This document shows positions 1 through 64,000 of a stretch of DNA of 64,000 nucleotides, one piece after another. Source of the DNA: Neocallimastix lanati (nom. inval.). Taxonomy: Eukaryota; Neocallimastigomycota; Neocallimastigomycetes; Neocallimastigales; Neocallimastigaceae. The position numbers were made by a program, and so were the translations under genes. The notes beneath the pieces are model-generated. The model had not been told where the DNA came from, did not search any database, and was given only the letters and a program-made list of their open reading frames with translations. Location of the stretch: NCBI GenBank assembly GCA_016946835.1, contig JACVTC010000045.1, forward strand, positions 1,086,501 to 1,150,500, given 5' to 3'. Every line of letters starts with the position of its first letter. The stretch's first letter is position 1.

Positions 1-1740
1 AAACTACTGAATCTTCATTAGTTAACAATAAGAAAATAGATTCTAAAAGTAAAGTTTCTGATATAAATATAATTAAACACCATAATCGTTAGCGTTTTAC
101 AAGCCATAATAAAACAAAAATTTTAATAATAATATTAGATATTATTCTGAATTTATAAATGTAAAATTTCGTTTATTCAACTTTTAGAAATTTTTCTGAA
201 ATTAAGATCCAAATTAGATAAATATTTAAAATTGGAAAAATTAAAAATTTCAAATTCAATTGACTTTTATAATTTTATTCTCCATTATGATATTTCTAAT
301 TATAATAATCATAAATTCAAAGAAGATGACTTGGGCATAGTTATGGTTTCCATTGATAACCTGGAAAATAAATTATTAGTTGTTACTGGAAGTAATACAA
401 ATTTTATTTTCAGTGATTATTCTAATAAATTACCCAGTAAATACGATACTATTGGTAGCTGCCTTGGGTGTATTTATGAGGCTTTAACTGATGATACTAT
501 CAGGGTTTCTATAGTAGTCTAACTTTTCATTAGTATTAATAATTCTTTAATATCTAATTTTTGTATTACAATTAATACTTTTAATAAATTTAATTAACTA
601 TTAGGTATTAAAACAATTGTTAACTATTATTTCTTTATATGTTCTATTTCTAAATTAATATATCGTTTAAATTCTCTTTCTTAGCTTGATGTTATTAAAT
701 CTTTATTTGAAGATGAAAATTTAGAATATATATCTTATTTTATTTTATTTATTGGTGAAAATAAATCTATTTACTTTTTTAAATTTTAATAATCAAATTA
801 TTACGTTAATAAAATAGATAATGCTAGAAAAATTGTGCCTCAAATTGAAAATATTCAAATTAATAAAAGTATGATATAAACTATTATACCACAGGAAGTA
901 AATCTTTCTCTTATAGAGTACATCTAATCTAAAGATTTTCTGAAAACAATTAAATGTACTTTTAAATTAAATATTTTTAAACATTTAATAAATGTTACTG
1001 ACATCGTTGCCACTTCTACTAAACAACTTTCTCTATTCAAAATGAGATCCAACCATATTCATTTATTTAAAAACGGTGTTCCTTTTAAAATTAGATTTTA
1101 TATACATAATTGACTAAAGTCTAATTCTTTAAATTTGAACTGATTAAACTTATCAATAAAAGTTTAATTATTCCATCTTATTCTACTTGGTCTTCATCAA
1201 TTATCCCTGCTATGAAAAATAATGGAAAATGGAAACTTTGCACTGATTAAAGAAAACTGAACTCAATGACTGTTCCTGATTCGTATTCTTTTCCTAACAT
1301 TGATTTTTAATTCCTTCGGTGGTGCTATAATTTTCTCTATATTAAATTTATTTTCAAATATGTATATTGAAGATAATATTAATTTTACCAGTTTTACCAC
1401 AAAATTTGGAAATTTTGTATACAAAGTTATGGCATTTGATCTTAAAGGTGCTTCAGTCACATTTCAGAAAGAAATGAATCATATTAGTTTTGGTTTATTA
1501 GGTAAATGTATTTTTGTTTTCATCTGAAGATATTTTAGTATTTTCTAACTCTATCGAAGAACATATTGTACGTTTTAAATAAATTTTCGAAATATTTCTT
1601 AAATATGATGTTAAAATCAACATTTAAAAATGTTGTTTCTTCAGAAAGGAGGTAGAACTACTCTATTTTATAAGAAATCTCGATTTAATGAACTTTCATT
1701 AAACCAAGATTTCTATGAAACTGTTTTTATGAATAAATGT
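1..1740 (+). mobile_element. Ty3/gypsy LTR-retrotransposon relic (protease and reverse transcriptase parts)
   Basis: Decayed coding DNA on the plus strand. A stretch around 340-430 resembles the retroviral-type aspartic protease core (TGSNTNFI context). The stretch around 1140-1640 resembles the gypsy reverse transcriptase: a segment like GKWKLCTD..RKLNSM, then PDSYSFPNID, GGAIIFS, FTTKFGNFVYKVMAFDL and SNSIEEHI in the order usual for Ty3/gypsy. No LTR is seen, so the left end may lie outside the window. The relic is old and broken many times. The family assignment rests on the reverse transcriptase motif order and is fairly secure; the protease match is weaker. Confidence 0.7.
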
Positions 1741-2412
1741 ATATATAATGAGAATTTCATTCATAAAAAAGCAATTTTTCTTTATAATTTTATTAATTAA
1801 TTTTTAAAAAAAATAAGCAATTTGAAATATTAAACTTACTGATTAATAAAAAATAATTTTTACTTTATATTCTAATAAATTAATAAAATATCTTTAATAA
1901 TAAAATAAATTATTTATTATTTAGTGTTAACATATTAAGTGTAACTTTTAAATTACATATATTAAAATTTATTTAGATTGTATTTACATAATGAATAATA
2001 TTAATTTCAACTTAATTGCATAGATTAAGTATTATATTAGATATTATAATTTTAATTATTTTGATATAATTTTTCCACTTTAACTTTATGTTGGTTAGTA
2101 ATCATTTATATTTCTAATTATTTTTTTATTGATTAATATAAATGAGTGTTATCTTTAATTTTATTTAATTAATTTTTTTTAATTTTTAACTTAATATGGG
2201 TATGTTTATTGTTATTTAAAGCCTATTATTCAATGTACTATTATTTTTAATTTATAATTTAAACAACTATTACTTTGAAATTACGATTTAGTTTACTATT
2301 ATTTTAAACCTTTATTGACTTTATGTTAAAAATTTCTTCACAACATATAATTGAAGTGAATTGCATCTTTTTTATTTTAAAAATTTTTATTTATTCTAAT
2401 TATAATTCAATT
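1741..2412. other. A+T-rich spacer, no gene seen
   Basis: Only A/T-biased sequence with stops in all frames. The part at about 2160-2340 vaguely resembles the leader region of the copia elements (TTTACTATTATTTT-type strings), so it may be old element DNA, but nothing firm can be named. Confidence 0.5.
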
Positions 2413-2531
2413 TGTTATTTGTATTATTATTAAAAATAAAATATTATTTTATATAGTAATATTTATATAAATACATTTACAATATTTCTCTTCAACTCTA
2501 ACTTTCACCCAAAGTTAGATTTGAGGGGGAA

Positions 2532-2741
2532 TGTTAGAAACAAAAATATAAAGATTAATAGTTATATTAATTAAAGGAGTAATGTTATATAAATTAATAT
2601 AGTAATGTAAGATATGTGACCAATAGTAACAAAAAGCCATATATTATGTTTACTATAAATACCATAAAAAAGGTATAAAATTATGTATATATACTATTCT
2701 TTATTCTTATATAATAAAAAAAGAGATTTATACTTTTCACA
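2532..2741 (+). repeat. Family A LTR, left copy
   Basis: Starts TGTTAGAAAC and ends TACTTTTCACA, so it has the TG...CA ends. It contains a TATA-rich stretch and two AATAAA-like sites near its 3' end. The primer binding site follows directly. It matches the LTR at 5785-5995 almost base for base. Confidence 0.8.
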
Positions 2742-2772
2742 GATTAAGAGTCTCAACTCTTCAGTTGAGCTA
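2742..2772 (+). promoter_or_regulatory. Primer binding site complementary to tRNA-Lys(CUU) 5' half
   Basis: The sequence starts GATTAAGAGTCTCA immediately after the LTR. Its complement, TGAGACTCTTAATC, is the anticodon arm of eukaryotic tRNA-Lys with anticodon CUU. The next bases complement TAGCTCA and the D-arm. An internal, half-tRNA primer is known for Drosophila copia (cleaved initiator tRNA); the tRNA-Lys identity here is read from the sequence. Confidence 0.7.
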
Positions 2773-3069
2773 TCAATAAAGCTAAGTTGAAATATATAAA
2801 TTATAAAATCATTTTATCATTAATAATCAAACTAATAAAAATATATTTTTATTATTTTATAAAATTTATTATAGAAACAAAACGTAATAACCAATATCGA
2901 TAAGAAAACATTACAGAACAATTGAGAGAATGTTAAGGATATAAAATTTAAAATAAAATGCTTATTGTAATAGATCATAGTTATTATTAATATTCTAAAA
3001 ATAAAAAAATGATATAAATACATATACATATAATTAGATAAAAAGAAAATATTAAAATAAAATAATAGT

Positions 3070-3330
3070 CAACTAGTCTATCTAAGTTGAGAATTATTGA
3101 AAATAAAAAATAAATGTCAACTAGCTAAGTTGTGAATAATTGATAATAAAATAAAAATAATTGTCAACTAGCTAGGTTGATTAACAATAAAAAATAAAAA
3201 CAATTGTTGATTAGTTTATCTAAGTTGTAAATAATTAACTATAAAATGATTGTCAACTAGATTAACTAAATTGAAATAATAGAAAATAAAAATAAAAATA
3301 AATATAATAGTCTAACTAGTGAAGTTTTAA
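3070..3330 (+). repeat. Leader palindrome array of family A
   Basis: Five or six near-palindromes of the type CAACTAGCTAAGTTG start at about 3070, 3118, 3165, 3207 and 3254, with a weaker one near 3313. The spacing is 42-48 bp. They lie between the primer binding site and any coding region. The same type of array is present in elements B and C. Confidence 0.75.
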
Positions 3331-3879
3331 ATAATTAAATTTAAAATAATAGTCATTTTAAGTTATTAAGACTAAGAATTATCAATTAAAAATAATCTGT
3401 TTATTCAAGTTAATTAATAATAACTATCTTTAACTAAATATTAATGAAACACATAAAATAAAAAATTAACAACTAATTGAAAAAGAGACAAATAAAAATG
3501 ATTTATAAAAATTAATATTAACATTAATATATAATATAAACATAATTTATTTTTAATATAAATAAATATATAATTAATAAAATAATAAAATTATTAAATA
3601 TTATATAATATATCCTCACACACAAAATCCGTTCTGACATTATACAATTCAAAATAATATAAAAGATATAATAAACATATATTATGAATTAACTTAAATT
3701 TTAATATACAATAAAATACCATCAAGAAAAATTAACAAATAATTAATGTTGAAACAAGAAACAATCCACAGAAAATATAATAATAGAAATTTTAATAATT
3801 AAAGTTTTACACTAAAACTTTAACAAATAATGTTCAACAAATAAATTAAAATTAAAGTATCCGAGAAATTAATTTAAAA

Positions 3880-4740
3880 AAAAAAAAAAATTTTATAATC
3901 AATAAAATTTTAATATATTATAATATTCATTTTTATTTTAATACATTTCAAATTTTAATTTATAATAATTTTAAAATGTCCACTAATATGAATCTATTAA
4001 AAATAATATTAATAATTTATTAAATTAAAATTAAATTAAATTCAATCAATAATATAAATTTCATTATTTTTACTAAACTTTAATCAATAATATTTAATCC
4101 AATCCATCAATTTTAATAAACAATTTAAAATTTTTTCAAAAAAATTATATTATTAATAATATATATATTTATAAAAATTTAATTTACTATTTATTAATTT
4201 ATTAATCTAATTTTTGTTAAATCTCAAAACCTGTAATATTTACCAATAAAAGATTTTTTGAGAAATATTTTTTATGAAATTAACTTATTCATCCGAGGAA
4301 TCTTCGCAATGGTGTTCTAATATTATTGAAAATAAGAAGTTACGTTTATCCTTCGCAATTTATTATTATTTAAAAGATATTACTTTAAATTAACAAATAA
4401 ATGACAAATGCGTTGTAGATTTTGAAACAGTGTTATATTTATTTCATAAAAATAATAATTAATTTAATGGAGATATTCTAGTAATACATGATGACAAATA
4501 CAGCATTTTATCAAATGAATTAAATTTTATTATATATAATTAGTAAAAAAAAAAAAAAAATAAAAATAAAAAAAATAAAAATACACATTATTTAAATAAA
4601 GCTATATACAATACTCTTAATATAATCAATATATATATATATATAAAAAAAAAAATTATATTAGTATAAATGTAATAATCAACAATAAACCAATATTATA
4701 AATTAGATATTGTTATAGTTTTATAAATTTTTTTATTTAT
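3880..4740 (+). repeat. Dispersed repeat, inverted copy at 56460-57480
   Basis: The stretch CACATTATTTAAATA...GCTATAT...AATAAACCAATATTATAAATTA (4585-4705) reappears on the other strand at about 56500-56630. The stretch TTAATCCAATCCATCAATTTTAATAA (about 4089-4120) reappears at about 57320-57350. Between these blocks similarity is patchy. The element could be part of a longer family A internal region, or a separate repeat. No ends or target duplications could be fixed. Confidence 0.6.
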
Positions 4741-5460
4741 TTTTAGCATGCTTTAAATATGCTTTTAAAGAACAAGTTAACGCTCAGTTTGGCTTTTTCT
4801 AACTAGTTAAAACTGTTGGTCAAAAGGTTGATACAACTATTGATATACTTAATAGATTGAATAAATATATCAAACAACCGAAGATAATATTAAAAAGATG
4901 ATTAATTGTATGAAAACTACTATAAACGAACAAAAGCAATTTGACTTTTTATCTAAAGATGCAAAAATTAAAAAGAGATGAAGTTGTTTTATAAAAAAGA
5001 AAAAAAGGTTAAATCTTGTTAGTTATTCTTTAAGTTCAAGTACTAAAGTTATTGATTATTTACACTTACAGCTATGGAAAATTTCTATGAATGGCTAAAA
5101 ACTTTCTTAGATAAAGCTATTCGTGATGCCGAAGGTTTTGTTTACAATTATAATAATGTTCGTACTGAAATGGATATTACTACTCAAATGATTGCTCAAA
5201 CAAAATAAAGATTAAGTACCGAAATTAATAGTAGTCAAGAATGTAGACGTGCTACCTCAATATTAAGGGAACATGAACAATCTTATAAAATAAAGAAGGA
5301 TAAATATGAATTATTATGTGAAGTTATTAAAAATATTGAATTATTAGAAGCTAAGGGTAAGGCTGATATACCAAATTACCTTCAATCTATGTATGATTCT
5401 ATGAATATTTTCTATCATCAAACAATAAATTATTTCCCAGAAAATGATTCATATAAATAA
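4278..5460 (+). pseudogene. Unrecognised broken coding region, helix-rich
   Basis: A first block follows ATG at 4278 (MKLTYSSEESSQWCSNIIE...). A likely intron (GTAAAAA... to ...TTTTAG, about 4542-4746) separates it from later blocks ending NYFPENDSYK near 5459. The later blocks are rich in K, E, N, I and L and look alpha-helical (for example ENFYEWLKTFLDKAIRDAEG). The reading frame is interrupted several times. The family was not recognised. It lies between the two family A LTRs, so it may be cargo of that element or host DNA that the element surrounds. Function unknown. Confidence 0.4.
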
Positions 5461-5784
5461 AAAAAATAATAATAATAATAAAATAAGATAAAAGACATAA
5501 TAATAATAAAGAAAGATTAATAAATAATAGTAATAATAAAAAAAAAATAACTCCAATCCAATTTGAAAGTAAGGGGAAACATTAGAATCTAAAATATATA
5601 AAAATAATTTCTTTAGTTTACAAATAAAAATAAAATAAATCTTTTTCATGTACTTTATAATATGTTATTTGTATTATTATTATTAAAAATAAAATATTAT
5701 TTTATATAGTAATATTTATATATATATATTAGCAATATTTCTCTTCAACTCTAACTTTCACCCAAAGTTAGATTTGAGGGGGAA

Positions 5785-5995
5785 TGTTAGAAACAAAAAT
5801 ATATAGATTAATAGTTATATTAATTAAAGGAGTAATGTTATATAAATTAATATATTAGTGTAAGATATGTGACCAATAGTAACAAAAAGCCACATATTAT
5901 GTTTATTATAAATACCATAAAAAAAAGTATAAAATTATGTATATATACTATTCTTTATTCTTATATAATAAAAAAAGAGATTTATACTTTTCACA
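5785..5995 (+). repeat. Family A LTR, right copy
   Basis: Nearly identical to 2532-2741, and preceded by the same hairpin and GAGGGGGA polypurine tract. It ends TTTTCACA and is followed by unrelated A+T-rich DNA, with no primer binding site after it, so it is the 3' LTR of the tandem. Confidence 0.8.
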
Positions 5996-7270
5996 AATAG
6001 CATAAAATTCATGATATAAATTTTATGTTTACATTAATTTTATGTCTTTGTATAGAATTTATGATATTACATAAATTTATTTTACATCACGTTATTTTGG
6101 ATCATTTATAAATCATATGATAATTAATCAAGTGATTAATTAATGATTTATTAATTTATTTTTATGTAATTAATAATAAAATAATTTATTAATAATTAAA
6201 GCTTTTATTTCCGTTTTATATCATAACTACCGATTAAAGGTTGAATAATGAGGAAAATAAAATAAATATTATTAATTATTATTTAATTGAAATATATAAG
6301 TTCATTAAATTAAATTTTTGAGACAAAAAATTTAAAATTATGAATAAATTGAGAGTTTTACTAATTCCTATTTATGAATATGTAAAATTATATAATTATA
6401 TATACATAGAAATAATCTAAATAAATATATTGCTTTGCTTCTCTTAATATAATTAATACTCTTATAATAATTGATTATATTTAATGACATTTTTTAAAAT
6501 TTAAAATTTATTGTCATATTTTACCCTTATTAAATTAGTCATATTGTATTATAAAAATATGATTACCAATTTCAACACAATAAGTTCATTCTTGTTTACT
6601 AAGTTTTTTTTTTTTTTTTTTTTAATTTTTCTCTTTCTGGTGAAATTATAACTATTAATTAGTTAAAATTAATTTCAAAACTTTTTAGTTTATAAGCAAT
6701 ATTTATTTATCTTTATAATTTTATTTTCAACTTAATTACTCGATTTTTTTAATTTTTCTTATGTTCTAATTTTATATTAATAGCTAATTCTAAATTTTCA
6801 TTTTAATATTAGATGACTATTTTATAATTTATATTCATAATAATTGTTTTATATTTCGCTGAATTTACTAAATATATTTTTATTTAATTATATATGAATT
6901 GTAATTTTAATTATTTTATTTCGCTTTTAAAAATATACTTCATTTATTATTTAAATAAAAGAAATTTCTAGAATTTTAAAAATTATGTTTTTATTTTAAA
7001 AAAATAAAATTAAACTATTTTTCTTATTATTCCTTAGAAGAATTAATTAACATTTGAATTTACTTATTATGTAAATAAAATATTAATTTTTAAAAAAATA
7101 AAAATCATTTATTTCAATTTCAAATAACAATAAATTCTAATTTTGAAATTATGCATTTAAAATTAAAAATTAATCAATAATGTTATATATAATATAAGAA
7201 GATATATATTTATTCATTTTTTATTATAATAAAACTATGACTTTATTATATTTTTTTTTTACTGTACTTT
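5996..7270. other. A+T-rich spacer, no gene seen
   Basis: No coding frame of note. The part at about 6600-7250 has decayed strings of the leader type (TTCAACTTAATTACTCG, GATGACTATTTTATAA). It lies on the internal side of the minus-strand LTR relic at 7300, so it is probably the worn leader of that element. Confidence 0.5.
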
Positions 7271-7276
7271 ACTTCA

Positions 7277-7511
7277 TGCTCAATCTGGAGTGATTGAGAC
7301 TATTAATCTATCATGAATAAGAATATTTTAATTATGAAAATATTATTAACTGAATGTACAATTTTAAACAATTTATTATTATGGTATTTAGTATTAACAT
7401 AAAATGTGGTTTGTTGTTATTTGTCAAATAGCTTACAAAAGAAATATTAATATATAAAATTACTATTTAAATTATTATAAATATAAAATTTTTATATTTA
7501 TATTTCTAACA
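7277..7511 (-). mobile_element. Family A LTR relic with primer binding site (minus strand)
   Basis: Minus-strand, degraded family A LTR ending TTTCTAACA at 7511. To its left is a recognisable primer binding site (GATTGAGACTATTAATC at about 7282-7298). The middle retains GTATTTAGTATTAACATAAAATG, which aligns with the LTR centre. Old and heavily worn. The rest of the element is not recognisable apart from possible leader DNA to the left. Confidence 0.55.
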
Positions 7512-8525
7512 AAATTCATCACATTTTTAATTTAAAATTATCATAACAAAATTCAGTATATTTTTTTATATTAATATTTTATTAATTTACTAACAATTAA
7601 ATCATTAACTGATTTTCTATTCTAAAATAATTAATTGTTTATTTTTGATCACTAATAGAACTTCATTAATAAAAATTATCATATTTTTATTGTTATAAAA
7701 TATAATAAAATAAACATTAAATTCTTAAATAATTCGTATTAACTTAATATATTTAAATAATAATTATTAATCATAATTAGAGTAAAATTATATAATAATA
7801 ATTAATTTTAAAATTGAAAAGCATTTTAATAAGCTATAAGTTATAATTATAGACTAAGCATATTCATTAAATGTAAATCTCCATATAATTTTTATATTTG
7901 TTAAATTTTATATTTTCAAAATTTAATTCATTTTTTATTTTAAAATTTTTAAAAATTAAATGTTAACTTTTATAAGAACATCAATATTACTATAATAATA
8001 TAATAATTTTAAAATTACTAATTTTTATTTATATTAATTTTTAAATATTTTAAAAAATTAAATTTAAAAATTTGTTCTCTTTAAATAAATTAAAAATTAA
8101 TTCTGATATTTTTTTATAAGAAAAGTTATTTATTATTAAAAATTTAATTCCTAACCCTAAAATATATAATTTAGCTGTTAAATTTTATAAAATTATAAAA
8201 GTTTTAATTAAAAAAAATAATTAAATATAAATATGATATATACTAATTATTTTTAAAAAAAATAATAATCATTTATTTAATATATTAAATAATATATAAA
8301 TAATTTTTTTGACAAAGTTTATAATAGTTACGAAGTTTTATTTTTTTAAGTATATATATTATTATATTATTATGGTAGTGGTAATTCTTATTTAATTTTT
8401 TTTATAATATATATTTTTCGCTTAAAATAAAATTTACAATAATAATTAAAATAATATTATATAATATACTAAAATATTAAAAATTTTAAATAAATATAAA
8501 TTTGAATATGCATTTATTTATATTA
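7512..8525. other. A+T-rich spacer, no gene seen
   Basis: Nothing but A+T-rich sequence with frequent stops. No splice-flanked exon, RNA gene or repeat could be supported. Confidence 0.5.
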
Positions 8526-9120
8526 TTATATGAAAGTTATTTTTTTTAAATAGTTAATCCAATTAAATGTATCAAGAACAACGACTTCTCTTTTCATATC
8601 AATATCATAATTATCTTTAATCACCTTTTCTATATGACGAATTACATTTATAACATTAGCAGCACTGGCATTTCTTAGATTAATAATAAAAGATATATTA
8701 TATGTATAAATCATAACATCTCCAATTCTATAACTTACCAAATTATTTTTTTATATTTTTCATACATACTTCCGTGCTCTATATGATCCCATACAAAAAA
8801 GCTTCCGGCACTTCCATAATACATTGGTTGTTTTTGATATCTAAGTTCTGTATTATTTGTCATGGCTTTTTGTATTTCCAATAGATTTCCTTTTTTCAAT
8901 TTGAATGTTGCTTCAATAACTAAATATTTTTTACCTTTTAATAAACTACCTCTACTGGTTAATCTACATTTTTTTTTTTAGTTAATTTCATTAAAGTTCC
9001 ATCTGTAGTAATAACTTTTACACTTGCTAGTGACTTTAATAATCTATTGGGCATAAACGTTGCATTCATTATAATTCCTCCTCCTACAGTACCAGGTATA
9101 TCTATAATATCTTCTAACTC
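8526..9120 (-). pseudogene. murB: MurB-like UDP-N-acetylenolpyruvoylglucosamine reductase, C-terminal part
   Basis: The minus strand encodes, in order: ELEDIIDIPGTVGGGIIMNA (the MurB glycine-rich motif IPGTVGGA..MNAG), then KYLVIEATFKLKKGN, QPMYYGSAGSFF (the MurB PSAGS.F motif), VSYRIGDVMI (the GYRIG motif), FIINLRNASAANVINVIRHIEKVI and MKREVVVLD. MurB reduces UDP-GlcNAc-enolpyruvate to UDP-MurNAc in bacterial peptidoglycan synthesis and uses FAD. The N-terminal FAD-binding part was not found; a 3' splice site (ATAG) lies just upstream of GAG at 9120. The frame is shifted twice, both times at poly-A runs, so the gene may be dead or the shifts may be assembly errors. Bacterial origin is inferred. 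An LTR relic lies about 190 bp upstream. Confidence 0.75.
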
Positions 9121-9309
9121 CTATTTTATATTATAATATTTTATTTTTTAAATTTCATTTTATTTTATATTTTTATATAATATACTAAAATAAAAAAATT
9201 TCATAATAATTTAAAATATTATATATTTATATATTTTCAATTAATTGCTTTATATTAATAATAAAAATATCAATAAATAAAATATAAAATTAATTTTTTC
9301 ATAGTATTT

Positions 9310-9560
9310 TTTAGAAATAAGAATCTCTTTATTATATAAATATATTATAATAGCCTATGAAAAATAATAATGTACATTTTTATGGTATTTATAGTTAACA
9401 TAATATGTAAATTATTATTATTATTGGTCACATATTTTACATGAATATATTAATATAAATAATGATTCTCCTTAATATAATTATAAAACTTTATATTTTT
9501 ATTTTGAACTTTTCTCCTCAAATCTAACTTTGGATGAAAGTTAGAGTTGAATAAAAATAT
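9310..9560 (-). mobile_element. Family A 3' LTR relic with polypurine tract (minus strand)
   Basis: A minus-strand degraded LTR (about 9312-9510) retains CATTTTTATGGTATTTATAG and TTGGTCACATATTTTACAT. It is followed on its internal side by the family hairpin and polypurine tract (TCCTCAAATCTAACTTTGG...AAAGTTAGAGTTGA). It is therefore the 3' end of a minus-strand element whose body would have lain to the right. It sits just upstream of the MurB-like remnant and may have cut off its 5' exons. Confidence 0.65.
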
Positions 9561-11430
9561 AATGTTTATATTACAATATAAAATAATTCTTTTTATTTTT
9601 AATATGTTTATACAAACAGTAAATTATAAAGTAGAGTTATATTATTTTAGAAGAATATGAATGATATTATACTTTTTTATTTTTTTTATATTAATATTAT
9701 GTTTTAACACTCTCATTATTTTATTTTTACAGCACAATCTCTTCTGTTGAATTTGTTCATTATTTTTGCTAGTTGTATTTTAATAGATGAAGCTTTCTTA
9801 AAATTTTATGTTTTTTGATTCTGATCATATGAATCGTTCGAAAAATCATGATTTTCTCATTCTTAGTAAAGTTTAGATTTCTTACTATTTTTTTTTCCTT
9901 TCAATATTAAATTTCATTATATATTTCATTACTTGCATTTTCTTGTTTAATGTTTTTCATAAACTGATTTTTAAATAATTATCATTTTATGATTATAAGA
10001 ATCAAAAAAAATACCGACCTTCTAATTATAATTTATATTCTACAATACAACAGATATATCATTTTTCTTTTCATATTTTATATTTATCTATCAGTAAAAT
10101 ACTTATTTTGATTTATATATCTCATTTACTTTAAGAAGACAAGACCTATCATTTTTCTAACTAAAACTATAGAATAATACCTGTGTCAGTTCAAGGGATA
10201 CTTCAATAGATGTACTGATTTCTTTTGGCATGAACTTAAAACTAAATATATAAAAATATTTTTAAATACTTTAAGATGCTGAATTTTTCTTAAAAATGAT
10301 AAATTAAAAAATAAACTTATTTATGTTGTGAATTAAATTTAATCAAAATTTCGTTTTTTCAAAAGTGAATTTCTTAATATTGACCATCTCCATTGCAATA
10401 GCAATAACTTCAATGTAAACTTTCACTTTCAAATAATCACTTAATATTGACCACTTTTAAATTCATTTTCATTAGCAGCTGTCGCGGATCGTGACATTCT
10501 AAAAGTTTCTTTACTATTAATAATGAATAAAAGATAAGTAATTATTAATTATTTATAAATTTTTTGGTCTTAAAATATAATTAAAAATATTATTAATAAA
10601 ATAAATACTTGTGATAAATTGAATTTAAAGCAAATATTTATCTTCAATATAGAACTTTTAAAATTGACCATTCTTATCGGTATTCGTAAAAGTTCTTTTT
10701 TTTTTTTAAAAGAGAACTTCTTAGCATTGACCAATACAATATTCTTTTGTAAAGACCAACTACTTCCGATCATGCTTTTTCAAAAGTTTTGTTATTAAAC
10801 ATTTCCATTACTTTAAATTTTCTTCAAGTTTTTACTAGAAGTATTATTTAATAACAATCTTTATCATATAGTTGATTGTTTTAATCTTTTTGAACTTATA
10901 ATTGTGATTGTGATTGATTTTGATTCATTTGACTATTATACTTTTGATTTGTTGGATTAATGAATTTAAATAGATATTATTAATAAAAGGTTGGTAATAT
11001 AATTAATTATACGATTTATAGATCAAATATTATTAGTTTTATTTTATTTATAAAACTTTAATTAGTATTATTACTATTGATAAATTGATTTAAAAAAAAT
11101 ATATGCATTATTAATTTTAATTGGTAAGTCAAATATTATTTATTAAAGTTTGATAATGTTTAATTCTGTAGGCTTTTGATTTATCAAATAATGTAATTTG
11201 TTATATTAAGAATTCACATTTGAATTTTTATGTATATTTGACATTATAAAATTGTATATTTTATTATATTAAATTTTATAATACGAAACTTCATTTAATA
11301 AAGTATTGATAATATTTAATTTATTAATAATTTTGGTTTAATAAAATTTTAATTATTACTTTTCTTTAATTTATTAATTTTTACTAATTGGTTTATTTCA
11401 TAATTTCGTTTTAATGTATATCAAATAGTT
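9561..11430. other. Spacer with patches of higher complexity, no gene recognised
   Basis: Mostly A+T-rich. Between 9720 and 10800 there are patches with more G+C and recurrent short strings: TTAATATTGACCA at about 10375 and 10442, and TTGACCA variants near 10665 and 10728, set about 60-220 bp apart. This could be the body of the worn element whose 3' LTR is at 9310, or remains of a host gene. No protein family was recognised on either strand. Confidence 0.35.
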
Positions 11431-11743
11431 AAGGAATTCAAACATGGAGATCATTTCAATCAATAGGAACTTCAATATAAATTTCCAAAAGAATTCCAAA
11501 ATGTAATTTTCTAATATAGTCAATTAAACATTGGAAAAATTTAATTAGGCTAGTGATTGAAATTATTGTTATGTTTCATTTCCAGATAGCGATGGTAAAT
11601 TCCATGGAATATTTATTTCAATTTGAGAAAGAACCCCACAGGTACGTCTGTATTACGTATTTCAATTGCAACTAATTCTTCTACTGCACTTTCCCTCACT
11701 ATTAATGAAGGAAGGAATTCATCTAAAGTTGCCAACTTTATAG

Positions 11744-11935
11744 ATGATGTTTATGTTTGCCGCAATAGTATTCGAGGATTCTACATTTGAATTAGAATTC
11801 AAATTTAGACCTAATGATTTCAAGGTTGGAGAAAATAAGATTTCTTTAAATGAAAGACAGGAAGATATACTATTAATTACCAATTTAATGGTATTATGTA
11901 TTATCATATTTGTCTTTAAACCCCTGGAATTTTAA
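11744..11935 (+). CDS. Possible exon of an unrecognised gene
   Basis: An open stretch of 63 codons follows a plausible 3' splice site (CTTTATAG). It encodes EDSTFELEFKFRPNDFKVGENKISLNERQEDILLI, less biased in composition than random frames here, and ends with a hydrophobic stretch. A candidate upstream exon at about 11586-11640 is bounded by TTTCCAG and GTACGT, but no consistent gene model could be built. It may be a host gene piece, a decayed repeat or chance. No family recognised. Confidence 0.2.
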   Translation: MMFMFAAIVFEDSTFELEFKFRPNDFKVGENKISLNERQEDILLITNLMVLCIIIFVFKPLEF

Positions 11936-11938
11936 TTT

Positions 11939-12845
11939 TCTAAAATCTAATTAAATAAAATTAGTAAATAAATATTTTAATTTAAAAATATTAAAAATAT
12001 CAACTATATATATTGATTATTAAAATTTATTAATATATATAACAATAAAAAATAAATGAAAAATAAAATTAATATAAATATAAAAAAAGTAAAAAATATA
12101 AAACAAATATAAAAAATATTAATAAATTTTTTTTTAAACAAAAGAATTAAAAAAGAATAATTATAAAAATGAAAAATGTAGTCATAAAATATATATAAAT
12201 AAAAATAACATAATATAAGAATTATATAAAAAATACATATATATAAATATGTAATCATTTAACAAACCTAAATAAAGATATATATTGATTACTCAAAAAA
12301 AAAAAAAAAGTTAAAGTTGAAAAATAATTTCTTCTAAAATTTTAAATATTCTATAATTAATGATGAATATAATGATAAAATTAATAATGATGATGAAGTA
12401 TATAAATGAATTTAAAAAAAAAATTTTTCCTATAAGAAAGACGAACAATTTTCAACATACGAAAAAATAATAAAAAAGATTTACAAATAGAGTTTGATTT
12501 TACTGAAAAAGATGTTAGTAAAATAACTATTCATGAATCAATTATAACAATGAAAAATGAAAGTAATAAAATATATAATGAAATTTAACACTGAAAGAGA
12601 AATAATAATAGTAAGAAGTTTAATTTTTACCAAGAATAAAAAGAAGAAAAAATATAATTTTTCAAATGATTCATATAATAAGAATCAATACATAATATTA
12701 AAATAAAATATATAATATCATTCATAATCTTCTAAAATATTATAACTCTAATTCATAATTTTTATTTATATAATAATAAAAACAGAAATGTTATTTTATG
12801 TTATAATACAAATACTATATTTCTATACAACTCTAACTTTCATTC
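11939..12845. other. A+T-rich spacer, no gene recognised
   Basis: Very A/T-rich. The short coding-like run at about 12480-12600 (LQIEFDFTEKDVSKITIHESIITM) lies on the internal side of the LTR relic at 12868 and may be worn element DNA. Nothing firmer can be said. Confidence 0.4.
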
Positions 12846-13047
12846 AAATTAGATTTGAGGAGGAAAATTTTATAATTACGTTAATTTAAGGAGTATTGTT
12901 ATATATATTAATATATTCATGTAAAATATGTGACCAATAATAATAATGATAAGCCACATATTATGTAAACTATAAATATCATAAAAATATATATTATTGT
13001 ATTTACAAACTATTCCAATATTTTCACATAATAAAAGAAATTTTTAT
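12835..13047 (+). mobile_element. Family A 3' LTR relic with polypurine tract
   Basis: The plus strand reads CTCTAACTTTCATTCAAATTAG and then a GAGGAGG polypurine tract (12833-12866). A degraded LTR follows, retaining TAAGGAGTATTGTTATATA and ATATGTGACCAATAATAA and ending near a TTTTTATTTCT run at about 13045. It is the 3' end of a plus-strand family A element, old and worn. It lies about 300 bp upstream of the first glycosyltransferase. Confidence 0.65.
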
Positions 13048-13352
13048 TTCTAAAACTTTTTTTAATTCTACAAAAAAATATATATTATTTTAAAAATATT
13101 ATTTTATAATTACTATTATATATTTTTTGTAATAAAGATTATATTTAATTTTATAAAATATATAAATTATAATTATAAAATTTATAAATTTAAAAGTAAA
13201 TTTTATTAAATTTATTCAAATTTAAAATATTTATTTATGAAATTTTAATTTATTAAAGGTTATTTTATTTTGAATAATTTTTATATACTTAAAGAAAAAT
13301 TTAATTCAATATATAAATATATCTTTTATTATTAAAATATATAAAAATAAAA

Positions 13353-14114
13353 ATGAAATTAATTAACAGTTTAATTTTAATTATTTATTTATTTTTAAGT
13401 ATATTCTTGAAGAGTACACTTGCTTTATCATTGTCAATTATTGTACCTGCATATAATTCAGGTCCTTTCCTGGATAGATGTATAAAATCAATTTTAAATC
13501 AAACTTTTAAGGATTATGAATTAATTTTAGTTGATGATGCTTCAAGTGATAATTCATTAGATATATTAAAGAAATACAAAGAATCCGATATTCGAATTAA
13601 AATTATTCATTTGGAAATAAATAAAGGACCTGGTGGAGCAAGAAATATAGGAATGGACTATGCAGAGGGAGAATTCATAGGATTTGTTGATAGTGATGAT
13701 TACATTGATGAATCTTTTTTTGAAATATTAATGAAAAATTCATATGATAATGATATTATTGTTGGTCATATGGTTAAAGGTACAAATATTTCAGACAATT
13801 ATATAAAAGAAAAACCTTCTATATGGGCAGTTTGTGATAAAATTTGGAAAAAAAATTTTTTAAAAAAAAATAATATAAGATTTAATGAATTAATGAGACA
13901 TGGTGGAGAAGATATAGAATTTAATAATTTAGCTTATAAATTCAATCCAAAAATTTTAAAATTATCCGATGAAAGAATTTATTATTATTATAAGAGAAGA
14001 ACTGGATCTAATACAAATTATTCAAAGAAGCAATTAAGAAAATTTGAAAGAATGGCTAAAAAGGAAAATTTAATAAATAAAAAAAATAGAAAAAAATTAA
14101 AAAAATTAAAATAA
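13353..14114 (+). CDS. Secreted-type family 2 glycosyltransferase (GT-A fold), subtype 1
   Basis: 253 residues, single exon. Residues 1-24 form a signal peptide. The GT2 core starts at LSIIVPAYNSGPFLDRCIKS, with the nucleotide-binding D61-D62 (VDDASSDNS), the metal-binding DSDD at 113-116 and the catalytic-base motif E186-D187 (GGEDIEF). The segment IYYYYKRRTGS (209-219) is shared with the three sister genes. The closest known relatives are bacterial enzymes of capsule and lipooligosaccharide loci, which transfer a sugar from a nucleotide donor; the sugar cannot be told from sequence. A sequon at N145 and the signal peptide suggest action in the ER/Golgi lumen. The last 30 residues are strongly basic. 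It pairs most closely with 63233-63994. Bacterial origin is inferred. Confidence 0.9.
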   Translation: MKLINSLILIIYLFLSIFLKSTLALSLSIIVPAYNSGPFLDRCIKSILNQTFKDYELILVDDASSDNSLDILKKYKESDIRIKIIHLEINKGPGGARNIGMDYAEGEFIGFVDSDDYIDESFFEILMKNSYDNDIIVGHMVKGTNISDNYIKEKPSIWAVCDKIWKKNFLKKNNIRFNELMRHGGEDIEFNNLAYKFNPKILKLSDERIYYYYKRRTGSNTNYSKKQLRKFERMAKKENLINKKNRKKLKKLK

Positions 14115-15046
14115 AATATAATAAAATTTTAATTATTTATATGATAAAAAATTTTTGATATATTTATAAATGATTTCAATTATGTAAAAATTACAATTCT
14201 TGTAATAAAAAAAATAAATTTATTTCATTATTAAAAATTATATATTTATTTAAATAAATTTACTAATTAAAAACTATACAAATAATTATTTAATTTTAAT
14301 TATTAATGTTAAAATAATTTTATATAAAGAATTATATAAAAAATATTTATAAATTTTTATATAATCAAAACTTAATAAACCAATAAAATATTTATATTAT
14401 TTTATTAAATAATTTTATACTAATATTTCAAAAAAAAATTTTTTTCTATTGTATTATATATTTAAATTATTAATAAGGAACTATTTTTTATATAATTAAA
14501 AATGATATAAAACATTATTTTAATAATTCTATAACAACTAAATAGATTCATTATAAAATTTTTTCGTATTGTTAATTAAAATGTAATTATAATTTTTGAA
14601 ATAAATATTATATTTCTTATTATAGTATAGAATATAAATAAGAATTATTTAAAATAAAAGCTAAACTATAAAAAAAAATAAGTTAATTATTATTATAAAT
14701 ATTAATATTAAAAGTATTAACGTTTTCATTTTTATTCATAATTAATGAAATATAAATTTATTCTAAAATTTTAGAAATTATTAATATAAAAATTATTTTA
14801 TAAGTGTGATATTAATTTTTTTTAAATTACATACCAAAAATGAGGGCAACATGATTTAAAATCTTCTTATACTTGTTTGCATTTTACACTAGATTTCAAA
14901 TAAAATTTATGTATTAACTGAATTGGTCCAATTTAAAAATATCCAAGAGAAAATTGCAAATATTTTAATAAGAGATTTAAAATAAAATTTTTAAATAAAA
15001 ATTTAAATTTTTTGAATTTAATTGTTTCATTAAAATTATTAAAAAT
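14115..15046. other. A+T-rich spacer, no gene seen
   Basis: Spacer between the glycosyltransferase and element E. A patch at 14836-14960 is less A/T-biased (GAGGGCAACATGATTTAAAA...) but shows no frame or match that I can name. The rest is featureless. Confidence 0.5.
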
Positions 15047-15304
15047 TGTCAAAAATATTATGTTAAGAAACACTCAAATAAGTTATAATAAACACAATAA
15101 TAAATATATATGGATTAGTAGTTTTTAGAAAAATATTTTTTTATAACAGTATAAATTATTTTTATTCTCTTTTGTATAAGATATTATTTTTTTATAAAAT
15201 AATAATTCCATGATTTTTATACTTTTTATTTTAAATATTAATACAAGTAATTGGTCATTATTTATATTAAAGATAGATTAATTAAATTAATCATTATTTT
15301 GACA
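15047..15304 (-). repeat. Element E 3' LTR
   Basis: 258 bp with 8-bp inverted ends TGTCAAAA/TTTTGACA. On its internal side is the polypurine tract, read on the minus strand as TTTTTGGGGGAA. Confidence 0.9.
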
Positions 15305-15312
15305 TTCCCCCA

Positions 15313-15370
15313 AAAATCTAGCTTCAAAAAAAAAACTTTTTAAAAGATAAAAAAAATGAAGATAGATTTT
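15313..15370 (-). repeat. Hairpin before the element E polypurine tract
   Basis: Arms AAAATCTAGCTTC (15313-15325) and GAAGATAGATTTT (15358-15370) pair at 12 of 13 positions, with the loop between. Families A and B/C have hairpins of different sequence in the same place. Confidence 0.6.
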
Positions 15371-15377
15371 AATATAA

Positions 15378-18300
15378 TTAATTAATTATTTTCGTTAATA
15401 AGGTATTTCTAAATTTGTCCATTAAAGAGTTATTTAAGTATTTTGTAAAACCATCAGCAAGGTTGTCCTTTGATTTTATGTATTTTAATTTTATAATTTT
15501 CTTATTTACTAAATCCCTAATATGATGATACCTAATATCAATGTGTTTTGATTTCGGATTTATTGATTGATTTTCACTATTATATATTGTTGCTTTATTG
15601 TCTACGAAAATTGTTATTTCTTTGATATTTATGTTTAATTCGTTTAGTAAATTTTTGTACCATAATGAATGTTTTGCGTATTCACTTAAGCTATAATATT
15701 CAGCTTCTGTAGTTGAGGTGAAGACACAGTGCTGTAATTTGGAATACCAACTTGTTGGAGTGTCCCCCATTAACATGAGAAATCCAGAAGTTGATTTTCT
15801 TGTATTTGGATCGCCAGCAAAATCGGCATCTACAAATATTTTTAATTTCATTCCCTTTTCTATTTTAATTCCATAATTTTTTGTATATTTGAGATATCTA
15901 AAAATTTTTAAAACATTCATCCAATCTTCTAAGTTGGGATCTGTTGATTTTCTTGAAGCTCTACTAACAGCAAAAAGAATATCAGGACGGGTACAGATAG
16001 CTAAATATAGTAAACTTCCTATTGCACTTCGGTATTTTGTTTCATTGAATTTCTTGGTTCTTAGATTTGGATTTACTAATGGCATAAGATTTTTTACTGG
16101 TGTTAAGTTGTTAATATCGAATTTATTTAAAATGTCATTTATATATCTACCTTGATGTAAAATGTAACCATTTAAAGTTTTGGTAAATTTTATTCCAATT
16201 ACAAATTCAACATCCCCAATATCCTTTATATTGAACTTCCTTTGAATAGATTGTTTTACTTTATTTATTTCTTGATTTGTTCCTGCAATGAGAATGTCAT
16301 CAACGTATACTGAGAGAATACAAACTATTTCCTTCCCATTGTTTAATTTAATATAAACACATGGCTCACTTTTTATTCTATTGAAACCTATTTTTATCAA
16401 TTCTTCATTGAGTTTATCATTCCATTCTTTACCAGCTTGTTTTAAGCCGTAAAGAGCTTTGTGAAGTTCCCAAAAAGATTTTCCGTAAGATGGATGACCC
16501 TCTGGTGCTTTCATGTATATATGCTCATTTAATGGTGCATTTAAATAAGCTGAATTGATGTCTATTTGAACAATATTGAAATTTTTCTGAACCGCGATAA
16601 CTGTAATGATTCGAACTGTATCCTGTTTTAGTGTTGGTGCAAATGTTTCTTTGTAGTCGATACCGTACTGTTGAGTGTATCCTTTTGCAACTAATCTTGC
16701 CTTTCTTTTAATAACATTTCCGTTTGCATCTCTTTTATACTTAAATACCCATCGTGATGATATTACGTTGGATCCTGATGGTACTGTTTTAACAATTTTA
16801 TAAACATCAAGATTTTTCATGATTTCTAATTCTTTCTTGATTGCGTTTAGCCATTCTATTTTATCTTTAAATTTGAATATATCCTTGAAGTTATATGGTT
16901 CAATTAATGTATTTTCATTAATTTTCATGTCTGATTCATCTGTGTTGTTTATTTTTTTTCTTTTATTTGAATTAATTGTAAAATTGTTTAAATTCCTTTT
17001 TGAATTTTTAGGATGTTGATAGTTTTGATTTTTCTCTTTATTTGTGTTATATTTATTATTAATGTTGTTAATTTCTTGTTGGTTTTCTGTTGATATTTTG
17101 TTGTTATCATTTTCAGTCGTATTTTTAATTTCATTATTAATATTGATTGAATTATTATTGAAATTGTGAACATTTGAATTTAACAATTCCTGATTGAAAG
17201 TATTGTTACTATTATTGATTGAATTATTGTCAATAGTATTGTTGTTATTTTCATTATTATTATTTTTATTACTGTTATTAATGATAATTTTTTTATTATT
17301 ATTTTGATAATTGGGATAATATTTACGACTAATTCTATTTGTTTTAGAAGATTTATTTTTGGATTGATTTTTAATATTTTTATTCTGGTTAATATTTCTA
17401 TTCTGGTTAAAATTTGTTGTAGCATTTCTTTCATTGATAATATCTGTTATTTTATTATTATAATCATCAATTTCATTACGGTATCTAAGTCGGTTTAGAC
17501 AGTTGCTCTCCCTGAATTTGTTATTGGAATGAATACGATTTAAAAAGGAATTTCCTGGTTCATTTTCCATAAATTCTACAGTGCGAGATTGGATGATTTT
17601 ATTATTGATAACATCAAGAATTTTGTAAGTGGAAGGATGATCGCAATATCCAAGAAAAATACCAGGATGTGAATTATTGTCAAATTTTGATCTTAGTTCC
17701 CTTGGCACAAAGAAATAGACTCTACATCCGAATACTCTAAATGTATTGTAATCTACAGGCTTATTATAAAATACTTCAAATGGAATTTTATTTTGAATGC
17801 CTTGATGGGGAAGTCGATTATGAATATAGTTTGCAGTATCAACAGCAAACTCCCAAAAATCATGACTGAGTTTAGCGTCGTTAAGAAGTGATTTTGAAGA
17901 AGCAATGAGTATACCATTAAATCTTTCAGCCCTTCCATTTTGAGAAGGGTTATAAGGAACTGAAAACTGATGATGAATTCCATTTTCTTCACAGAAAATT
18001 TGAAATTTACTATTTTGAAATTCCTTCCCATTATCAGATCGAATTGCTTTGATATTTATATTTAATGAATTATAAATTTTATTATACCAAATGATAAATT
18101 TGTTAAATACATCATTTTTATTTTCAGTGAAGATGACCCATCCATATCTAGAGTAGTCATCTAAAATTGTAAGGAAATACTTATTGTTATTTATTGAAGG
18201 ATTAACAGGTCCTACAAGATCTAGATGTATTAATTCTAAAATTTGTTTAGTCTTATTGGTAGATGGTTTAAATGACTTATTTTTTAATTTGGAATTAATA

Positions 18301-19640
18301 CATACTGGGCATTTTAATTTTAGATTGATATTACTTAATTTATTTTTTATTTTAGAAATATCATAATGACCTAGGCGTCTATGCCAAAGGTCTATTACTT
18401 GTTGGTTATTTGATACTGTATAATTGATTTCGTTATGTTTTGTTGAATTTAAATTTGTTTGGTGTTTGGAAGTGAAAATTTGATATGTATTTTTATCATT
18501 AGATAAAGATTTATAAATTCTATTTCCATCATTATCATAAATTAATGCTTGTGGGGAGTTGTCATAATTATTGAATATTACTTTATAATTTTGAGAAATT
18601 AATTGATTGATTGAAATTAAGTTTCTCTTAATATATCGTGAATAATAAACATTTTTTAAAATGAATTTGTTGTTGTTAATGAATGCTACAAAATCGCCAC
18701 AAAATTCAGATAATACTTCTTTACCATTCGCTAGTAAAATTTTTGTTTTACATTTTTTAATGTTAGTAAGAAATTTTATGTCATTAATAGTACTGATTGA
18801 TGCACCTGAATCTAAAATCCAAACTATGAAGTTATTATTATATATATTACTATTTTCGTGATTTTTATTATTTATTCTTTCTAAACAATTAATTTCGATT
18901 GCAATGTCAGAGTTATAATCTTTAGAAAAATCTTCTAAGTAGTCGTCTTTATAGTTGTTGTAATTGCTTATTGAATATAAATGCTTGTTATTAATTTTAC
19001 TTTTATTATATTTTTTGTTCAATTTTCTTCGAATTTTCATTGATTTATTTTCATTGTTTTGATTCAAGAGCTTATTTCTTTTATACTTATAACATTCCTT
19101 TTTGTAGTGGCCGTATTTTCCACATAAGAAACATTTTCCATTTTTTCTTCTTTTTATTTTTAAATGCTTATTATTTTGTTTATTTTTGTTTTCAGTTTGT
19201 AAATTAAAAATATTTTTTGCGTTTTCTTCTTGAAGTTTTCTTTCCTTGATGTTCGAGAAAAGAATATCTGGTATTATTCTTTTTACGTAATTGCAACATT
19301 TTATCCATTCATTATTGTACTGGAAAACATTTATCCACCTTAGATTTTCAGGTAAGGCTCTATTCAGAATCCCTACCTTTACACTATCACTCATGTCTGT
19401 ATCGATGATTTCCAATTCATCGATCATATTTTGAAGTGTTGCAAGGAATATATGTATGTCATCATCTGTGGTAAATTTCAATCTGTTTAATTTATTTCGT
19501 AATAGCATTTTTTGATGCTCTTCTCCTAAAGTAAAGGAATCTTGAAGGAAGTTCCACATTTCGAAGGCGGTCTTACTATGGCTTTTTATTATTTCTTTCG
19601 TTTTCTTTCCCAGGCTATTATTAATTATCCATTTGACCAT
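15378..19640 (-). CDS. Element E polyprotein (gag end, protease, integrase, RT, RNase H)
   Basis: Long minus-strand frame of 1,420 codons. In order it shows the end of gag with a CCHC knuckle (CFLCGKYGHYKKEC), the aspartic protease site (WILDSGAS), the integrase zinc finger (WHRRLGH...CPVC) and the DDE core (HLDLVGP, RSDNGKEF, PSQNGRAERFNG). After an asparagine-rich linker come the copia reverse transcriptase (RWVFKYKRDANG, QIDINSAYLNA, SVYVDDILIAG) and RNase H (FVDADFAGDP, TEAEYYSLSEY). This is retroelement machinery and has no host role. It is preceded by the gag frame at 19645-19974. Confidence 0.93.
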   Translation of the reverse strand: MVKWIINNSLGKKTKEIIKSHSKTAFEMWNFLQDSFTLGEEHQKMLLRNKLNRLKFTTDDDIHIFLATLQNMIDELEIIDTDMSDSVKVGILNRALPENLRWINVFQYNNEWIKCCNYVKRIIPDILFSNIKERKLQEENAKNIFNLQTENKNKQNNKHLKIKRRKNGKCFLCGKYGHYKKECYKYKRNKLLNQNNENKSMKIRRKLNKKYNKSKINNKHLYSISNYNNYKDDYLEDFSKDYNSDIAIEINCLERINNKNHENSNIYNNNFIVWILDSGASISTINDIKFLTNIKKCKTKILLANGKEVLSEFCGDFVAFINNNKFILKNVYYSRYIKRNLISINQLISQNYKVIFNNYDNSPQALIYDNDGNRIYKSLSNDKNTYQIFTSKHQTNLNSTKHNEINYTVSNNQQVIDLWHRRLGHYDISKIKNKLSNINLKLKCPVCINSKLKNKSFKPSTNKTKQILELIHLDLVGPVNPSINNNKYFLTILDDYSRYGWVIFTENKNDVFNKFIIWYNKIYNSLNINIKAIRSDNGKEFQNSKFQIFCEENGIHHQFSVPYNPSQNGRAERFNGILIASSKSLLNDAKLSHDFWEFAVDTANYIHNRLPHQGIQNKIPFEVFYNKPVDYNTFRVFGCRVYFFVPRELRSKFDNNSHPGIFLGYCDHPSTYKILDVINNKIIQSRTVEFMENEPGNSFLNRIHSNNKFRESNCLNRLRYRNEIDDYNNKITDIINERNATTNFNQNRNINQNKNIKNQSKNKSSKTNRISRKYYPNYQNNNKKIIINNSNKNNNNENNNNTIDNNSINNSNNTFNQELLNSNVHNFNNNSININNEIKNTTENDNNKISTENQQEINNINNKYNTNKEKNQNYQHPKNSKRNLNNFTINSNKRKKINNTDESDMKINENTLIEPYNFKDIFKFKDKIEWLNAIKKELEIMKNLDVYKIVKTVPSGSNVISSRWVFKYKRDANGNVIKRKARLVAKGYTQQYGIDYKETFAPTLKQDTVRIITVIAVQKNFNIVQIDINSAYLNAPLNEHIYMKAPEGHPSYGKSFWELHKALYGLKQAGKEWNDKLNEELIKIGFNRIKSEPCVYIKLNNGKEIVCILSVYVDDILIAGTNQEINKVKQSIQRKFNIKDIGDVEFVIGIKFTKTLNGYILHQGRYINDILNKFDINNLTPVKNLMPLVNPNLRTKKFNETKYRSAIGSLLYLAICTRPDILFAVSRASRKSTDPNLEDWMNVLKIFRYLKYTKNYGIKIEKGMKLKIFVDADFAGDPNTRKSTSGFLMLMGDTPTSWYSKLQHCVFTSTTEAEYYSLSEYAKHSLWYKNLLNELNINIKEITIFVDNKATIYNSENQSINPKSKHIDIRYHHIRDLVNKKIIKLKYIKSKDNLADGFTKYLNNSLMDKFRNTLLTKIIN

Positions 19641-19644
19641 GATG

Positions 19645-19974
19645 TCATTCTTGATATCTGTTTGGGTTGTCCCAATATCGTAAATAAGAGTTATTAAATT
19701 TATCTTTAATGTACTTATCTAAATCTTCTTTAATATCCTTCTTTCTCAATTTTTTTACTTTTGGTAAACTAACGTATTCATCTAGATTATTGATGATTAA
19801 GAGGTCCAATACGTTAGTTTTCCAATCTTGGAAGTTTTCAACCGTTAATTCGGTAACATGATTGAAATTCTCGGAGTAATTGAAAGAGATTCCTTTAGTG
19901 AAGAAATTACTTTCTGATTCGGGAATTTCGATGATTTGGTTTCTGGAGTTACTTCTTGAATTGTTTCTGCTCAT
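19645..19974 (-). CDS. Element E gag, N-terminal part
   Basis: Minus-strand frame starting MSRNNSRSNSRNQ, with the block SFNYSENFNHVTELTVENFQ and KVKKLRKKDIKEDLD. The same blocks head the gag frames of elements B, C and D in this window, so it is the copia gag start. The pol-type frame follows immediately downstream. Confidence 0.85.
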   Translation of the reverse strand: MSRNNSRSNSRNQIIEIPESESNFFTKGISFNYSENFNHVTELTVENFQDWKTNVLDLLIINNLDEYVSLPKVKKLRKKDIKEDLDKYIKDKFNNSYLRYWDNPNRYQE

Positions 19975-20599
19975 TTTCTATTTTTTATTTTTACCTTCTT
20001 ATTTTAATTAAAAGTATTTATGTTTTATTATTTTCTTAATTTATTTTTTATTGCTTTTCTTTAATTTGTCTTTTATATATTTTTTATTTCTTTAGTTAGA
20101 TTTTATTTTATTAAATTAAATAATGTAAATTGTAATTAATTTTGATTGGTTCTATTTTTAGTGTCAATTTTTATTATTAATCTATTTATATAGATTTTTT
20201 AATGATTAATATTTAAAAAATTTAATTTAAAGATATTAATATACATTTTTTTTAATATTGATAGAGGAATTAGTATAATTTTATTATTACTGAAACCTAT
20301 CATTTTGATTCTTTTATTAAATAATGTGAATGTGATTATGTTACTATTCCTTTTTTAATTAAGAATAAATTATTTTTATTAATGTTTATTATAAAGTATT
20401 GTATATATTTATATTACGAACAATAGTATAAAGAGATTAATTTATTTATATTAAGTGTATTTAAAAATTTTCGTTATTGTTGTGAAAATGATTATATCAT
20501 TAATTGTTCATATTTAATATATTATTATAATTTCATTTTAATTAAAATCTTTATTTTAATTATTTATTATATAATTGAATTTTTTTATTATATTTTTCC

Positions 20600-20819
20600 C
20601 AGCTTATATAGCATAGCTGACATGTCATGTTCTTTTATTCTCAGCTTATATAGCATAGCTGACATGTTATGTTCTTTTATCCTCAGCTTATATAGTATAG
20701 CTGACATGTTATGTTCTTTTATTCTCAGCTTATATAATATAGCTGATTTTTTGTTTCATTCTCAGCTTATATTCAATAGCTGATCTTTTATTTCATCCTC
20801 AGCTTATGTCTAATAGCTG
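20600..20819 (-). repeat. Leader palindrome array of element E (six units)
   Basis: Six 20-bp units of the form CAGCTTATATAGCATAGCTG at 20600, 20642, 20684, 20726, 20763 and 20800. Spacing is 42, 42, 42, 37 and 37 bp. Each unit has CAGCT/AGCTG arms and a variable TATA-rich centre. The first three are also followed by ACATGT(C/T)ATGT. The array lies in the 5' leader between the primer binding site and gag. Confidence 0.92.
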
Positions 20820-21039
20820 ACCTTTTGTTTATTTTCAAATTCAATTATATTGATATTGGACTTCTTTGTACAATTATTTTAAATATTAAAGATTCCACTT
20901 TTATTTTAGTTTTATAATTTATAAATATTTATATATATATATAAATAATTAAAAATTAATATTTAATAATAAATATATAAATTTCAAATTTATTTAATGT
21001 TAAATTTTTATTTTAAAAAAAAATACTTAGCTTTTATAT

Positions 21040-21071
21040 GGATTAATCGGTTAAGATTGAGACTCTTAATC
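21040..21071 (-). promoter_or_regulatory. Element E primer binding site, tRNA-Lys(CUU) type
   Basis: Directly inside the 5' LTR. The plus strand reads ATCGGTTAAGATTGAGACTC followed by TTAATC, which resembles the D-loop and anticodon arm of tRNA-Lys(CUU). The element RNA would pair with the 5' half of that tRNA. Confidence 0.7.
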
Positions 21072-21329
21072 TGTCAAAAATATTATGTTAAGAAACACTC
21101 AAATAAGTTATAATAAACTTAATAATAAATATATACGGATTAGTAGTTTTTTAGAAAAATATTTTTTTATAACAGTATAAATTATTTTTATTTTCTTTTG
21201 TATAAGATATTATTTTTTATAAAATAATAATTCCATGATTTTTATACTTTTTATTTTAAATATTAATACAAGTAATTGGTTATTATTTATATTAAAGATA
21301 GATTAATTAAATTAATCATTATTTTGACA
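21072..21329 (-). repeat. Element E 5' LTR
   Basis: 258 bp, same ends as the 3' LTR. About five substitutions and two single-base length differences separate the two copies. Confidence 0.9.
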
Positions 21330-24188
21330 AAAAATATTAAAAATAATTAAAAAATTTAATAAAAATTTAAATATTGAATATAATTAAATTCATAAAGATT
21401 ATTTTTAATTATAAGAATAATTATTATTATAAAAAATTGACTTATATTTTTATTAATAATAAAATAAAAAAGGAAAATAAAATTATATCAAAAATTAAAA
21501 TAATTTAATAAAAATTTTAAAATAAATAAAAATTTTTGAAAAATTAATAAAATAATTAAAAAGTTTTAATATTAAATAATTTATATTTAATATAAATAAA
21601 GGTTTAATTTAAAATTTAAGTATAATAATTTCTGTAAATGACATTGTGAATATTTATATATTTCCTTCATTCACTTCATTTTCTAATTTATTTTCGATTT
21701 TTATTTTATATATCTCATTTCTTAAGTATTATACAAATTCAATATCAACATATTAAATATCAACGGCTTGATGACTATTATTAATATCATTTAATAATTA
21801 TATCCATAATTATTATATATAAATTATATTATATTCGTATATTAAATGATTTTATTAGTTATATGAGTTTTTAATTATTTCTATAAATATTATCTTTAAT
21901 TTCTAAAAATATTACCTTTATTTTTATTCAAAATTTTGGTATCAATTATTATTATCTAAATTTAATAATTGAAATTAATATTAACTCCATTAAAATATAT
22001 TAAAATAAAACTCAAGGTAGTAGTTATGTTAATAATTGTACTAAACATTATTTATAGTATATTCCTATTAGATCAATTAAAAACTAAAAAATATTATATA
22101 ATTATTAATAAGTTTATAATAAATGTTATAGGTAAATCATCTATGATGAATTGAGAATCTTGAATATAAGATAATTTTAAAAAAATGAAATTTTAAATTA
22201 AGTACTACTTATATAAAATGATGTATTAATATATAAATTAAAATTTTAATATTTTTAATTATAGAAAATTAAATAGAACTATATTTAAATATTACTTATT
22301 TTTTACTAAAAACTCTTAGATTTTTGAGAAAGTATTAAAGTATAAAATTAATGTAAATATTTATTTACTACTATAAAAATTTAAAATAATAACATAGAAT
22401 AAATCAAAATCAATTTAATTAATTTGAAAAAAAAATAAAAAAAATAAAAAAATTCTTAAATAAAAAAAATTAATTGCGTTTTTCGTATTTATAAAATTAA
22501 GAAAAGGAATATAATATTTTTAATATTTTTTGTAGTTTTATTTATATATTAAATATATTAAAATTTGTATTATTAAAATTTTATTGTTAATAATAAAATT
22601 TAATATAGATTGTTGAAAATATAGAATGCTGAAATTCTCAGGATTTCAGTTGAAAAATTCAATATTTCAGATAGGAGACTATTATGAATATATTTAGAAT
22701 GGCTTGAAGTATATTTACAAAAGTGGTGACTTAGTTTTGAATTATTTTACATTATTTACGTTGATTAGATAATCATTTGGTTGAAAATTAAATTTTACCA
22801 TTCGGTTGAGGATTGTATGAAATGTTAAATTAAAGATTGATGCAATAGCTGTTGATGAATTCTTCTAATGGTAATTTGATTATCAAAGCTAATAAGTTTT
22901 TTTTTTTAATACACATTTTTTAAATTTAAAAATCTTACTAAATAATAATTATTTTTTTTTAAATTAGTTATATATTAATATTTATTACAATTGAATTTAA
23001 ATAATAAATAATATTATTTTCAACTTAATTATTTATGTTAACAATTATTTTAGATATTATAACTTTTTATTTTATATTCAATTTAAACTTGAATTTTTAT
23101 TTTTTGCTAATCATTTTCAATACATAATTTTTATCTATTTATTTAGTTGACTATTATTTATTAAAATATTTTGATTATATTTTATAATTTTTAAATTAGT
23201 ATTCGATTTTCAATAGATATTTTTAACCCCTTAATTCAATTTACTATTATTTTTAATTTAAAAAATAATTTTCTATTATTTTCAATTCATGATTTAGTTG
23301 ATTATTAGTTTATTTCTTTTTTTTGCATTTAAGTAGAAAAATTTCTTAAATGTTATATATGTTATTAAATAGAATTTTATCTTTTAATTTTATTATTATA
23401 TTTATTATAATTATTCCAATTTATCTTTGAAATGTAACTCAAGCGGCGGTTTTTGTTTTTAGCATGATAACGATAAAATTTTATTAAAAATTAATATTAT
23501 TTATATTTAGAAACGATTTTATATTTATTAATGTATTGATTTTTATCCTACTATTCATTAATGGTTATATTGAAAAATAATTATTTTTTCAATTATAATT
23601 TAAAAATCAAACATTATAAACTTTTAATAAAAAATTAAATATAATATAATATTTTTTTATATAAGTTTTCTGTTTTATTTAAAAATAAATAATATTTATT
23701 TTAAAGAGTTTCCATTAAATTTAATAATTTTTAAAAATATATTGATTTAATCAATAAATATATAATTAATTGATTGTAAAATACAAAAAAAAAAATAAAA
23801 TAATAAAAAATTATATATATTAATGTTTTTTAATTATTTTTAATAGTATCTAAATATTTTTATGAAATTTATAATTAATTAATCAATATCAATTAAATAA
23901 TTGATAAATTTTTAAAGTAGTTTCATTTATTTCTATTTGAAAATGTTTGTAATATATGAAAATTTAACCTATTGCAACTCAAATATTAAAATTTACTATT
24001 TTTTTATAAATTAAATTATTTATTAAAAATTTACATTTTAATTTAAGTACATCAAATGTTAAATAAAATTATAAAATTTTATAAATATATATATATTTAA
24101 AGATTATTATTCCTTTATTTTGTTAAATATAAGTTTTAGTTTAAATATATTTAAAATAAATAAATTTTATATTATTAATTTTTGTTCA
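21330..24188. other. Long A+T-rich spacer, worn leader-like DNA in part
   Basis: No gene recognised in 2.8 kb. A less A/T-biased patch at 22610-22880 contains a hairpin (CTGAAAT at 22629-22635 against ATTTCAG at 22643-22649) but no frame. The part at about 22990-23330 carries worn strings like those of the copia leaders (CAACTTAATTATTTATGTTAACAATT, TTTAGTTGACTATTATTTA), so it is probably the remnant of another minus-strand element. Confidence 0.45.
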
Positions 24189-24965
24189 ATGTCACTATTA
24201 AAATTTTTATTACTATTATTTATATTTATAAATAATTTTTTTTTAATAAAATGTTCATTACCAATTAAAATATCTGTTATTATACCTGTTTATAACACTG
24301 AACCTTACCTAAAAAGATCTATACAATCTGTGCTTGATCAGACATTAAAAGAAATAGAAATAATATGTATTGATGATGGTTCTACAGATAATTCATTAAA
24401 TATTTTAAATGAATTCAAAAAAATAGACAATAGGATTACAGTAATACATTTTAAAGAAAACAAAGGACCATCTATTTGTAGAAATACTGGTATTAATATA
24501 GCCAATGGTGAATTTATTGGTTTTACTGATAGTGATGATTATGTTGATAAACGATACTTTGAAAATTTATATAAGTACGGTAAAGATAAAGATATTGTAA
24601 TAGGTACTTTTGTAAGAAGTACAAATGATACTGAAGATTATATTCTTCATAAAAAATTAAAGAAAATACAAGGATATGTATGGAATAGTATTTTTAGGAG
24701 AAAATTTTTAGATGCCAACAATCTAAGATTTCCAACAAATATAAGATTTAAAGAAGATGAAATATTTAGAACAGAATGTTACAAACATGATCCTAAATTA
24801 TTTGAAACTCCGGATGAAGGAATATATTATTATTACAAACAACGAGAAGGAACATTATGTAATTATAAAGAACGATATATGAAAAATTTATCAAAAAAAA
24901 TTTATAAACAATCTAAAAGGAAAGAAAAAGCAATGAGAAGAAAAACATTAAATAAAAATCAATAA
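24189..24965 (+). CDS. Secreted-type family 2 glycosyltransferase, subtype 2
   Basis: 258 residues from the ATG at 24189. An in-frame ATG at 24120 would add 23 residues, but 24189 puts the hydrophobic signal peptide (MSLLKFLLLLFIFINNFFLIKCS) at the very N-terminus as in the sister genes. The GT2 core reads KISVIIPVYNTEPYLKRSIQS, with IDDGSTDNS, a DSDD metal site (114-117) and KED (188-190) as catalytic base region. GIYYYYKQREGT precedes a basic tail. A sequon at N146 lies where the other three have theirs. It is closest to 58074-58832 (both have DQTLKEIE and SIFRR.FL). Likely a luminal sugar transferase of bacterial descent; donor and acceptor unknown. Confidence 0.9.
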   Translation: MSLLKFLLLLFIFINNFFLIKCSLPIKISVIIPVYNTEPYLKRSIQSVLDQTLKEIEIICIDDGSTDNSLNILNEFKKIDNRITVIHFKENKGPSICRNTGINIANGEFIGFTDSDDYVDKRYFENLYKYGKDKDIVIGTFVRSTNDTEDYILHKKLKKIQGYVWNSIFRRKFLDANNLRFPTNIRFKEDEIFRTECYKHDPKLFETPDEGIYYYYKQREGTLCNYKERYMKNLSKKIYKQSKRKEKAMRRKTLNKNQ

Positions 24966-25758
24966 ATTAATAAATATTTAAAATTATATATATATTATAA
25001 ATTTTTAATAATATTGAAAAGATTTTTAAATTTATAAAATATATTTTAATTTTATTATTTACGTATAGTAATAAAATGAATTAATTACTAAGTCATATTT
25101 TAATGAAATTTCAAACAAAATAAATTTAATAACAATTATATTATATATACAAAAAATTTATTTTAATTTAATAAAAAAATTTAGATAATTAAATTTTTTA
25201 TTATAATTAAAATATAAAAGAAGAAATTATTTATATTAAAATAATAAATTAAATAAAATATTATATACAAAAAAAATTAATCAATAAATTTATTTTAAAA
25301 CTTTTTGTTACTTTATTTAAAAAGATTTTTATGTAATAATTCTTTTTAATAAATTTGAATAAATGTTTCATTTAAAAGAATAAAAACCTCAGTATCTGAG
25401 GAAATTAAAAAAATATAAACTCAAAATTTTATTTTAAATAATTAATATTAATATTTAAAATATTTAAGATGACTAAACTTACTTTATAGTATTAAATTAT
25501 ATAGTTCAATCCAAGAAATTTATTAACTTGATTAAAATATAAAATATCTCAGAAATATGAGATTCTTTATTAAAACAAAAAATAAAACTAAAAATTATCA
25601 ATTTTTCTTAATATTAATTTTTATTATAAAAATAAAATGTACATAAGTTGAAATATTAATTTGAAAATAAATAATTGTTAATCATAAAATTTGAATTTAA
25701 AACTTTTAGATAAATTCAAAAATTATAATGATAATAATAAATAAAAACAATTTTTATA
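24966..25758. other. A+T-rich spacer, no gene seen
   Basis: Featureless apart from a perfect small hairpin CCTCAGTATCTGAGG at about 25387-25401, roughly 420 bp after the glycosyltransferase stop. No function can be assigned. Confidence 0.5.
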
Positions 25759-26110
25759 AGAGGGATGACCTTCTAGTACTTATATATATATTCGTTTATT
25801 TAATGGTGTATTAAGATTAGTACAGTTTAAATTAATTTAATGTTAAATTTTTTTTCCCTCGCAAGAGCAGTAATCATTCTAAGAGTATAATGTTTTAATA
25901 GAGGAGCAAATTTTTTTTGTAATAGATACCGTATTCTTGGTTGTATCCCTTTGCTTCTAGTTTTGCTTTTCTTTTTATTATAGTATCATTATAAGATTTG
26001 AAAACCCGTCAGGATGAAATTAAATTTAATTCTGGGGGTATTCTTTTAACTGTTATAAGAACACATAGATTTTCAATGTTATTTAGTTCTTTTTTTCTTA
26101 CCTATTGGTT
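25759..26110 (-). mobile_element. Copia pol fragment (reverse transcriptase part)
   Basis: Minus-strand DNA that aligns with the reverse transcriptase part of element E (16490-16830). It retains the segments corresponding to the EGHPSYGK region, the TQQYGIDYKE region and the SRWVFK region. It is short, without LTRs, and decayed by many breaks, so it is an old isolated fragment. Confidence 0.7.
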
Positions 26111-26884
26111 TTTGTTTAAAGTTTAAATATATATATATAATTATAAAATTCAATAAAAGTTTTATTATTTAATTTTATGTGATATTCGTCATAATTATTT
26201 TAAAATATATTAAAAATACTCAGCCCCGAGTAGGGGTATACTCGATTCATATATAATAAATCGCCTGCAAGGGGAATCAACTTTACTCTTATAAAGTAGA
26301 TCCACGGTATTGGTGCAAAATAGTAGTAAAGTTATATTTTGTGTTAATTAATAACATTATGCGCAATGGTTATGTCATTTGTACAATTTTTTCCTTTGAT
26401 CATTCACTGCGGAATATAATGATGCATTTTTTGAACATTGTTAAATAAGTTACACCCAAGAATAAGTAATAAATCTTCAATGTATTTCTATTATCATGAA
26501 GTATTACTATTCTCATATAAGAATCTATTGTATTCAATTAAATTTCAACTATATATTTCATATATCCCGTTGTGAGAGATTGATTCACTCTAAATCATGT
26601 AATAATTTATTTAAATCTTTACTGATTTTGTACCATAATATTTCATCAATTCAGTCTTAGTTATTAAATACTTTATGATATTCAAATTAAATAATCTATT
26701 GAAAAAAGTGCTAAATCAAATTATTTTTCAATCATTCAACATAATACTAATTATCTAAATTATTTACCCCAAAAAGATATAAAATTGTTACAATTCTCAT
26801 TATACTCAAGACTTTATAATAAAAACAGACTTTTATTTTTTATTTTTTTTAGTTTATTAATTTTTAGTTTTTTTTATTACTATT

Positions 26885-27328
26885 ATGGAAATCCAATATA
26901 TAAGAAATAAGAATTTCATTATAAGAGGTTCAAGGTGTCACGGTATTCCAATGGAGAATACGAAACTACTCTTTATCCGCGGACTTCGATCTTGGCCTGA
27001 AATCAAAATGAGAAGACATTTAAAGAAAACTCTGAAAGAATTAAATATTAAGGTTTTATCAGTTAAACGAATTGCTAATTTTAACAATGTATTCTTTAAA
27101 ATTAAAATAGTAAGTAATGAAGAAGAAATAATATCTATTACTGAATGTATTGTTAATAGTTTCAAATGTGATTCAATTAATGTTATTAATTGTAGCAAAA
27201 GGAATCATAAATATAGTCTTTCTTCTCTCAAAAGGAAACATTTGATTTATCAGAAAAAGTTAATACATCATATAAAATTAACTTATCTTATACTTCAATT
27301 TCAAGTACAAGTTCAAGTTCAAGTTTAG
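26885..27328 (+). CDS. LINE ORF1-like frame
   Basis: 147 codons starting MEIQYIRNKNFIIRG, with a basic and hydrophobic pattern (IKMRRHLKKTLKELNIKVLSVKRIANFNNVFFKIKI) that resembles a small RNA-recognition fold: an alpha helix followed by beta strands and the K/R-rich loop. It ends in a QVQVQV repeat coming from a CAAGTT microsatellite. It lies directly upstream of the endonuclease, where ORF1 of a LINE would be expected. The RNA-binding assignment is inference. Confidence 0.45.
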   Translation: MEIQYIRNKNFIIRGSRCHGIPMENTKLLFIRGLRSWPEIKMRRHLKKTLKELNIKVLSVKRIANFNNVFFKIKIVSNEEEIISITECIVNSFKCDSINVINCSKRNHKYSLSSLKRKHLIYQKKLIHHIKLTYLILQFQVQVQVQV

Positions 27329-27459
27329 GTTCAATTTCAATTCATGTTCAAATTCATTTTCAAATTCATTTTCAAATTCCGATTCAAATTCATACACAAG
27401 TTCATTCAATTATAATAATTCCAATCATATTGATAACACTCAAGTTAATAATAATACAA

Positions 27460-28112
27460 TGAAAAAATTTTCTCTATGTGTAAATTGGAATAGTAATGGA
27501 TGGAACTTTGATAAAAAAGAAAGTGTTGAAATCTTTATTTCAATGTACAAACCACTTTTCTTATACTTTCTAGAAACAGGAAATGGTTCAGATTCTAATA
27601 GTAAATATCCATATCAAGTATCATTAAAAAACTAAAAACATTTCTTCAAAAAATCTAATAATGAAATTCCCTGTAAAATAGGACTTTATATAGGTTTTCA
27701 AAATTCTTATCAAGCTTCTCTTGAAAACAATACTTATGAGTATATTATTTTTTTGTATACTCATAATTTTTGGAATTTCATTAAATGTTCTATTGGTAAT
27801 GTGTACGTACCTCATAGTAGCCATAGCCTTTATAATAGAACTGCTAGAATTGAAATTTTGTCTTGGTTAAATAGTCACTCTTCCCATCCTTCAATGTTGG
27901 TTGGTGATTTTAATTTACCTACTGAGAAATTAGATAATTTGATCTCTAAATTTAATAATTGGAAAATTCTTCCCTTATGGGGCTTCTCAATTTCATGGAG
28001 TAGAGGTAACAGAGAATCTGATATAGATTATGAGATTGTCAATGATTATATGTTATATTAACTATCATATGGTACTTTTATTAACTTTCCCCCTATTTCG
28101 GATCATAAGCCT
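27460..28112 (+). pseudogene. LINE AP endonuclease domain
   Basis: Pieces of the endonuclease/exonuclease/phosphatase fold in order: MKKFSLCVNWNSNGW (first strand with the Asn), LFLYFLETGN (Glu motif), GLYIGFQN, NVYVPHSSHSLYNRTARIEI, MLVGDFNLPT (the GDFN motif), SWSRGNRESDIDY and SDHKPL (the terminal Asp-His). It would nick target DNA for target-primed reverse transcription. An in-frame stop after VSLKN near 27630 and another after VNDYMLY (28059) break it. Confidence 0.8.
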
Positions 28113-28269
28113 TTATAAATAAAAGATAAATGTTTTTCATTAGATAATTTAGATAATTATTACTCCCTGCCTAAAAAGACAGTTAAATTGGAAAGATTAG
28201 AATGTTTAAATGGAAAAGAATCAATTTTTGATAATAATTATTTTAGTGTATTAGAAGTGATTCCAGATC

Positions 28270-29400
28270 CTAATATTAGTATTGATGATGTTTCTATGGA
28301 ATATATATCAATTTCATTCAATATTTCTAAAGAAAGGAGTTAGACAAGGTTGTCCACTATCACTAATTCTTTTCAATCTATTTATTAATGACATTTTTAA
28401 TCATTTTTCAGAACTTGGAATTCCTTTAGGCGAATCTAGATGTTGTGGTAGACACTTTACAGATGATATTGTTCTATGCTCACCGTCAAGAACTAAGTTA
28501 AAAAAAATGCTTAAGAAGGTAAATGAAAATGGGCTAAATTTAATATTATGAATTTTGGAATTAACAAATGTGCATCGATGGTGATTCGACCATATACATC
28601 TCTTTTTCAAAATATAAGAGATCCTACTTTTTATCTTGCTGGTCAACCAATCCCAATAACTAAATATTATACCTATTTTGGTATAGCATTTGATAAAAGC
28701 TTATAGTTGAACCCTATAATTAAATTACTTAACTCTAAAGTTACCAAAGCTCTCTTTTCTGTTAGTAAATTTCTTTCAAACTCCAAAATTTCTATTCCAT
28801 TTAAGAAAATTATAATTAACACGTACGTGCTAAGTAAAACCTCTTTCTTTGCACCTTAGCTTGGTTCAAATAAAGAGAGAAGAAATAATACTCAGAAATT
28901 AATTAATAAAAGATTAAGATGGATTGCAGGTATACAAAAAGCTAAATCCATTTATTATATATTAATGTATATTCTATTTCAAAAGATTTAAATATTCCTC
29001 CATTGTCAGCTAAGTGTGCTTTGTCTCAAGTCAAATGTTTTGATAAATGGAATGATTCAAATTGTATTATTTCCTATTTAGTTAATAATATTCCAAAATC
29101 TAGAAAATATACATGGACGAAAGAAAGTAGAACTCTTAAACGTAAACTACAGAAAAGAGGTAATAACATTAATAAAATCAAGGATTTTTATTGGAAAAGA
29201 GATATAAAAATCAATTCTATTAAAGCTGAATTCTATGACAAAAACAGATTTGAAGAAACATCAAATTTTATAAAACTTTGTTATGAATATCTTAATCTTT
29301 CATATGGTTTCTATTGGCTATTGAGAGCATGAAGCGGATATAAATTAGATGATAGAATTGCTAAAGCATTAATTGATTGTTAATTTTTCAATCATATTCG
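28270..29400 (+). pseudogene. LINE reverse transcriptase (palm end, thumb) and C-terminal domain
   Basis: The RT block KKGVRQGCPLSLILFNLFINDIF is followed by HFTDDIVLCSPS, where FADD is usual: the second residue is T, while the two aspartates remain. FGINKCASMVIRP, a thumb-like segment and a C-terminal region (AKCALSQVKCFDKWNDSNCIISYL, YTWTKESRTLKRKL, FYWLLRA.SGYKLDDRIAKA) come next. Blocks before GVRQGCP are absent. The frame changes several times. The order is that of APE-type LINEs. Confidence 0.75.
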
Positions 29401-29499
29401 TAGTAAAGTCAATAATAAAATTTTATTTTTATATAACGTTTTTAACCGGGGGCAACCTAACAAATGATATCGTTAATAGTAATAATGAAAATAATAAAA

Positions 29500-29570
29500 G
29501 TAGTAATAGTAATAGTAATAGTAATAATAGTAATAGTAATAATAGTAATAGTAATAATAGTAATAATAGT
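29500..29570 (+). repeat. AGTAAT microsatellite
   Basis: About twelve units of AGTAAT and AATAGT variants, within the 3' part of the LINE. It creates an artificial Asn/Ser run in one frame. Confidence 0.85.
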
Positions 29571-30055
29571 TTTTGTAATTATAGTTATAATAATATGCAC
29601 CAGATGAAATCAGGTGCTTATTTTCATTATCAGTTCTTGGTGGTTAAAGCGGCTCTTCATCAATCGATTATACCTATTGCTATTGACCAGCAATGGTCTT
29701 TATTCAATCGAATCATACTACTACTAAAAAGAGCGTCAATGCTGAAGAAACAGTAAGACAGGCAAGCAGGGCTAGCACAACCAATGAAAATTATAATTTC
29801 GTATTTTAAAATTATGATTAACATTGTGAAGTCAAAATTAATTATTTTACTACAGTATAATAATGCCCTTGTAAAGTTTTACAGATATTAATTAAATGAA
29901 TCTAGAATACATTATCCCATTGTTTTATTTTATTATATGTTTTTTTTTTTGTTTCGTTTATTTTTTTATCTTTTTTTTTTATTAAATGTATTTTATTATA
30001 TATTTAGTTAATAAAAATGGAACAAGTTTGCTGCCGTTAAAGAAAAAAAAATTAA

Positions 30056-31261
30056 AAATATTCAAATACCATAAAAAAGTTTAAATTTTACAAAACAGCA
30101 ACGAAAAAAAACTTTTATTGATGCCTATTTTAAATGTGACCTGGAAGCAAGAAAAATACACTATATCTTTTTTAATAAAATATTCTGATTAATTGATGTT
30201 CATAGTTTCAATATTATGTTTCCACAAATGAATCTGAATATCCCAGACTTAATGAATAAAGTAAATATTTTATCTGATATCAAAATATACTATATAAATT
30301 TGATTCAAGTATAAAAAGTATTAAAGATAATTTAATTATTAAATTGCCATTTCCAACAAGAAAAATCAATTAAAACCAAAATCTGAACAAATGAATATAA
30401 GAGTTTACTATATTATAAAATTGATTAGAAATAATGAAATTAAATTATAGTATATAGAGTCATAATATAACTTTGTTAATAAAATTTCTAAATATTTAAC
30501 TATATTAAAATTGATAATTTTAGATTTTTAACTAAAGTTAGGGATAGGATATTATTAATTTTTATATATAATCCTTCTGCAATTAGTTTATTTGTTAAGT
30601 TATCTTTTTATCCATTATACTGTTTTTGATAAGTTATATTGTTTGAAAATTAAATTAAAAATGTATGATATTTAAATGATATAAAATATATTTTAATTTA
30701 ATTTAATTAATTAATATAAGAATATTAATTTGATAATTTTTTAAATCGATTTAATTTAAACTTTATTTTATAATATTAAATAATTTTAAATATTAAATAT
30801 CCTTAAAAAAAAAGATTTTTAATTTTATAATATTTTAATTTTATTTATATTTTTTTTAAAAGTTATTTAATTATTAATTGAGAATATTATTAATTAAGGT
30901 TCTTATATTAATATATTATATAAAATTATAATCTTACAAAATGAAAAAAATATATATATATAAAATTAACATGAAAAATTAAATATTTCTATGCGAGCTT
31001 ATAATAAAAAATTGATAAAATATAATTAAATATATTAAACTATATATATATATTTATGACTTAATAAATAATAATTATTTTTTATTAATAAGCAAAAAAA
31101 TAATAACAGAATTAAAAATAGAATAAATTTAATAATAAAAAAAAATATTTAAATAAAAATAATTTGTATTTCAGTATTAATAATTATTAATATATAAATT
31201 AAATATACTTTTAAAAATATAAAATATTTTTTTTAAAAAATTAATATGGATTAAGAATAAA
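30056..31261. other. A+T-rich spacer, no gene seen
   Basis: No supported feature. Several TATATA and poly-A/T runs only. Confidence 0.55.
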
Positions 31262-31532
31262 TGTGAAAAACAAATTTATAAATTTAAGAAAAACATTGTA
31301 TTAATAAAAACAATATAACAAAGTATTTTATATTATGAGTTATATTATAAATTGTTTATTAATAATTTTTATTATATAGATATATATTTTTTTTCTAAGA
31401 GATATTTTTACATTAAATTTATTTCATATTTTTATATCTTAGTTAACATTATTTAATTTACTTAGACAACAATTATTGGTTGATTTAAATTAATAATATA
31501 AATAAATGTATGTAACGATTTAGTCTCTAATA
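31262..31532 (-). repeat. Element B 3' LTR
   Basis: About 271 bp. On the plus strand it begins TGTGAAAAACAAATTTATAA and ends TCTCTAATA next to TTCCCCCAC, the polypurine tract on the other strand. Confidence 0.88.
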
Positions 31533-31588
31533 TTCCCCCACAATTATAACTTATTTTTTTAAGGTTATAATTGATTTTTTTTTTTAAT

Positions 31589-34500
31589 TTAAAAAATAAG
31601 TTTATAAATTTTCAAGTCCATTGGCTGTGTTAATAATGAATTTCTAAATTTATCCATGGAAGATCCGTTTAGATATTTCGTAAAGCTATCTGCTAAATTG
31701 TTTTGAGATTTTACATATTTCAATATTATTTTATTGCTCTTTACTAATTCTCTTACATAGTGCAATCTTATATCCATATGCTTTGTTCTTGGATTAATCG
31801 ATTGGTTTTTTGCATTATAGATTGCGGCTTTATTGTCTATGTTGACTTCAATACCACTGATGTTATATTTTAATTCCTTCAATAAGTTTATGTACCACAT
31901 GCAATTTTTGCTACATTGGCTAAGACTATAATATTCGGCCTCAGCTGTGGAAGTCGATACACAATGCTGTGGTTTTGAACACCAACTAATAGGTGAATCT
32001 CCTATTGTAATTACAAATCCTGTAGTCGATCTTCTTGTTTTTGTGTCCCCAGCGTAGTCTGCATCTACGAAAGCTTTGACATTGCAGTTTCTTGATATGT
32101 TAATACCATATTTTATTGTTCCCTTTAAATATTTTAATATTTCTTTTAAATTTTCCCAATCTTCCAAGTTAAGTTCTTTTGATTTTTGTGCCGCTTTGGA
32201 TACTGCATATAATATATCGGGTCTAGTACAGATACCTAAGTATAATAAGCTTCCAACAGCGCCTCTATAAGTAGTTTCATTCATTTTCGTTTTTCTTAAT
32301 TCTTCATTTTCAATTGGTGTTATATTACGAATAGGAGTAGCACTTGATAATCCATATTTGGTAATTATATCGTTTATATATCTTTCTTGATTTAAGAAAT
32401 AACCGTTTTTATGCTTTACAAATTTTATTCCTATTATGAAATTGACTTCACCAATTTCTTTTATTTTGAATTTATTTTTTATCATATTTTTGATTTGATC
32501 TACTTTTGCTTTGTTACCTGCAAGTAGTATATCGTCCACATAAACAGCTATGAGGCATGTAATCTTGTTATGTTTATCTGTTGTAAAGTATATGCATGGT
32601 TCACAAGTCAATCTTTTGAAGCCAATGTTTAGTAGATGCCCATTTAATTCATTGTTCCATTCCATTCCGCTTTGCTTTAAACCATATATAGCTTTCTTGA
32701 GTTTCCAGATTTATTTCGTGTGATCGGGATGTCCCTTTGGAGGCTCCATGTATATTTCTTCCTTTAGATGAGCGTTTAAATAAGCAGCATTAACATCTAT
32801 TTGTTCTTTTTGGAAATTATTTCTTGCTGCTATATGTGTAAATATTCTTATCGAATCTAGTTTTAAGGTGGGTGCAAATGTATCTTTATAGTCTATTCCA
32901 TGTTGCTGTGTGAACCCTTTTGCTACAAGACTTGTTTTTCTTTTGACTATGTCCCCTTTAGAGTTTCTTTTGTATTTGAATATTAGTCTGGATTTGATAA
33001 TATTAGTTTCTTCTGGGATTTCATCTTTATTTACTTGTTCATAAACTTTTAGGTCTCTCAAGTTGCCAAATTCATTTTCAGCAGAGTTAAACCATTCTTC
33101 TTAATCTTCGAGGTTGTATTTATCGTCATAGTCTAAAGGTTCTCTTAAATTTTTATTTAATACTTGATTGTTACATATTAAAGTATTATTAATGTTAGGT
33201 GTTTGGTTTCCTTTAACTTAATTGTTTTGGTTGCTTATAATACTGTTGATATTCATATCGTTTGTTTCAGAATGAATGTTCGTATTTGAATGATTGTTGT
33301 TGTTTTTTGTTTGATTAGTGTTGATGTTATTATCATTGCTTTGAGTAGTATTAATAGTGTTATTTTGATTATTATTGATGTTGTTATTTTTGTTAGTTCT
33401 GGTAACTTTGGGTTGACTTGTGCTATTAGTTGTATTTTGACTAGAAGTGTTATTAGTATTTTGGTCTTTTCCTTGTTTATTGAAATGAACTGTGTTTTTG
33501 TTTATGCTGTTTTCTGGAATAAATATTGATGCTGGTTTTGCGTTAATATGATTTTTTGTGTAAGAGTTATTGTAGTAATAAGAACTACTATTCCCCCAAA
33601 TTTCATAATTGGGAATAAAATTTTGATGGTCAGTACAGCAATTAGTCGTATAAAAATCTCCAGGATTGGATTCAAAAAATTCAACACTACGTGAGAGTAT
33701 TATTTTATTGTTAGATGTGTCTAATATTTTGTAATCTCTGGGGTTATCTGAGTAACCAAGAAAAATACCAGGAGAAGCATTATTTTGAAATTTTGTTCTA
33801 AAGGATTTTGGGATGTAGTAATAGACTTTTCATCCAAATACTCTTATATTTGAATAATCTACTTTTGATTTGTTTAGCCGTTCATATGGGATAATGTTGT
33901 TGATTCCACGATGTGGTATTCGATTATGTATATAATTAGAGGTGTGAACGGCGTTTTCCCAAAAGTATTTACTCAACTTAGCATCGTTAAGCATTACTTT
34001 GGCAGATGAGATTAGAGTTCCATTGAATCGCTCAGCTCTTCCATTTTGCTGAGGATTGTGTGGAACAGTAAATTGTTGAATGATTCCGTAAGATTGACAG
34101 AAGTCCTTGAAGTTATTATTGCCGAATTCCGTACCATTATCAGACCGTAAATATTTTATTCTAGTATTGTACAAATTTTTTACGTTATTGAACCATTTAT
34201 AAAAGCGGGAAATGTGTAATCTTCATCTTTTAGAAAAAGAACCCATCCGTATCTAGAGTAATCATCTAAAATAGTAAAAAAATATTTGTTTCCGTGAAAG
34301 GATTCAGGTAATGGACCTACCAAGTGTAGTAGTTCAAAGATGTGATTAGTTGTATTAATATTTTTTGAATAAGGTTTGTTTTTAATCTTAGATTGAGCAC
34401 ATAGAGGACATTTTAATTTGATGTCTGTCTTAAGTAATTTGTTTTTAATTGATTTTATATCGAAGTAACTAAACCTTCTGTGCCATAAATTTAATTTATC

Positions 34501-35905
34501 AGGAATCTTCATGTTAATATAGTTGATTTCATCATTTATGGTTCTAGTATTATTGTCATGTAGAAATATACTTTGGGTTGATAATCAAATGTTGAATGTG
34601 TTATTTGCATTTGAAATAATATTGGCGATTTTGTTTTTGTATTTGTCATAGATCGTGACATATGATTTGTTGTGATTGGTGTTAAATAAAATTTTATAAT
34701 TTTGTTTAATTGGGTTTCCAATTGATATTAAATTTTTATTGATTAATGGTGAGTAATAAACATCTTCAATTGTGAATTCGTATTCATTAATGTATCCTAT
34801 GAAGGTGCCAAATTTATTGATGATAATCGATTGATTATTTGCAAAAAATATTTTTTATTTGCAATATTTAATATTTGTGAGTATATCTAGTCTATTGGTG
34901 ATGTTGATTGAAGCTCCTGAATCTAAGGTCCAACAGATTAATTCTTTTAATAATAGACTTTGTTGATTTATTTTTATTATCTATTAAGTCTATAGTATTT
35001 GATTCATTTATGTTGTAATCTTAAGAAAAACACTCTGCATATATATCGTTATAGTTGTTTCTTTGTATGTTATCTATAACCTTTTTGTTTTTTATATTTG
35101 ATTTATTAAAATTGTTTTTTCTTTTAAAATTTTTATTGCTTCTTCTTCTTAATTGGTTTCTTTTTCTTTTAAAACAATTGTAAAAGAAATGCCCTCTTTT
35201 ACCATAGTAGTTGCATTTAATATTTGGTTGTTTTGTATTTTTATTGATATTTTTGATATATCGTTTTGATTTTTCTTGATTCTTTTTGTATGTACTCTCA
35301 GCTGAAAAAATTTTTTTATTATTGTTTTCTTTAATGTAGTTTGATTCTGTTAGATTGGATAACAAGATTTGTAGTATTACATTTTTTACATAATCGGTAC
35401 ATTTTTCCCAATCACTGTTGTATTGAAATACATTGATGAAGCGAAGGTTTTCCGGTAGTGCCCTATTCAAAATACCGACTTTTGTGCTGGTGCTTAGATC
35501 TTCATCTTTTTTTTCTAATTCCTTGATAGTGTTTTGTAGATCTGCCATAAATATATTTATATCTTGTTCTTCTTCGAACTTTAACTCGTTTAGCTTTTTC
35601 TTTAGTTCTAACTTTCTAGATTCCTTTGATTTATTAAATGACTTTTCTAAGAGTTTCCAAACTTGATGAGCTGTTTTTCCATTTCCCTTTATTATTTCTT
35701 GAGTTTTTTCATCTAAGGTTTTAAGTATCATACATTTTTCCGTAATATCGTTGTTAAAGTCATTTTCATTAGTATTTTTAGCATATACTAATGTATTGTC
35801 AAATTGGTCTTCCGTGTAGTCTAATATGTCCTCTTTGATATCTTTCTTTCTTAATTTCTTAATTTTTTCTTTAGTGGCGTAAAGTACTAGATCATTTATG
35901 GTCAA
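31589..35905 (-). pseudogene. Element B gag-pol remains
   Basis: Minus-strand copia coding remains. Gag and zinc knuckle lie at about 35021-35905 (KEKIKKLRKKDIKED), the integrase zinc-binding region at 34180-34512, the integrase core with RSDNGTEF at 33830-34174, and reverse transcriptase with RNase H at 31589-33061 (YVDDILLAG, FVDADYAGD, TAEAEYYSLSQ). The same protein family in better shape is carried by element C. Not functional. Confidence 0.88.
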
Positions 35906-36714
35906 TAAATAAAGGATGTCTCCTTTTCATCTCGGATAATTTTCAGTTGATAATTCAATTACTCTGTTGAAATTCTCAGAGTAATTGAAATTCACTATCT
36001 TCCTTGGTTTGTCAGTAGCTTCCACGTTGATTACTTGATTAATTCTTCTTGGTGTCATTTTATTCTTTATTAAAAATTGAAGTAATAGTAATATATCTTA
36101 TATTTAATTTTTAATATTGTTTTAAATTATTTAATATCAGAAGAGAATTTTGTGTTTTAGGATATTCTATTTTATATATATTATTTTTATTATTTTATTA
36201 ATTATATATTAAAATTATATATGTTTATATTAAAAATAAATTTTGATTATATTATACATGTCCTTTGATTCGTATATAAAAATAAAAAATATAAAACATT
36301 TAAATTCATTGGGTACTATTAATAGTGACAAATTTTGTTTTGTGTACATATATATTATTGTGAATATTGAAATTACTTTGTCTGTAACTATAAATGTATT
36401 TGATTGCTTTTATTCTATATTAATTTAATTTAAATTTTATTTATTTTTAATGAATATGTTTATTCTTATTGGTTTTCTGTTTGTATGTTTTATATTATTG
36501 TTAATATTAATATTAATTTATGTAGTTTAGTTTTATTTTATTTATATTTTAAATTTGTTCTAAATTTTTTTATTATATCTGTCAAGAATGTTTAATTAAG
36601 TATTGTTATTATTGATTAAGTTTAACTTGAACAAATAAATTATTTTTTTATTAATTATTCCTAGTTTTATTGACATAAATTACTATTATTTATTTCAATT
36701 ATTTTCAATATAGT

Positions 36715-36925
36715 TAGTTGTCAATTGTTTTTATTTAATTGTCAATTATTTACAACTTAACTAGTTGATATTTATTTTTATTTTTATTTTTATTTTTATT
36801 CAACCTAACTTGTTGACAATTATTTTTATTTTAATAACAATTAAATACAACTTAGCTAGTTTTGCATTTATTTTTTTATTTTCAATAATTCTCAACTTAG
36901 ATAAACTAGTTGACTATTATTTTAT
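36715..36925 (-). repeat. Leader palindrome array of element B
   Basis: Five near-palindromes of the CAACTTAGCTAGTTG type, at about 41-51 bp spacing, between the primer binding site and gag. They include ACAACTTAACTAGTTGAT, CAACCTAACTTGTTGAC and CAACTTAGATAAACTAGTTG. The positions match those in C. Confidence 0.8.
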
Positions 36926-37208
36926 TTTATTTTTTATTTTATTTATTTTATTTTTTATTTTATTTATATAATTATGTATATATTTTATTTTTTTTTTTTT
37001 TTTTTTTTTAAAAAAAAAATTAAAAATAACTATGGCCTATTACAATATATTCTCACCATTGTTTTGTAATATTTGTCTATTGATATTGGTTATTACGTTT
37101 TGTTACTATAATGAATATTATGAAAATAATAAAAATATATTTTTATTAGTTTGGATATTAATGATAAATTGATTTTATGTTTTATTTATTCCAATTTAGC
37201 TTTATTGA

Positions 37209-37239
37209 TAGCTCAACTGAAGAGTTGAGACTCTTAATC
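37209..37239 (-). promoter_or_regulatory. Element B primer binding site, tRNA-Lys(CUU) type
   Basis: The plus strand reads TAGCTCAACTGAAGAG followed by TTGAGACTCTTAATC, the D-arm to anticodon arm of a tRNA-Lys(CUU)-like sequence, directly inside the 5' LTR. Confidence 0.7.
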
Positions 37240-37509
37240 TGTGGAAAACAAATTTATAAATCTAAGACAAACACTGTATTAATAAAAACAATATAACAAA
37301 ATATTTTATATTATGAGTAATATTATAAAATGTTTATTATTAGATTTTATTATTAGGATATATATTTTTTTTCTAAGAGATATTTTACATTAAATTTATT
37401 TCATATTTTTATATCTTAATTAATATTATTTAATTTAATTAGAGATTAATTATTGGTTGATATAAATTAATAATATAAATAAATGTATGTAACGATTTCA
37501 TCTCTAACA
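37240..37509 (-). repeat. Element B 5' LTR
   Basis: About 270 bp ending TCTCTAACA on the plus strand, followed by the target duplication ATAAA. Confidence 0.88.
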
Positions 37510-37653
37510 ATAAATAAATTTATTTTTCTTATTTTTATTAATTTTTTTATTTAATTAATATATTTAAGAAATATTAATAAAATAATAATAATTTTTAATT
37601 AATTTAAAAAATATTGTATTTTTTAATAATCTATTTATTTAAACTGAAAATAT

Positions 37654-38691
37654 TTAAAAAACAAATTTCTTTTTTGGTGGTAATTTAATTAAATCTCCAA
37701 ATATTTTATCTTGTTGAATTGGATTCCAATTACATGTTCCGCTTGCTGAACTAAAAGTCATTTCACCAAATTTAATAGTACCATCATTAAGAATGTAAAA
37801 ATCTACTCTAACATGTGGAAAGCCTTCAGCTAATTTTTCAGCTAATTCAATTAATAAATTTAAATTTTTTGGTTTAGGAACTATGTCTTTATTTAATAGA
37901 AATGAATAAATATAATCTAATTTATTCCAATTTAAGTCATAAAAAGATATTTTTAAATTTGTTTTTCTATCATTAATAACAAGTATACTTTCCGCTTTAC
38001 CGTTAAAACAAAAAACTTTATAATCATAAACATCTCCATTAATATTTTCAATATATTTTTCTGCTATTATTTTTGGTTTAATATTCAAATACTGAAATTC
38101 AAATCCGTATTTAAAAGCGAAATTAATTTTCAGCCATTCATTCATTTTTTTTCTAGCTTCTTCAATATTTAATTCTGATTTATTTTTAACGATTATATTA
38201 AATTGACAACCATGATTTGCTTTTAGTACAAATTGATTAGGTAATAAATCAAAATTTATTTCATCAAATGAATCCCAAACCCCTAATAATGGTATTAGGT
38301 ATTTTTCACCAATTTTTTCTTTCACCCAATTTCTTACTAAATATTTATCTGTTAATTGCGTTTTTAAAGAACTATTATCATATAATTTCATCCATTGTAT
38401 TTTTTCATTGTACGTCTTTGGATTCTCGATGTCAAAATTATTATTTTTCATTTTTATTTTATACCATTTAATTAAATCTTTCTTACATACTTTAAATATA
38501 TGATTTTTACATTTTTCATTGCATATTAATTTATAATTATAATCATTATTATTATAATATTCCTTAGTACTATTATTTTTTTGTGAATTATACCGTTTAA
38601 TTAATTTTTCACATTTGGAAATCGTACTTTCAGTGGAACAAATTAATTTTACAATAATTAAAATAAAAATAAAAACACTTTTATTTCTCAT
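37654..38691 (-). CDS. TupA-type ATP-grasp glycan enzyme with signal peptide
   Basis: 345 residues from the ATG at 38691. An ATG 14 codons upstream is possible, but 38691 puts the signal peptide MRNKSVFIFILIIVKLICS first. After a Cys/Asn-rich linker comes the TupA-like ATP-grasp domain: NPKTYNEKIQWMKLYD, TDKYLVRNWVKEKIG, IPLLGVWDSFDEINFDLLPNQFVLKANHG, WLKINFAFKYG, IIAEKYIEN, DYKVFCFNGK, FPHVRVDFYILNDG, IKFGEMTFSSASG. The family name comes from teichuronopeptide synthesis in bacteria. Members occur in many bacterial capsule and exopolysaccharide loci and are thought to ligate groups to glycans using ATP. The signal peptide is unlike the cytosolic bacterial relatives and would place it in the secretory lumen, where ATP must be imported. 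Bacterial descent is inferred. Confidence 0.88.
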   Translation of the reverse strand: MRNKSVFIFILIIVKLICSTESTISKCEKLIKRYNSQKNNSTKEYYNNNDYNYKLICNEKCKNHIFKVCKKDLIKWYKIKMKNNNFDIENPKTYNEKIQWMKLYDNSSLKTQLTDKYLVRNWVKEKIGEKYLIPLLGVWDSFDEINFDLLPNQFVLKANHGCQFNIIVKNKSELNIEEARKKMNEWLKINFAFKYGFEFQYLNIKPKIIAEKYIENINGDVYDYKVFCFNGKAESILVINDRKTNLKISFYDLNWNKLDYIYSFLLNKDIVPKPKNLNLLIELAEKLAEGFPHVRVDFYILNDGTIKFGEMTFSSASGTCNWNPIQQDKIFGDLIKLPPKKKFVF

Positions 38692-39683
38692 ATTATTAAA
38701 ATATATAAAATAATAGAAATATATTTGAAACAAATTTTTAAATTATATTATTTTTAAAAAATATTTATTCCTTTCTATTTAAAAACTTATTTTAAAATTT
38801 CAAAATTAGTAACTTAAAATTATATTAAATATATTTATTGTATTATTACTATTATTGGTAAAAATAAATTTATTTCGGTTTTAATTTCACTTTATGGAAA
38901 TTTTAAAATTATTTATATTTTTCTATTTTTAAATTTTTTTTAAATATAAATTCAAATTAAATTAATTCGTTTAATATTTTTTCTCTATTTTTATTAATTT
39001 ACAAATAATTTGAAATTTATTAATTTTATTAACCTATTATAAAATGATTATATAAAACAAAAGATATTTTATTGTGTTCTTAAAATTGAATGTGTTTTAA
39101 TCTTATTTTTTAAACATATTAACTAATAAATAATATTTAATCATAAATATTCAAATAAAAATTGTTAAAATAAATAAAAATAAAAAAAAATTAAATGGAA
39201 ATAATAATTAATTTAATAATTTATATTTATTTTTAATATTATAGTATAAAAATTCAATAAAATAACTCATTTAAATTAATATTTTTAATAATTAATATAT
39301 GTATTATATGAAAATAATATAAATTATTATTATGCTTTAATTTTTATTAGTTAAAGAATATTAATATAATCTGTTTATAAAAGACCACGATAAAAATAAA
39401 AATAATATAAGTTTCAATTGTAATTTTTTATTTTGCCTTTTTTTTTGTTAAATAAATAATTAAAAAATATTATAAAATAACCATATATAAAATAATAGAT
39501 TAAGAGTCATACTTTTAAATTTACTAAATGTTTTATCTAATTATAAAAATTAATTACAAAATTTAATATATAATATTTAATTTATTTAAATTTAAAATTT
39601 TAAATAAATAAATTAAATGTATTTCCATGAAATTAATAAAAAAATTAATACATAAATATAATTAGTTTTTTATTAATTCAATT
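38692..39683. other. A+T-rich spacer between divergent minus-strand genes
   Basis: About 1 kb upstream of the ATP-grasp gene and downstream of PEX11. It should contain the ATP-grasp promoter and the PEX11 3' end, but no distinct motif stands out. Confidence 0.5.
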
Positions 39684-40540
39684 TTAGCCATTAACTTTTA
39701 TCCATTGAAAATGGATTCCTAAAATTGAACTAATTATACCAAATAATGCAAGATAAATTGAATCAATTCTATAAATACCTAGGGATGAAATTGGTTGGAA
39801 GAAGTCACACAAATATTGTATTAATATTAAATAATGTTTTTTCTGTTTATCCAGAAGATCATCTTGTTGACCGATCTTTTTCTTTTCGTATTTATTTTCT
39901 TTTTCATTACTATATTGAATATTTTTAATGATATCAATTTTTTCTATTGTTTTTTCCAATTTATAAATTTCATTCAAGATACCAGAAGTGATACCAATTA
40001 ACCAAAATATTTGTGCATTCAAGGAAAGAAGATTAATATTATCATAATTCATAATACCGGATTTATGAATCCATATCATCATATCGAAAGTAAGGTAAAT
40101 TGAATAACTTAAATTGCGCAAAAGTATGCAATATTTTGAAAAATCATCTTTTAGAGTTAACGTCTTATAAAAAATATTAAGATGTTCTAATGGTCTTCCA
40201 ATACGAAAAACTTCACATTATAATTTATATTTTTAAAATTATGTTTTAACAATAAAATTAATTTAATTTAAATTTAAAATTTAATTTATTTTATTATTTT
40301 ACATTTGCGTGATAATTGTATATTCTTAATAATATTTCTAAACCATGCATTGATCTCTTCCTTATTATAATATTTTACACACAAAGCAAGAATAAACTTA
40401 AATGTATATTGTAATGTTCTGTATATAATTTTTTATTAAAATTTTCTTAATTTAGGAGGTATAAATAGAATACTAATTAATATATATATTTACCTATTAA
40501 TTTTATCTCGACCGACAGTAGTATTTATGTATTTAAAAAA
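39684..40540 (-). CDS. PEX11: PEX11 peroxisomal membrane-elongation protein (three visible exons)
   Basis: Exons on the minus strand are 40540-40494, 40418-40303 and 40210-39684, with GT...AG introns between. The visible protein runs FFKYINTTVGRDKINR, TLQYTFKFILALC, SRK then FFRIGRPLEHLNIFYKTL, RNLSYSIYLTFDMMIWIHKSG, IFWLIGITSGILNEIYKLEK, a charged stretch, and a C-terminal pair of hydrophobic helices (DSIYLALFGIISSILGIHFQW). This is the Pex11 family layout: the GRDK..RTLQY N-terminus and the (L/F)GKPLEHL-type motif. Pex11 bends and elongates peroxisome membranes before fission. The start codon lies in a further upstream exon not placed here; a 3' splice site (AATAG) precedes 40540. It looks intact and of ordinary eukaryotic descent, unlike the glycan genes around it. 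Confidence 0.85.
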
Positions 40541-41595
40541 CTATTTATAATAAATAATTATTAATGAAAATTTTTTAAATAAAAAGTTATTAAAATAAAA
40601 TGGAAAAAAATTTAATAATAATAATTTCTTTAATTTAATGAAAAAAATCGAAATATTTCTCTGATATAAAAAATTTTATTTCAATAATTTAATTTTATTA
40701 AATTTTTAAAAGTAGTAAAATCATTCCTATATTACATATAATATAAAAATTAAAATTTATTTTATTTTTAATTTTAAACTCTTATTAATTATTTTCTTAA
40801 ATTAATACTAACTTTATTAATTGATGAAGGTTTATTTGACATAATTCAAAATTTAATAATAAAAATAAATTACAAAAAAAAAAAAAAAAAAAAAAAATTA
40901 ATCATTTATGAATTTAACAATTAAATAGACTGAATTTTATATTCATTCAAAAAATATATTATTATTTATTTTATTATATTAATAAATATGTTGAATAATA
41001 AATATGAAATACTTTAAATACTCATTTATAATTAATTAAATTATTTAAAATATTTTTAAATTTTAATTTTTAAAACTTTAAACTCATATCGTAACACAAT
41101 TATAAGAGAAAAAGAAAATAATCTTATTTTTAAATTACAAAAAAAGGAAAATAGAATTCATTAATTTAAATACTCCGATTCTTATATTAAAAACAAAAAT
41201 AAAATAGTATATATATGAAGAATATTTTATAATTTGTTATTTTTATAAATATTCAACTTAAATTTTCTTTTTAAATTGTTTATACTAATATATTAATATT
41301 TTTAATTTTTTTTTCAGTATTTAATAATTATTTATTAATTAGTTTGAATAAACTTAAAAAAATTGATAAAAATTTGACTAAATTAAAAAAACTTAGTTTA
41401 AAATATCATTATTCAAAATTTTTAATTTATGAAAATGTAATAATATAAAATAAAGTATTAAATCACTTAAACTTTGAAATATTAAACGACATTTTTAATT
41501 ATTAAAATTAAACTATTAGAATATAAATTTCTAAATTTATTTTTATTTTTTATATAATATTTATATTTTTAAAATATTATTATTTGTAAAGAATA
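40541..41595. other. Spacer between divergent PEX11 and HAD genes
   Basis: It should hold the first PEX11 exon and both promoters. A 32-bp poly-A run lies at about 40867-40897. No ATG exon for PEX11 could be chosen with confidence; one candidate ATG (minus strand, about 40725) opens a very short frame only. Confidence 0.45.
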
Positions 41596-43482
41596 ATGTA
41601 TATTTATATTTTGTTCAACTTGTTTCTGTTATTACTAACAATCAGTAAAGCGTCTAATGAAATATGTAATAAATTAGTATTAGATAGTGAAATAAAAAAT
41701 AATGAATTAAATTATTTTCAAGAAAATAATCATATCACTAATAACCAAGATTTAGAAAAACTTAATTATAATAATTTAACTATAAACTCAACAGTAGATT
41801 ATAAATATAAAAAAAATGATATATTATATAATAATTTGAAAAATGTAATAGACCAATATTCTATTATTTCATTTGATATATTTGATACCTTACTGATTCG
41901 CCCTTACGTTGAACCAAAAGATTTATTTGTACACTTAGAAAATCTAAATAATGCTACTGGATTTGCAAAATCACGAATAGAAGCTGAAAGAAATGCAAGA
42001 AAAAAAACCTTATATGGAAAAGAAGAAATTACTTTTGACGAAATTTATCAACAAATAGAACCAAAATATAAATGGTTGAAGGAGAGAGAATTGGAGCTTG
42101 AATATAAAAGTTTGAAAGCTCGATCTTTCTTAAAGGATGTATATAACTATGCTATTCTTAAAAATAAAAGTGTTATAATAATTTCGGATATGTATTTATC
42201 CAAAAAGTTTTTAGAAAAAGTTTTGAAAAAATGTGGTTATGAAAATTACGAACATTTATTTATTTCATCAGAGTATGGAAAAACTAAAGATTCTGGATTA
42301 TTATTTAATGTAATTTTAAAAGAACTTAATATTTCTCCAAAGGATATCCTACACATAGGTGATAATTTAAGATCTGATATTAGTAAATCAAGAGAAATAG
42401 GTATTAATTCGTTTCATATCCCAAAAGTAGTGGAATTTTTATTTGAGACAGATACTAGAATAAAGAAATTTTATATGAATCATAATAATAATCTTGGAGC
42501 TTCAATCCTTTTAGGATTGTTAGCTTCCCATAATGAAAATGCGTATAAAAATTATTGGTATGAATTTGGTTATAAATATGCTGGTCCTGTAATTTTTGGT
42601 TACATGCAATGGCTCAATGAAAAAATTAGAAAGGACGAAATCAAAAAAGTAATATTTGTTGCTCGAGATGGATACACTTTAGAAAAAGTTTTCAATCTAA
42701 TAAAAATATCTAATTCAAAAACTTATTATATCTATTTCCCAAGAAAAATTGCTAGAAAATGTTTATATGGTCAACCTAAAGAAGTTAAAAATTCAATAAA
42801 GGAATATTTGCTTTATTTAAATCAATTCGAATTAAATGACAATAAATTAGGAATAGTTGATTCTAGAACATTATACTATTCCTCTCAAAGAGGTTTAATT
42901 GCTTTATTTCCTGAAAAAAAAATCAAAGGTTATTATTGGTATGTTGGAGATGAGAAATATGAAAATTTGAACTTTGAATCTTATCAAAAAGAGCATAAAC
43001 AAAGAATTGGTCATATTATTGAACTATTTATGACTGCACCCACACCTCCAATTGACACCATAAAAGATGGAATACCCGTATTTAAAGAAGCAAATAATGC
43101 TGAGATTGCTCGAATAAAATTATATCCTGAATTGTCTAATGGTGCCATAGATTTTACTAAGGATTATTTAAAAAGTTTTAATACTTTAAAAAGTTTTTTC
43201 ACAAGTGATATGTTAACTGAATGGGTAAATACATTCCTATATAGCCCTACTGAAATTGATAAAAATATGTTTTTCACTATTGAGCAAGCTCTCGATGATA
43301 ATCACAATAACTATTTTAAATTATTTAATCATTGGTATTACAAAAATGATGAAATTAAAAATAGTAATATGGATAAATTTCGAACTAGAAGAATGATTAA
43401 AAAAAATAAAAAAGAATTAAGAATTAAGAAAAAAAAGGAAAATAAAGAAAAAAAAAGAAGATTATATGAAGTCAAAAAATAA
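41596..43482 (+). CDS. Secreted-type HAD-superfamily protein of polysaccharide loci (COG5610-like)
   Basis: 628 residues, single exon. Signal peptide 1-20 (MYIYILFNLFLLLLTISKAS). Residues 88-275 form a HAD-type domain: motif I SFDIFDTLL (D94, D97, T98), motif II IISDMYLS (S197, D198), motif III lysine in EYGKTKDSG (K229) and motif IV HIGDNLRSD (G255, D256). A C-terminal half of about 300 residues with IFVARDGYTLEKVF and YYWYVGDEKY is typical of large HAD proteins in bacterial capsule and lipooligosaccharide clusters, often next to GT2 genes. The catalytic set is complete, so phosphatase or phosphotransferase activity is plausible; the substrate is unknown. Sequons lie in the linker (NLT, NST). 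The tail after about 595 is almost all K, R and E. Bacterial descent is inferred. Confidence 0.85.
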   Translation: MYIYILFNLFLLLLTISKASNEICNKLVLDSEIKNNELNYFQENNHITNNQDLEKLNYNNLTINSTVDYKYKKNDILYNNLKNVIDQYSIISFDIFDTLLIRPYVEPKDLFVHLENLNNATGFAKSRIEAERNARKKTLYGKEEITFDEIYQQIEPKYKWLKERELELEYKSLKARSFLKDVYNYAILKNKSVIIISDMYLSKKFLEKVLKKCGYENYEHLFISSEYGKTKDSGLLFNVILKELNISPKDILHIGDNLRSDISKSREIGINSFHIPKVVEFLFETDTRIKKFYMNHNNNLGASILLGLLASHNENAYKNYWYEFGYKYAGPVIFGYMQWLNEKIRKDEIKKVIFVARDGYTLEKVFNLIKISNSKTYYIYFPRKIARKCLYGQPKEVKNSIKEYLLYLNQFELNDNKLGIVDSRTLYYSSQRGLIALFPEKKIKGYYWYVGDEKYENLNFESYQKEHKQRIGHIIELFMTAPTPPIDTIKDGIPVFKEANNAEIARIKLYPELSNGAIDFTKDYLKSFNTLKSFFTSDMLTEWVNTFLYSPTEIDKNMFFTIEQALDDNHNNYFKLFNHWYYKNDEIKNSNMDKFRTRRMIKKNKKELRIKKKKENKEKKRRLYEVKK

Positions 43483-43829
43483 GAACTATCATTTAAACAT
43501 TCCCAATTTGTAGATTATTTTTACATTAAAAAAATTATTTCAAAATATTATTTAATTATTTTAAAAATTTTAAAATTCAATTATTCCATTTAATAACTAT
43601 TTCATTATTATACTTTTAATTTTAGTTTTTTAAATATTTAATTTAAAATATAATAACAATTATTAATTATTTTGTAATTCTTAAATACTGACAAAAAATA
43701 TTTCTGATTTATAATAATTATATTTAACTATTATTAAAAATTATACAAAAAAAATTTTTTAAATATTGTACAATTTATTAATAACAATGATTTTTCAAAT
43801 AAATTGTAATTTAATATATAAATTGTTTG
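43483..43829. other. A+T-rich spacer after the HAD gene
   Basis: Nothing distinct besides T-rich runs that could serve in 3' end formation. Confidence 0.5.
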
Positions 43830-44041
43830 AGGTAATTCTTTTTTTATTTTAAAAAATAAAAAAAATAGTAAAGGTATATTATGAAATATATTTCAAAATC
43901 AGAATCAACATTTATTTATAATTATTTATTTAAAAATTATTAATAAACATTTTAATAATATTACTCATATCATAAAATACTTCGATATATTGTTTTTCTT
44001 AATGTAGTGTTTGTATTAAGTTTATAAATTTGTTTTTCACA
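43830..44041 (+). mobile_element. Solo LTR relic of the B/C copia family
   Basis: Plus-strand, degraded LTR of the B/C family. It retains AAAAATTATTAATAAACATTTTAATAATATTACTCAT and ends TTATAAATTTGTTTTTCACA at 44041. No primer binding site or internal DNA adjoins it, so it is an old solo LTR or fragment. Confidence 0.65.
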
Positions 44042-44514
44042 TATTTATTTTAAAGTTTATATTAAAAATATATTATTCTTCTATATATTATAATATAATG
44101 AAATAATTGTAATTATTTTAATTATAATTAAATATATATATAGTTGTTATTATTTATTATATTCATATTTATTATATAATTATATTCTATTCTTATACAT
44201 TTAACTTTATTATTCTTATTTTCATTTAAGAATTATATGGTTATATTTATTATTTCTAATATATATTTATTATATATTATATTATACTTCTTTATATTAT
44301 ATTTTAAATGTATATTTATTATTATTAATATTTGTAAAATTATTATAAAGATTTCTAATAACTACTCTTCTTAATTGTGATTTGGAGAAGACCTTGATTA
44401 ATTGGGTTCATAATTTAAAACATATTAATAAATGTTAATTAAATATAATGATACTATTAAAAAATTAGTAGCACATAAGAAATCAAAAAGTATTATAATA
44501 TATAAAAATGTGAA
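44042..44514. other. A+T-rich spacer, no gene seen
   Basis: Runs of ATATTTATTATAT-type sequence. A short less-biased patch at 44370-44420 (CTTAATTGTGATTTGGAGAAGACC) is not recognised. Confidence 0.5.
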
Positions 44515-44709
44515 AAAGTAAGAATTTCTTTTTTATTATGTAAGAATAAAGAATAGAATATTTCTAAAATATTATACATTTTTATTGTATTTATAGTTAA
44601 TGTTCTATGAGGCTTGTTATTATTATTTACATATTTTACACAGATATATTAAACTGTATAACTATACTCCTTAAATTAATATATTTATAAATCTTTATAT
44701 TTTTATTTC
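44515..44709 (-). mobile_element. Family A LTR relic (minus strand), bordered by element D
   Basis: Minus-strand family A LTR. It keeps TTTTTATTGTATTTATAGTTAATGTT, TTATTTACATATTTTACACAG and CTTTATATTTTTATTTCT up to 44709. Element D begins at exactly this point, so D probably inserted at or beside the end of this LTR. Confidence 0.6.
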
Positions 44710-44945
44710 TGTTAGAATATAAAAAAATAAATACTTAATAATGACTTTAATATAATTTACCCAGTCAGAATATTATTATATTTAAATAAAATTATAAAAG
44801 AAATAAAATGTAACCTTGTCAAACATACACACTTTTGTAATCATAAAAAATAAAGATAAATAAAATTAAATATTAAGTATTATATATAAAATGCTACTCT
44901 AAAAATATATCTAATTTTCTCAATATTTGTTTTAGGTGTTTAATA
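44710..44945 (+). repeat. Element D 5' LTR
   Basis: Starts TGTTAGAATATAAA and runs to the primer binding site at 44946. Its sequence differs from the A, B/C and E LTRs, so D is a separate family. The end carries TTTAATA rather than a clear CA. Confidence 0.6.
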
Positions 44946-44979
44946 GATTAAGAGTCTCATTCTACAACTGAGCTTAACC
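44946..44979 (+). promoter_or_regulatory. Element D primer binding site, tRNA-Lys(CUU) 5' half
   Basis: The complement reads GGTTAAGCTCAGTTGTAGAA followed by TGAGACTCTTAATC. This is a very good likeness of a tRNA D-arm (GCTCAGTTGGTAGAGC) running into the CUU anticodon arm, with about 30 bases alignable. It is the clearest case in the window for a half-tRNA primer. Confidence 0.75.
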
Positions 44980-45915
44980 ATAAGTTAAGTTATAATTTAC
45001 ATAATTATTATATATAAATATATTCATCTTATAAATAAATTGAACTAATACTTTCTTATTTTTAATATTCAAAATCATTTTTATTTTTATCAATAAAAAC
45101 GTCTAATTTTGAATTAGCAAAAAAATAATATAATTAATTATGAATCTATATAATTAATTTTGTCATTTTCATAATAATTGAATCAAAATATATTATCAAA
45201 AATATTTTTAAAAATAAATTAATGAGGGATTAATACAATTTAATAATATCATTATTCATTCATTGTATATAAAAATATTCATATATATTATAGTCAGTCA
45301 ATTATAATTTGAACTGAAAAATAGTATAATCAATAAAATTTTATATTAAAATAAAATAAAAAATAATAATAAAAATAAAATAATAAAATAGTAAGTCAAT
45401 TGTAATTTAAACTGAAAATACTATTGTCAATTATTAACAATAAAAATAAAAAAATATATATTTAATTTAAATATTAATAAATATAAATCAAGTATAAATG
45501 CCTTTTTCAAATATAAAAAACCAATAATATAAATATTTAATTAAATTAATTTCAAATGACATAATGAAAAATATTACATTAAATATAAGATAAAAATAGA
45601 AACCAATCATACTTCTGAGATATATTATTTTATAACCCTTTTTTTATTAAGTAATAAATATAACTTAACCAATTATCAAAAATATATATTATTAGAGTTT
45701 ATTATAAATCATCATAGAAATATTAAACAATATATATTTCAATTTATATTTATTTAATGAAAATAGAATAAGGTTTTAATCAATATATTGAATATGTGTA
45801 AATAAACAATCCAGACATACAACATATCTCTCATCAATTATTCTTTAAAAAATATTCGCATAACAAAAAATATTAATAAATTATTAAAAAATAAAATAAT
45901 TTAAAACTCTCCACA

Positions 45916-46145
45916 ATGGCTAATACAAGAAGAAACAACAGAAATGAAGTAATTACCATTGAAGAACCCATTGACATCAGGCCAACAATTAAATTTAACT
46001 ACTCTGAAAATTTTAACAGAGTAGTTGAATTAAATATTGAAAACTATAATAAATGGAGAACCAAAATCCTTCATCTATTATCAATTAACAACCTAGTTGG
46101 CTATATCACCAAAGAAAAGGTTAAGAAGTTAAGGAAAAGAGATAT
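45916..46145 (+). pseudogene. Element D gag, part before the C insertion
   Basis: Starts MANTRRNNRNEVITIEEP and contains IKFNYSENFNRVVELNIENY and KVKKLRKRDI, homologous to the gag starts of E and C. It ends where element C begins. Confidence 0.85.
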
Positions 46146-46414
46146 TGTGAAAAACAAATTTATAAATCTAAGACAAACACTGTATTAATAAAAACAATGT
46201 AACAAAGTATTTTATGTTATGAGTAATATTATAAAATGTTTATTAATAATTTTTATTATGAGGATATATATGTTTTTCTAAGAGATATTTTTACATTAAA
46301 TTTATTTCATATTTTATATCTTAGTTAACATTATTTAATTTAATTAAAGATTAATTATTGGTTGATATAAATTAATAATATAAATAAATGTATGTAACGA
46401 TTTCGTCTCTAACA
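46146..46414 (-). repeat. Element C 3' LTR
   Basis: 269 bp, plus-strand text TGTGAAAAAC...TCTCTAACA, next to the polypurine tract (TTCCCCCAC on this strand). Confidence 0.93.
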
Positions 46415-46423
46415 TTCCCCCAC

Positions 46424-46453
46424 AATTATAACCTATTTTTTAAGGTTATAATT
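46424..46453 (-). repeat. Hairpin before the element C polypurine tract
   Basis: Perfect 11-bp arms AATTATAACCT and AGGTTATAATT around an 8-base loop, about 10 bases from the LTR. Confidence 0.65.
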
Positions 46454-46485
46454 GATTATTTTTTTTTATTTTAAAAAAACTTAAG

Positions 46486-49404
46486 TTAATAAATTATTAA
46501 GTCCATTGGCTGTGTTAATAATGAATTTCTAAATTTATCCATGGAAGATCCGTTTAGATATTTCGTAAAGCTATCTGCTAAATTGTTTTGAGATTTTACA
46601 TATTTCAATATTATTTTATCGCTCTTTACTAATTCTCTTACATAGTGCAATCTTATGTCCATATGCTTTGTTCTTGGATTAATCGATTGGTTTTTTGCAT
46701 TATAGATTGCGGCTTTATTGTCTATGTTGACTTCAATACCACTGATGTTATATTTTAATTCCTTCAATAAGTTTATGTACCACATGCAATGTTTGCTACA
46801 TTCGCTAAGACTATAATATTCGGCCTCAGCTGTGGAAGTCGATACACAATGCTGTGGTTTTGAACACCAACTAATAGGTGAATCTCCTATTGTAATTACA
46901 AATCCTGTAGTCGATCTTCTTGTTTTTGTGTCCTCAGCGTAGTCTGCATCTACGAAAGCTTTGACATTTGAGTTTCTTGATATGTTAATACCATATTTTA
47001 TTGTTCCCTTTAAATATTTTAATATTCGTTTTAAATTTTCCCAATCTTCCAAGTTAGGTTCTTTTGATTTTTGTGCCGCTTTGGATACTGCATATAATAT
47101 ATCGGGTCTAGTACAGATACCTAAGTATAATAAGCTTCCAACAGCGCTTCTATAAGTAGTTTCATTCATTTTCGTTTTTCCTAATTCTTCATTTTCAATT
47201 GGTGTTATATTACGAATAGGAGTAGCACTTGATAATCCATATTTGGTAATTATATCGTTTATATATCTTTCTTGATTTAAGAAATAACCGTTTTTATGCT
47301 TTACAAATTTTATTCCTATTATGAAATTGACTTCACCAATTTCTTTTATTTTGAATTTATTTTTTATCATATTTTTGATTTGATCTACTTTTGCTTTGTT
47401 ACCTGCAAGTAGTATATCGTCCACATAAACAGCTATGAGGCATGTAATCTTGTTATGTTTATCTGTTGTAAAGTATATGCATGGTTCACAAGTCAATCTT
47501 TTGAAGCCAATGTTTAGTAGATGCCCATTTAATTCATTGTTCCATTCCATTCCGCTTTGCTTTAAACCATATATAGCTTTCTTGAGTTTCCAGATGTATT
47601 TATTGTGATCGGGATGTCCTTTTGGAGGCTCCATGTATATTTCTTCCTTTAGATGAGCATTTAAATAAGCAGTATTAACATCTATTTGTTCTATTTGGAA
47701 ATTATTTCTTGCAGATATATGTGTAAATATTCTTATCGAATCTAGTTTTAAGGTGGGTGCAAATGTATCTTTATAGTCTATTCCATGTTGCTGTGTGAAC
47801 CCTTTTGCTACAAGTCTTGTTTTTCTTTTGACTATGTCCCCTTTAGAATTTCTTTTGTATTTGAATATTAGTCTGGATTTGATAATATTAGCTTCTTCTG
47901 GGATTTCATCTTTATTTACTTGTTCATAAACTTTTAGGTCTCTCAAGTTGCCAAATTCATTTTCAGAAGAATTAAACCATTCTTCTTGATCTTCGAGGTT
48001 GTATATATCGTCATAGTCTAAAGGTTCTCTTAAATTTTTATTTAATACTTGATTGTTACATATTAAAGTATTATTAATGTTAGGTGTTTGGTTTCCTTTA
48101 ACTTTATTGTTTTGGTTGCTTATAATACTGTTGATATTCATATCGTTTGTTTCAGAATAAATGTTCGTATTTGAATGATTGTTGTTGTTTTTTGTTTGAT
48201 TAGTGTTGATGTTATTATCATTGCTTTGAGTAGTATTAATAGTGTTATTTTGATTATTATTGATGTTGTTATTTTTGATAGTGCTGATAACTTTGGGTTG
48301 ATTTGTGCTATTAGTTGTATTTAGAGTAGAAGTGTTATTAGTGTTTTGGTCTTTTCCTTGTTTATTGAAATGAACTGTGTTTTTGTTTATGCTGTTTTCT
48401 GGAATAAATATTGATGCTGGTTTTGCGTTAATATGATTTTTTGTGTAAGAGTTATTGTAGTAATAAGAACTACTATTCCCCCAAATTTCATAATTGGGAA
48501 TAAAATTTTGATGGTCAGTACAGCAATTAGTCGTATAAAAATCTCCAGGATTGGATTCAAAAAATTCAACACTACGTGAGAGTATTATTTTATTGTTAGA
48601 TGTGTCTAAAATTTTATAAGCTCTGGGGTTATCTGAATAACCAAGAAAAATACCAGGAGAAGCATTATTTTGAAATTTTGTTCTAAAGGATTTTGGGATG
48701 TAGTAATAGACTTTACATCCAAATACTCTTATATTTGAATAATCTACTTTTGATTTGTTTAGCCGTTCATATGGGATGATGTTGTTGATTCCACGATGTG
48801 GTATTCGATTATGTATATAATTAGAGGTGTGAACGGCGTCTTCCCAAAAGTGTTTACTCAGCTTAGCATCGTTAAGCATTACTTTGGCAGATGAGATTAG
48901 AGTTCCATTGAATCGCTCAGCTCTTCCATTTTGCTGAGGATTGTGTGGAACAGTAAATTGTTGAATGATTCCGTAAGATTGACAGAAGTCCTTGAAGTTA
49001 TTATTGCCGAATTCCGTACCATTATCAGACCGTAAATATTTTATTCTAGTATTGTACAAATTTTTTACGTTATTGAACCATTTATAAAAAGCGGGAAATG
49101 TGTAATCTTTACCTTTTAGAAAAAGAACCCATCCGTATCTAGAGTAATCATCTAAAATAGTAAAAAAATATTTGTTTCCGTGAAAGGATTCAGGTAATGG
49201 ACCTACCAAGTCCAAGTGTAGTAGTTCAAAGATATACTTAGTTGTATTAATATTTTTTGAATAAGGTTTGTTTTTAATCTTGGATTGAGCACATAGAGGA
49301 CATTTTAATTTGATATCTGTCTTAAGTAATTTGTTTTTAATTGATTTTATATCGAAGTGACTAAACCTTCTGTGCCTTAAATTTAATTTATCAGGAATCT
49401 TCAT
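46486..49404 (-). CDS. Element C pol (integrase, RT, RNase H)
   Basis: 972-codon minus-strand frame starting near the integrase zinc finger (LNLRHRRFSHFD, CPLCAQSKIKNK). Then follow the integrase core (HLDLVGPLPES, RSDNGTEF, PQQNGRAERFNG), an asparagine-rich linker, reverse transcriptase (RLIFKYKRNSKG, QIDVNTAYLNA, AVYVDDILLAG) and RNase H (FVDADYAED, TAEAEYYSLSE). Standard copia order. Protease and gag lie further upstream in other frames. Retroelement machinery, no host role. Confidence 0.92.
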   Translation of the reverse strand: MKIPDKLNLRHRRFSHFDIKSIKNKLLKTDIKLKCPLCAQSKIKNKPYSKNINTTKYIFELLHLDLVGPLPESFHGNKYFFTILDDYSRYGWVLFLKGKDYTFPAFYKWFNNVKNLYNTRIKYLRSDNGTEFGNNNFKDFCQSYGIIQQFTVPHNPQQNGRAERFNGTLISSAKVMLNDAKLSKHFWEDAVHTSNYIHNRIPHRGINNIIPYERLNKSKVDYSNIRVFGCKVYYYIPKSFRTKFQNNASPGIFLGYSDNPRAYKILDTSNNKIILSRSVEFFESNPGDFYTTNCCTDHQNFIPNYEIWGNSSSYYYNNSYTKNHINAKPASIFIPENSINKNTVHFNKQGKDQNTNNTSTLNTTNSTNQPKVISTIKNNNINNNQNNTINTTQSNDNNINTNQTKNNNNHSNTNIYSETNDMNINSIISNQNNKVKGNQTPNINNTLICNNQVLNKNLREPLDYDDIYNLEDQEEWFNSSENEFGNLRDLKVYEQVNKDEIPEEANIIKSRLIFKYKRNSKGDIVKRKTRLVAKGFTQQHGIDYKDTFAPTLKLDSIRIFTHISARNNFQIEQIDVNTAYLNAHLKEEIYMEPPKGHPDHNKYIWKLKKAIYGLKQSGMEWNNELNGHLLNIGFKRLTCEPCIYFTTDKHNKITCLIAVYVDDILLAGNKAKVDQIKNMIKNKFKIKEIGEVNFIIGIKFVKHKNGYFLNQERYINDIITKYGLSSATPIRNITPIENEELGKTKMNETTYRSAVGSLLYLGICTRPDILYAVSKAAQKSKEPNLEDWENLKRILKYLKGTIKYGINISRNSNVKAFVDADYAEDTKTRRSTTGFVITIGDSPISWCSKPQHCVSTSTAEAEYYSLSECSKHCMWYINLLKELKYNISGIEVNIDNKAAIYNAKNQSINPRTKHMDIRLHYVRELVKSDKIILKYVKSQNNLADSFTKYLNGSSMDKFRNSLLTQPMDLIIY

Positions 49405-50069
49405 GTTAATATAGTTGATTTCATCATTTGTGTTTCTGGTATTATTGTCGTGTAGAAATATACGTTGGTTTGATAACCAAATGTTGAATGTGTTATTTGC
49501 ATTTGAAATAATATTGGCGATTTTGTTTTGGTATTTGTCATAGATCGTGACATATGATTTGTTGTGATTGGTGTTAAATAAAATTTTATAATTTTGTTTA
49601 ATTAAGTTTCCAATTGATATTAAATTTTTATTGATTAATGGTGAGTAATAAACATCTTCGATTGTAAATTCGTATTCATTAATGTATCCTATGAAGGTGC
49701 CTACTTTATTAATGATAATCGATTGATTATTTGCAAAAAATATTTTTTCATTGCAATATTTAATATTTGTGAGTTTATCTAGTCTGTTGGTGATGTTGAT
49801 TGAAGCTCCTGAATCTAAGGTCCAACAGATTAATTCTTTATTAATAGACTTTGTTGATTTATTTTTATTATCTATTAAGTCTATAGTATTTGATTCATTT
49901 GTGTTGTAATCTTGAGAAAAACACTCTGCATATATATCGTTATAGTTGTTTCTTTGAATGTTATCTATAATCTTTTTGTTTTTTATATTTGATTTATTAT
50001 AATTTTTTTTCTTTTAAAATTTGTATTGCTTCGTCTTCTTAATTGGTTTCTTTTTCTTTTAAAGCAATT

Positions 50070-50948
50070 TTAAAAGAAATGCCCTCTTTTACAACAGTAG
50101 TTGCATTTTATATTTGGTCGTTTTGTATTTTTATTGATATTCTTGATGTATCGTTTTGATTTTTCTTGATTCTTTTTGTATGTACTCTCAGCTGAAAAAA
50201 TGTTTTTATTATTGTTTTCTTTAATGTAATTTGATTCTGTTAGATTGGATAACAAGATTTATGGTATTACATTTTTTACATAATCGGTACATTTTTCCCA
50301 ATCACTGTTGTATTGAAATACATTGATGAATCGAAGGTTTTCCGGTAGTGCCCTTTTCAAAATACCGACTTTTGTGCTGGTGCTTAGATCTTCATCTATT
50401 TTTTCTAATTCTTCAATAGTGTTTTGAAGATCTGCCATAAATATATTTATATCTTGTTCTTCTTCGAACTTTAACTCGTTTAGTTTTTTCTTTAGTTCTA
50501 ACTTTCTAGATTCCTTTGATTTAGTAAATGATTTCTCTAAGAGTTTCCAAACTTGATGAGCTGTTTTTCCATTTCCCTTTACTATTTCTTGAGTCTTTTC
50601 TCCTAAGGTGTTAAGTATCATCCACTTTGCTGTAATATCGTTGTTAATATCATTTTCATTAGTATTTTTAGCATATACTAATGTGTTGTCAAATTGGTCT
50701 TCCGTGTAGTTTAATATGTCCTCTTTGATATCTTTCTTTCTTAATTTCTTAATTTTTTCTTTAGTGGCGTAAAGTACTAGATCATTTATGGTCAATAAAT
50801 AAAGGATGTTTCCTTTCCATATCGGATAATTTTCAGTTGTTAATTCAATTACTCTATTGAAATTCTCAGAGTAATTGAAATTCACTATCTTCCTTGGATT
50901 GTCAGTAGCTTCCACGTTGATTACTTGATTAATTCTTCTTGGTGTCAT
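50070..50948 (-). pseudogene. Element C gag region
   Basis: Minus-strand gag starting MTPRRINQVINVEA, with FNYSENFNRVIELTTENYPIWKG, KEKIKKLRKKDIKED and a CCHC-type knuckle (CNYCCKRGHFF). Close to the gag of element B. Confidence 0.85.
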
Positions 50949-51387
50949 TTTATTCTTTATTAATAATTAAGTAATATTAATATATCTTATATTTAATTTT
51001 TAATATTGTTTTAAATTATTTAATATCAGAAGAGAATTTTGTGTTTTAGGATATTCTATTTTATATATATTATTTTTATTATTTTATTAATTATATATTA
51101 AAATTATATATATTTATATTAAAAATAAATTTTGTTTATATTATATATGTCCTTTGATTCGTATATAAAAATAAAAAATATAAACCATTTAAATTCATTG
51201 GGTACTATTAATAGTAACAAATTTTGTTTTGTATATATATATATTGTTGTGAATATTGAAATTACTTTGTCTATAACTATAAATGTATTTGATTGCTTTT
51301 ATTCTATATTAATTTAATTTAAGTTTTATTTATTTTTAACCCCTAGTTTTAATGACATAAATTACTATTATTTATTTCAATTATTTT

Positions 51388-51585
51388 CAACATAGTTAGT
51401 TGTCAATTATTTTTATTTAATAGTCAATTATTTACAACTTAACTAGTTGATATTTATTTTATTTATATTTTTATTCAACCTAGCTAGTTGACAATTATTT
51501 ATATTTTAATATCAATTATTTACAACTTAGCTAGTTTGCATTTATTTTTTATTTTCAATAATTCTCAACTTAGATGAACTAGTTG
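51388..51585 (-). repeat. Leader palindrome array of element C (five units)
   Basis: Units CAACATAGTTAGTTG (51388), CAACTTAACTAGTTG (51435), CAACCTAGCTAGTTG (51476), CAACTTAGCTAGTTTG (51523) and CAACTTAGATGAACTAGTTG (51566). Spacing is 47, 41, 47 and 43 bp. Confidence 0.9.
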
Positions 51586-51661
51586 ACTATTATTTTATTT
51601 TATTTTTTATTTTATTTATTTTATTACTTTTATTTATATAATTATGTATATATATTTATAT

Positions 51662-51663
<2 letters not shown>

Positions 51664-51720
<57 letters not shown>
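51664..51720. repeat. Poly-T run of 57
   Basis: Uninterrupted T from 51664 to 51720 in the leader of element C. The same place in element B has about 22 T followed by about 9 A. A run this long is prone to length error in assembly. Confidence 0.9.
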
Positions 51721-51726
<6 letters not shown>

Positions 51727-51915
51727 TCAAAAATAACTATGGCCTATTACAATATATTCTCACCTTTGTTTTGTAATATTTGTCTATTAATATTGGTTAT
51801 TACTTTTTGTTTCTATAATGAATATTATGAAAATAATAAAAATATAATTTTATTAGTTAGGATATTAATGATAAATTGATTTTATGTTTTATTTATTCCA
51901 ACTTAGCTTTATTGA

Positions 51916-51946
51916 TAGCTCAACTGAAGAGTTGAGACTCTTAATC
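51916..51946 (-). promoter_or_regulatory. Element C primer binding site, tRNA-Lys(CUU) type
   Basis: Identical to that of element B (TAGCTCAACTGAAGAG then TTGAGACTCTTAATC on the plus strand). Confidence 0.7.
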
Positions 51947-52215
51947 TGTGAAAAACAAATTTATAAATCTAAGACAAACACTGTATTAATAAATACAATG
52001 TAACAAAGTATTTTATGTTATGAGTAATATTATAAAATGTTTATTAATAATTTTTATTATGAGGATATATATGTTTTTCTAAGAGATATTTTTACATTAA
52101 ATTTATTTCATATTTTATATCTTAGTTAACATTATTTAATTTAATTAAAGATTAATTATTGGTTGATATAAATTAATAATATAAATAAATGTATGTAACG
52201 ATTTCGTCTCTAACA
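51947..52215 (-). repeat. Element C 5' LTR
   Basis: 269 bp, one visible difference from the 3' copy, followed by the target duplication GATAT. Confidence 0.93.
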
Positions 52216-55200
52216 GATATACAAGATGACTTATCTGAGTATATCGAAGATGAATTTGATGACACATTGATGTATGACAAAAACACCAATGTAGTTGATA
52301 TCAATAACGATATCACAACAAAATGGATCGTCCTAAACATTATTGGAGAAAAAACCCAAGACATTGTGCAAGGATCAAATAAAACCGCATTTGAATTGTG
52401 GAAGATTCTAAAAAGATCTTTTACCAAAAACATCAACACGCGTAAATTAGAACTTAAAACCAAACTCGATAATTTGAAGTATAACCCAAAAGTGGACATT
52501 AATTTATTTATTGCTGAACTACAGAACACACTTGATGAACTCGAGAAAATAGATAATGACATTGAATCAAGTGATAAAGTAGGCATCCTTAACAGAAGCG
52601 TCCCAGAAGAACTCCGTTGGATTAATTTGTTTCAATTTAAAAATGATTGGAATAAATGCAGTGAATATGTTAAGGATGTATTGCCTGAAATAATCTCTTC
52701 AAACCTAAAAGAATCCTTAACAAATAATCAAAATATTAAAAATATATTTTCAATAGAAAATAATACTAACATTAATACAAATAAGAAAAAACTTACTAAA
52801 ATAAAAACATCTACTAAAAAGACCAAAAATGGTAGATGTAATTATTGTGGTAAATGGGGCCATTTCTTTTATGACTGTAAAATTAGAAGAGATGATAAAA
52901 ATAATAACAAAAGAAGAAAAATTTTCAAAAGAAGAAGAAATAATTTTAAAAGAAAATCTAATAAAGGTAGAAATTATGCAAATTTTTGGGAAAAGAAAGG
53001 TACGATACAAGCTATGCCGATGTTTTTACCAAGGATTATAATTCTCAAGAAAATATTGATATTAATTTTGCCGAAATAAATAAATAAAACGAAGAAAATA
53101 AACAAAAAGAAATGATGTGTTGGATATTGGACTCCGGCGCATTAATAAATATCATTGGTCATTTAAATAATTTACATAATATTCAAAAGTGCAATGACAA
53201 AGTTTATTTAGCTAATAATCAAGTTATATCAACACAATTTAAAGGAGACCTCATAGGATACATTAGTAATCATAAAATAATCATTAAGAATGTTTATTAC
53301 TCATTAAAAATATATAAAAATTTATTATCAATTGGAAATCTTACACAACAAGGATACAAAATAATTTTCAATAATACTAATAATAAGTCATACGCACTAA
53401 TTTATGACGAACACAATCAAAGAATATTATCAATTAAATCGAACCAATCTAACATATTTAAATTTTGTATTTCAACTCAACCATCAAATTTTCAAAACAA
53501 CCAACATAATAATAATTTGGTTGAAGTCAATTATACACATTTGAAATCAATTGATAAACTAAATTTATGGCATCTTTGTTTTGCCCATTTCAATATCAAT
53601 AGTATCAAAAATAAAATTTTAAAAATCAACATAAACTCAAAGTGCCCTATTTGTAGTTATTCAAAACTTAAAAATAAGCTTTTCAAATCATCACATAATA
53701 GAGCCAAAAATATATTTCAACTTATACACATGGATCTTATAGGTCCAATACAAAACTCTATCTATGACAATAAATATATCTTAACCATTTTGGATGACCA
53801 TTCAAGATTTTGGTGGACTCTCTTTATGAAGAGTAAATCAGAAACTTTTTATCACTTCCATAATTGGTTTAATAAAATAAAAAATCAATTTAACAAAAGA
53901 ATTCAATATATCCGTACAGATAATGGCACCGAATTTAACAACAAAAATTTCAAACAATTCTGCATTGACTTTGAATACAACATCAATTTACTGTTCCCTA
54001 CCACCCACAACAAAATGGTAGGACTGAACGATTCAACGGCACTATAATCAATTCTGCAAAGTCAATGTTAAATGACGCAAAACTGAGCTTACAATTTTGG
54101 GAAGATTCCGTCTCTACCTCCAACTACATTTATAATCGAATCCCTCATAAAGGGATAAATAATAAAATTCCATATGAACTTCTAACCAATAACAAAGTTG
54201 ATTATTCAAACCTACGTGTCTTCGGATGTAAAGTTTTTTATTACCTTCCAAAACTATTCCGTAACAAATTTCAAATTAATTCATCTCCTGGCATATTCTT
54301 GGGGTATGTTGATAATCCCACAGCATATAAAATTCTTGATATAACAAATAATAAAATTATAATTTCACGAAATGTTGAATTCTTTGAATTTACACCCGGA
54401 AATTCACATTTATCTCATTGCGATAATGATATCTCAAATTTTATTCCCAATAATATAATAAGGAGGAATGATAATACCTACTTTTATGATAACACGTATG
54501 ATTTAAACCACGGCAAAAACTTCAATAATATTAACAATAATAATCTGTTTTATCAATATAATAAACAATAAGACAAATAATATTAAAATATTAGAAAATA
54601 ATACTCAAATTAATGAAAATAATATATGAAGTAAAAACAATCAAATTAAAAATAAAAGAACATATATCAAAAGAAGAAACAACAATAATAACAATACCAA
54701 AAATATTAATAATAATCAAAACAAAGATTATAATAATAATATAGAATCTCAAGATAATAATATTAACAACAACAATAATAATAACAATAACACAAGCAAC
54801 AATAAAATTAATAACAATAACACAAAGAGCAACAACCCTACCATCAGCAACAATAATAAAATAAATAATAATATTAATCAAAACGACAATATGATTACTG
54901 TCAGTAATAAAAACAATCATAATAATTCAAATACAAACAGATATAACTCAAATAATAATAACGATAACAACAATGAACAACGAATCATTAATAACTTAAC
55001 GAATAACAAATTATTTAACATAGAATCTTCTATACATTTAGGAAAAAGAAATAGAAATGAAAACTTCATATTAAATTCAAATAACAAAAAACAAAAATTA
55101 TTAAAAGAATTACGCGAACCAAATAATTATGATGATATCTTTAATTTAAATGATAAAAATGAATGGTTAAAATCAGTCGATAATGAACTCAACAATATGA

Positions 55201-56273
55201 GAAATCTAAAAGTATATGAAACAATTGATAAAATACCTAAGAACGCAAACTTAATATTATCAAGATGGATTTTCAAATTCAAACGAAACTCAAATGGAGA
55301 ATTAGTTAAAAGAAAATCAAGATTAGTAGCAAAGGGATTTACGCAAGAATACGGCATAGATTATAAAGAAACCTTTGCACTTACCTTAAAACAGGATTCA
55401 ATAAGAATCTTTACAGCGATTGCGATTGCCACTCAGAACAATTTTGAAATAAACCAAATAGATATAACTGCCGCCTATTTAAATGCTGAATTAAATGAAG
55501 ACTTGTATATGAAACCACCCAAAGGACATGAAGATTACAATAAGAAATTTTGGAAATTGAATAAGGCAATATATGGACTGAAACAAAGTGGTGCCAAGTG
55601 GAATGATAAATTAAACGGCTATCTTATAAAAATTGGATATAAAAGACTTATAAGTGAACCTTGTCTATACGTTAAATTTAATAAAGGAAAACTATTAAGT
55701 ATATTAGCTATATATGTAGATGATATTTTAATATCAGGATCAAAGAAAACAATAGAAAGTGTAAAATTATTAATTGAGAAAAAGTTCAAAATGAAAGATA
55801 TAGGTAATGTTGATTATATTATTGGAATAAAATTTATAAAACATAAAAATGGTTACTTTTTACATCAACACAGATATATAGATGAATTACATTCTAAGTT
55901 TAATATAAAAAATTGTACACTTCTTAGAATTATGACTCCAATTGAAAATGAAGATCTTAGGAAGGTAAAAGTAGATGAAACAAAATATAGAAGCATAATA
56001 GGAAATTTATTATATCTCAGTATATGTACAAGACCCGACATTATCTTCTCAGTATCAAAAGCAGCTAGAAGAGCAAAGGAACCAAATATGGAAGACCGGA
56101 ATAACGTAATGAGAATATTAAGATATTTAAAAGGAACTAAAAAATTTGGACTAAATTTCACAAATAATCCGAATGTTAAAGCATATGTCGATTCGGATTA
56201 CGGAGGCGACTTGGAAACTAGACGTTCAACAACAGGATTCTTAATAACATTTGGTGGTGCACCAACAAGCTAG
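52216..56273 (+). pseudogene. Element D gag-pol remains after the C insertion
   Basis: Plus-strand copia coding DNA. Gag and the knuckle CNYCGKWGHFFYDC lie at 52216-53079, protease (WILDSGA) and integrase (HMDLIGP, RTDNGTEF) at 53112-54047, and the end of the integrase at 54065-54571. An asparagine-rich linker follows, then reverse transcriptase (SRWIFKFKRNSNG, QIDITAAYLNA, AIYVDDILISG) and the start of RNase H (YVDSDYGGD) to 56273. Several breaks. Not functional. Confidence 0.88.
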
Positions 56274-56300
56274 TGTTCAAAGTTACAAAAATCCATATCG

Positions 56301-58073
56301 ACTTTAATAATTTTTTTTAACTTCTATTAAATTAAATATTAATTTAAAAAAAATAGATTTCTTATTTTTTTTTATACATTTATATTTATTTTATAATTTT
56401 ATTTTTTATTTTTTTATTTTTGTTTGTCTAGTTTTGTAAGATTATTAATTATTATTTTTTAAAATATTGCCGAATTTAAATAAAATAATTTACAAAAACA
56501 ATAACAATATATAATTTATAATATTGGTTTATTATTGATTATTATATTTATACTAATATAATTTTTTTTAATATATATATTTATTATATTAACCGTAATG
56601 AATATAGCTCTATTTAAATAATGTGTGTTTTTTATTTTTAATTAATTTTATATAATAGCATAATTTACTTACTTCTAATTTTATATATAAATATTTATAT
56701 GATTTCTATTTATATTCAGGTGTTAAGTATTGATTTGAAGCATCGAAAATTATATCATTAGGATTTTTTTTTTTATTTTCGTCTAAAAACATTTTTATCT
56801 ATCATTGTTTTCTTATGATATTGTTATTACAAATTAATATTTGATTATTAGGATATTTCTTTAAGGTTGGTATCAGTCATTATGGTTTTTTATATTTCTT
56901 TTATATCGTAAGATTTCAATCAAATCTAGATATTTATTTATAATCTAAATATTTAATATTTTTATATATTAATTATTTAAATTTTCTCATTTAGTATTTT
57001 ATAAAAAGTTTTCTTTTAGTGTTTCTTTATCATCTCATTGTTTTAATTCATGAAAGCTTTTATTTTGTTCAAAAATAATCCATTATTTTCTTTTATTTTT
57101 AAGATATATATAATAAATATCATTTAGATTAATACATTTTTTATATTTTTTATTAAATATTTTATTAATATTTAAAGAATACAAGGTTTCTTCAAAATTC
57201 CTAGTAAATAATTCAAATAATATAATTTAAATTATTTTGTATTAATTATCTGAAAATAATATTTATAAATATTAATTATTATTGATAATATATTTTTTTT
57301 AAAAAATTTTAAATTATTATTAATATTGATGGATTGGATTAAATATTAGTGATTAAATTTTAGCAAAAAATAATTAAATTTATAATTTTTATTGATTGAA
57401 TTTGATTTAATTTTCATTTAATAAGATATTAATATTATTTTTAATGGATTGATATAATTGGATATTTTAAAGATTTAAAAACTTAATATTAGTAAATAAA
57501 TAAAAGTAAATAAATTTTAATATGTAAAATTTGATATGTAAAATCTCAAATTTATCTTTTAACGCATTTTTTAACTCTAACAATTTATTTTTTTATTTAT
57601 AATTACTATATAAAAAGAGATATTAAAAATTCCTATGAATTAAAAGAAATAATTTATTATAGTGTATAACTTTACTAATGTAAACAAAATAATTTTTTTT
57701 ATCAAAAATTAAAAAAAATTTTATTTATTGTTTTTTAATCTTTTACTGTTATATTATAATTTTTATAATTAAGATTTGTTAAGTTTAAAAAATTCAATAC
57801 TAATGATAAACTAAAATTTTATGATTCAATTTTATTTCTATGGATTTTAATTTAGTTTAATAAATTTAACATTTAAAATATAATAAAATTATTAAAAAAA
57901 TTTAAACTTAGTATCAAAATTAATTAAAATAAAATTAAAGGTAAAAATTGTTATTAAATCAACACTATATCATTAATTTAAATATTAATTAAAACTCAGA
58001 ATTTCTTTTTATAAAAATCAAAAAAAAATATTGTTAAAATAATTATAATCTATTATTATATAATTTTATTATA
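56301..58073. other. Spacer holding the inverted copy of the 3880-4740 repeat
   Basis: Between about 56460 and 57480 the minus strand resembles 3880-4740. The best blocks are at 56500-56630 and 57250-57470. Otherwise there is A+T-rich DNA without a frame. The last 500 bp lead into the third glycosyltransferase and should contain its promoter, but no motif is distinct. Confidence 0.55.
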
Positions 58074-58832
58074 ATGTTTAAAAGTTTAATAAAATTAGTA
58101 TTTATTGTAATCCAGGTTGTTAATATATTTTGTAAAAATGAAATTAAAATATCAGTTGTTATGCCAGTATATAACACTGAAAATTATTTAAAAAGAAGTA
58201 TTCAGTCAATATTAGATCAAACATTGAAAGAAATTGAATTAATATGTGTTGATGATGCATCAACTGATAATTCTTTAAGTATATTAGAAGAATTTAAAGA
58301 AAAGGATAGCAGAGTTAAAGTCTTTCATTTTAATAATAATCAAGGTCCAAGTATAGCAAGAAATAAAGGAATTGAAATGTCTACTGGAGAATTTATCGGT
58401 TTTATGGATGATGATGATTATATGGATAAAAGATTTTACGAAAATTCATATAAATATTCAAAAAACTTTGATATTGTAGTTGGTAATTTTGTATTAGGAA
58501 CAAATTTATCATCATATTATTTACCTTTTCCAAATTGGGATCGTCGTGGATCAGTATTTGATTCTATTTTTAGAAGAGAATTTTTAAATACGCATAATAT
58601 AAGATTTCCAGTTAATAAGAGAACTGCTGAGGATATAAAGTTCAGATATGATTGTTATGAATATAATCCTAGAATATTTGAAATTCCTGATGAAGGAATA
58701 TATTATTATTATAAACAGAGAGAAGGTTCTTTAATGAATTTTTCTAAAAAATATTTAAAAAATTATAATCGAAAAGCAAAAATAAAAGCTAAAAATAAGA
58801 TAAAAAATCTAAGAAAACAGAGAAAAGCGTAA
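58074..58832 (+). CDS. Secreted-type family 2 glycosyltransferase, subtype 2
   Basis: 252 residues, single exon, signal peptide 1-20 (MFKSLIKLVFIVIQVVNIFC). The core is KISVVMPVYNTENYLKRSIQS, VDDASTDNS, a DDDD metal site at 112-115 (MDDDDYMD, in place of DSDD) and E186-D187 (AEDIKF). GIYYYYKQREGS is followed by a tail of 30 residues rich in K and R. A sequon at N144 matches the sister genes. It shares DQTLKEIELIC and SIFRREFL with 24189-24965, its closest relative here. It transfers a sugar from a nucleotide donor, probably in the ER/Golgi lumen; the specificity is unknown. It lies 1 kb from the divergent-facing mutase gene's end. Confidence 0.9.
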   Translation: MFKSLIKLVFIVIQVVNIFCKNEIKISVVMPVYNTENYLKRSIQSILDQTLKEIELICVDDASTDNSLSILEEFKEKDSRVKVFHFNNNQGPSIARNKGIEMSTGEFIGFMDDDDYMDKRFYENSYKYSKNFDIVVGNFVLGTNLSSYYLPFPNWDRRGSVFDSIFRREFLNTHNIRFPVNKRTAEDIKFRYDCYEYNPRIFEIPDEGIYYYYKQREGSLMNFSKKYLKNYNRKAKIKAKNKIKNLRKQRKA

Positions 58833-59890
58833 AAAAACGAAAAAATATAAAACGAAGTAATAAAAAATAATTTTTTTATTAAAAAAAATATTCATTAGTT
58901 TAAATTATAATTGATTTATTTTTTATTTTTTATTTTTTATTTTTTTTCTTATTTTTTTATTATTTAATTATTTTATTATTTATTTATCTATTTATTAAAA
59001 TTTTAAGAAATGAAGTTTTGCGAAATGCCACACACTCGTTTTAGATAAATAAGTATGGATTATATTAAGTATACTTATATATAAGTAAATTAAAAATTAT
59101 AGTTTCCCCGACACTTTTTATTTAATTCATGAATATTAAATAATATTATAAATAAATAAAAAATTAATCAATAATTTTTGGTTATAAATATTTTCTATTT
59201 ATATATTTATAAATAACATATTTAATAGAATACGTTTAAATTATTAAAGTTATAAATTTTAAATAAATTAAAAGAATTTTAATATAATTAATACAATAAA
59301 ATCTAAATAAATATTAAATATTAAATATTATCTTTTTTTTTATTTTAATATTTACAGTATATGAATATTTTATTTAAATAATATAAAATTAATAAAATAA
59401 AATAAAAATTCCACTATTATTATTAAATAAATATTATATCATATATATTAAGTAAAAATGTAAATAAGTAAAAATTAATATTTAATATTAATAATAAATA
59501 TTTCTAATTATCATGTTCAAAAATATTTTAATATTTTTTTATTATAATATTAAATATAATAAATTAAAATAAAATTAATATAGGTATAAAATATAAAAAC
59601 TTAAATATTCATTTCTCTTTAAATTTTATTAAAAAATAAAATAACTTTCTATTATCCTTTAAGAAAATTAAAGTTTCAATTAATTTAAAATATATAAATA
59701 ATTATTTTAATATTAATATTTTAATTTATTTAATAAATATTTATTAAATTATTTCATTTAGAAGTACAAATACAAAGTTTCTTATCAAATTTTAAATTAT
59801 AATTTTGAAATATACACTTTAAATTTGTTTTTAGTGCAAAATAATTAATAATTATTATTAAATTTAAATTAAACATCGGTTATTAATATA
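58833..59890. other. Convergent spacer between glycosyltransferase and mutase genes
   Basis: 3' ends of two genes meet here. The small less-biased patch at about 59010-59040 (GAAGTTTTGCGAAATGCCACACACTCG) is not recognised. Otherwise A+T-rich. Confidence 0.5.
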
Positions 59891-61147
59891 CTAATATTTA
59901 TCCCAGTACTTAAAAACAGAATCAATAATATCTTTCATATCGTAATATTTATATTCTGCCAGTCTTCCTCCAAAAATAACATTTTTTTCTTTATCAGCCA
60001 ATTCTTTATATTTTTTGTATAAATTATTATTTTTTTCATCATTGATTGGATAATATCCCTCTTTAGTTTCATCCCATTCCTCACTATACTCTTTACTAAT
60101 CACTGTTTTATTTAATTGATGAATTCGTTCATTATATGGCTCAAAATGTTTATGTTCAATTATTCTGGTATACTCAACATTTTTATCAGGCTGATTAATA
60201 ACTGCCGTTCCTTGGTAATTTGCTACTTCTAATATTTCAGTATCCCATCTTACAGTTCTATATTGCAATTTTCCATATTTGTATCCAAAATATTCATCTA
60301 TTTTTCCCGTATATACAATTTTATCAGCTATTTTCTCATACATTTCTCTATTAGTATTATAATCAACACCTGTGATAACCTCTGTATCTTCTAGTAATTT
60401 ATCTATCATAGCATTATAACATCCTTCAGGAATACCTTGATATCTATCATTAAAATAATTTCCATTAAAAGTAAATCGTGTTGGTAACCTTTTAATGATA
60501 AAGGAAGGTAAATTTTTACAATCTCTTCCCCATTGTTTTTCTGTATATCCTTTAATTAATTTTTCATAAATATCTCTACCAACTAAAGATAACGCTTGTT
60601 CCTCTAAATTATGAACTACACCTGTATATTTATCCTTGTTAATTCTGGCTTTTGCTTCTTTTGGTGTTGAAACACCCCATAATTGGTTAAATGTATACAT
60701 ATTAAAGGGTAGGCTGTATAGTTTATCACCAGCTCGTGACATTGTTTGTAGCATATAAGGATTAAAGTGTGTGATATTATTTACAAAGTTCCATACTCTT
60801 ATATTATCAGTGTGAAATATATGTGGACCGTATTTATGTACATAAATTCCTTCTACTTTTTCACAGTATAAATTACCACCAACAACATCACGTTTCTCCA
60901 CTATAAGAGTACTTTTTCCTTTTTTTTTAGCTAGATAATTAAATGTAGAACCATAAAGGCCTGAACCAACAATAAGATAATCATAGTGTTTCAATTTTGA
61001 TGAGTTTACTCTAAATTTACTCTTAAGTAGATAATAAAGTATTAAAATAACTATAATAATACTAAAATTATAGAGTCTTTTAAACTTTATTTTTTTTATA
61101 ACTGTAAAATTTGATTTATTTACTTTTAAATTTACTTTTTGTTCCAT
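59891..61147 (-). CDS. glf: Bacterial-type UDP-galactopyranose mutase with N-terminal membrane anchor
   Basis: 418 residues. A basic N-terminus (KKIKFKR) is followed by one hydrophobic segment (about 27-42), then a complete mutase: FAD-binding YLIVGSGLYGS (58-67), EKRDVVGGN, GPHIFHT (107-113), GYTEKQWG (200-207), PTRFTFNGNYFNDRYQGIP (R224 is the expected phosphate-binding arginine), QYRTVRWDTE (second arginine region, 295-304) and the C-terminal GGRLAEYKYYDM. It interconverts UDP-galactopyranose and UDP-galactofuranose with reduced FAD. The catalytic part is about 365 residues, the bacterial length, whereas fungal and other eukaryotic mutases are about 500. The anchor with positive charges before it predicts a luminal catalytic domain. 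It looks intact. Transfer from bacteria is inferred from length and motifs. Confidence 0.93.
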   Translation of the reverse strand: MEQKVNLKVNKSNFTVIKKIKFKRLYNFSIIIVILILYYLLKSKFRVNSSKLKHYDYLIVGSGLYGSTFNYLAKKKGKSTLIVEKRDVVGGNLYCEKVEGIYVHKYGPHIFHTDNIRVWNFVNNITHFNPYMLQTMSRAGDKLYSLPFNMYTFNQLWGVSTPKEAKARINKDKYTGVVHNLEEQALSLVGRDIYEKLIKGYTEKQWGRDCKNLPSFIIKRLPTRFTFNGNYFNDRYQGIPEGCYNAMIDKLLEDTEVITGVDYNTNREMYEKIADKIVYTGKIDEYFGYKYGKLQYRTVRWDTEILEVANYQGTAVINQPDKNVEYTRIIEHKHFEPYNERIHQLNKTVISKEYSEEWDETKEGYYPINDEKNNNLYKKYKELADKEKNVIFGGRLAEYKYYDMKDIIDSVFKYWDKY

Positions 61148-63232
61148 TAGTAAATGATGTATTAAAAATTAAATTTCTTTAAACAAATATATATAATTAA
61201 AAATTTTTTATTGACTTAAAAGATAATGTGATTAGGATTACATATATAAGTTTTTTATTATATATATATTATTTATTATTAAAATAAATATATTAATATT
61301 TAATATATTGATATATCAATATTTAGAGAAAATTATTAGTTCATATCAAATTTATAATATAACAAAATAATATACTATTTTAATAAAAGGAATTAAAGGT
61401 TAGGAATAATTTCTAAGATTATATATTTTAAATTGTAATTCCAATATTTTCTTTGGTATTCCAAAAAAAAAGATTTTTCATAAATTAGTGAAATACATTT
61501 TATTTTTAGTTAATGGATTATATTGATATAAATAACTTAATTAGTAGTCAAAAACAAATTAATATTCAAGTTTTCATAAAATTTTAAATTATAAAATTAA
61601 AGTTTAACGTAATATGAAATTACAGACTAAAATAGAGAACCTCTTATTAATTATGGTTAAATCATGAAATGATTAATATTAAAATAGTTTTATTTCAATG
61701 TGAATAGTTATTTATAATATTAGTACCAAAAAAATGACTTATGGTATTTTACAGGAAATAATAAAATAAATCTTAATTTATATTTTATATTATTAGTCTA
61801 ATATAACTTTTATTTATTCAAGTTAAGTTGAGGGAAAGTTGGAAATATACATATTAAAGTTATAAATAATATTATATAATATTATATATCTTGTGTAAAT
61901 TGGGTAAGGAATATTATTAACAAACATAATATAAAATTAACTGTAAATAATATATTAATGTATAATATTAAGTTACATTCTGACTTTATAGTTCTATATA
62001 TTAAGATATATTCTTTTTTAAAATTTTTAAGATATGAATTTTATTTTAATAATTATTAATCTCTAAAATTAATTCTTATAAAGGTTTAAGGATTAAAAGA
62101 TATTTATTAATGAATATTATTTATTTATAAAATTATTTATAAAATTATTTATAAAATCGAATAAATATTCAATGATTTTATCATATTATAAAGTTAATAT
62201 TTTATTTATGTAAGTTATTTTTTTAAATATATTTGTAAAATCTTAAAAATTTAAAACTTTATAATATAGTTAATGTTATTTTTGTTATATTTAAGTATAA
62301 TAAATATATTTTTTCTTTTATAATTCCTATTTTTTTTGTTTTAATTTTTATATAAAAAAATTTATTTGTGATTTACAATAAAACTAAATATTTATTATAA
62401 ATATATAATAAATTGTAAATTTTTTTTGAGATAAAATTTTTATTTGGATTTAATTATAAATTTTATTGAATAAAAAATAAAAATAATTCTTCTAGATTAA
62501 AATAATTAAAAATATTATGTATGCATTTCAAATATCTTTTTGAAAATTAAAAAATTTAAAATTTCAATAGAGTTTCTATAGAATTATATATAAAACAAAT
62601 AATTCGGTAAATATAAAATAATACAATTTATTTAATTTTCGTTCTACAATAGGTAGAAACATTTATATTAGTAACGACAAAATATTGTTGGTAATCACAA
62701 TAAATAAAAGGAATTCATTGATATATATAAGAATCTAATTATTCTTATGATGAAATCACCTTATTAACCATGGATTTGTTAGATTATTAAAGAAGTTAAT
62801 TTGACATTATAGCAATAAAATGAAGAAAATTTAAAATCATCACTAAAAATGATTTAAAGGAATTCTTTCAGTCTAATTAATTTTTTAATTTATAAAATTA
62901 AAAACAATAATATTTTAATAATATTTTTTGTTTCATTTAAATAAATTTTTCGTTAATCGCTATTTAAAATTCTAAATAAAAATTTATAATAGATATAAAT
63001 AAGAAAAATTAGCAAAAAATATTTTTTTATGAATACATTAAATTAAATTTATTTATTTTTTAATAAAAATTTTAATATATTAATTAATTAAAAATATAAT
63101 TATTTAATAAAAATTTTAAGATTTTTATAACTTTATTTATTTTATTTTTAAATTAAAATATAAAAAAAATATATAAATATTTAATAAAAATTCTATTTAA
63201 AAATAAAAAATTTTTATTAATAAATAAAAAAA
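61148..63232. other. Long A+T-rich spacer, no gene seen
   Basis: Two kilobases upstream of both the mutase (minus) and the fourth glycosyltransferase (plus). It should hold both promoters. A direct triplet of ATTTATAAAATT occurs near 62128-62158. No coding or RNA feature found. Confidence 0.5.
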
Positions 63233-63994
63233 ATGAATTTAATTTTTGGAGTATTTTTAATTACTTTTTTATTTCTAGAAATATTTATAACGAATATTAA
63301 TGCCTTACCATTATCCATTGTTGTGCCTGTATTTAATACAGCATCATACTTAGACAGGTGTATAAATTCAATATTGAATCAAACTTTTAAAGATTTTGAA
63401 TTAATATGTATTGACGATGGATCAACAGATAACTCCATGGAAATATTAGAAAAGTATAGAATAACCGATAATAGAGTTAAAGTTATTCATTTTGAACAAA
63501 ATAAAGGTGCCAGTGCTGCAAGAAATGAAGGAATCGAAAATGCAAAAGGGGAATTTATTGGATTTGTTGATAGTGATGATTATATTGATGAAAGATTTTA
63601 TGAAAATCTACTAAAAAAATCAAATGGTTATGATATTGTGGTTGGTCAACTTGTTTTAAGTACTAATATTTCTAAATTTTATTATAAAGAAGAATATAAA
63701 GATCATTGGTCAATTTATGATTCAATTTGGAAAAAAGAGTTCTTAAATGAAAATAATATCAGATATGATGAAACATTGAAAATTGGAAATGATTATGCCT
63801 TTAATGTACTTGCTTATAAATATAATCCAAGAATTATGAACTTACCCGATGAAGGAATATATTATTATTACAAGAGAAGAACAGGTTCTCTCAGAAATTT
63901 TTCAAAAAAATCTTTAAAAAAATTTAATAAAATTGCACAAAAAAAATTTAAAATCAAAAAAAAGCATTTAAAGAAAAGAAAAGAATATTTTTAA
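63233..63994 (+). CDS. Secreted-type family 2 glycosyltransferase, subtype 1
   Basis: 253 residues, single exon, complete just before the window ends. Signal peptide 1-24. The core is LSIVVPVFNTASYLDRCINS, IDDGSTDNS, the DSDD metal site at 113-116 (VDSDDYIDE) and, where the others have Glu-Asp, N186-D187 (IGNDYAF). The aspartate, the expected catalytic base, is kept. GIYYYYKRRTGS precedes a tail of about 30 residues rich in K and R. A sequon at N145 matches the other three. It is closest to 13353-14114 (shared SILNQTFKD, IWKK.FL, YKRRTGS). Likely a luminal transferase of bacterial descent; specificity unknown. Confidence 0.9.
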   Translation: MNLIFGVFLITFLFLEIFITNINALPLSIVVPVFNTASYLDRCINSILNQTFKDFELICIDDGSTDNSMEILEKYRITDNRVKVIHFEQNKGASAARNEGIENAKGEFIGFVDSDDYIDERFYENLLKKSNGYDIVVGQLVLSTNISKFYYKEEYKDHWSIYDSIWKKEFLNENNIRYDETLKIGNDYAFNVLAYKYNPRIMNLPDEGIYYYYKRRTGSLRNFSKKSLKKFNKIAQKKFKIKKKHLKKRKEYF

Positions 63995-64000
63995 ATTATT

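What the first reader, a model, noticed from the sequence alone, without database searches (positions are those of the whole stretch)
13353..63994. A bacterial-type glycan assembly set re-addressed to the secretory pathway of a eukaryote
Seen: seven intact genes of families typical of bacterial capsule or lipooligosaccharide loci lie within 51 kb (four GT2, a TupA ATP-grasp, a COG5610-like HAD, a short UDP-galactopyranose mutase), and every one begins with a signal peptide or signal anchor. Known: the bacterial relatives of these enzymes work in the cytosol on the inner membrane face. Inference: the set was acquired from bacteria, gained ER targeting, and now builds or decorates a surface glycan, perhaps one with galactofuranose, inside the ER/Golgi. 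I know of no description of such a whole set in the lumen.
Basis: partly seen in the sequence, partly recalled or inferred. Interest (0 to 1): 0.87.

Follow-up and report, generated by a model that had tools for sequence, protein, structure and literature searches.

The report
Capsule-type sugar enzymes, fungal secretory pathway
A gut fungus carries a clustered, multiplied set of bacterial capsule-type sugar-assembly enzymes, including one that resembles a bacterial enzyme adding ribose to glycans, and the seven in this stretch all carry apparent signals for entry into the secretory pathway, which hints at an unusual surface glycan.

The parts
13353..14114 (+). GT2a, leader-bearing GT2 glycosyltransferase, 253 aa; leader MKLINSLILIIYLFLSIFLKSTLALS (13353-13430); VDDAS, DSDD, EDIEF motifs; basic tail
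24189..24965 (+). GT2b, leader-bearing GT2, 258 aa; leader MSLLKFLLLLFIFINNFFLIKCS (24189-24257); IDDGS, DSDD, EDEIF
37654..38691 (-). TupA-like ATP-grasp, 345 aa; leader about 22 aa (38626-38691), cysteine-bearing N-terminal extension (Cys 27, 57, 61, 69), ATP-grasp fold in the model
41596..43482 (+). Dual-domain ribofuranosyltransferase homologue (HAD phosphatase + gPRT), 628 aa; leader MYIYILFNLFLLLLTISKAS (41596-41655)
58074..58832 (+). GT2c, leader-bearing GT2, 252 aa; leader MFKSLIKLVFIVIQVVNIFC (58074-58133); VDDAS, DDDD, EDIKF
59891..61147 (-). Prokaryotic-class UDP-galactopyranose mutase, 418 aa, with N-terminal hydrophobic anchor segment
61022..61123 (-). Codons 9-42 of UGM (anchor segment), missing from published gene models as an intron
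63233..63994 (+). GT2d, leader-bearing GT2, 253 aa; leader MNLIFGVFLITFLFLEIFITNINALP (63233-63310); IDDGS, DSDD, NDYAF
8529..8977 (-). Broken remnant of a MurB-like gene (MurB C-terminal domain in pieces); the other places of this family found in the genome also lie near GT2 loci

Best explanation
In Neocallimastix lanati, and by homology in other anaerobic gut fungi, genes of bacterial capsule or O-antigen type were acquired from more than one bacterial source, multiplied, and now act inside the ER/Golgi. Proposed working: cytosolic UDP-glucose dehydrogenase, GalE and a UDP-xylose-synthase-like epimerase (my label; no leader in the one copy of each that was read) make UDP-GlcA, UDP-Gal and perhaps UDP-Xyl; these enter the lumen; membrane-anchored UGM makes UDP-Galf in place; leader-bearing GT2 enzymes add GlcA, Galf or related sugars to a protein-, lipid- or wall-bound acceptor; the RibfT transfers ribose-5-phosphate from PRPP and its HAD domain removes the phosphate; the TupA ATP-grasp enzyme amidates a carboxylate such as GlcA. 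Result: an acidic, furanose-bearing, capsule-like surface or secreted glycan. Shown: genes, families, leaders (by hydropathy and comparison), fold matches of the RibfT and TupA models, clustering. Inferred: lumenal location, PRPP and ATP supply there, all activities, the product.
Against: [quoted passage not shown] No PRPP synthetase exon found lies near the set. Five published UGM models lack the anchor. Of the other 12 fungal-clade RibfT rows only 5 show a leader; P0005 and P0012 do not, the other five are cut or start late. Two pocket serines of Bcs3 (S678, S707) are Ala and Pro here. No window protein ends in KDEL or HDEL, so retention is unexplained. Some copies are broken: second RibfT has one stop, TupA on C90 is a fragment and a broken copy, a GT2 on C379 is in two pieces. 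No expression, localisation or glycan data. Binomial figures treat loci as independent although blocks may have been duplicated together.
Confidence: 0.5

Rival explanations
1. Insertion-tolerant hot spots: transferred bacterial genes pile up in retroelement-rich regions and have no joint pathway; the leaders are individual secretion signals.
For: The region is full of copia-like elements, broken copies occur (MurB remnant; RibfT copy with a stop; TupA fragment joined to a gag-like frame), and the nearest bacterial kin differ between RibfT and UGM.
Against: UGD genes, which match in pieces as interrupted genes do and lie in 16 places, also cluster with the GT2s: 8 of 16 within 25 kb, while other nitroreductases (0 of 8) and PRPP synthetase exons (0 of 8) do not; the gathered families are those of one kind of pathway.
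Confidence: 0.22
2. The enzymes act in the cytosol: leaders are wrong starts, introns, or reverse anchors that leave the catalytic domain in the cytosol, as in the bacterial relatives.
For: UGM gene models without the anchor; RibfT rows P0005 (Piromyces sp. E2) and P0012 (unnamed) without a leader; donors PRPP and ATP are cytosolic; 21% of chance frames reach 2.5.
Against: 26 of 26 GT2 N-termini read have a hydrophobic run; UGM anchors with unlike sequences in 113 of 113 extended homologues, a charged N-side then a hydrophobic run, which suggests N-in/C-lumen (inference); between the two own UGM copies the anchor differs by one whole codon and has no stop (34 codons only, weak); Cys-bearing TupA extension.
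Confidence: 0.18
3. Secreted or degenerate proteins without transferase work, for example lectin-like GT2 derivatives acting outside the cell.
For: No ER-retrieval signal in the seven, basic tails of net charge 6 or more in 21 of 23, some broken copies.
Against: DSDD-type motif in all 23 rows (it was part of the filter), first DD motif in 21 of 23, ED/ND motif in 20 of 23; RibfT pocket and HAD residues largely kept; UGM matches over the whole chain.
Confidence: 0.1

Closest known systems
Bcs3 CrpP-CriT of Haemophilus influenzae b, 7SHG of Thermobacillus composti, Cj1432 middle and C-terminal domains
   Same: Order HAD phosphatase then PRPP transferase, fold over both domains, R/D/R of the PRPP pocket, single-Asp DIFDT motif (Bcs3 and 7SHG; Cj1432 from passages only)
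   Different: Eukaryotic host; N-terminal leader; no fused CroT or GT4 domain; E818 is Asp, S678 Ala, S707 Pro by the alignment
Campylobacter jejuni HS:2 capsule pathway (PMC12096443, passages)
   Same: Same list of activities: Ribf transfer and dephosphorylation, pyranose-furanose mutase, UDP-GlcA synthesis, ATP-dependent amidoligase, GTs
   Different: Bacterial cytosol and export against predicted ER/Golgi lumen; the Campylobacter amidoligase was not compared here (its paper is not held)
Prokaryotic UDP-galactopyranose mutase (Glf, TIGR00031)
   Same: Whole catalytic chain, residues 55-411 to 2-356 of 1I8T (E. coli, recalled), 426 bits
   Different: Extra N-terminus of about 50 residues with anchor; the 40 bacterial plasmid matches listed of 318 begin at query residue 43-58
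Aspergillus-type Galf pathway (cytosolic eukaryotic UGM plus UDP-Galf transporter; recalled)
   Same: Would supply UDP-Galf in the Golgi
   Different: Mutase of the prokaryotic class and predicted inside the lumen; beyond the 13 strong matches no other chain named UGM among the 60 of 67 PDB rows shown at E up to 10
TupA of teichuronopeptide synthesis (function recalled) and ATP-grasp ligases
   Same: PF14305 over the cut-off, ATP-grasp fold
   Different: Leader and Cys-bearing extension

Membership tests
PRPP-dependent dual-domain ribofuranosyltransferase | HAD phosphatase domain with nucleophile Asp in DIFDT | tested here: met
   D94 aligned with the Bcs3 and 7SHG motif; PF00702 31.2 bits
PRPP-dependent dual-domain ribofuranosyltransferase | gPRT domain fold behind the HAD domain | tested here: met
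PRPP-dependent dual-domain ribofuranosyltransferase | PRPP pocket residues (Bcs3 S678 R679 D680 S707 R708 E818) | tested here: inconclusive
   R, D, R kept as R357, D358, R383; E818 is D422; S678 and S707 changed
PRPP-dependent dual-domain ribofuranosyltransferase | Cytoplasmic location | tested here: inconclusive
   Leader in the window protein; sister rows have a membrane segment; no experiment
PRPP-dependent dual-domain ribofuranosyltransferase | Transfer of Ribf-5-P and dephosphorylation | not testable with these tools
   needs enzyme assay
Prokaryotic UDP-galactopyranose mutase | TIGR00031 cut-off and whole GLF domain | tested here: met
   362.8 against 303.75 bits; PF03275 1-203/203
Eukaryotic-class UGM | Sequence match to eukaryotic UGM | tested here: inconclusive
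   13 UGM sequences match at 225-426 bits; none of the other 47 rows shown is named UGM; 7 rows not shown; source organisms not given
TupA-like ATP-grasp | PF14305 and ATP-grasp fold | tested here: met
GT2 | PF00535 with DD, DxD and ED-type motifs | tested here: met
   4 of 4 window genes; the last motif reads ND in one
C. jejuni HS:2-type capsule pathway | Same fused domains (GT4-HAD-gPRT; GalfNAc transferase-amidoligase) | tested here: not met
   RibfT shows no further Pfam domain and TupA stands alone; so 'works like', not 'is'

The most novel reading that the evidence does not exclude
A eukaryote performs PRPP-dependent O-ribofuranosylation inside its secretory pathway and builds a bacterial-capsule-like glycan (glucuronamide, galactofuranose, ribofuranose) there; this implies an unknown route of PRPP into the lumen, a mutase making UDP-Galf in place, and an unusual surface for anaerobic gut fungi.
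Probability: 0.4. Interest if true: 0.92.

Novelty: new variant of a known kind. Interest (0 to 1): 0.78.

Why it matters
[quoted passage not shown] the UGM found here argues otherwise. A ribofuranosyltransferase with a leader would challenge the statement that these enzymes must be cytoplasmic (PMC11127046, passage) and would imply lumenal PRPP. Such a glycan could matter for the fungal wall, rumen microbe interactions and glycosylation of secreted cellulosome proteins (inference), and the set makes it testable.

Tried and rejected
HAD as a free phosphatase: rejected, the second domain aligns with a PRPP transferase. One transfer of a ready operon: not supported, since RibfT and UGM have different nearest bacteria; bacterial locus L017 shows that such a cluster exists, but its UGM lies far from the fungal one. 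Leaders as a by-product of AT-rich DNA: not excluded for one gene, unlikely for all. 'Fungal GT2s are shorter than bacterial ones': dropped, since fungal bodies are 225-278 aa and a Priestia GT2 has 240, though the other four bacterial rows have 287-356. PRPP synthetase beside the set: none of 8 exon places. NCBIfam on the window TupA: no family; on three bacterial TupA kin: nothing useful. Pfam on two pieces of a giant neighbouring ORF and on small frames of the window: nothing except MurB_C in two frames. Co-linkage of HAD and UGM in bacteria: PF03275 found in 3 of 6 genomes searched, on the same contig as the HAD only in G001. P0008-like HAD in 4 of 385 genomes of that class, the starting genome included.

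Rows dropped or chosen: RibfT tree 84 rows, drawn from 120 listed hits plus L017-L019 and the window; short rows such as P0003 and P0011 left out. The leader count among other bacterial rows covers P0020-P0065 only (39 rows, one without motif, most of them unnamed). TupA tree: 108 of 119 rows with the motif plus 3 own loci; the Cys count uses 14 rows picked from the fungal clade; of three more printed P0128 has 3, P0132 4, P0207 0, the last being cut. I labelled P0257 as fungal; it has no anchor and falls outside the clade, so I do not count it as fungal. GT2: my motif filter missed L003 and the shorter frames L044 and L045, read (L044 has the same leader as L043); L062 was left out of the GT2 tree. 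GT2 count of 32: of 39 matches I left out C526 and C586 (same scores as C390 copies), a second C379 piece and four weak matches; two of the 32 are pieces, and frames on C114 and C113 are longer (289-804 aa) and unread at the N-terminus. TupA: six matches merged to four loci, the C90 one being a fragment and a broken copy. RibfT: a third weak match of 42 residues on C224 left out. UGD: 61 matches merged by me to 16 loci, one a single exon. Only one of the two long nitroreductase copies was read.
Full report
WHAT IS THERE. The window is bases 1086501-1150500 of contig C390 in a 199-Mb genome; the contig has 1,240,031 bases. All seven genes are open and in the families stated. Between them lie copia-like retroelement frames (by reading) and a PEX11 exon, so the surroundings are eukaryotic.

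LEADERS. Hydropathy scores of 2.77-3.35 in 7 of 7 stand against 21% of 237 chance frames at 2.5 or more. Comparison is the better test. 26 of 26 fungal GT2 N-termini read carry a hydrophobic run before the GT-A motif (10-residue mean 1.96-3.47); five bacterial GT2s reach -9 (too short to score) to 1.71. For UGM, 113 of 120 listed homologues have an extension of 25 or more residues and all 113 contain a hydrophobic run, with unlike sequences between groups; the seven without are five Neocallimastix gene models, one partial sequence (P0255) and P0257. Those five models join codon 8 to codon 43, removing in the window 102 nt that begin GT and end AG. Between the two own UGM copies this stretch differs by one whole codon and has no stop, 8 of 15 changes being at third positions: in keeping with coding, but weak. 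For TupA, 14 of 14 fungal-clade rows picked have 3-6 Cys before the core against 1 of 78 other rows with 3 or more in the last 90 residues; counted behind the leader, 13 of the 14 have 3 or more and one has 2.

TREES. RibfT: the fungal clade (13 rows, support 89) is sister to P0004, P0006, P0008, P0009, P0010 (two named Alphaproteobacteria MAG, the rest unnamed), the join supported at 100; beyond them come other rows, those named being bacteria (SH-aLRT only, short search). The five sister rows all have an N-terminal membrane-like segment of 2.98-3.43; among the next seven, three pass 2.4, three of the rest start like leaders by eye, and one (P0059) does not; of 39 other rows P0020-P0065 none passes 2.2 (one had no motif). 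So the address may be older than the transfer. UGM: 14 anchored fungal rows at 100/100, next to a Prevotella UGM (99/98; 213 of 372 identical), within the seven bacterial rows used. TupA: the six own or named fungal rows form one clade (97) apart from five named bacterial rows; the root is arbitrary and backbone support low. GT2: 24 fungal rows in one clade (99/98) against seven bacterial rows, so one leader-bearing ancestor that multiplied is the simplest view; the bacterial sampling is thin.

CLUSTERING. 13 of the 32 GT2 loci counted are on this one contig. All 10 TupA (4), UGM (2), RibfT (2) and long-nitroreductase (2) loci lie within 40 kb of a GT2, against 0.77% of the genome; 9 of 10 within 25 kb, 2 of 10 within 10 kb (places). 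Controls: 0 of 8 other nitroreductase places, 0 of 8 PRPP synthetase exon places. UGD: 16 loci, 8 within 25 kb of a GT2; MurB-like: 3 of 3 places within 25 kb after leaving out the C526 copy; PF01370 epimerases: 3 of 15 within 40 kb. P values assume independence, which block duplications break. On C379, GT2, TupA, UGD and RibfT recur within about 35 kb. In N. 'constans' TupA (P0127) and a RibfT cluster (P0002) share the longest-contig length 1,778,038, and two UGMs share 1,848,005: linkage inferred from lengths only.

HOW IT MAY WORK. GalE (398.7 bits, cut-off 262.3) and an epimerase about 7 kb from the second UGM (no NCBIfam cut-off passed) have no leader, nor has the UGD start read, so donors would be made in the cytosol while the mutase, transferases, RibfT and ATP-grasp enzyme are predicted lumenal. 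A long nitroreductase with its own N-terminal hydrophobic segment stands 1.2 kb from the second UGM, head to head; bacterial UGM needs reduced FAD (recalled), so it could be its reductant source: a guess. The parts match those of the C. jejuni HS:2 capsule (PMC12096443, passages): 'works like', not 'is', as the domain fusions differ.

KNOWN OR NEW. Searches of the held library found no account of this set among what I saw: ribofuranosyl, HAD, PRPP; 3 papers; Neocallimastigomycota, HGT, glycosyltransferase; 11; Neocallimastix lanati; 14; anaerobic fungi, UGM; 3; ribofuranosyltransferase, eukaryot; 1; Neocallimastigomycota, HGT, signal peptide; 15, ten listed; fungal scaffoldin glycosylation; 8; Neocallimastigomycetes, MurB; 0; anaerobic fungi, galactofuranose; 2; ribofuranose, Golgi, lumen, PRPP; 0. 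I saw passages of PMC8092308 (plus section 9), PMC12096443, PMC11127046, PMC10299916 (plus section 9), PMC11291939, PMC12484212, PMC8561657 and PMC12341934; all others as listings only. PMC11291939 (passages) reports signal peptides in 33% of transferred genes in early fungi against 7.7% of the proteome, and carbohydrate-active transfers to Neocallimastigomycota including glycosyltransferases; PMC12341934 (passages) counts 194 glycosyltransferases in a Neocallimastix. So bacterial genes with leaders and many GTs are not new in themselves; this combination and the RibfT are what looks new.

VERDICT. Observation confirmed; interpretation partly supported and extended. Lumenal function is the best reading at about 0.5.

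Noticed in passing
window 8529-8977 (-): Broken MurB-like remnant (peptidoglycan-precursor reductase family); a 370-aa open frame of the same family at C90:1001862 lies about 1 kb from a GT2 piece and 2 kb from a UGD exon.
   Followed up: partly
G000:C390:929020-930603 (L024/L025): Nitroreductase-domain protein of 527 aa with N-terminal hydrophobic segment and coiled-coil-like stretch, head to head with the second UGM; both long-frame copies in the genome are on this contig near GT2 genes, the other one unread.
   Followed up: partly
G000:C390:976460-994648 (L029-L031): Open frame of 6062 aa, Cys-rich, with Ser/Thr-rich stretch and hydrophobic C-terminus; scaffoldin-like by eye only, no Pfam match in the two pieces tested; similar-looking frames at 947937-956036 and a GT2 at 965655 between.
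   Followed up: partly
P0004, P0006, P0008, P0009, P0010; P0027, P0035, P0038, P0040: Ribofuranosyltransferase homologues (three named Alphaproteobacteria) with N-terminal membrane segments or leader-like starts, itself odd for a PRPP-using enzyme.
   Followed up: partly
genome-wide: UDP-glucose dehydrogenase domain in about 16 loci that match in several pieces, half of them within 25 kb of GT2 genes.
   Followed up: partly
GT2 C-termini: Basic tails, net charge 6-18 in the last 40 residues in 21 of 23; L050 instead ends in a hydrophobic segment.
   Followed up: no
L012 (C90:817340-820945), P0124: TupA fragment in one open frame with a retroelement gag-like stretch.
   Followed up: no
P0007: Piromyces finnis RibfT homologue annotated behind leucine-rich repeats and a leader.
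   Followed up: no
window 39684-40217 (-): PEX11 exon in a fungal group that is usually said to lack peroxisomes (recalled).
   Followed up: no
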